This document shows positions 1 to 64,000 of a stretch of DNA of 64,000 nt, piece by piece (position 1 is the first letter of the stretch; every line of letters begins with the position of its first letter). The position numbers and the translations under genes were made by a program. The notes below the pieces were generated by a model that was not told the DNA's origin, made no database searches, and worked only from the letters and a program-made list of their open reading frames with translations. The stretch is from Amia ocellicauda. Its lineage: Eukaryota > Chordata > Actinopteri > Amiiformes > Amiidae. The stretch covers positions 16,691,550 to 16,755,549 of the forward strand of contig NC_089869.1 in NCBI RefSeq assembly GCF_036373705.1, read 5' to 3'.

Positions 1-641
1 TCTGTTACAAAAATAAAAAAAGTGTACTTGGGAAAGAAAGTTACCTGACAGATACACAAAACAAACACACGCACTTGGTATATTAAAATACTACAACACT
101 CAACACAACATGGTGCAATATAATTGTATATATTGTTTCAAATGATGACATCAAAAATGTTACATCTGTATTTTCTAGACACCTGTGCAGAGTATGAATC
201 ATCCTGATTCCTTACAAGCACCGCACGAGATGTGAAAATGAAAGACAAATTATCAAAGGCTTCTAATTTCATAAGATTAACCTAGAATAGACTCTTTCAC
301 TGATCATTGATTACCCCCTTCAATCTTTCTACCACATTAAGGATATTTCATTCAGACAAAACTAATTGCAGTGCACAGTTTTGGCAACTGCACCCAGCCA
401 AATTGCTTTGAGAATAACCTGGATATACTTCATCTACCAACACAGCATATGACATGTGGGCGCACTGTGCTGTAACAATGTTTGCTTCAGATGACATGTA
501 AAATTATACTCCCATCTGCTTTGCAAACATTAAAGGTCCCACTTCACATGTCATATCAGAGCCAGGGTATAAGTCTTGATGTCCCCTCTCTTTCCAAAAC
601 AGATTAAAACAAAAAATAAGTGGTAGTGAATGAATACCCTG

Positions 642-718
<77 letters not shown>
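642..718. repeat. (TAA)n microsatellite
   Basis: About 25 uninterrupted TAA/ATT units. The reverse strand reads as a poly-isoleucine open frame, which is an artefact of the repeat. Confidence 0.97.
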
Positions 719-767
719 TTGCTTTAGTTGAGTCAAGAATTAAGTGAATTTTCTATTCAGTAAAAGT

Positions 768-910
768 ACTGGTAACACTTTACAATAGGTCTCCCTAATT
801 ACAGTGTATTAACATAGTAGGTACTCAGTAACTACATCTTAGTTACTCATAAGAACAGTGTAATTATGCATTTGTTAACATGTACTTAACATGTTAATTC
901 GATGTTGCTG
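768..910. repeat. Possible MITE/DNA transposon fragment
   Basis: It begins with GGTAACACTTTACAAT, a terminus common to fish DNA-transposon relics. It resembles the terminus of the fold-back element at 46971-47255. No clear second terminus was found, so this is a tentative call. Confidence 0.3.
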
Positions 911-2109
911 TATAAAACCACTGTCCATTGGGTCATAGGGCTTTATTGTTATATCTCTCAACTCGCTATATGATGTATTGTATGATGGGATAAAATGCTG
1001 AAGTACTGTCAGTAAAACAGAGTAATAGTTTTATCATTAAATTGAAATGCTGGGGAAATAAATGCATTGTAATATTGTCAGGTGATAATCTTTCTGAACT
1101 GTGTTACAGAACAACTCAAACTTGTGAGGCTGTGGTGCAAAAACATTTGATTAGGATTATTTGTTGGTGTTTAAAAAAAAAAGAATTAAACCTACCTTCT
1201 TCCTCCATTGATGGCACACTTCAGTACTTCAGCTTTATTAGTATTAGTCTCCCTTTGGTGTGAACTATACCCACTGAGCAAAATCATACCACTAATGGTT
1301 TTGCTGTCAGAGAAAGAAACTTAAGCTTGCCACTAAATCTTTTTAGAAAATTGTAAGAGCAAGTAATTTTGCACCTATCATACCCCAGAACTCCCCAGGG
1401 CCATCATTAAGTTGAAAAATATAGACTTCTGTTTCCTAATAATAAATGTGTTAAATAAAAAGGGTTCCATACAATTTAAAAATAAAGCTTCTGGCAAACA
1501 TTACCAATATCATATCATTTATCATAGGGTTTGAAAAGTGTTTCTTTCATTTCTTTTTTTTTTCTTTACCTTTGTGAAAACAATTGTTTCTGACAATGGG
1601 GTCTTACTTATACAGACATGTGACATTTTGTAAGCCCAGTAGTACGGGATTCATTGATTTGCTTACAAAAGAGAGGATTTAAAATATTTGAATATGGAAA
1701 TTTGAATATAAAAAATGTAAATGATACTTGTGTTGTCGTCAATACAAATTTAATATTATGATTAGTTTACTTTTCTTTTTTTTACCACAGATACCGGTTT
1801 AGTTGCATGATATGGTAAGATAGTCAGTATAATTGTTAATAAAGAAGAAAGTTAATTCCTTATCCATTGTATTCGCATTACAGGTATGAAGGAATTGAGC
1901 ATTTTACTGCATTACAAGGTCAATTCAATGATACATTTGATGTATTTATTACTTATTTATTGTACATCAGGCTTAATTTGTTATTGTTAATACACATTCT
2001 TAGTTTTAATATGTCAAGAAATGGACATGACCTGCATTATTCAGTGTTTTAGATACAAGTCTGAAGAAATGGCACATGAGTTTGCTAGCTACCTGCTGGG
2101 ATAATGGCA

Positions 2110-2346
2110 ATGATATATTTAGAAAGTAGACATCCGTGTAAATGGCTCTCTCCGATCTCCTGTTGCTGTTGTACACCTCTTAGCAAAGCAGAAAGTAGGG
2201 ACACTTCAGCGTGCGTGACTTACATTAGAGAGTTTGAGATGTGTGTCTGATCCCAAGTTTCAGGAAACATTGGTTCAAGTTGGTATTTAAGAATTGAAAG
2301 GAAAGATTGTGCTTGAAGACCTTGATGGGACCAAGCAGTTTACTTA
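2110..2346 (+). pseudogene. Unrecognised protein-like segment with in-frame stops
   Basis: One frame starting at GTAGACATCCGT reads VDIRVNGSLRSPVAVV onward, with a non-random composition. It is broken by a TGA (about 2218) and a TAA (about 2290) before ending near 2346. Upstream, MAHEFASYLLG-like codons occur in a shifted frame. This looks more like a decayed copy of a coding sequence than random AT-rich DNA, but I do not recognise the parent protein. No splice sites or start codon support a live gene. Confidence 0.25.
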
Positions 2347-5300
2347 AGTGTCTGTGATTAAGCCCTGATCTTTATTAATTGGTTTGTTTGTTGGTGTTCT
2401 TCCTTGTTTTAAAGTGTTGCCAGCTTTCCAAAAGAGTTGATGGCAGTTTAAACTCATTTTGAGACAGATCTCTGGATTCTGATTCGAGTCACTTTATTAT
2501 GTAAATGTTTCACCCATTTTTTTAAAGGATAAGGCTGGTACCCATAACTGAAAATGTAGTCAAAGTAGTCAAATCTTCTTTCTTACACTCGTTCCAATTG
2601 TAATTAGGAAAGGCCTATTTAAATAAATATGCTTGTGCCATCTGTACTATCCTGCAGGCAATGTAACCTACAGTCTTATCGCAAGATTTGAGGCTAGTCT
2701 TTTTCCAGAATTTTCTGTTCCACAAATTTAAATGCTTTTTATACCAAGATGCTGTACAATGAGATCAATGGCATTTACACAAACAGAATTCAATAAATCT
2801 AGACTGTATGTTGTCTATTAGAATACATGCAAGCATAAAGTAGGCTATCATTTAGAAAAATACATAATTTCTATGTTTCTATCATCACTGTAACTTAAAA
2901 ATGTATAAATCTCTAAATGTGTATAAATAAATTCAAAGGTGGCTAATCTAACATACTTGTAGGTATATTTAAGGGTTATTTACCTAGATTTAACCTTAAA
3001 AGGAAGTTTTGGAGGAATTAGGGTAACATGTTGGTCTGGGCTAGAGTTAGTCCCCACTAAACTTGCATTGATTACTGCTAGGGTTGTGTATCTGTTGAGT
3101 TAATTGACAGGTGGACATAGTTTCAAGGTTTAATAGTTACTACAGTTAGGGTACATTAGCTATAAACTTTAAATTTTTATCAGAGCTTTTAAGAAACATT
3201 TGAAAAATCAAAAAACTTTAATTTGACAAGAACCAGAATATTTTAAATAAATAAATCATGCATATTACTGCATGCATTTAGCAAGTACACCTTCTTGTGC
3301 AGCGCAGTACTCTTCAAAAGTTAATTTAGATGTTTTCTAGGATTGGGGTTCAGGCTGTTCTGAGGCCTTCAAATGGGGATAGGTTGTCAACTGTTGTAAA
3401 ACAGTGTAATAAGCAGCCTCTATGCCATGCAGTCTGGTACCATTATGCCATATCACCATTCAGAATAAAGATTTTGAACATCATTCAGGTGGCATTCTAA
3501 GTAATTGTTATATATATATATTTATTTAATATTAGTATTATGAATATGATTATTATTTAAAATGTAGGAAATAATAAAAAATATCAATTTAAGGGTAGTT
3601 TCTGCAAAATATTGGCAGACTGCAATGGACTCTGGGAAAATAATTCACAGGCTAAGATTAAATAAATATGAGGATAAGGAAATTTTCATATCTGAAGAAT
3701 TATTCTTTATACAAAGAATATAAATTGCAAAGAAAGGACAACTCGGATTTGGTTTCAGTATTAATAGGTTAATCTAACAATACCACAGAGTTAAACAGTG
3801 CCGTGGAAGAGATTCGGAGAGAAAGCTTGAATTAATGCGAATTCTACCTGAGGCATTTCTACCCCTGAGCTCGGTGGGGCAGTCAGTCTGTGTGAGATAG
3901 AGAGCGAGGCTCACGGATAGGGTCACACTCCACCATTTCAATAAGCTGATAACATTTCATATAGGCTACACAATGCGATGCATCCTCAGGGAAGACAAAT
4001 CCATGCATTTTAATTGCTCTATTTTCATTGTGTTTTAGGGTATTTCTATGCAAATCTGTCTTAAAATTCATTTTCAATAGAAAAAGGAATATATTTTCTG
4101 TAAATCGTTGTTTTTAAGCATAACTGAATTGAAACCTTATGACTTGTATTATTCTGGATTACAGAACTGCTGTTATTACAGGAATTAAGTTTTTTTTTTC
4201 AGATATATAGTACTGCAATGCAGGGAGCTCAGGAAATATCAGAGAAAAGCAACAGAAGCATTACAATATCCAATTTAATTTGTATTTTTTTATGCATAAG
4301 TCAGTACAAATCATGTTTCAGATGGTGTATAGTTCATTATTATCCAACTCTTCTTAATATTCATATATAAAGTCTCCTCATGTATAGGTTAAAGACAGGC
4401 AACGGAATAATCTGATTATCAAAATTACATTCCTGTGCAAAAAAATCCTTGTATTCTTTTGTTTCTGTGTGAACGTCTGAGAGTGTAATGGGAGCGACAG
4501 GAAATGGATGGGGGGAAATAAATATAGTTTTTCAAAAATATGGATGTAAAAATGGATTGATGGTGGAGACAATTGAGGAGCTTTGTAAACAGACTGTTCA
4601 CTTGGGAAAATGTTGATTTGGTTAAAGAACAGAAACCATTTAGGAACTATAAATAATTAGTTATGGTTGCTGCTTCAGCTAGTTTGGTGATTAAGGAGAT
4701 TAAAGAATTACAAAGTCATGAATCAATAAAATAGACATTCAAAAACTAATATTAATAATAATAAAAAGAAGACTGTAAATTCCTTATGACTTATGATAAT
4801 GAAATAATGCAGGAAAACAGTTTGTGGCAGCAAATGGTTCTAGACACTTGATTTTCACATTTTGTCATACTCACTGTTGTAATGATAAATACTGATGTCG
4901 AACGATCCTCCAGTTATACAGGTGTGTCTAGATACCCATTTTGTCTGTCAGCAACATGAGTAATAATATCAAGCTGAGACATGTGAACTATGGAAACAGA
5001 AAACAAAATATATGTGCACCTGTTTCACTTCTTCCATCTTGATATTTTTCAATTGAAAATCTAAGGGCTTTCCCATAGACATTAATAAAAGAACACACAG
5101 GCATTTGCAAATATCAAAGTATGTTGACTGCAAAACAACAAATGAGTCACAACCACCGGCGATTAAGCCTGTAGCAGCACGAAACTGGGCTCACACACAC
5201 ATGCACACACACACAAACAGCTCTCATTACAAGCCGGGCTGTCAGAAATACCTATAATCTATAATCAAGAATGTCTAGCAAGGGAAGGCATCCTCATTAT

Positions 5301-6884
5301 ATTTTCCCTTCCATCCCTTCTGACTGATTTCAAGTAATAAAATACACTAAATCCAAATTCAGGAAGACAAGGAGTCTGGCTGTTTTGACAAGTTAAATGA
5401 CTGCGGGCAACATTTGGCTGCCAGTCTGCAGGCAGCACACGTAGTTTCTGTGCTGCTCTTTATTCCTGTAGTAGATTCTAACCCACCACATTCCCTTTTG
5501 AGGTGAAATTGAAACGGATTGTGTTGTTCAATATTTTATTGACAGCAGCCTCACAGATTGTTGCTACAATGACACCAAGGATAATTATTTCACCGCAGAT
5601 TTCCCCCCCCTCTCTCTCTCTTTCCCCAGCCCTTCTTTTCCTGTAGAGAATTAGTTTTGCATAAATTACCCTGTAGAATATTTAATCAGTACCCCCACAG
5701 GGAACCAATGTGGCTGATTGCTAGGAACCAAACATAGATAGAGGAAAGGAGACTCCAAGTGAGTGCTAGCACAACTGCAGGATGAAATGAAAAAGATCCT
5801 CATTGTTTATAGTTCAGGATGTGATGCCAAGGCGGTGTAATTTAATTCGTATTTGTGTAGATTTGTTTTCATTTAATAGTAGATTTAGGGCATTTACAGA
5901 GAACAGGAACAGACTGGCTGGCCCACACCTCTGTATCGTGATCTCTGACTCCTTGTCTGGAAGACGCGGGTGTATTTTCATTATTGTTCTCATTCATCTC
6001 TGAGGTTGTCTACAGCAGTGTCATTAACAACAAGACACACCAGGCAGTGTTGGTCAATTGCATTTGAGACCCCGAATATTGTTATCTCGGTGAGAATTGA
6101 CAGTGCCATGTTTCTGTTCCAAGAATTGCAACCCCTTGTACATTAGCCAGGCATCTGTAAGGTGGCAGTTGAAGAGGTGTCCCTTTGCTTACCTGTAGTG
6201 TTGATGTTTATCTACCAGACTAGTATACATACAGAATACAAAAATATTAACAGACAGATGGTCATATTGTTGTATGTGGTGCCCAGTTTTAGTTAATTAT
6301 TATTATTATCTTTTTGAAGACTCATATATTTTGCAGTGTGTTATTCAAATTAAGGTTTTAAGTAGACTTCACTGGCAAACAGAATTAACATTGACTACTT
6401 CCGGTAAATGCCTCCAGTCGATATTACATTGAGCAAGATTTGACTAAATGTGTGTCCTATCTGTATTTTGTGATATCATAGAGGTCCCTGACTTGCATCC
6501 TAGTGTCCCAAAGGCTGGTTTTCATTCCACTTGAGTTTGTATTGATCTAGCTGAATGAAGATCTTGCTGCTGGGAAAGGATGTCAGCCTTTCTGAGATCA
6601 AAAGCAGGTATAGCTTCCAAAATACCTAAAACTGCTTAACAAATGTCCTCAGACCCCCACTACTGTGAATAAACCTATTTGATGTGTTGTGTGTGTATCT
6701 ACAAGCATGATAGGAAGTTTTTTTTCATTGGTGTTTGTTTTCTCTCCTCATTGACTTACCTTTGAACCAGTTTGAACCTCCAAGAATATTTGCCACCTCG
6801 ATGGTTTCAATAAAGTATGAAAACAAATTATTACAAAGAGGGGAGTTACGGACATGTGCAGATCAAAAAGAATAAAATGCAAAT

Positions 6885-6902
6885 ATATATATATATATAT
6901 AT
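6885..6902. repeat. Short (TA)n tract
   Basis: A pure AT dinucleotide run that lies exactly where the adjoining Tc1-like transposase frame breaks off. Confidence 0.85.
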
Positions 6903-7777
6903 GGAAGTAGCCATCAGAGGATGGGTACATGGTGGTCATAAAGGGATGGACATGGTCAGAAACAATGCTCAGGTAGGCCGTGGCATTTAAACGATGCCCA
7001 ATTGGCACTAAGGGGCCTAAAGTGTGCCAAGAAAACATCCCCCACACCATTACACCACCACCACCAGCCTGCACAGTGGTAACAAGGCATGATGGATCCA
7101 TGTTCTCATTCTGTTTACGCCAAATTCTGACTCTACCATCTGAATGTCTCAACAGAAATCGAGACTCATCAGACCAGGCAACATTTTTCCAGTCTTCAAC
7201 TGTCCAATTTTGGTGAGCTTGTGCAAATTGTAGCCTCTTTTTCCTATTTGTAGTGGAGATGAGTGGTACCCGGTGGGGTCTTCTGCTGTTGTAGCCCATC
7301 CGCCTCAAGGTTGTACGTGTTGTGGCTTCACAAATGCTTTGCTGCATACCTCGGTTGTAACGAGTGGTTATTTCAGTCAAAGTTGCTCTTCTATCAGCTT
7401 GAATCAGTCGGCCCATTCTCCTCTGACCTCTAGCATCAACAAGGCATTTTCGCCCACAGGACTGCCGCATACTGGATGTTTTTCCCTTTTCACACCATTC
7501 TTTGTAAACCCTAGAAATGGTTGTGCGTGAAAATCCCAGTAACTGAGCAGATTGTGAAATACTCAGACCGGCCCGTCTGGCACCAACAACCATGCCACGC
7601 TCAAAATTGCTTAAATCACCTTTCTTTCCCATTCAGACATTCAGTTTGGAGTTCAGGAGATTGTCTTGACCAGGACCACACCCCTAAATGCATTGAAGCA
7701 ACTGCCATGTGATTGGTTGGTTAGATAATTGCATTAATGAGAAATTGAACAGGTGTTCCTAATAATCCTTTAGGTGA

Positions 7778-7782
<5 letters not shown>
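6903..7782 (-). mobile_element. Tc1-like transposon, 3' truncated
   Basis: The element's 5' end on the minus strand is at about 7782, with terminus CACTCACCTAAAGGATTATT. It is followed by a transposase frame starting at the ATG at 7632-7630. The first about 240 residues are uninterrupted: an N-terminal paired-like HTH region (SISQSAQLLGFSRTTISRV), a second DNA-binding part and the start of the DDE catalytic core with WSDESRF. The frame then runs into a (TA)n tract, and the C-terminal third is absent, including the later catalytic acidic residues and the other inverted repeat. The copy cannot encode an active transposase. The family is Tc1/mariner; the exact subfamily is not assigned. Confidence 0.88.
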
Positions 7783-7844
<62 letters not shown>

Positions 7845-7863
7845 TATATATATATATATATAT
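7783..7863. repeat. (TA)n microsatellite
   Basis: About 80 bp of TA dinucleotides beginning at the TA target site of the adjoining Tc1-like element. It probably expanded from that target site. Confidence 0.95.
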
Positions 7864-10800
7864 AAGCAACCAAGTGTACTGTAAGGTTTTAATGTTTCCA
7901 AGATCACCACAGAGATTTAAAATAAAAACAAAGATAAAGTCATGATCAATACCATAGCTGAGTTTCAGATCAGTTATTCTTTCTATAATAATGCTCTTTG
8001 CTGCAATTAAGTGTAGAATAGATCCCATGTCCTTATTCATCAAATAAATTTCATTGACTTGAGAACTATACAGATCAATCTTGTCTGCCCAGCTTTTAAA
8101 TAGACTAGTAGTACTTACAATGCAACACAGATGATGAATCGGATGTATACACAAGACTTTCTGTAAACTGTGGCTGACAACTAGATAGGACTCATAAGTA
8201 GGCAACGTGAGCAATTCATACATTGACTTCAGGAAGAACAGCGAGCCTTGTTAAGGCAAAACTCAGAACCCCTGAGAAATAGCAAATGATTAAAAAACAA
8301 GGCATAGCATGTACAATTTTCATAAGGCTTTTATTTATTTATGTATTTTTCCTTCCCTTTCAGTTTTTGTATAATAATGTCTTCCCTCTGCCGCAATGAA
8401 TTAGAATGGTTCCCTCGGTAGAATTATTTATGGTTATATTATATAAAAAATCACAAATGGAAAAATAAAAACAATTACATCTGAAATATTCTTAATACAA
8501 ATTTAACGGACTAGGGGATTGTAAAAAACCTCCCTCAGGTAAATGCTGTATGTGCCTTCCATTACACCTGTGGCCTGCAGGTAAATAAATGTTAGATGGG
8601 GTTCTCTATACTGGATTCATGATCCCTGAGAGACAAACACACACATCCGTATAAACTTCCATTAGTAGACTTGCAGACACTTGTTTAATTGGATGTCATT
8701 TATATATGTTCTGGGAAATTGTATTGTTTGTTGGTTTTGATGCCATAGCCATAAAATGCTTACTGAGTTCTCAAAGATGGACTGTAAAACAATTGGTAAA
8801 AAAATTAAAGAAAAGTGGTTTGTGTCAAAAGTGTGCCTATATTTATTATTATTATTATTACTACTATTCTTTTAAACACTTTGCAAACACAAAACTTAAG
8901 TTAATTCCAATATATATTAATACTTTACATTGCCTGGAGCTGCAGAACAGGCATAACAGAATCTGCTTTTGTTTCTAACCTGAAGGCAAAAGAGACAGTA
9001 CCCTTCCCAGCTGCTTCAAGGCAAAAGGCATTAAATAATGTGATTTTATTCATTTATTTATTTATTTTCAATACAAACAGTGCAAGTTTGAAAATGAATT
9101 AGTTTTTTAAAGACAAAATACTTTTTTCTTTATAAAATACATACATGCATGTATACCTTCATTCTCCCAATAAAATGTTACAGTTAAGAAGTCGAAATTA
9201 AAGAGTGATATACATAGCAGAATGTTATTAGGATTACTTCCAACTGTGTTTCATATTTCGATTCCCGCTTGGAAGCAAGTATTCAAGTTACAAAACTGAA
9301 TATTTCACAACCCCTGCAATGGGAAATGTCATCTGAAATCTGGGGGTTTTCCTCAACGCCTGAAACAGTCAACCAACATTGTCAGAAACTTGAAATCTTT
9401 ATTGGAACGACTTTCCTGTTTCTGCTTTTCTTTTTATACATAGAAACACTTTTTTTTTTTTGCCTGGCTTTAAGCGTAATAGTCAAATCAACATCATAGA
9501 GCTATTGTAGAAGCTGCCTTTCTTCATTCACTTGGGAACTTGGGGTCCCTAAGGAATTGTTGTGAGCCCCTCGCTGTTTAGTTTACTGATTAGCTGACTC
9601 AGCTGCTCATGGTGAATAAAAAGGGCTGCAAATAATAAAAAAAAAAAATGTTGCATGAAAATGGAACATGAACAAGTACATCGCACCAGTGCCTTTCTTA
9701 GGAAACGTACCTCAGTGACTGTGGGAAACTGTTGCAGCCTTTGATGCCTTGTTCACGTTTTCGTCGATGATTATGAACATGGTCAATCTTCGTAAAGTAT
9801 TGCTAATCAAATGTCAGATATACGTGAGGCTGGAAGACAGAAATGTAATATGATAGCATGACACTAAGTAACAGTGAAATCATAGAAAACTAAAAATTGT
9901 TTAATTTGTTAAACGCTGTACTCTGGTGCTATAAGACGGGTGTGTTTTCATTACTTTATCAAGCAAGACAGGAGAAAAACATGGCATGATTTCTCCCCAT
10001 AACTCTTATCATGATCTGACTTCTCAGGATTTGTATTAAAGTCATGTTTTGTTGAGCCACAAATTGTGAAGATAGGAAAAGTGCACTCAACCTGCACTAT
10101 GCTGATCATAAAAAATAAACCAGCACACAGAAATACCATTATTTTCAGCTACATTCCCAAAACACTGGTATTAGACTGAAAAAAGGTGATGTTGGCCAAC
10201 AGTTGAAAAGAAGTCAAGTCATGTGATGGATCTTTCTCATAAAATGATTTCAAACCTGCAACCAATGGGTGAAAATAAACATCCCATAAGAGGAACCTGG
10301 CACCAGTCCCACTCCTGCTCGTCCTCAACTTAACCTCAGGACAGGTTTGTGGATAAATTGCAACAGCATAACAATAATGAAGTAAACTTGCTGATATGGT
10401 TGTTCAGTTCAGGTCCTGAGATTGGTGCTCTTGTAAGGCAGGCGGCTGCAGCTCCTGTCCAATAGCCCAATGGGACTAATTACAGTGTTTACTGTAAAAA
10501 CAAGCAAGGAAATGTATTCCCTTTCTTTGCACAATAAAGCTAACGGGAGGAGAGACTTCTGCATTACAGATACTGTAATGTTTAACCCTCAAAACACTCC
10601 TTCAGCTTAAACCCATTCCAGTGATGTACCTGTTCGAAAGACTGACTTCTCCAATATGGGGTTTCAAGCTGTTTATAAAAGTTAATTCGTATAGAAATCA
10701 GAAATCTGTATCATTACTCTCTACTAGACAATAGTTTAGCTTTGGACACAATTTTCTATTTGTAGACTAGGCATGTGCTCAACACAACCTACACATCTTG

Positions 10801-11755
10801 CTTCCAGGAAAAGTATTAATTAGTTATGAATTACACATTAACAATTCACAAACCTCCCTAACCCATACACCTGCATGGATTATATGTGGAGATGCTTTGT
10901 ATATAAACAAAATATTGAAATGCTTACCAACAAACCTTTAAAGCTTTTTCCTTTCTTAACTGGTGGGATCTAGATTTGTTACTGTATTTGAGTGATGCCT
11001 GTTAAATTCTAGCAGTTACAAATTATTCAGGATTGTAGCTTTTTGTATTTCTTTTTTATAGGAATTGTTTTGTTAAAACCTCTAAAGCTGAATAAAAACT
11101 ATTCAACAGGTATTTGTCAAACTTACTATGCTGTATGTTGTTGACAAGGAGCCCAGGGTCTAAACCACTGCCTAGTACTGATTATTCATAAATTAAATGG
11201 AGCATCAAGACTCTGCTGAAGTACCACATTGAGAAACACTTCACCAACTAAACCAAATGAGTTATCCCCTTTTTAGGAACCATTTTGGCATGTGTATACA
11301 TTCTTCGATAGGAGACACAACTCACTTTGTGCTCCATATTGTTTTGATGACAAAGACTTTTGACATTGGTTTTCAATACAAGATGCCCTAATAATTTAAT
11401 GGACAAAGATCACGATGTGACTGTTTCACCAAACTTGCATACACTACTGTACTTTGTTACAACCATGTAGCTTGTAGTTCTGGAATTACATTTATATTTG
11501 TAATGCCTGTCTTTTAAATGCATAAAAATAAATAAAATGTTCAATGTTAATCATCACAAAGTGTTATAAAAATGGTTCTTGCATTGCTTAAAAATATACC
11601 TGTTGCGACATCTAGTGGCTACAAAAAAGCATGGCATGTCAACATTTATTCTTTTGCTAAGGCAGTGTCTCTGGCACATGAAATTAAATTTAAATAAGTA
11701 TGCGTCCATTGGCAATGAACATATTTTAACTGAAATGGACAGAAACGAGACATTG
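7864..11755. other. Intergenic, nothing recognised
   Basis: AT-rich DNA between the Tc1 relic and the 3' end of RPS24. A minus-strand open frame at about 7864-8223 has no recognisable domain and no supporting splice structure. Near 11605-11620 a GACATCTAGTGGCT motif resembles a weak CTCF site on the minus strand. Otherwise I see no gene. Confidence 0.55.
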
Positions 11756-11772
11756 TACAGTTTTTTTTACAA

Positions 11773-11778
11773 TTTATT
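11773..11778 (-). promoter_or_regulatory. rps24: RPS24 polyadenylation signal
   Basis: AATAAA on the minus strand, about 57 nt downstream of the RPS24 stop codon. The following A-rich minus-strand run suggests cleavage near 11755. Confidence 0.85.
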
Positions 11779-11834
11779 TGATGACAATATACAAGAACAT
11801 CCTCAGCTCGAAGGCATCCCCTGAATATCCAAAA

Positions 11835-15834
<4,000 letters not shown>

Positions 15835-15861
15835 CTTGGCAGCTGCCTCTCTCAGGGATGT

Positions 15862-15876
15862 GGAAAAGAAAGAAGG
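15862..15876 (-). promoter_or_regulatory. rps24: 5' TOP-like tract of RPS24 transcript
   Basis: The minus strand reads CCTTCTTTCTTTTCC about 30-45 nt upstream of the ATG. A C followed by a run of pyrimidines is the terminal oligopyrimidine signature of ribosomal protein mRNAs (growth/mTOR-dependent translation). The exact start base is inferred. Confidence 0.6.
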
Positions 15877-15879
15877 ACC

Positions 15880-16551
15880 CTTTGCTGGCCAACCATATGC
15901 CTGCAGAGTAATTCCACAGGCAGGGCCAAGGAAGTGCCTGAATGAAAATCATATATTCTTACGCTTATTATTGTTATTTGTATTATAACACAAAACAGAG
16001 TATATTTTAAATATAATCCAAACAATTTAAGACACGTTTAACGTAAAATTGCATAATTATATGTCCTGCAAAATATGGTATATACTGTGTTATTAATAAT
16101 TAAGTATATGAGAACAGCACTACCTTTGCAGGGCGAATAAATTGATTACAATAATCTCTTAAATCCTGAGTAAATTGACTGACTGACTAATTTCATGATA
16201 CAAAAAATAGATGCTTTGATAAACATATAAATTAGCCTTTATAAAAAGTCACTGATGTATTTAACCATTTTGTTGTAAAAACCTTATCATTAGAATGATT
16301 CAATAAAATGTGAATCAGTATTGTGTATGTATTTCGGGATTTTATATGCCTCTGTTATGATTATAATTTATAAAGAATATTCAGCCTCAAACCCAAGATG
16401 TGCAATGCCAACCGCGTTTTCCACGTCCTGCCGCTAGAGGGCAGTGTTCCCGGACGGGGGGTCCACACTGTGGACTGTGTGCTTTCTTGCCCGGCGCTCG
16501 TTGGCAGAGGGGTTAAAGGTTACGGCTTCACACACTGCTCAGCATTTCAAC
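15880..16551. promoter_or_regulatory. Shared RPS24/POLR3A divergent promoter region
   Basis: About 0.7 kb separates the presumed RPS24 start (about 15876, minus) from the POLR3A 5' region. Most of it is AT-rich. The POLR3A-proximal 16390-16560 is GC- and CpG-richer than its surroundings and contains a CTCF-like motif. No TATA box is obvious for either gene, consistent with housekeeping promoters. Confidence 0.5.
16431..16444 (+). promoter_or_regulatory. Candidate CTCF binding site
   Basis: CCGCTAGAGGGCAG fits the core CTCF consensus (CCRCNAGRKGGCR) closely. It sits between the two divergent genes, just upstream of POLR3A. The match is direct; binding is inference. Confidence 0.5.
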
Positions 16552-16590
16552 ATGGAGATGTTCCTCCTGGCTGTTGCGTGTGTTGCATAG
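16552..16590 (+). other. Possible POLR3A upstream ORF
   Basis: ATGGAGATGTTCCTC begins a 12-codon frame ending in TAG, about 85 nt before the POLR3A start codon. It acts as a uORF only if transcription starts upstream of it and this part is not spliced out. Confidence 0.3.
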
Positions 16591-16675
16591 CAAAACAGAG
16601 AGAGTGCTTCGTGTGTGTTTATAGATGAAGCTTTTCTGTTTCTTATAGCACAGACTGCTTAAAGCAACACTAATC

Positions 16676-29836
<13,161 letters not shown>

Positions 29837-30752
29837 CAGGACCGGCTACAGCTGCACATTCAGTTTAATCTCAAGGAAAAGCTTTTATTCATCCTGAATC
29901 AGTGCCACACTAATGGGTTTGAAAATGTGAGCAAAAAGTTGTCTTCCATGCGACCTTTTTTGTGCCAACTTGTTTCAAATAAGTAAGGATAGCATCTTAA
30001 CTAAAGCTAGAGTTCCATATTTATGTCTATGTCCTGTTTGTTTACGTGTGTATATAATATATTGTTATTTAGTTGCATTTAACATGCAAGAAATTGTTTG
30101 GTTTTTGGAGAAGATAATATCCAAACATCTGCATGTTCCACTCTGTTGCTATCCAGCAGTAGTAGCCAGACAACATCATTACTGGAGTGATGTAATGTAG
30201 GTTTGCGTTTTAGTTTATATAAGGAGTGAAAAAAATGGCTGGAAAAAGCTTTAAAACAAATCATGATATGTTTTAATGCATTGAAAATGTACTTTGTGTA
30301 GATATGTGAATTCACATAAATGTATTGCAGGTTAGAATGAGTGTCATCATTCAACTGTTTGACACCCCTCCCCTAGTTTCCATGTAACTTTATAAAGCAT
30401 TTCAAACTGTGTTTTTCATGGTCCATGGAAAGACATTCATGATTTTTGTTTCCTGTTACCTTTTTTGCTTATTTTTTGGAATAAGAACAGTTGTTTTTTA
30501 TTCATGTGCCTCATTTCTAAGGAACAGTAATTAAAAAATCCTGAGAGGCTTTCTCTCAAGTAGGCCCTTCAGGTCTTTTTGTTTCTCATTCCAATGTTTA
30601 CAAAAAAGCCTACTAAATATTGAATTTCCTTATAATTTATTTATATCTCTTGCTGTACATGCAATGCAAAGGCTTAAAGAGAATTTAGGACATTTAATTT
30701 GTAAACTTGAGAGAATAAGACCTGTATTGTCAAAGTGAGCAGTTGTAATTTA

Positions 30753-30785
<33 letters not shown>

Positions 30786-31020
30786 ATCTTTCAAATGCCT
30801 TGTTTGTGAATAAAAGTTTTGATCTAAAAAGCATACTTAAAATTCTCAAGGATTCGCCTGTGTTTGACGACAGTTTTAAGGCCTTCACGCATTGCACCAA
30901 GATTTATTTTGACACTGTCAAGCTGCTTTCACACCAACTGTGTTCAGATCATTAGAACGCAAGAAAATTCAACAAGTATGTGTGTTCCCATTTCCACTCC
31001 AAAATAGTTATGAATAAAGC
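29837..31020 (+). other. polr3a: POLR3A 3' UTR and flank
   Basis: Downstream of the stop, AATAAA hexamers at 30809-30814 and 31013-31018 are the clearest poly(A) signals, implying a UTR of about 1.0-1.2 kb. A GT/AT repeat lies at about 30757-30785. A short open frame between 30780 and 30955 is unrecognised. Confidence 0.45.
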
Positions 31021-31243
31021 ACTGATAAGCGGTTAACTTTCATGATGTTCTCATTTAATGATGGCTTTTCAATAATTTAGTCACATTTTTTATTTATAAT
31101 ATATAACTCAAATTTAATATACATTTTTAATTACATATTTAATATTGATAGAAACATACAAAGTCAATTTTGCATGTAATAGAAAATGTCAAACTATTAA
31201 CTTGTACATTTCCATGTGTGTCTTGGCCTTTTTGGTATCCATA

Positions 31244-31355
31244 TACAGTTTGGTCCATAAATATGTGGACAGTGACACAATTGTCATCAGTTTGGCTCTG
31301 TATGCCAGCACAGTGGATTTGAAAGGAAACAATCAAGATTTGCTTTAAGTGTAGA
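31244..31355 (+). repeat. Fish DNA-transposon end fragment
   Basis: Starts TACAGTTTGGTCCATAAATA and continues with a GGACAGTGACACAATT-like stretch, a pattern I recognise as a dispersed fish repeat terminus. No transposase accompanies it. Confidence 0.5.
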
Positions 31356-32593
31356 CTTGTAAGTTGTGTTTTTTTTTTTTTTTTTTTTTTAAATCCAAAC
31401 TTGGTGTTATAACATCCACGTTTGAACTGGCTCTGTATCTAAGTCCGTCTGATGTGTTTTGTTGTACATTTGAAGTTGAAGATCAGGTGTAGCTTCAAGT
31501 GGTGTTTATGGTGAGGATACTTATCCTTCATCCAAACTCACATCTCACACTAAAGACTCACTGAAACCAACTCAACGGTGTTAAATTGTAAATCAACACC
31601 ATATCTATCTGTCAACCATTTTCACACATGAGTACACCCACAATTCAACACTATATAGCAATCTTCAGTGGAATTTTTCTTAGTCACTGAGATAGCTGGT
31701 GGTGTAACAGAGTGACCAATTATGATCCAAACCACTGCCAGACCAATTACTGAGCATCATGTGAAATCCTTGAGCTATTTTTATATATAATGCTTGTAAA
31801 GATGTGTTTATTACAACTTATGCTGCCACCACCATAACTCTCCTGATGGTGTAGAAGTATAATGCCGACATTTTCATGATTCATTATATGGAAACAGTTG
31901 GTTTTGCCTAATTGGATCAAATTAGATTAGATTTACATTTTGATTAATTGTAACCATTAATAATTAACTACTGTTACTTCTAATATATTACATAATACTA
32001 CAGAGGTTAAGACTGAGTAAAAATAAAATAACATTCAACAGAGAAAGAAAATAAGATTCTCTGTTTATAAAATCACACAGCAAAGTACATATAGAAATAC
32101 AGATACAAAGGAATTTGTCAACCCCTAGTGCACCGCCAATATGCACTGAATCCTTTTCAATCATCCCCTTTGCAGCCTGGTTTTAATGAAACATTATTAA
32201 AACATTTCTTGTAACAGGGAAAGAGAAAAAGGAAAATCCAATCCAGAAGCAAATGCATATAATACATATCACCGGCAAAATAAGTATCATCAAGCATGTA
32301 TTCAAATATTCAAAGAATTCAAATAAACATGTCCTAGATGTAATGTCTGTTTAATAATTGTTCACATACTTCACGTTTTTGAAGCACAAGCCATTGATAT
32401 CCTGAAAATGAACTGGTGTTAATGTTCAAAATGAATAACCAACACATTTCAACAAAATATGTTTCATGTCATTTTATATATTTACAATATAAATGATATG
32501 CTTGATGAGGGAATTTCGTCATTGTCCACAGATCCTGGAGACTGAATATTCATACCAACAAGTTCATTCTGCCGAAATGCCCCTTGAACACGC
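31356..32593. other. Intergenic between two convergent genes
   Basis: Begins with a T-rich run (31369-31390) and then AT-rich DNA with no recognised gene. The right part should contain the 3' UTR of the minus-strand receptor gene, but I could not fix its poly(A) signal with confidence. Confidence 0.5.
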
Positions 32594-35500
32594 TCAGTGT
32601 GAACAGCTGTAACTGCTGCTTGGTAACTCACAGTGGACAGTTGATATTTTCTCCTCTACAAAGGCTGTGGAAGTGGTTGCTTTTGATGAGGTTGATGCAA
32701 CCTTGTCAGATAGGCTGAACTGAATCCCCTGTGTTGGCGTGTCTCTATGGAAGGCTTCATGTTGCACATGGTTTATAAAATGCACATTAAGTTTTGGTCT
32801 CTCCATGGGAACTGTCTGCTGTGAGTTCTGGTTTGGTCTCCTGAGGCAACAGGACAGGGTTGACACACAGTTTTTCTTAAAGTTTTCATTCATGAAGGCA
32901 TACACAATGGGATTGTTGAAGGAGTTGGAGAACCCTACAGCCTGCACAATGGCGATAATCATGCTGACAGTGATGTCGTCATATTCCTTCTCAAGATCAT
33001 CTGTGATTAAACGACGAAAGCACACATTACAGCACATAATCCCTAGGAAAGCAGTCAATTGATCTAAATAGAAGGACTGAATTCAGGATATCGTTCCTGT
33101 AAGTGTCCCTGGGAAAAACTGCACATGAGATGTCATTTAATCAAAACAGAGTATATATGGAAATCAACTTACTATATTCGAAGAGCATGTGCACTATATG
33201 AAATGGAGCCCAACACACTGTAAACAGCAAAACGACGGTAATCATCATTTTAACAGCACGTTTCTTCTTCCTGTAGCAATCGAAACCACAGAACAGTTAA
33301 TATAAACATGTCATGGACTTCCCAATACCTGCATATGTACCATGCACTGTTGTTCTTTAAAAAAAGTTATTAATGGAAAGAATCCTCTAAAAGCTACCCT
33401 TATGAAGAGAGGATTCTTGGCCACTCCTCCAGGCAGACTTGCTGGATAATAGACTTGATTGTGAGCTGTATGTCTTTATCATTCTGGAAAGTTCTATCAT
33501 TGACTCAGTTTCCTGACATGGGGCACCAGGATTTATGGCCAAAACTGTGGCTGCATATTCATAGGGTATTCATATAGTTGTACATTATTTGGCAATACAT
33601 TATTTTGAGCAGATATTGTTTCATATATACAATACTGATTCAACACTTTTTCATTTTTTGATTAATTTGTTGATGAACACTGAATTTACGCCTGCCTTCT
33701 CTTAGCTAATCCCATATTAAGTTATACTTCATCAATGGTAAGAATAACTCCCTCCAGAGAGATGGCAATTAAAAGCTACATTGCTGGGGTTGTATTCAGG
33801 TTGATACATCAGTTCTGTTCTCTGTGGGTAAACATTTTGGTTACAAAACACAGATACACACTTTATGTGCACAAAATGGGATTTAAACCAAGTTGGGACT
33901 GTCAAGAACCATCAGGAGATTTCGAGAATCTCAGAGTCAGCGCTGTTCAACCACAAGAGATATCTCAGAGGAACTACACATATTAGGCAAAACAATCTCA
34001 AGTGTTTGAAAAAAATACATCTGTAAAAGCAAAGCCCTAGTGGGATGCAGATAAACACTTCTACAGTGCTCAGGAACCACTCAAGACTGGCCCTCGTGTT
34101 TCCATTCACAGTTCTATCAAAATAAGCCAAGTACCTGGCGATTTTGTTGATCTCCCTGTGGTTCATGGTGTTTAAGACCGAAGAGTCTCCCACTTGCTTT
34201 CGGATCCAGAGTTTGAAAGCTATTCTGGTGTAGAGAAAGAGCATGGCTGTCAGAGGCAGAACGAAGAGCACCACCAGGATGAAGGTGGCATAGACCTGGC
34301 GATGTGTGGGGGAATGCCAGCGCTCCTGACAGCAGATGTGATGGAGGTCATAGAGGAAATCGTACTTCACCTGAGGAAGGAGATCATTCCTGTTTGAATG
34401 TTAGCAGTGAAGCAGCAAAGACTGAGGTAAGGCATTCATATGCAAGAAGCTATTTCTGCTGCATTAATAATCATAATATTATGTAATAACTATTTTATTA
34501 CACATGCCTGAGATGTGATCATATTATTGGGTCTATTTTGCACATATTCATTTTTAGTTCATAATAATAATAATCTTAATTGTTGTATTACACTAGTCTT
34601 TTATTTCTGAAATGCATCAAGTGACTACTGAATAAAAATCACAACTCAGAATTGATGGCATTGAATTAAATTAAATTATTAAAAAACACAGCCAGACAAC
34701 AACACTAAATAAACTAGAACATAAGAACATAAGACAGTGTACAAACGAGAGGCCATTTGAACCATCATGCTTGTTTGATGTCCATTAATATATACAGTGG
34801 GGGAAAAAAGTATTTGATCCCCTGCTGATTTTGTATGTTTGCCCACTGACAAAGAAATGATCAGTCTATAATTTTAATGGTAGGTGTATTTTAACAGTGA
34901 GAGACAGAATAACAACAAAAAAATCCAGAAAAACGCATTTCAAAAAATTTATACATTGATTTGCATGTTAATGAGGGAAATAAGTATTTGACCCCTTCGC
35001 CTTAGTACTTGGTGGCAAAACCCTTGTTGGCAATCACAGAGGTCAGACGTTTCTTGTAGTTGGCCACCAGGTTAGCACACATCTCAGGAGGGATTTTGTC
35101 CCACTCCTCTTTGCAGATCCTCTCCAAGTCATTAAGGTTTTGAGGCTGACGTTTGGCAACTCGAACCTTCAGCTCCCTCCACAGATTTTCTATGGGATTA
35201 AGGTCTGGAGGCTGGCTAGGCCACTCCAGGACCTTAATGTGCTTCTTCTTGAGCCACTCCTTTGTTGCCTTGGCTGTGTGTTTTGGGTTATTGTCATGCT
35301 GGAATACCATCCACGACCCATTTTCAATGCCCTGGCTGAGGGAAGGAGGTTCTCACCCAAGATTTGACGGTACATGGCCCCGTCCATCGTCCCTTTGATG
35401 CGGTGCAGTTGTCCTGTCCCCTTAGCAGATAAACACCCCCAAAGCATAATCTTTCCACCTCCATGTTTGACGGTGGGGATGGTGTTCTTGGGGTCATTCC

Positions 35501-38500
35501 TTCTCCTCCAAACACGGCGAGTTGAGTTGATGCCAAAGAGCTCGATTTTGGTCTCATCTGACCACAACACTTTCACCCAGTTCTCCTCTGAATCATTCAG
35601 ATGTTGGCAAACTTCAGACGGGCCTGTACATGTGCTTTCTTGAGCAGGGGGACCTTGCGGGCGCTGCAGGATTTCAGTCCTTCACGGCGTAGTGTGTAAC
35701 CAATTGTTTTCTTGGTGACTATGGTCCCAGCTGCCTTGAGATCATTAACAAAATCCTCCCGTGTAGTTCTGGGCTGATTCCTCACCGTTCTCATGATCAT
35801 TGAAACTCCACGAGGTGAGATCTTGCATGGAAACCCAGACCGAGGGAGACTGACAGTTATTTTGTGTTTCTTCCATTTGCGAATAATCGCACCAACTGTT
35901 GTCACCTTCTCACCAAGCTGCTTGGCGATGGTCTTTTAGCCCATTCCAGCCTTGTGTAGGTCTACAATCTTGTCCCTGACATCCTTGGACAGCTCTTTGG
36001 TCTTGGCCATGGTGGAGAGTTTGGAATCTGATTGTTTGATTCCTTCTGTGGACAGGTGTCTCTTATACAGGTAACGAGCTGAGATTAGGAGCACTCCCTT
36101 TAAGAGAGTGCCCCTAATCTCAGCTCGTTACCTGTATAAAAGACACCTTGGAGCCAGAAATCTTGCTGATTGATAGGGGATCAAATACTTATTTCCCTCA
36201 TTAACATGCAAATAAATGTATAACTTTTTTGAAATGCGTTTTTCTGGATTTTTTTGTTGTTATTCTGTCTCTCACTGTTAAAATACACCTACCATTAAAA
36301 TTATAGACTGATCATTTCTTTGTCAGATGGCAAACGTACAAAATCAGCAGGGGATCAAATACTTTTTTCCCTCACTGTAAGTAATCCAAGGATACTATCC
36401 AGTCTATTTTTAAATGTTCCCAAATTTTCAGCTTCTACCACATCGCTGGGTAGTTTGTTCCAGATTGTGACGCCTCTCTGTGTGAAGAAGTGTCTCCTGT
36501 TTTCTGTCTCAAATGCCTTGAAGCCCAATTTCCATTTGTGTCCCCGGGTGCGTGTGTCCCTGCTGATCTGGAAAAGCTCCTCTGGTTTGATGTGGTCGAT
36601 GCCTTTCATGATTTTGAAGACTTGGATCAAGTCTCCACGCAGTCTCCTCTGTTCCAGGGTGAACAGGTTCAGTTCCTCAGTCTCTCAGTAGGACTTTCCC
36701 TTCAGACCTGGAATAAATCTGGTTGCTCTCCTCTGAACTGCCTCTAGAGCAGCGATATCTTTCTTAAAGTGTGGAGCCCAGAACTGTTCACAGTATCCAG
36801 ATGAGCTCTAACTAGTGCATTGTACAGTCTGAACATCACTGCCCTTGTTCTCAATTCTACACTTTTGACAATATACCCTAACACTGCATTTGCCTTTTTT
36901 ATTGCTTCCCCACATTGTTTGGATGGAGAAAGTGAGGAGTCCACATAGACTCCTAGGTCTTGCTCATGCGTTACTTCATCTAGTTCTGTTCCTCCCATAG
37001 TGTAATTATAGTGGACATTTTTGTTACCTGCATGTAATACCTTGCACTTGTCCACATCTGCCAGGTGTCGGCCTACAACTGAATATTATCTAAGTCCCTC
37101 TGAATAGCCTGTGCTTCCGAGATTGTATCTGCTGAGCCGCCTATTTTAGTATCATCTGCAAATCTGACAAGTTTGCTAACTATCCCAGAGTCCAGATCAT
37201 TAATATAGATTAGAAAAAGCACAGGCCCTAGTACTGATCCCTGTGGAACTCCACTAACAACCTCACTCCAGTTAGAAGCAACTCCTCTAATCGACCCTCT
37301 GTTTCCTATACATTAACCAGTTCATAATCCCTCTACTTACATTACCCTGAATGCCTACAGCTTCCAATCTGAGGATCAGTCTTTGGTGTGGAACTTTATC
37401 AAAAGCTTTCTGAAAATCTAAGTATATCATATCATATGCTTTCACATGATCTACAGCTGCAGTTGCATGTTCAAACAATTCTAATAGATTAGTGAGACAT
37501 GATCTGCCTCGTCTAAACCCATGTTGACTATCTCCAAGAATACGGTTTTCATTAAGATGCTCCTCTATTTTCTGTCTTATAATTTTTTCCAACATTTTAC
37601 AGGTGATGCAGGTGAGACTGATTGGTCTGTGATTTCCTGACTCAGTTTTGTCCCCTTTCTTGTGGATTGGTATGACATTTGCTGTCTTCCAGTCAGTTGG
37701 CACATCCCCTGTTCTAAGTGTCTTTTGGAATAGTTTTGTTAATGGCCTATAAATAATTTCCCTTATTCTTTAAATACTGTAGGAGATATGTAGGAGGTGA
37801 TCTGTTTGTTTTTAATTCTGCTAGTCCCTTTAGTACCTCCTACTCCCTGTCTTAGGGTTTGACTGGACTGGTTGTTAACCTGTGGCATGTTATCTGTTTT
37901 TTCTTTTGTAAAAACCTCAGTGAAATACTCATTTAGAACATTTGCCACATCTTGTTCATTTTCCAAGATACTTCCATTTTTGCCCTTTATCTGTTTCACG
38001 TCCTCCTTTATTGACCTCTTGTAGTATTGAAAAAAGCTCTTTGCATTAGTTTTAGCTCCAAGAGCTATGTTTCTTTATATTTCTATTTCTATTTGCTTTC
38101 CTGATCCCTTTCCTAAGATTTCTTTACAGTTCAACATATTCTTTGTATTTTGTTTAATCTCTATCCCTTTTGTATGCACTATACAACATTTTCTTTCTCT
38201 TGACATTTTTTTGCATAACTCTATTAAACCATTTGGGCCAATGTTTTGGTACAAATTTCTCCTGAGCCTCAATTACTATATTCTTAAAATATACCCATCA
38301 ATTTTGTACTGAATCTGTATCCAGTGTGCTCCAGTCTAACTCTTCTAAGTGTCACCTCATACCTTCAAGGTTTGCTTTTCTAAAAGTATAGAACGTTGTT
38401 TTAGACTTGGTCCTTGTTTTTTGAAAGTATGCCTCAATGCTAACCATATTGTGATCACAGTTTGCCATTGGTTCTCTAACTAGTGTCCCTCTGACTCTAT

Positions 38501-40564
38501 CCTGGTCATTTGAAAAGATCAAGTCAATGTATGCACGGTCTCCCTGGTTGCTTCCCTGACAAACTGAGTTAGAAAGCAGTCATTTACCATCTCAACCATT
38601 TCTATTTCTGCTTCTGTAGTCCCAACTGGGCTTTCCCAGTCAGTGTTTGGGAAATTGAAATCCCCCATTATAACAGCCACATCCTTGCTACATGCAGTCC
38701 TGACACTGTACAATGCAGCATCTTGCTGAATATCTGAGTTGGGTGGTCTGTAACACACTCCTACCACTAATCCTCTGGATCTTTTATTCAAAAGCTTAAT
38801 CCACACAGATTGTTTCATTACTAGGGTCTAATTTGAGTTTTTCTGCCTCAATATCATTTCTGACATATAATGCTACCCCACCACCTCTTTTGATTTGTGC
38901 ATATCCTTAACTTATTCATCCCCATCATTTTCTGTAAGCCATGTTTCCGTCACTCCTACAACATCATAGTCACACGCCAGCACTGTGGCTTCTAGTCTTC
39001 TATATCTATGTAAACATACGTCTACATGGCAGTTTAGTAGTTTCTTACAAATATGTAAATAAACATGATGATCTTACCTCCAGCTGCTGAACATACAGTA
39101 ATGGAGATCCAACAATCACAGCTGCACTCCACACAACTCCTGTTTATTGAACAAAAAAGTACATCCTGGTTATAGCTACACGATTAAAATGGATACCTTA
39201 ACTACACTTCACTTCAGAAAAGCCCCTCAATGTTTGTCCATCAGCAACTAATTGTTCTGTTAGTGGCCCAGCATCTAATTTACAAGACAAATTAACATTA
39301 ATACCTTCATTTCAATTCCTAGCTGCCTGGTTTGGTTTATGTCTCCATCAGGTTCAAATAAGACTTTGCAGCTGTAAACATGAAATATGTGGGCAATCTC
39401 AACAGAGAATTCTTGACATTTTGATAATCTGGTGGGTTGAGCCATTGTTCTGATTATGTATGAAAACAATTAAACAATTACAGAAGCAATATAATAGGAA
39501 TCATCTTTAAAACTCAAACAGCACACAGACTTAAATCCTTCTGGAATTGAGTCCTTTCAATAATACAGATTTAGATCAATAATACAATACATCAAACCAC
39601 TTTCTGCCATAGCTTAACATTGACTAACATGTAAAAGTGGATATAGGATTTTGTTTCATGCCATCTTCCAAACCATACCAAGCATCCTGTAGGCTCTTTT
39701 TGGGGTGCACTGCCTCTTCATTTTCAGTGGGTAGACAATTCCCCGGTATCTCTCTACAGCAATGCATGTCATTGTAAGAATACCGGTCACTATGGCAGTG
39801 CTTTGTACAAAAGGGATCATCTTGCATACAAATACACCTGCAAAAGTGAAAGAAATACTTGGTTACATGTTTTCCCTCCAGCTTATCTCAGTTACTCAGT
39901 AAGTATTCAGGTTCTGTCAAATGCATCAGATAAATTACTGACACCCAAAGTCAGCAGCTGTACATGTGATGGTAATATCAGAAGTGCTTTATTCATCAAG
40001 AACATATTCAAACATCTGAGAATGTGAAACTTTTCCCCAGGGTTGTAGGTTACTTGGTGCCTTGCAAGTTTTCACCAGCCATCCTTCAACATGTGGAAAG
40101 AGTTTGGGGAAAAAAAATATCAGATTCATTTGAACTGCTCAATTAATTTAAATCTTATTAATGAAAAAAAAATGTTTACAACCCATGAGAATAGCAAGTG
40201 AGAAAACTCATGAACTAATGTATTGCTTATTTCTGAGATCAAAGCTGTCCATGCTCCTTTTATTAGGTCACAATGTATTTTGCTTCCCATTTATTTGTAA
40301 TATATACTAATAAGGAGTGGAGAATTGAAGATAGATAGATAGTGAATTGAGTTCTTTACATTTTATTTATGGGTTTAAAGGATATATATATATACCAAAA
40401 AATAAGCTGGTATGTCAACTTGCAGTATAATTGATTGCATGAAAATTATGATTCAGCATATCGCTTCAGTGAAAGGAGACTGAAATTAAAAGCGATTCAT
40501 GAAAACCAAGTTTGGTGTGCAATGTTCATAATTAATGCATGATCCATTAAGCCATTATATCCAT

Positions 40565-40644
<80 letters not shown>

Positions 40645-41071
40645 TTTATTAACATTGCAAAGACAAACACACAAACTGTTTTCTACAGTAAATCCGATGC
40701 ATTTGAAACTCACCTCCAAGCCACACAGAAGAGATGTTTTGCAGCAGGGTGAAGGGGATGCAGAAGAAAGTGATGAGCAGGTCGCTGACAGCCAGGGAGC
40801 AGATGAAGATGTTGGTGGCAGTCTGCGCCGCTCTCTTCCGCAGCACAATGAAGACTACCAGGCTGTTCCCCACCAGTGCCAGGACGAAGATAATGGCATA
40901 CATCACCACAAAAACTATCTTCGCTGCAGACGGCAGCTCGGGGGTGTAGACGAGGGGTTGCAGATGATAGGTGTCGATAAAGTCCCGTCGGGAAAGGTTG
41001 TAATAGTCTAGGAGCTGCTCCAGTACCTCGGGGGTTATTTTCTCCGACCCCATCTCACCGGAGGCGGTCAT
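32594..41071 (-). CDS. qrfpr: QRFP/26RFa receptor-type GPCR
   Basis: Class A GPCR for RFamide peptides at the plasma membrane. Coding exons (minus): 41071-40714, 39837-39679, 39139-39078, 34370-34135, 33270-33173 and 33000-32594; joined 1320 nt, 439 aa (human QRFPR 431). The N-terminus contains [11 protein letters not shown], a hallmark of this receptor. TM1 has GNSLVV. TM2 has [14 protein letters not shown] followed by LLQNIS. The TM3 end has [13 protein letters not shown], with E148-R149-Y150 in place of DRY. ECL2 has [15 protein letters not shown]6 has CWAPFH; TM7 has [15 protein letters not shown]124 and an ECL2 Cys can form the canonical disulfide. The cytoplasmic tail has CCLRR (possible palmitoylation). 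All six exon phases agree and no stop interrupts the frame. Fish have several qrfpr paralogs. I cannot assign which one, but linkage to 10q22-type genes suggests it is not the direct orthologue of human 4q27 QRFPR. Confidence 0.93.
34718..34794 (-). mobile_element. CR1 LINE 3' end (part 1, split)
   Basis: AACATAAGAACATAAGACAG with a downstream ACAAACGAGAGGCCATTTGA is the conserved 3' end of a fish CR1-type LINE on the minus strand. It is cut off at the TA where a Tc1-like element is inserted, and the LINE resumes at 36378. Confidence 0.75.
34795..36377 (-). mobile_element. Tc1-like transposon, full-length but defective
   Basis: A 1583-bp element bounded by TA dinucleotides (34793-34794 and 36378-36379), with termini CAGTGGGGGAAAAAAG / CTTTTTTCCCTCACTG and about 200-bp inverted repeats. 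The transposase runs on the minus strand from the ATG at 36010-36008 to about 35005. It carries a premature TAA at 35938-35936 (after GMG), a frameshift near 35595 just after KFANI and another near 35270. The catalytic segments are still legible: [11 protein letters not shown], then [13 protein letters not shown], then [11 protein letters not shown]. It is inserted into the CR1 LINE inside receptor-gene intron 3. The element is dead but its ends look mobilisable in trans. Confidence 0.92.
36063..36139. repeat. Internal hairpin in Tc1-like element
   Basis: Two 34-nt arms (36063-36096 and 36106-36139) are reverse complements with one mismatch and a 9-nt loop. They lie just upstream of the transposase start on the minus strand. 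Confidence 0.85.
36378..39050 (-). mobile_element. CR1-like LINE, 5' truncated, decayed
   Basis: Read on the minus strand from 39050 to 36378. It begins in the endonuclease domain ([11 protein letters not shown], then [21 protein letters not shown] and IMGDFNFP), continues through reverse transcriptase ([42 protein letters not shown]) and ends in a C-terminal region with [20 protein letters not shown]. Many frame breaks split it into separate open pieces. The N-terminal ORF and start are missing, typical of 5' truncation during target-primed insertion. It is in the same orientation as the host receptor gene. Confidence 0.9.
40569..40642. repeat. (TAA)n microsatellite in receptor intron 1
   Basis: About 25 TAA units, lying about 70 nt downstream of the receptor exon 1 splice donor (40713). 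It reads as poly-isoleucine in both strands' open frames. Confidence 0.97.
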
Positions 41072-43339
41072 CCTAGTGTCTCAATCCCAAACGTAAGATC
41101 AATCAGTGTATGAAAAGGTAATGCAGATTGAAGCGCTCTTTTAGTTCAACTTCAAGCGGAGTGCCCAATCGCTTCTGCTGCGCCAGATGTTTGGAGAGTT
41201 TGAGATGTTGGTCCCCATGATCGGGTCATGTGCTTTTCTGGTGTGATGGTCTGTTCTTGTCATTAAGTGTGGCGCACATGTGTAGCTCCCCCGAAATAAA
41301 TAGCAGCAGTCATTTTCCAGCAGGTCAATTACTGTCACAGACGGATTGAAGACGCCTTCTGCATGTTGACCACCTGATAGGTTTAGTCGGGATTGCCTTT
41401 GCTTTGGTCCTTAACTGTTTATGGCAGGCGTGGTTAGCAAGCATGCAAAACGCAGAGTATTGCTTCTTCCAGGTGATGTGATACTTATATCATGCATCTT
41501 TAAATGGAAACGAGCTCATTTTACATAATGCCAATGGGATGAGTTACATCATGCAAAAAAAAAAAAGAAGGGAAAAAAGCACTCAACACTCAACACTCAA
41601 CAAGTTGCTGTCACCATTTAAAATGACTCCCTGTTTGGAAAACCCTGTGTCTTATCATTGCATTCAGGCACCTTGCTTTGCAGGGTTGAGAGTCCAATTT
41701 AAGTTATATGAGTGCAAATAACCAATTCATAGCCCTATTAAATAGAGTGTCCCTGGCTTTTATATGGTGAAAATGAGGACAGCACTGTTTCTGGTAAACA
41801 ACTCAGCGGCCAGGAAATATTCACAATTCAGGGAGCTAAGTATTTACAGTAAATGTAGTAGCAATGTACAAATAAATCCTAAAAAGATAAATTACAACAC
41901 AGTGCATGATTCAATTAAGGGAGATTGTAGGGGCAGCTCAGTTCATATTTTGCCTATTTTTGATTTTATATCAACAGTTACAATTATAATCTTTTCATTC
42001 AACAGTTGATGTGATATAAAAGGTTCATTAGAGGTAACAGAGGTAAGAAACTACCATTATCACATATATTTCTGCAATGTGTATATCTGCTGAAAGAGTC
42101 AGTTCTGTGATTCTGGCAGTGAGATTTGCCTTTTACTGACCACAGAAAAGAGGTAATAGCCTGTTTTTTATAGGTCACCGCTTAGGGGACATTACAGTAA
42201 ATGCCCAAGGGAAAGGAAGATTGGAAAATGTCTTTATATTCTTGAAGGTTTTATCCTGAATTCTATTGTTGTTATCTGCAGGTGGGTACTTTGCCTTCAG
42301 CTTGTCTTTTCAGAAAAGCTGCAATCTTATCGTTAAAAAGTTCACAATTGTAGATTCCAGTTAACTGTTTCAGTAGGTGAAAGTGACAGTAGGGCTCTGG
42401 AAATAGCAACACGTGTCAGTGATGTTAAGATCTTCAGGTACAGATATTTCTATTTAATCTGAGTTGTAATTTGCACCTAATACGTTCTCTGTTGGCTTGT
42501 TCTGCTCATCGGATGCAGCTTCAAGTATGTTTGTTTCTCAGGAGAAGTGGGGATTGCTGGGTCAGTGGAGGTGGGACTGAGGAAGCCAGAGCAACATGAT
42601 GCCCTCCCAAAGATATGCACCAATTTTTACTATGGGTGTAAACCAAGTGGGACACATCCTAAGAAACAGCTCCTCATATTGACTAACTATAAATTGAGCT
42701 CCCTTCCCCCTCCCCAACCAGAACATCTCAGTCCATTTCCCTTTAATGCTAATGCCTTTCCAAATAAATCTGTGCAATTCACACACACAGATAGAAAGAA
42801 CACCTTAGGTACTAACAGTTTTTACATGCAGTAAGTGCACTTAGTGGTTTAAACAAATATATAAATCCTACTATTGATTGATTTATTTATTTATTATAAT
42901 AGAATGTAATCCTTCTGTAACAAACGTTGCTGGATTGCCATTGCACTTTGTATTTTGAATGGGTCCGACAAGCTGCCCATTGAGGCAAGATGATTTTCTT
43001 TACATGTTGAGAGTTGGTATCCTGGCAACTCCATAAACACTGCCAGCAGAAAGACTGGAAAGATTACAGACTTCAGCAGAAAGTTGAGAAAGGCTTCTGC
43101 TTGGTAGAAGGTAAGCTAATTGAAATGTCTTGTATTTTTCAAGTTGTATTAAATGAATGCTTTGTTGAAATCAAAATGTTTGCAAAATATTTATGTTTAT
43201 TGTTAATAACAGAGTGAGAAATGTCTCATATATTTATACTTGTATGTTCTCTGTGCATTGTTATTTTTAAAGCGTAAAGTTGGCTTTTATGGTTAATATT
43301 GGTGCTTGTTGTGGCTAAAGCATAGCAAAAGTACAATTT

Positions 43340-43425
<86 letters not shown>

Positions 43426-43994
43426 CATATTAAATAGAATTCTATACAATAACCTCTGTAAAATATTATACACAATTAAAAATCAGGACTATAATAATAC
43501 AAATATAGCATATATTAATATTGTATGTCTCTCCACAAGGAATATAGTTTCCAATTAATCTTTTCAGAATGTGCTTGTTTAGCATTTCCTTTGCTACTTA
43601 AGTTTTAATTTCATTTCTGTCTTGCAGTTGGCTGTTCCAATGCCATGGCAAAGTGATATGGTTTGTAGATGCTTTGAATGTAGTTTGTGTAATCAGTCTT
43701 CATTAATGTCTTTTTGTTAAAAAATAAAAAATATCCTAATTTTCCATTTTTATCATTATCATCAATTGGTTTAAAACACATTGTGTGAACTGTCATTACA
43801 TTATTTTGTTAATTAAAATACATATTTTTAGATTTTTAAAATATTTTGAAGAGGATTTTGTTTTCTGCATCTTCAGCTAAGAAATTGAATGAAATCTGTT
43901 CCTTTTTGTTTAGGGCTTTTTCCTGATATTTGCTGTGTAAAACAATATATAGATACACACTGCAGTGGCTGAAGCACGACGTACTGGTTGTGAC
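41072..43994. other. Divergent upstream region of receptor and TBATA
   Basis: About 2.9 kb separates the receptor start codon (minus) from the first TBATA coding exon (plus). A GAAG|GTAAGC donor at 43111 could end a non-coding first TBATA exon. A compound (CTA)n/(TAA)n repeat lies at 43340-43425. I recognise no other gene. Confidence 0.45.
43340..43425. repeat. Compound (CTA)n(TAA)n microsatellite
   Basis: About 18 CTA units followed by about 11 TAA units, a phase-preserving C-to-A transition between neighbouring repeat blocks. Confidence 0.95.
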
Positions 43995-46900
43995 ATGGAT
44001 CAAAAACCAGAGTAAGTATAATAATAGACAATGGATATTCTGTTGTAGCAACCAGGCATATCCCTCCCAAAAGCTCCTACAAATGCAGCTGACTTTGGAT
44101 AGATCAAAAGGTAACCTGTTATTTAGGTCTATTGTCTTTTCAAGGGCCATGGAGGCATCAGTAAAGAAGAGAATGGAGATATTGGAGGACGCTGTTTCCA
44201 CTGCTATCAATCGCAAGGACGCCCTCAAGAACATGAAAAAAGTCGAAGATGTGTCTTTTAATAATCCTCTGCGTTTGACTGAGGATGCTGGGAAACTGCC
44301 AGCCAAAGGCAGCCCTCGGTTTGGCACGCTGAGTCACCATTCGTTTTTCTCCCGACACAATCCTCATCCTAACAGGGTGACACATATCCAGGGTAAGCCA
44401 CTTTGGAAAACCAGACTAGACATTTTCATTAGACAGTGAATGAAAAAAATGCTATTGACGTATATGCTTGCCTTTTAGTATGAAAGGTTGAAAATACATC
44501 ACATATATGATTTAAAGTGAGATAATATACCACTGCAGAAAAGAAGTTCCTTTTGCTGCAGATCTAACATCAAATATGTATGTATGTATGCACACACAAT
44601 CTATGTGTGTTTGCTTGGTGAAATGGAAAAGAAAGCAGCATTAACTATCAGCTGCTCATCTTTAAATAGGCTCAGCAATTATTATCGATTTCTTAATCGT
44701 TCTTATCCAGAGTGACTTTTAATTTACACAAGAAGCAGTGCAAAAGTGCAGTAATACAGTCGATACAAAATACAATTTAAGAAATACAAAAGTGCAGTAG
44801 TACAATCAATACAAAATACAATAAGCATACATCCTAGTTCAGTGAGGTAACAAGTGCAGACAAAATACAATTAAGTCCTAGGTATGTGCTAAAGGGCATA
44901 GGAGGAATCTCAGAAAAATAATAGACGTTCCAACAATATGTAAGTAGGCAGGAGCAAAAGGAAGCATCGTTACATAAAGTAACAGCTCAGGGGAATAAGC
45001 TGCTATATTTCAGGTACAGTCTGAACAGATGTGTCTGGAGTAATCGCTTGAAGGTGGTCAGGGACTCTGCTGTCCTGACCTCAGTGGGAAGGTCGTTTCG
45101 CCGAGGTCTGGACAAGTAGCCGAGTTGGGTAGTTGGTGAGGAAGCAGCAGATTCTGTGTGTATTGCTCAGGAAGAATCGGCAAATGTAGTCTGAGTGAAG
45201 AGTGAAGTGCTGGGAGTAGGATAAAGGGAGGTCAAGAGTGACCCCAGATTCTTGTCAGAAGTAGATAGCAGGGATATTGAAATGGAAAGATCTGTAGAAG
45301 GTGAAGAGGAGGAGGGAAAAGAGGAGAAGATAAGGTTTGGAAAGGTTAAGCTTCAGATGATAGGATAGAGATAGAGACAGGAAGAGACTAGAGAAGGGAT
45401 GTGGAGGTCAGAAGAGGGAAAAGGCCGCAAGATCTGAGCGTATTCTGCATAGAAGTGGTAGGAGAAACCATGGGATGTGATGAGGGGGCCCAGAGAGCGG
45501 GTGTAGAGAGCGAACAGGAGGGGGGCCAGGACAGAACCTTGCCAGAGAATCAAAGGTCAGCAAAGGAGGAGAGGAGAAGGAAGTGATTGACAAAGTCCAA
45601 GGCTGCAGAGGGATCAGCACAGAGGCATGAGCAGAGTTGGTGCGTAGTCTATGACTTTCAATAAAACACATATCAGCCTAAATAAACTTCAGAGCCTTTT
45701 GCATGCTTTGATTTCCTGTACAGGCTTGTCACCAGGATTCAGAAAGCACACACTATTAGAGGTGTTTAACAGAATTATTTGCAGTGCTTCTGATAAGATT
45801 AGCTCTGCGTAACCATTGGCTGTGTCTTCATGTGACTTTCAGTACTAAATGTTGCACTTTAAGTAACAAATGTATGTCTTTACAAAACACACATAAATGG
45901 CACTAAACACATGCAGACTGAAGAGGAAACATTCTCATCATTAATTTGTATCATTATGGTTTTTTTCAACATTTTCAAATATAATAGACATAGGCACTGT
46001 TCAAATTTAACTATGTTAAATTCACTTTTAATTAAGCATGAAATTAAGGATTTTCAGTTCAAATGCTCTCTGTCTTTCACAGTTCAGTCTTGAATCCAGT
46101 AACATACTACCAAAAAAGGACTAAATGCAGGATTATTTATTCAAAACTTTAACCTGAGTCACTGATTTACTTTAATTGCATGGCTGTTGCAGAAATTACT
46201 TAGATGATGATATATAATTTTGATGCTACTCTACTGCTCACTTATATTCCTGTTAGAAATCTGATTGAAACTAAAATCAAACTCCTGCTTTTTCTTTACC
46301 TGTCATGTATAAATAGAATTCACCAAGGCCCTATTCAAAGGTTCAAAGCTTCATTTGTTCGCGAGGGACTCAAATGTAGTGCTAAATCTTCAGAGGTTTG
46401 TTACATATTCAAGCAATGTATAAGCTGCTCTTATGTGTTTATTTGGGTTGAATTAAAAGTGATTAAGGGAAAAACATTATGAAGGATCATTTGTACGTAT
46501 TAGAGTCTTGCTGTGATGTTGCTTTTTCACTGAATAACAGATGAATACTACCTACAGTGCATTTTCCAATACCTCAAATAATTAATGTTACCTTAAGCAG
46601 GAATAGCCTTCATAATTAAGTGCTCTTTTTCTATCTTCTGAATAAATTACCTCTTTGCAGCTCCACAGCTGGAAAGATACTGATTAAAAACTGCCTCAAG
46701 TGTTTTTGGACTTGACAGGGAAAAAAAAAAGCTACATTCTTGCTATTGATAATGTCTTGATGGGAAACAAAAAAGAGCTCAACATAATTGATGTCTGTGA
46801 CCTAAGTGATGTCTGAGGGAGAATGCTGAGGGAGGGTACACTATAAAAGCAATGTGTTTCCGTTAATGGTTCACTGTGTACTACACAACAAACAGTTTCT

Positions 46901-49900
46901 TTTCTGATGTAACTCATTATAGAAAGCTAGGGGAATACAAGGTTTGAGCTAATTATTTAAGAAACAAGAATGGCAACATTTTATACTATGGTGTCACAAA
47001 TAAATGAGTGGTACAGAACAGTTAGGAACCATTAATAATTCCATTTATGAATGATCAATAAACCTTTGATTTATCATTTATCAAAAACAAACTGTCAAAA
47101 CACTATTTTGTTTCAAATCTTTATTATAAATTATATATAATGTCTTATAAGGGTTTATTGACCATTTATACATTGAATTATTAATGGTTCCTAACTGTTT
47201 TATGAACTATTTACCAATCATTTATTAATGACACCATAATGTAAACTTTTACCACAGAAATGATCATGAAATCCAATGTATGTAATGCACTTTCTTTTCG
47301 TAGGCCTAAATGGGAATCCGGTGTGCATCGTAAACGATGACTGGTATGCCACCAGTCCTTCATCTCCACACCCTTTCCTCAGAGACCAGACTCTGATGAC
47401 AGTTTTGGGGGCACCTGGAGTGAAGATGCCTTATGGGGAACTTTATGGAAATCAACCACAAAAACAAGGCACAGGTAATGTGTGCTAAATGTTTGATAGA
47501 CGCAGCCTTTTTAGTGACAAATATCCATAGCAGGCTGAGGATTTTGGAAAGAAAGAGACCACGGTTCTATTGAATTCCAATGTACTGTTTCATGTCTTTA
47601 AATATTACCAGTTGGCATCATCTCCATCAACTACAGAAAAGCTTGATTAGCTTCATCCCCCTTGGTAATGTCCCTTTGGGAAGGGATGCCCTCTTGTGCT
47701 CATTAATGAAAATACACCTACTACGTATTCACATTGTACTACATCTGATGTATGGGGAAAGGAAAATTGGAAGTCAATTGTGATCTCCTTAGAGATGGAA
47801 AAACTATAGTCTTCAGATCAGAGAAGTATTTGTTATGAATACGTAGTGGTCAAAAAGTGTAGTTTGTCTATGATTACAGCCCTGCTGTCTGATGCCTGGA
47901 GGGAGGAGCTAAAAGATCTCGCTGCTAAAGTCTGTCTCTCAGCCCCTCTTGGAACAGATGGCAAAAAAACTGTGAGTCTCATGATAGATTTATTATAAAA
48001 ATGACTATTATTATCATTATTGTAGTAGTAATATTCCAAGGTGTCAATTATGTTACAGTTTCGGTTTGGGGTTTTGGTTTATGTTACCATTTTTCATATT
48101 CATAAAATGGTAAATGGCACAATATATATTTATTTGTTTATTGGTGAAAAACGCTTGTTGCCTCAATCTGGATGCTATGTTTTGCTTCAGAACCACCAGG
48201 CAGAAGAAGGTGCCGTCCGCCGCAGCACCCAGTACTCAGCCCGCACTGGACGGATCATCCCGTCCTCATCTCTTCCCTCCAGCAGGCGTTCATCGGGGAA
48301 GCACTCCAGGACCGGAGGCCAGGCAACGTCTTCAGCGCTCTATGACCAGGAACTAATGGTAATGGTAATGGTAGACTGAGCATGTTGTGACGAGCAATCA
48401 CATGACCACTGTCTTATATTAAAACACATCAATCACTGTTTGCATTTTTTCTTGAACATTTTGTCAGTTTCAAATGATACCATCTACAAAGGGACAGATG
48501 TGTTTAGTGTTTATGCCAAGTTGACGATGCATTTAGTGTTAGCATTGAACCTGCCCTCAGCCATGTTGCAATGTTCAGTTCATGCCAAACTGCATTCTAG
48601 TCGGCGATTCTCAAGGTTGTTTGCATTGGCAGGTGAGAACCCGTTTTTGATTTTGTGGATTTCGTGTCATGCTGACCCTGGCATTCTCTCTGTGACCCTC
48701 ACCAGGTCCTGGAACTGCTCTGCCAGATCCTCCAAACCGACTCTTTATCTCAAGTCCAGCAGTGGCTTTTGTTAGCAGGCCAAAGAGGTGAGAGGAAATT
48801 GTTTATGATTCAAATTTTAAATAACGTTTTCACTCACATTGAATGAGTTTCCAGTTTTCTACAGTCTGCATAAACTGAATTATTTGTTTGCTACCACTGG
48901 GTAATTAAAATGTCCAGCAGACACCTCAGAAAAGTATATTGTTGTAATTCCTGAGTCCAATTAGCAGCGCACACAGATGGGATTATGAGTCTATGAATGC
49001 CAGTGGAAGCCTAAATCCTACTAGGTAGCACTACACTACTATAATTGTATGGTATGAACCCTGCCGTGACTGACTAGACCTGACTCTAGATGTGTTATGA
49101 CTTTGTAAATCACCAATTTGAGTTTTTGACCATTGGTAGATATGTCATATTGGTCTGTGTCATATGTCTGTGGGGGTGGGCAGCATTGTAACCGGTCTAT
49201 TAGTAATTTCTTACGTGAGTCGTGACTGTGAAGGTGCCATCAATCTTTAGAAAATTTGCATATAAATGGTCACAGCATGCTTTAGTATCAAATGTGTTTT
49301 CCACTGCCATGTTTTCTACGTTTCTGTCTGATCATTTCCAAAATATATTCAGTGAAATTGGTTGTATCTGCTTTCAAGAGAAAGACTTGGTGATGGGAAT
49401 GATACAACAGGCAGTCGACAGAAGTACCTTTGACAGGCCCATACCTGACAATCCAGAGGGGTTACACACTCTGATGTCTCCGCTGGCGAGGAACTCTGTA
49501 CGGCACAGTATGACTAAAGACAGGCTTCCTAGGTAACATTCTCCATAAAATCAGTCTTTAAACGGATCGGTAATTCAATACAGCTCTCGTAGCATTACGT
49601 AAGTGATTACATCCGATTTCCAAAGGTGGTTTATTATCAGTGTGTGTTTGTGATTGGGAATACAAGATATGAAAGATATATCAATGGCACTGACTTTGTG
49701 AATGCCACTTTTTTTTCCCTATTGTATTTCTTCTTAGATCCTATCAAGGGCAGAAGCAAGAAGCAATCAAAGAAGAAATGCCAGGTATTGAAATAATGTA
49801 ATCCTAGTTTAAGTGCTCTTGTACAGGAAAGGATAAATAAATGTTATAAAAATCTGCATTTCTTTCCTCAGAGCGTATGGGAACTGCTGAGGTTCTTCTG

Positions 49901-49963
49901 ATTCACACGGACGAGACTCTTCAAATTCCAGAAAATGAAGTTCCAGATGATTGTTCGAACTAA
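43995..49963 (+). CDS. tbata: TBATA/SPATIAL protein
   Basis: Homologue of thymus, brain and testes associated protein (SPATIAL), linked in mammals to thymic epithelium and spermatid differentiation; the biochemical activity is not defined. Coding exons: 43995-44011, 44127-44392, 47304-47474, 47880-47971, 48191-48358, 48706-48787, 49379-49532, 49738-49784 and 49872-49963; 1089 nt, 362 aa (human about 351). The core is [20 protein letters not shown] followed by [17 protein letters not shown], nearly the family signature. Next come an ELKDLAAKV segment, [15 protein letters not shown] and [21 protein letters not shown], all matching human TBATA blocks. All phases agree. The start is less certain: the small first exon (MDQKP) splices in frame to the second, which has its own good Met at 44149 (GGGCCATGG). 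Starting there gives 349 aa. Introns 2 and 3 are long and hold an L2-like LINE and a MITE. Confidence 0.9.
44678..45655 (-). mobile_element. L2-like LINE fragment
   Basis: On the minus strand, a reverse transcriptase remnant reads [20 protein letters not shown], then [15 protein letters not shown] (YADD degraded to YAEY). Further on it has [16 protein letters not shown] and a tail ending GTCACTCTGGATAAG, the usual fish L2 3' tail. Many stops; 5' truncated. Located in the long TBATA intron between 44392 and 47304. Confidence 0.72.
46971..47255. mobile_element. Fold-back MITE
   Basis: About 285 bp with imperfect terminal inverted repeats of roughly 100 bp each. The left end reads TGGCAACATTTTATACTATG and the reverse complement of the right end reads TGGTAAAAGTTTACATTATG. 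Both arms contain CAGTTAGGAACCATTAATAA in inverted orientation. It has no coding capacity. It ends about 50 nt before the acceptor of TBATA exon 3 (47304). Confidence 0.85.
48359..48376 (+). other. tbata: Tandem splice donors, TBATA exon 5
   Basis: After ...CTAATG the intron starts GTAATGGTAATGGTAGAC, three potential GT donors exactly 6 nt apart. Using the second would add Val-Met in frame. Confidence 0.5.
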
Positions 49964-50059
49964 TTTCAACACAATTACATGGTTTTCTTCTCCAGATTGT
50001 ACATTGTGATAAAGTTCATAGAGGACTAAAGTTGATAGGTCCTTGTTATAATGTATTGT

Positions 50060-50112
50060 AATAAATGTATCTTTTAAAGACTTCCAGAAACAATATGATC
50101 AGAAACAATAAA
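50060..50112 (+). promoter_or_regulatory. tbata: TBATA polyadenylation signals
   Basis: AATAAA at 50060-50065 and 50107-50112, about 100-150 nt after the stop codon. Confidence 0.7.
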
Positions 50113-51654
50113 TTAGTATGAACTGAACTAAATGTGGATTTGTGCTCTGATTTAAACTCTTTGTTAAGAGTGTTTGTGTGGATCTTATATCAACTGAATG
50201 CAAGTCTTTTCTTTCACTGGAGAGGTTAGGTTGGTTTTGTTCATTAATAAAACAGAATCGCTGGGGAATGGAATATTTTTACTTTGCCAGAAAATGTGCG
50301 AACAGCCAAAGATTCGTTTTACAACATGGGGATTGTTTAAAATAAAGCATTAATATCTTATAACCAACATACATTTTGAGTGAAAGAATACATAAGTAAT
50401 ATTAAAATACATTAAACATAGGCAGGCTTCCAATTTAAAATCCCAGAACTATATTTATATGTACACTTTAATAGAGAATATATGGTGAAAACATCTATTG
50501 CATGTATATTTTCAGATGCTGGTAATTTCTTTCACATGATTCTACATTTTAAGTACAGTTTTGCTGGCTTTTCCGTTTGAAATCTCTCACCACTCACTTA
50601 ATCACTTTCGGTCATTGAAGTAAAACAACCAAACTGTGAGACCACAATAATTATAAGGCTGGAGATGCACTGAATAATTATTTTAAAGTATGTAATTAAA
50701 ATAATGTGATTGACACTAATTATGGAGCAGTTAATAATGACATTGATTTTGTAATGAGCTCTGAATGGTGTATAAAGTCACTAAGCAACCTCAATGCAGC
50801 AGAATTTTGTATTATTGATTACAATTGTGGGTTCAACATTTGTGTCTATTGAAAAGAAAATGAATGGTATAGCTGCTTTTAACATTTCTAAGACGTTTGA
50901 GAAAAAAGATGAGATACATATCAAATCTGACTAAAAAAGCAACAGATCAACAGCTGGACCATTTTTCACTCCTTGGCTTAATCAGATTGTGCGTCTGTGT
51001 GTGTGGAATAACAAGCATAGACTAACTATATTTCTCAATTAGACACTTCAATTATATTATCTGATTCTGGGGCTTTTCAGATTCTGTTACAGGTCATGCT
51101 GGAAGGGGAAATGTATTGTTCTTTCGTTTTGGATGAAATATTAATTATCAATATTGTACTCAGATTTTAACTCTTTGCATTCTCAATTCAGAGCAGTATT
51201 GTTCCCTCATGAAACATTTTGATCAATAAATTATGCAAATCATAATGCTTGAACACAGGCTAGACTTCATTAGTGCTCTTGAATTGAAACTGTCCAGTCT
51301 GTGGGTGTAAGTAAGAGCTCGCATTCAGGGAAACAATACTGCATGTTAATGAAAATGGTTAAAAAGTGAGATTTGTTTTGTTTAGTCTGAATATGTAATC
51401 ACAAACACATGCACAAAAGCAGTTTTTCGTGATCCCCCTTCATGTGGTTTTTCATAAGTAACCCAACAATAATGATTTGGTTGGTTTTAAAGGCCGCTCC
51501 TGCAGTTGTTTTGGAAGGTCTCCAGCTTTTGGATTGTTTACTCAGTTTCTCCCTACAGATATCTCGGGGCTTTGTTGACTCCTGCTGTGTTTTCTGAAAG
51601 CAGTCTAATACACTTCTAATCCATGTAAATGTATTGTGCGCTATACTCTTCATC
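50113..51654. other. Intergenic, TBATA to MTTP-like
   Basis: AT-rich DNA with no recognised coding exon. The right side should contain the promoter and 5' UTR of the MTTP-like gene, but no TATA box is convincing. Confidence 0.5.
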
Positions 51655-54600
51655 ATGAAAACAAGTGATGCTTTTACACATTCACTGGCTCTTCTCCTTC
51701 TGGTTTGGGCTCGGGCAAATGGTAATATATCTTTTCTGATTCTATGTATAGCTGACATATGTTTAGGTATTTCTGCTAATCCGTATACAGGGTTTGGAGA
51801 CAATTGCCGAATGTTTTTACATATATCTCTGAGGACAGTCATTAACTTTTTTTCCCTATAGCTTTATGTACCTATTATGTATAATCTTAAATTATACAGT
51901 GAAAGATTTTCTATATGGTAATCAAAGTTATTAACTATCAGAAAGGAGGCTTCCAAAACATCTTCCAAAATGTCTAATTCTAATTAACCTTTGTTTAATC
52001 TTGTTTATTTATGGTTGTTATTCATATTGAAGTTGCTGTATAGATGACAGGAAATTATTTTGAATGTGTTTTAATGCATTTTAGTGTACTCCGAAGCATC
52101 TAAGTTTGAAACAGGGACTCTGTATGAGTACCTCTACACTGTGGATGTAGTCCTGGAGCCGACTGCTGAGCATGACCGGATGAGATCTGGATTCTCAATG
52201 GAGGCCGTGGTACAGATCCATTCACTGTGGAGAAATCCAAGCAATGAGCAGGACCTGCTGGTCCAAATCAAAGTCAGTTTCTTCTGCTTCCATTGTCGTT
52301 CCAACTCTAGAAATGTATGTAACTCTGAACTGTGCAGATTAGAGACAGAATTAAAAATGTGCTTCTTTGTGTTTCCTTCTCTTTGTTTTAGTTTCAAGAC
52401 CTTAAGGTTATGAGCAACCATAATGGAAGTCAATCCATCTTCATGGATTCGTCAGTAGAAGAGTTACTTGGACAACAGCACCTACATGATTTAAGAAAAC
52501 CTGTCTTGATTCACTCCATTGGCGGAAAAGTAACCTTTTTGATTTCGAAGTCGCTTCTCTTTGATCGCTACAGATCCTACAGATAAGACTCAGGACTGAT
52601 AGACTGAGACATTCTAGATTTAAAATGGCCATGTGCTTTTAAGAAAACTTTTCCCTTTCTAATGAGTTTCAGCAGGAGATATCGTTGCATGCATTTAGAT
52701 CAATGTCAAGGTATATATATATAATGTATATATATGTTCTGTGCTGCAATGAGCCATATTTCCTTTCTTCTTAATCATAATCTTTCACAGCTTCCATTCT
52801 GTGGTTTCAAAGCCTTTCTTACTTTCAATCCCTGTTGCAGCTGGAAGACGTGTTTGCTGCTAATGAGACCAACAAGTTTATTTTGAATCTGAAAAGAGGG
52901 CTTGTTAGTGTTTTCCAGATGCAGACGTATTCTGGAACAGCTACAGAGGTGAGCTTAGCGTGATATTTACAGGCACAAAGGGGTTTCATGTACTCGCTAT
53001 ATTGTATGGTTAGCTGCGTGATTGCTATGTACAATTTTAGAAGTATATATATCTGCTCAAAATGGATGGAATGCACTGGATTTGATAGAAATAATGGCTC
53101 TGCGGGGTGTTAGGTGAAATTTAAACCAAAATAAAGTTTTGTTTTGTTTTGTTTTGTTTTGTATTCCCAGAATGATGTGACTGGTAGATGCAAGGTTTTG
53201 TATGAGGTTTCTGGGAAGCAAATCATTAAAATAAAAGATTTCCAGAGCTGTGAAAAGGAAGATTTTGGCTATACCTCCACAAACCAGGTAAGAAAATTGC
53301 TAAAAGTGATATGAAACACAGGGGAGGTCTTTACTGTATTGATGGTGAGCCCAGATAAATCCCATCATGTCTGGGAACAACCCTTTTGAAGTGTTCCTTC
53401 ATGGGTAGGCCTGTGTCACAAAGTTACAAATGATTAACGACTTTTCAAACTATATGGATAGATATGAAACAATAGATCCCATAATGGTCCTTAGTCTTAC
53501 TACAATGTACAGGACTCCTCAAAACAAATTTTTAGGGGTTTGTTCAAGAAATACGTGTATCACTTTACTTTTCTTTTTCCTCATATCCACACAACAGCAG
53601 GTTATTTGAAGAACAGGAATTTATACAGCAGAAGCTAAACATGCCCTGCATCTGTCACTTGTTATTTCTTATCACTAGGGGCTGATGGAAATCTTTTCTG
53701 GTTCATTTTCCTCAGAAAATCAGAAGCTGGCTGCAATCAGCATTTATATTAATGAAGTTCTGCAATATGGTTTTAATTTTATATCCCGATTACTATTGAC
53801 ACGTACAGCATATGGGCTTGGGGTTAATAGCATCTGTACACAAAGTTTCCTTGGAGATATATTAAAAAGGCTGTTTCTACAAAGTTAGAAGGGATTAGGG
53901 TCAGCAGGTGAAGTTCACAATTAGCGTCATCAGCTATTTGCACAAGGACACCTGTACGCTCGTTTTGATATCAAGGGGGGAAATAATCTGGCATTCGGCC
54001 AGTTTTGCTAACGGCCAAAAACTATCTGCTGTGAGGGGCTGAGGAAGTTCACTCAGAGGAAGAGCTTCTCAGTCGGCAGAGTCTCGACTCGATTTTAAAG
54101 CTCTAAGGACCACAGGCTCAGACTGCAGCAGCTCTGCTTATAGGTTGAGTCTGATAACAGACCCTCACACTGATTTCCAGCCCTCTGGCCTTTGATATGA
54201 AGCTCCCTCATCCTTCACTGATTAAATACAACTAAAACGATGATGATTGATGATTAATAATAATAATACACAAATAATATCATTGGCTGCACTGGTGCAA
54301 GTGCATTCAATAGGAGATAGGCAGGTTGAGGTTCGGGAGGGGAGCAGAGGAAGATCTTAGCATCATCTGCATAAAAATGGTATGAAAAACCATAGAAACA
54401 GAACAAGAGGGGACCTAGGGCAGATCTTTGAGTTAAAATAGATGTTCTCTTTTCATATGTATTTCTCTCATACCAAAGGGAGTAACTAATTTTCCCCAAC
54501 ACAGATGTGTCACTAATTCTCACTTAAATTGCTATAGCAACAGTTAAGCAATGAAAGAAAAACAAAAAGCCATTGAATTGTTTCATTTCTTTCTTTATTT

Positions 54601-57600
54601 TTTAAATTGAATTAATTCATGTTTTTCCCCTTCAAAAAACTTCTACAAATAACTTGTGCACATATATTTGCCTTTTGCTCCGCCTGTCAGCCCCCATGAG
54701 ACATAATTTCTGCATAACCTGAAGAGAAGTGTGTATTTAGCAATAGCTAACGTGACCAATAATGTCACAGTAACCTGTCTTTATCAATTGACTTTGGTCA
54801 CAGACTTTTAGGATGACATAATGTTTGCATCAGAATGTCTTTGCTGGGCACCGATAAGTGAATATGTTTTGTGCTGTTCTATCCCCATTAAATTCAAAGT
54901 GAAGTGAGTATATAGAGAATATTCACCACAATGCAATGAAGTATTCTCACCTCCAGCTTATCTCCAACTTCGGCTGAACACATTTTAAGGATACCTCTTA
55001 GATCCATGCAGGTTTATTTCAGAAGTGAAAAATATGTCTTTCCTTTTGATCTACTGTCATTTTATGTTACATAAGGAGGAAGGGAGGTATGATTCTTTAC
55101 TCTGGAGAAAAGATTAACTGTAATACTTACTGGAGTGCATGTTCAAAGAAAAACGCAGCCTTACTTTTAGCATTACAGAAAAGCACAGAGAAACTTTTGG
55201 TAGCTAATCGTATTTCTCTCGTCTTTATCTATAATTAAAAGGGGTGTTGATATTGAAGAGCACACAAAACCCCATTCTTCTTCAGTAATGTGTTTAAGGC
55301 TTGTTTGGGCGTTGCAGATAATTTGCTATGTGTTGAGCCTTTGATGGTGGATGAATCTGAGGTCTGTCCATTCATGCTAAGTGGGTAATACAAAACAAAT
55401 GTCTACATATATATTACAGTGTACATTTACAGATGTTTTGAAACCTCACAGCAAGTCTGTGTCTTGTCTTTAAGGTGTTTGGAGTTAATGTGAATGGAAC
55501 CAGTAAGTGTATCTATTTAATGGAAAATGACATCATCAAGTCAGTGAAATCCGAGGAAAGCCACCTGATTATGTTGAATTTGAAATCTACAATTGGCACT
55601 AAGATCAATTCCAGGTGACTGTTTCTTTTTATGTTTCTGTATGTGATATAGGTGAATTTGCAATATTATTCATAGAAACGCTGAACTTAATTAACTTCAA
55701 GATGTTAACTGGAAGTCAGTTGGCTCACATTGTAAAATCTAAATAACTCAACTGGTGTTAAATATGAAAGCCATCCTTCTACAGAACACTCAGTTCACAT
55801 GTTTTATTATAAAGCTTGTCAAATCTATTGCTCAAGTGGCATGAGGGAAAATTTGTTTTTATGATTTATTTGGCAGGAACTTTAACAGCAGCACTTCATT
55901 TGAATGTAACCTAGATCTCTGGAGTATGTGTAAAATAACACTGTGAAATTTTACCTTAGGCTGGGGCTGCAACTTTTATCAACAAAACCAGGAGTGAGTG
56001 AAATATTAAAGCCAGACATCCCAGAGGTATTGGCTGGTCTTGAATACAGTTATACAGCAGTAGGTAGTCATGCAGTGCCCGTAGAGAGAAGACCATGTTT
56101 TAACTGCTCTTCGGTAAGAACATAATTAAGAAACAAATAAATCCATCAATAATAAATGTTTTAAATACAGCTCTGGAAAAAAACATTAAATAAATAATAT
56201 TGATACAAGTTTTACAATTTAAAAATACAATCTGCTTTGTTGTTGTTGTTATTATTATTATAGTATCTGATTTTATTAGCAACTGTTCAAATCTCACTCA
56301 GGCTACTGACCACATGAAGACCATTAAAAATGTGGATGTTCCTAAAATATCAACTACAAAGAAGTTTCTAGATTTAGTAACTTTGCTACGAGATATGAAG
56401 AAGAAAGACATTATACAGATGTTGAAAACCACTAAATATACTGCAGTGTAAGTATAAAATTGAATTTAAAAAATAAGAAAGAACATTAGGAAGCTCCATA
56501 AATATACACCAATCAGCCATAACATTATGACCAGCTGCCTAATTGTGTAGGTCCCCCTTTTGCCGCCAAATTAGCCCTGACCCGTCGAGGCATGGACTCC
56601 ACTAGACCTCTGAAGGTGTGCTGTGGTATCTGGCACCAAGACTTTAGCAGCAGATCCTTTAAGTCCTGTAAGTTGCGAGGTGGGGCCTCCATGGATCGGA
56701 CTTGTTTGTCCAGCACATCCCACAGATGCTCGATTGGATTGAGATCTGGGGAATTTGGAGGCCAAGTCAACACCTTGAATTCGTGATTCATCAGACCAGG
56801 CCACCTTCTTCCATTGCTCCGTGGTCCAGTTCTGATGCTCACGTGCCCATTGTAGGCGCTTTCGGCAGTGGACGGGTCAGCATGGGCACCCTGACTGGTC
56901 TGCGGCTACGCAGCCCCATACGCAACAAACTGCGATGCACTGTTTGTAAAATGAGTAATGATGAAATAATTCACCCTACAAACAGTTACAACTTACATTT
57001 TCCTTTATGTCTTTTGATGTCAGTTCTTGCTTGGTTAGGCTCATTATTTTGACATTAGCAGAACACAAAGGTGAATCATTATAAAATATTGCGTGTGATT
57101 AATGTGTTTTAGTAGGTATTGAAATGTAACTCTCAGCAGGATAGCTATCTATCTGCCTTATGCTGGGAACAGCTCTTTGAAAGAAATGTGAATGTGATTA
57201 TTCCTTGTGGCATTTGTTTCAGTCCTTTCCTCATTGATGCAGCTGCAGCAGTCCTGACCCCAGAATCCCTTGGTGCACTTTCATCTTTCCTGGATTTCAC
57301 AAAAGTAAAGCAGGGTCCTCTCTTGGAGAGGTTTCTGTACGCCTGTGCTTTTTCTGCACGGCCATCAACATATTTGCTTAGCACTCTCACCGTGAGTGTA
57401 TTATTATTATATGTTCTCACAGAATATTTCCATTTCAACACTGCAGTGACTAGATATGTATATGGGCAGCTTTTACAGTACTAAAGATATAGGCCTAGTG
57501 TTAATACATGAGGATTAATTTAAAAGTGCTGAATAACTTTATAATCTCCTTCAGTGTAAAGTGTTTGTTATTATTTTGTTTCTTTATGTGTTATAGAATA

Positions 57601-60386
57601 TTCTTTCTGGTAAAATTGTTCAAAAAGAAGTACAAGAGACTGCCATCATCACACTGGGTTCAGTGATTGGTAAAATGTGCTCTGCAAATAACTGTACATC
57701 GCAGGTAAGAACATGTTCAATTAAGTCAATTACACAAGGAGCCAAGGCATACATTTAAAAAAAATGTTTTTATACAAATGTATTTATAATGTATTCGTTA
57801 AGAATGTTGGAAATCTAACATAAAATACATCTGAATTTAAAAAAAAAATCAGATTTTATCATAATCTAAGCATTCTGAGGTAAGTTGTCCTATCTCTTGA
57901 AACACAAGTGACCTTACTTTACTTTTGATATGATTCTGCTGCAGGACCAAACGGTCAGCCCACTACAGCTACAGACCTTGCCAACAAAGTCAGTGTTTGA
58001 GTGTTGGTGACCAAAGCAATCCTTCTATTTAAGGTGTTGATATGCCTGGAATGTAATCTGCCTCAGGGTTGTCATTTTTCTTGCCAGTTATAAGGACATT
58101 ATACTGGGGATGGTATTAGAAAGTCAAGTGCTTCAATAACATATGAGGCTTGTCAATTATATTTTACATATTCGGAACCAACCAGACTTATATATAATCT
58201 TTTAGTTTATATACTACCCTTTGCAAAATTAATCTGCACTATATTGTTTTTTTAAATTTTATCTTTTTACTAGGAAGTAATAAGAGCTAAAAACTTAATT
58301 GTGGACAGACTGAAATCCTCTACTGAAGAATTTGCAGTAAAGGCATGTCTTTTAGCCTTGAAGAGTGCCTGTCTTCCAGAAACAATCCCCCTTATTCTTC
58401 AGTACACCGAGATGTCCAACTCTGTCTCCATTACTGCTCTGTCAGCACTGCAAAGGTTCCCCGCAAAGTATATTAACAATGAGGTATTGCGTGTTTCTGC
58501 ATTGGAAAACGTAGAATGCAACAATATCTGAAAGCTAGGCGATGTATTAGATGTCGTTGTGTATCTAGACATTTAACACCTTAAAGATTTATTTGACTTT
58601 GAGGACGTTCATCATTCAGAGGTTTGATAACAGTACAGCTACTACAAGTGAAATTGAATTTTTGTGTGTCATTTGCAAAACTGGGCATTTGGCCAAACTG
58701 TGAAACTCATGGGAGAGACAGGCCTAGACGTACAGAACATTGGAATTAATAGAGACAAAATTATGTATCTAATCCACATTATAAATTACACCTGAAGTCA
58801 TCACTTTCTGTACAGCAGGTCAAGCAGCCCTTGTATTTTTATTAAAGTATACATTATGAGAAACCAGTTGATGATTATAATATTGACTATGATACAGGTA
58901 CTTAACATCTAACTATGAGAAATGCTTTATTATTATCACAAAGGATCACACTGGTTTATGTACATTCTTACATTCCTGGATGACGGTATGTTTACTGTCT
59001 GTAGCTGGTTTATTAGTGATAAGTGGGCATTTGTGAAGAGGGCATTCAGTAGAACTATTAATAATGTATATCTGTATGTATTAATTCAAATATATCTAAT
59101 TCAATCTCCTTAGGTTAAGGAGCAAATGAGAAATATTTTTTATCAGAGGAAGAAACACTTTATTGAAACAGTTCGACTGGCAGCTGCAGAAATTCTCCTG
59201 AACAGCGACCCTCAGTATGTAGACATCAGAAATATTATAGAAGCAATACCGAGAGAGGGGCCGGAACCATCCAGATATTTATCATCAAAAATTCAAAGTT
59301 GTCTTAATTCTGATCATGGTGCAAGGTAAAAAGAATATTTATTCTCTGCTGTCCTATATGGCTCTCCTAGTTATACTGAACATATACATTATTATGATTA
59401 TTATGATTATTATTTTTACCCACAGCCATAGTCTGCATACAAAATGTCTTGATTCTTAATTGAAAACCTTGTTGTTTTTTTAATTAGGGCATTATTGATA
59501 CAAATGTAATCTGTTGGTTCAAATAGGTTTTACAATGTGACAATCAAATACAAGGCTCTACTGAACTAGAAATGCCTAATAATTATATCATTATAATTAT
59601 ACCTATAATTAATCACAGCTGGGATACTTTGTGTCTCTTTTAATGTGATTTCTGTTCTCTTTTTCCCAAGGAAAATCATTGTTGAAGTTTTAAAAGATTC
59701 AAACTTAAATAACTACAACCATCTATCCAGGCTTGGCAGTTCTTCAACTTATTCTGGAAATTTGACAGGTAAAATATAATTATGAATAATAAGAACCTTT
59801 AAATGTTCTACTTAAGGTTAGATAGTCCAATTGACCCTCTCCTTTCCACAATCCCTAAATAAGCCTGCATTCTCCACCCTCACCTGACCTAACTATGAAC
59901 AGTAGAGTGAACAGACCATATTAGTTCTAATTGTAAACATGCTAATTGTCACAATTTACTAATTAACATTGTGTTTTTCCTGTAGCAACCAAGGATATGG
60001 TCACCTCTTATAATGTTGACTTCCTCTTTTCCGAGCATGGATTTTTAAGAAAAAGTAACAGTAATTTCTACACATACAGCCATGGAAATAAACTACTCTC
60101 TGTACAGGTACTTTTACACTTCATAACCACCAATTATCCTAATTAACGTAAGGGGAACATGCATTGCAATGTTTTGAAGCATTGTAAATTATATTTCCTT
60201 TGAAGTGTAAGTGCTCCTTATTTTTATATTTAAGTAGCTTGTTAACACAGTTACAATACTTTTAAAAACTTGTTAAACACAAGGCATTTTGTATCAAATT
60301 AGTTTCAACCCTTTCAAAGGAAATTGCTCTCCTTGAAGTAATCTTATATTTTGTAAGTTGCCCTGGACAAGGGCGTCTGCTAAGAA

Positions 60387-60435
<49 letters not shown>

Positions 60436-63400
60436 TGTTTTGGCCTTGATATGTATTTACATATGTCACAGTTCACCTTGAATGATTTGAATCACCTTAA
60501 AGGTCATAACTTTATAAAAGCAGTATATTTCATTGACCTTTGAAAACTTAACGAATGCACATAGTTGTTTGGGGAGTAATGGAATACAAGTAGCGGTGTT
60601 ACTTAATCAGATTACAGAATTTTAGAATACAGGCATAGTACAACCAAAAACGTTATCGATAGTTTGTATTTGCAGTAAAATTTAAGATAAATCCACGTAA
60701 ATTACAAATAGTTACTGTGCATCCTAGCTGGTTCTGTGACCTTAATAATGAAAGACTTAATATAATACCACAATAACAACATACAACGTGTTAATAGTCT
60801 AAAACAAATCACACAAACTGAACACAATTAATGTGTTTATTGCATAAACAAGATGCATAATATTTCTCATGGGCTGATACTTGAAAATAAAGGGAAAAAA
60901 GTATTCCAAATGTAATCTAAAGGTATTCCGATTATGTTACTGTCTTGGATTGGATTAGGTTACAGATTATTTTCAGAACAGGGTCATCAGTATTCTGTAC
61001 AGAATACTTTTTAAATGTAACTCTCCCAACACTGGTTGTTAATTTTTTGCTTGTTTGTTTGTTTCCGTTGGTTTTTACAGTGTAATAATAATATACTACA
61101 CATACACATTTTTTCTTTTAGGTTTCTATGGAAGCAAAAGGTCTTGATGGTTTATTCGGTGAAGCTGCTGAGGAAGAGGAGATCATGGCAGGAATGTCAA
61201 CAACATTACTGGACGTGCAGCTCCGGCCAGTGGTCTTTTTCCAGGGCTATGCAGATCTGATGGAGAAATATTGGTCAGCCAATGGAGAACCACAGCATAT
61301 ACTAATGGCAAATATCCTGCCAATCGACCATCTGCAGGTAAAAACACTGATTCATCTTTAATTTTTCAAGCTGGAGAAGAGATCTGGTAAACCAATCTGT
61401 GTATGTCCATATGAGGATAACAGACACATATAAGATTAAAAAAAAAAATGGTTTGTTTGTTTTGACATCTTTATTGTCTCAGACACAACTGTATTATTAT
61501 AATTAGTTACATTAAGCTTAAAGCTTTATATAAAGTAAATAGGTACAGTAAGCATAGTAACCCAATTCATGCATTTTAGGTGTTTTCACTTCAGTCTGGT
61601 TTGCCAGTGCTTATCCACTTTCAAGGAGGGCTCACGGTTGATGTCACAAGTAGCACCGAGCTCAGTCTGTTCAGCCAAGAATCAAAGAGCAGAGTCACAA
61701 ACAGGTAAAATCAGGAAGAATTGCATGCTTTCCTTTCATATTAGCTGGAGACTGAAAAGATTCAGTAATTAACACTAATTAATTAACCTTCCTGTGTACA
61801 GTTTAATTACACTGCTCAATGAAAATCTTTAACAGACTGCAGAGGAGTGGAAACATATCCATCTTCAATTGTGGAGTATCACACGATATCTGTCCTTGGA
61901 GACCCTTTAAAAAAATGTTTAGACTGCTGTTGTAGTGGATTTATTCTCTGTTATTTATTTAGTTACACCCGAGTGTCTGCAAGCTTGACTGGCAAAACCT
62001 GTCTGTGAATGAGAGATGTACCCAGTTATTGTCTTTATGCAAACCATGTCCCCAACCTGTCAGAAATAATATTAATATTAAAGAGTCCAAACTGTCTATA
62101 GGAAAGTTCATGTTTCCCTCTTCAGTGTAAAGAATTCTTCACTTCCAGTCTTACCTGGAATAATAGTTCAGTATATTCCAATAAAACATTGGAATTGTAC
62201 ATTGTCACCCAAATCGATTAAATAAAAGGTTTACTGTTTAAAAGCTTATCCCCCCATATATAATGACTTCCACCTGCATTGGGAAACATCTCAATACCTT
62301 AAGCAATTTCTTTCATACAGTGAGGGAAAAAAGTATTTGATCCCCTGCTGATTTTGTACGTTTGCCCATTGACAAAGAAATGATCAGTCTATAATTTTAA
62401 TGGTAGGTGTATTTTAACAGTGAGAGACAGAATAACAACAAACAAATCCAGAAAAACGCATTTCAAAAAAGTTATACATTGATTTGCATGTTAATGAGGG
62501 AAATAAGTATTTGACCCCTTCGACTTAGTACTTGGTGGCAAAACCCTTGTTGGCAATCACAGAGGTCAGACGTGCCCTGGCTGAGGGAAGGAGGTTCTCA
62601 CCCAAGATTTGACGGTACATGGCCCCGTCCATCGTCCCTTTGATGCGGTGCAGTTGTCCTGTCCCCTTAGCAGAAAAACACCCCCAAAGCATAATGTTTC
62701 CACCATGTTTGACGGTGGGGATGGTGTTCTTGGGGTCATTCCTCCTCCTCCAAACATGGCGAGTTGAGTTGATGCCAAAGAGCTCGATTTTGGTCTCATC
62801 TGACCACAACACTTTCACCTAGTTCTCCTCTGAATCATTCAGATGTTGGCAAACTTCAGACGGGCCTGTACATGTGCTTTCTTGAGCAGGGGGACCTTGC
62901 GGGCGCTGCAGGATTTCAGTCCTTCACAGCGTAGTGTGTTACCAATTGTTTTCTTGGTGACTATGATCCCAGCTGCCTTGAGATCATTAACAAGATCCTC
63001 CCGTGTAGTTCTGGGCTGATTCCTCACGGTTCTCATGATCATTGAAACTCCACGAGGTGAGATCTTGCATGGAGCCCCAGACCGAGGGAGACTGACAGTT
63101 ATTTTGTGTTTCTTCCATTTGTGAATAATCGCACCAACTGTTGTCACCTTCTCACCAAGCTGCTTGGCGATGGTCTTGTAGCCCATTCCAGCCTTGTGTA
63201 GGTCTACAATCTCGTCCCTGACATCCTTGGACAGCTCTTTGTCCCTTTAAGAGAGTGCTCCTAATCTCAGCTCGTTACCTGTATAAAAGACACCTGGGAG
63301 CCAGAAATCTTGCTGATTGATAGGGGATCAAATACTTATTTCCCTCATTAACATGCACATCAATTTATAACTTTTTTGAACTGTGTTTTTCTGGATTTTT

Positions 63401-64000
63401 TTGTTGTTATTCTGTCTCACTGTTAAAATACACCTACCATTAAAATTATAGATGTACGAAATCAGCAGGGGATCAAATACTTTTTTCCCTCACTGTAATA
63501 TTTTTTTATTGACAACCAACATAATTCAGATGGTTATTTCAATATCTGTTTTTCAAACTGTGGTCAATTTGTGTCTCTAAGGGGCACCTTGGCAATCAGT
63601 GGCACAATAGAGATTGATGCTTCTTTCATAAATGTTGGAGTGGAAACCAGAACAGAAGCTCAGACCCAGTTTGTTTTTGTTAACACTGTGCGCTTCTCAG
63701 AAATGCCAGTATTGTTCTGTTTGCAAATGAAAAAGGAACCATACCCTTACAGGTACAAATACTTTTTTCTATACATTAACATGCACATGTTGTTGTTGTT
63801 GTTTAATTGTTTTAACTGGCAAGAAAACATACCATTAAATAAATATAATGTTGTACCTAATATTGTTCTGTTATTTAGGGAGTCCGTTGTGGTATATGAA
63901 AGGTTTCCCAATGGGAAGAACTTCACTTTGCAGAAGAGAAGAAAGTTTACTTTCCCAGGAGAAGAGGTCTCACTACACAAGAGAAATTCTGAGATGTGTA
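51655..64000 (+). CDS. MTTP-like lipid transfer protein (3' end off window)
   Basis: Large lipid transfer protein of the MTTP/vitellogenin superfamily; MTTP loads lipid onto apoB in the ER with PDI. Exons: 51655-51721, 52085-52272, 52392-52529, 52841-52948, 53171-53287, 55475-55614, 55960-56113, 56302-56447, 57223-57391, 57597-57704, 58274-58483, 59114-59325, 59671-59768, 59986-60107, 61122-61337, 61580-61704, 63582-63752 and 63879 onward. 870 codons are visible with no break (human MTTP 894). A signal peptide ([12 protein letters not shown]) lies at the start. The N-terminal sheet has [17 protein letters not shown]; the helical domain has [13 protein letters not shown] and [13 protein letters not shown]; the C-terminal sheets have [14 protein letters not shown]. 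The Cys pairs C174/C194, C437/C442 and C819/C870 align with the human MTTP disulfides as I recall them. Identity to human MTTP by eye is only about 40%, lower than expected for a fish MTTP orthologue, so I call it a paralog. The window ends just after SEMC, probably about 15-20 codons before the stop. Confidence 0.92.
53131..53161. repeat. (GTTTT)n short tandem repeat
   Basis: About six GTTTT units that form part of the polypyrimidine-like region directly before the MTTP-like exon 5 acceptor (53170). Confidence 0.85.
53290..55470. other. Long MTTP-like intron 5
   Basis: A 2.2-kb intron with a short L2-like fragment on the minus strand but no other recognised feature. The flanking exon phases join cleanly. 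Confidence 0.6.
54250..54450 (-). mobile_element. L2-like reverse transcriptase fragment
   Basis: The minus strand reads [20 protein letters not shown] followed by [11 protein letters not shown], the YADD-box region of the same kind of LINE as at 44.7-45.6 kb. Short and isolated. Confidence 0.65.
56503..56946 (-). mobile_element. Tc1-like transposon remnant
   Basis: Begins ATACACCAATCAGCCATAAC, a known Tc1-like terminus. The minus-strand frame contains [24 protein letters not shown], the last catalytic part of the DDE domain, then [20 protein letters not shown]. Most of the transposase is deleted and the 5' end is missing. It lies in the intron between MTTP-like exons 8 and 9. Confidence 0.8.
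60345..60435 (+). repeat. LINE/SINE 3' tail plus (TAA)n
   Basis: GCCCTGGACAAGGGCGTCTG then CTAAGAAAATAATAAT is the typical tail of fish L2-type retroposons, followed by about 14 TAA units. Located in MTTP-like intron 14. Confidence 0.7.
62318..63495 (-). mobile_element. Tc1-like deletion derivative
   Basis: 1178 bp between TA dinucleotides (62316-62317 and 63496-63497), same family as the 34795-36377 copy with nearly identical inverted repeats. Two internal deletions have occurred. One removes the transposase start codon and one arm of the internal hairpin (junction near 63240). The other joins LLPSARA directly to [15 protein letters not shown] (junction near 62573), removing the second and third catalytic segments. 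A frameshift after KFANI is shared with the longer copy. It cannot encode transposase but retains both termini. Located in the MTTP-like intron before exon 17. Confidence 0.92.

Follow-up and report, generated by a model that had tools for sequence, protein, structure and literature searches.

Gene content and layout of the block

The window, i.e., the whole 64,000-nucleotide stretch analysed here, covers positions 16691550–16755549 of contig C26 in a genome of 988 Mb, which we take from its gene content to be that of a ray-finned fish, and 100 kb on either side of it were also read. In it, a TBATA gene is located between a QRFPR-type receptor gene and an MTTP-type gene, and the earlier part of the window, at 13.8–28 kb, has RPS24 and a gene for an RNA polymerase large subunit (Table 1). 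This is the layout given in the original prediction, which described intact QRFPR- and MTTP-type genes flanking TBATA next to RPS24 and POLR3A, and on which the gene models and the Pfam matches agree. The polymerase gene is presumably POLR3A and not another largest subunit. The three SPATIAL matches found in the genome are all at the TBATA locus, and ADAMTS-type exons reached a Pfam score of 19.7 bits, which is under the cut-off of 20.8 bits. The possibility that the two genes of interest are pseudogenes was ruled out by their intact frames and by their GT–AG introns, 17 in the MTTP-type gene and five in the QRFPR-type gene.

Table 1. Features of the block, in window numbering
Feature	Position	Strand	Basis
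RPS24 gene (context, partial exons)	13838..15068	-	Pfam S24e PF01282 113.6 bits; coding-like stretches
RNA polymerase largest-subunit gene (context)	17466..28135	+	PF00623 and PF04998 over cut-off, joined exons; coding-like stretches
QRFPR-type receptor gene (best reading QRFPR3)	32594..41071	-	human QRFPR spliced alignment, 7tm_1 207.5 bits, PDB matches
QRFPR-type exons	40714-41071, 39679-39837, 39078-39139, 34135-34370, 33173-33270, 32594-33000	-	spliced alignment
TBATA (SPATIAL) gene	about 44344..48807 (extent from exon-level matches)	+	Pfam PF15256 81.4 bits, joined exons
MTTP-type gene (proposed MTTPL), 18 exons	51655..64014 (window ends 64000)	+	spliced alignments, PF01347, PF19444
MTTP-type exon 1 (predicted)	51655-51721		placed by hand
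MTTP-type exon 18	63879-64014		
MTTP-type stop codon	64012-64014		
START-domain (STAR2-type) gene	72242-74196		

The QRFPR-type receptor

The QRFPR-type frame runs from an ATG at 41071 to a stop codon at 32594 and encodes 440 residues in six exons. A spliced alignment of human QRFPR, the query residues of which were taken from a PDB alignment, against 32–41.5 kb of the window gave 227 of 346 residues identical (65.6%). Searched against the PDB, the receptor matches human QRFPR best, with 481 bits vs. 162 bits for NPFFR2, the query being partly guessed. A genome search with QRFPR exons 1–2 found two QRFPR-type loci among the best 150 of 779 candidates, i.e., the window and a second gene on contig C9 at about 38.0 Mb. 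In exon 1, the C9 gene has 44.3% identity with the window gene and 43.3% with human QRFPR; in exon 2, the value is 52.6% in both comparisons. Exons found at C26:16.9, C9:39.8 and C8:20.7 Mb are NPFFR-type. The remaining matches among the best 150 of 779, foremost those on C18 (41%) and C11 (39%), fall within single open frames, 453 and 383 residues long.

Four ancestral QRFP receptors have been described (PMC4208404). Among these, QRFPR3 forms a separate, highly supported clade in all ray-finned fish examined; in gar it neighbours the Hsa10-type NPY4R on LG5, and in zebrafish it is on chromosomes 12 and 13, which are also Hsa10-type (PMC4208404). The published QRFPR3 combines five introns, an Hsa10-type chromosome and occurrence in ray-finned fish, and the window receptor agrees with it in these features, with no difference found. 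Both the sequence of a QRFP receptor and the Hsa10-type location that characterize QRFPR3 are present in the window gene. The window receptor fits QRFPR3, and the C9 gene fits the more distant QRFPR4; the receptor half of our finding is already known, having been published as QRFPR3 (PMC4208404).

In a different reading, the window receptor is directly orthologous to human QRFPR (QRFPR1) and has relocated to a 10q-type block. The high identity to human QRFPR, the almost equal distances of C9 exon 1 from the window and human genes, and the fact that no QRFPR1 was seen among the best 150 of 779 candidates would agree with such a relocation. However, the distinct and highly supported QRFPR3 clade, its Hsa10-type chromosomes and the lack of QRFPR1 in gar, all as given in PMC4208404, make this reading very unlikely. 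As QRFPR3, the window gene would probably encode a G-protein-coupled receptor for QRFP.

The MTTP-type gene and its canonical counterpart

The MTTP-type gene encodes 874 residues without an internal stop, and its stop codon lies 12–14 nt beyond the window edge. Exon 1 is predicted, having been placed by hand at one ATG with a phase-1 donor, and the first 22 residues of the protein look signal-peptide-like as judged by eye. Over 44–66 kb, spliced alignment found 342 identities in 879 residues against human MTTP and 321 in 860 against the copy on contig C19, both counts including short spurious end exons; in the final model these exons were removed and exon 1 was added by hand. The protein matches Vitellogenin_N (PF01347) with 192.3 bits and MTP_lip_bd (PF19444) with 296 bits, both over the cut-off and nearly full length, and so contains the N-terminal lipoprotein domain and the MTP-specific lipid-binding domain that define the MTTP family. 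The latter score also rules out a misidentified vitellogenin or apoB.

A genome search with the MTP lipid-binding family returned 11 exon-level matches, six on C19 and five in the window (one of these five below the family cut-off), at two loci only; some of the matches overrun exon ends into stops lying outside the model exons. The C19 protein matches human MTTP in the PDB with 1135 bits, and a gene of TRMT10A type, with 4fmw as its best match (357 bits), lies directly upstream of the C19 gene in opposite orientation. In human 4q23, MTTP and TRMT10A are presumably arranged head to head. The TRMT10A-type neighbour and the match to human MTTP therefore identify the C19 gene as canonical mttp, still in its ancestral neighbourhood. 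With this canonical mttp beside its TRMT10A-type neighbour and the second QRFPR-type gene on C9, the search for second copies that the original prediction had suggested found further loci of both types, rather than one-to-one orthologues without second copies.

The domain order of the window gene is the same as in canonical MTTP, both human (6i7s, 8eoj) and C19. Intron phases are equal to those of C19 mttp at all 16 comparable introns, and internal exon lengths are equal at 10 of 16. Since the Pfam and alignment scores are this large and all 16 comparable intron positions and phases match the canonical copy, a chance resemblance is excluded; a processed copy is likewise ruled out, because the introns are the same as those of the canonical gene. 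The window copy retains nine of the ten cysteines of mature human MTTP; C866, the one it lacks, is absent from C19 as well. The window copy differs from canonical MTTP in its low overall identity (35–38%) and in its type of chromosome.

The human, C19 and window proteins, in their final models, were then aligned jointly. Over the 842 columns common to all three, starting at human residue 30, there are 497 identities between human and C19 (59.0%), 317 between human and window (37.6%) and 299 between C19 and window (35.5%). Human and window alone have 76 residues in common, vs. 58 for C19 and window alone (two-sided p 0.14; difference above zero in 94.4% of 2000 bootstraps). The LG+G4 branches of the unrooted three-sequence tree are 0.357 for human, 0.283 for C19 and 1.149 for the window copy, and under a clock the C19 branch, shorter than the human one, is intermediate between the expectations for an old and for a younger duplication. 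A larger residue excess favouring human over C19 (82 vs. 54, p 0.020; branches 0.312, 0.308 and 1.115) was withdrawn as partly an alignment bias, because both fish proteins had been aligned via human. What stands is that the window copy is not especially close to the canonical copy in the same genome, as a young duplicate would be expected to be. By themselves, three sequences, unrooted and with uncalibrated rates, do not decide the age of the duplication.

These data bear on the alternative that the window MTTP arose as a younger duplicate in the ray-finned lineage, e.g., in the teleost duplication, and then moved into the 10q-type block and evolved fast. The long window branch (1.15) would be in line with such a history, and the residue counts given above do not decide against it. 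However, this alternative is unlikely, for the window copy shares no excess of residues with its own canonical copy (58 vs. 76), its contig is Hsa10-type and not Hsa4-type, and all introns are kept, so that it is no retrocopy.

In the human-anchored alignment, the window protein is closest to human MTTP in the lipid-binding part (45.3% identity), followed by the helical (36.2%) and N-terminal (33.8%) parts. We also compared 16 MTP positions known from the MTP disease and zebrafish literature. The human residue is kept at 10 of these sites in the window copy and at 12 in C19. R540, N780, G746 and G865 are kept in both copies, whereas S590, L435 and Y528 are kept only in C19 and changed in the window copy; D384 is changed in both. 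On the evidence of its residues and gene structure, the window gene would fit a working lipid-transfer protein that may have altered partners.

Chromosome types and the proposed origin

The typing of C26 and C19 by search is based on four receptor genes. C26 carries an ADRB1-type gene (549 bits vs. 486 for ADRB2 and 369 for ADRB3) and an ADRA2A-type gene (581 bits vs. 434 for 2C and 427 for 2B). C19 carries a DRD5-type gene (655 bits vs. 564 for D1A) and an ADRA2C-type gene (500 bits vs. 494 for 2A, a narrow margin obtained with a shortened PDB construct). We take human ADRB1 and ADRA2A to be on 10q25 and human DRD5 and ADRA2C to be on 4p16, and C10orf27 to be an alias of TBATA. Human 10q22.1 has C10orf27, ADAMTS14 and PRF1 as neighbouring genes (PMC3477005). 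About 156 kb beyond the window, C26 also has an NPFFR-type exon that is identical at 51 of 67 residues to human NPFFR2, the one NPFFR with which it was compared. Of the two human genes, NPFFR1 maps to chromosome 10 and NPFFR2 to chromosome 4 (PMC4131245).

From the four typed receptor genes and the TBATA/ADAMTS14 map, it follows that C26 is Hsa10-type and C19 is Hsa4-type, as an ohnolog pair requires. The second MTTP is hence on an Hsa10-type contig and the canonical one on an Hsa4-type contig, which is the arrangement expected of 2R ohnologs. The original prediction placed human 4 and 10 in one 2R paralogon, in agreement with the published paralogon Hsa4/5/8/10, whose families include ADAMTS3, 2 and 14 (PMC2453138), and its proposal that the window locus keeps the chromosome-10 copies is supported by position, given the Hsa10-type markers of C26 and the Hsa4-type markers of C19. 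We therefore consider it likely that the block is the ray-finned-fish version of human 10q22, which has kept QRFPR3 and an Hsa10-type ohnolog of MTTP from 2R that were lost in mammals; our confidence is slightly lower than before the residue comparison ceased to be significant. The ohnolog reading itself is supported by position. In this scheme, a duplication that we infer to date from 2R would have left the Hsa10-type ohnolog of MTTP in the window and canonical mttp in a 4q23-type neighbourhood.

If MTTP had instead been duplicated in tandem before 2R and the sister chromosomes had then lost different copies, the two genes would be old paralogues and not strict ohnologs. The two fish copies are indeed very divergent (35.5% identity), and the same possibility is discussed for QRFPR4 in PMC4208404. 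However, at no locus in the genome do both MTTP copies occur together, and the simple pattern of one copy per paralogon member requires no additional loss, so that a tandem origin seems improbable next to the 2R ohnology proposed here.

Relation to chicken MTTPL

Chicken chromosome 6 presumably corresponds to human chromosome 10 and is Hsa10-type, a correspondence for which our literature search found no source. On this chromosome lies chicken MTTPL (gene 769580), whose expression in the liver of laying hens exceeds that in pullets 7.65-fold, as tabulated together with vitellogenins and apovitellenin (PMC6839265). The same study tables MTTPL as having no mammalian homologues, under the heading ‘bird-specific genes’. 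MTTPL is among the proteins upregulated toward peak laying (PMC8566343), and in fatty-liver hens its expression is lower and its H3K27ac peaks are lost (PMC10919017). A turkey gene is annotated as ‘large subunit-like’ (PMC9601516).

Like the window gene, chicken MTTPL is an extra MTTP-type gene on a chromosome that we take to be Hsa10-type. Based on name and chromosome, the window gene is probably the same old paralogue as chicken MTTPL, and the very presence of an extra gene on chicken chromosome 6 (PMC6839265) argues against a younger duplicate confined to the ray-finned lineage. Among the matches listed for literature on MTTP duplicates or ohnologs, a search that mostly left aside subscription journals and preprints, no description of the origin of the MTTP duplicate was found. 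The MTTP half of the finding is thus a probable 2R ohnolog whose origin was not found described in the literature covered. The phrase ‘lost in mammals’ in the original prediction needs qualifying: for QRFPR3 it is too narrow, as this receptor was found in ray-finned fish only, according to PMC4208404, and for MTTP it is about right only if MTTPL is orthologous.

As for function, which we infer along with the orthology to chicken MTTPL, the MTTPL protein is predicted to be an ER lipid-transfer protein pairing with PDI, with the residues R540, N780 and G865 kept. It would probably load lipid onto apoB- or vitellogenin-type lipoproteins, perhaps acting in the liver during yolk formation. If the 2R origin is true, jawed vertebrates obtained two MTP genes from 2R, and a laying-hen gene listed as bird-specific predates the fish–tetrapod split. 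Existing genomes would then allow tests of how old and how widespread this possible yolk-lipid loader is, and of its loss.

The downstream STAR2-type gene

A START-domain gene lies 8.2 kb beyond the end of the window (Table 1). This STAR2-type gene is identical to human STAR at 113 of 208 residues and has 3p0l as its best PDB match. On C9, at 36.99 Mb and about 1 Mb from the second QRFPR-type gene, a START exon is identical to human STAR at 47 of 63 residues and to the STAR2-type neighbour of the window at 28 of 63. Human STAR is presumably on 8p11. From STAR itself and from gar LG1 in PMC4208404, we regard C9 as Hsa8-type.

Fish star2 is, like the STAR2-type gene here, a second STAR gene beside the canonical one, and it has been described as having arisen ‘independently in the teleost lineage’ (PMC9141715). 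In contrast, the gene here shares an Hsa10-type block with two others of this kind, a position that suggests an ancient 2R origin. The block thus offers a 2R origin for a gene that PMC9141715 left as independent in teleosts. More tentatively, and with doubt, we suggest that a single 2R gene, specialised in the lipid loading of egg-yolk lipoproteins, is represented by both the window gene and chicken MTTPL. It would have been retained in fish and birds that lay eggs and lost in mammals along with yolk provisioning, and would then not be bird-specific; star2 would likewise be a 2R ohnolog instead of an innovation of teleosts.

Further START matches were observed on C3, C10 and C11, among the best 9 of 27 scored.

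Genes around the MTTP and QRFPR copies

The place of the STAR2-type START gene on C26, the contig of the window, downstream of the MTTP copy, suggests a 2R origin of fish star2, in contrast to the independent teleost origin that was published (PMC9141715). The ADAMTS2/3/14-like exons of this contig, whose Pfam score is under the cut-off, resemble the arrangement in human 10q22.1, where an ADAMTS-type gene adjoins TBATA.

On contig C9, exon 1 of the second QRFPR-type gene is about 44% identical to the window gene, and likewise to human QRFPR, and a canonical STAR exon (L050) lies ~1 Mb away. The D1-family receptor frame, which is about 64 kb from this second QRFPR, is possibly of the D1C type; D1C-type dopamine receptors are not known from mammals.

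Features on C26 (window numbering, which runs on past 64000) and C9
Feature	Location	Strand	Typed by
STAR2-type START gene (L010)	C26, 72242-74196		
ADAMTS2/3/14-type protease-like exons (L011-L015)	C26, about 76.5-122 kb	minus	appearance
Second QRFPR-type gene (L045, L046)	C9:37995988-37999267		
Intronless D1-family dopamine receptor (L008)	C9:38063125-38063979		eye
Reverse-transcriptase-like open frames, broken Tc1-like transposase copy	window, 34.8-38.8 kb	minus	eye
Similar transposase fragments, within MTTP introns	window, 56.5-56.9 and 62.5-63.2 kb		eye

Other observations

A single cluster of ~40 intronless class A receptor frames, roughly 340-395 aa each (C1:22.4-24.7 Mb), is an expanded receptor family, perhaps of trace-amine or odorant type. 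QRFPR intron 3 appears, by eye, enlarged by the reverse-transcriptase-like frames and the Tc1-like remnant.
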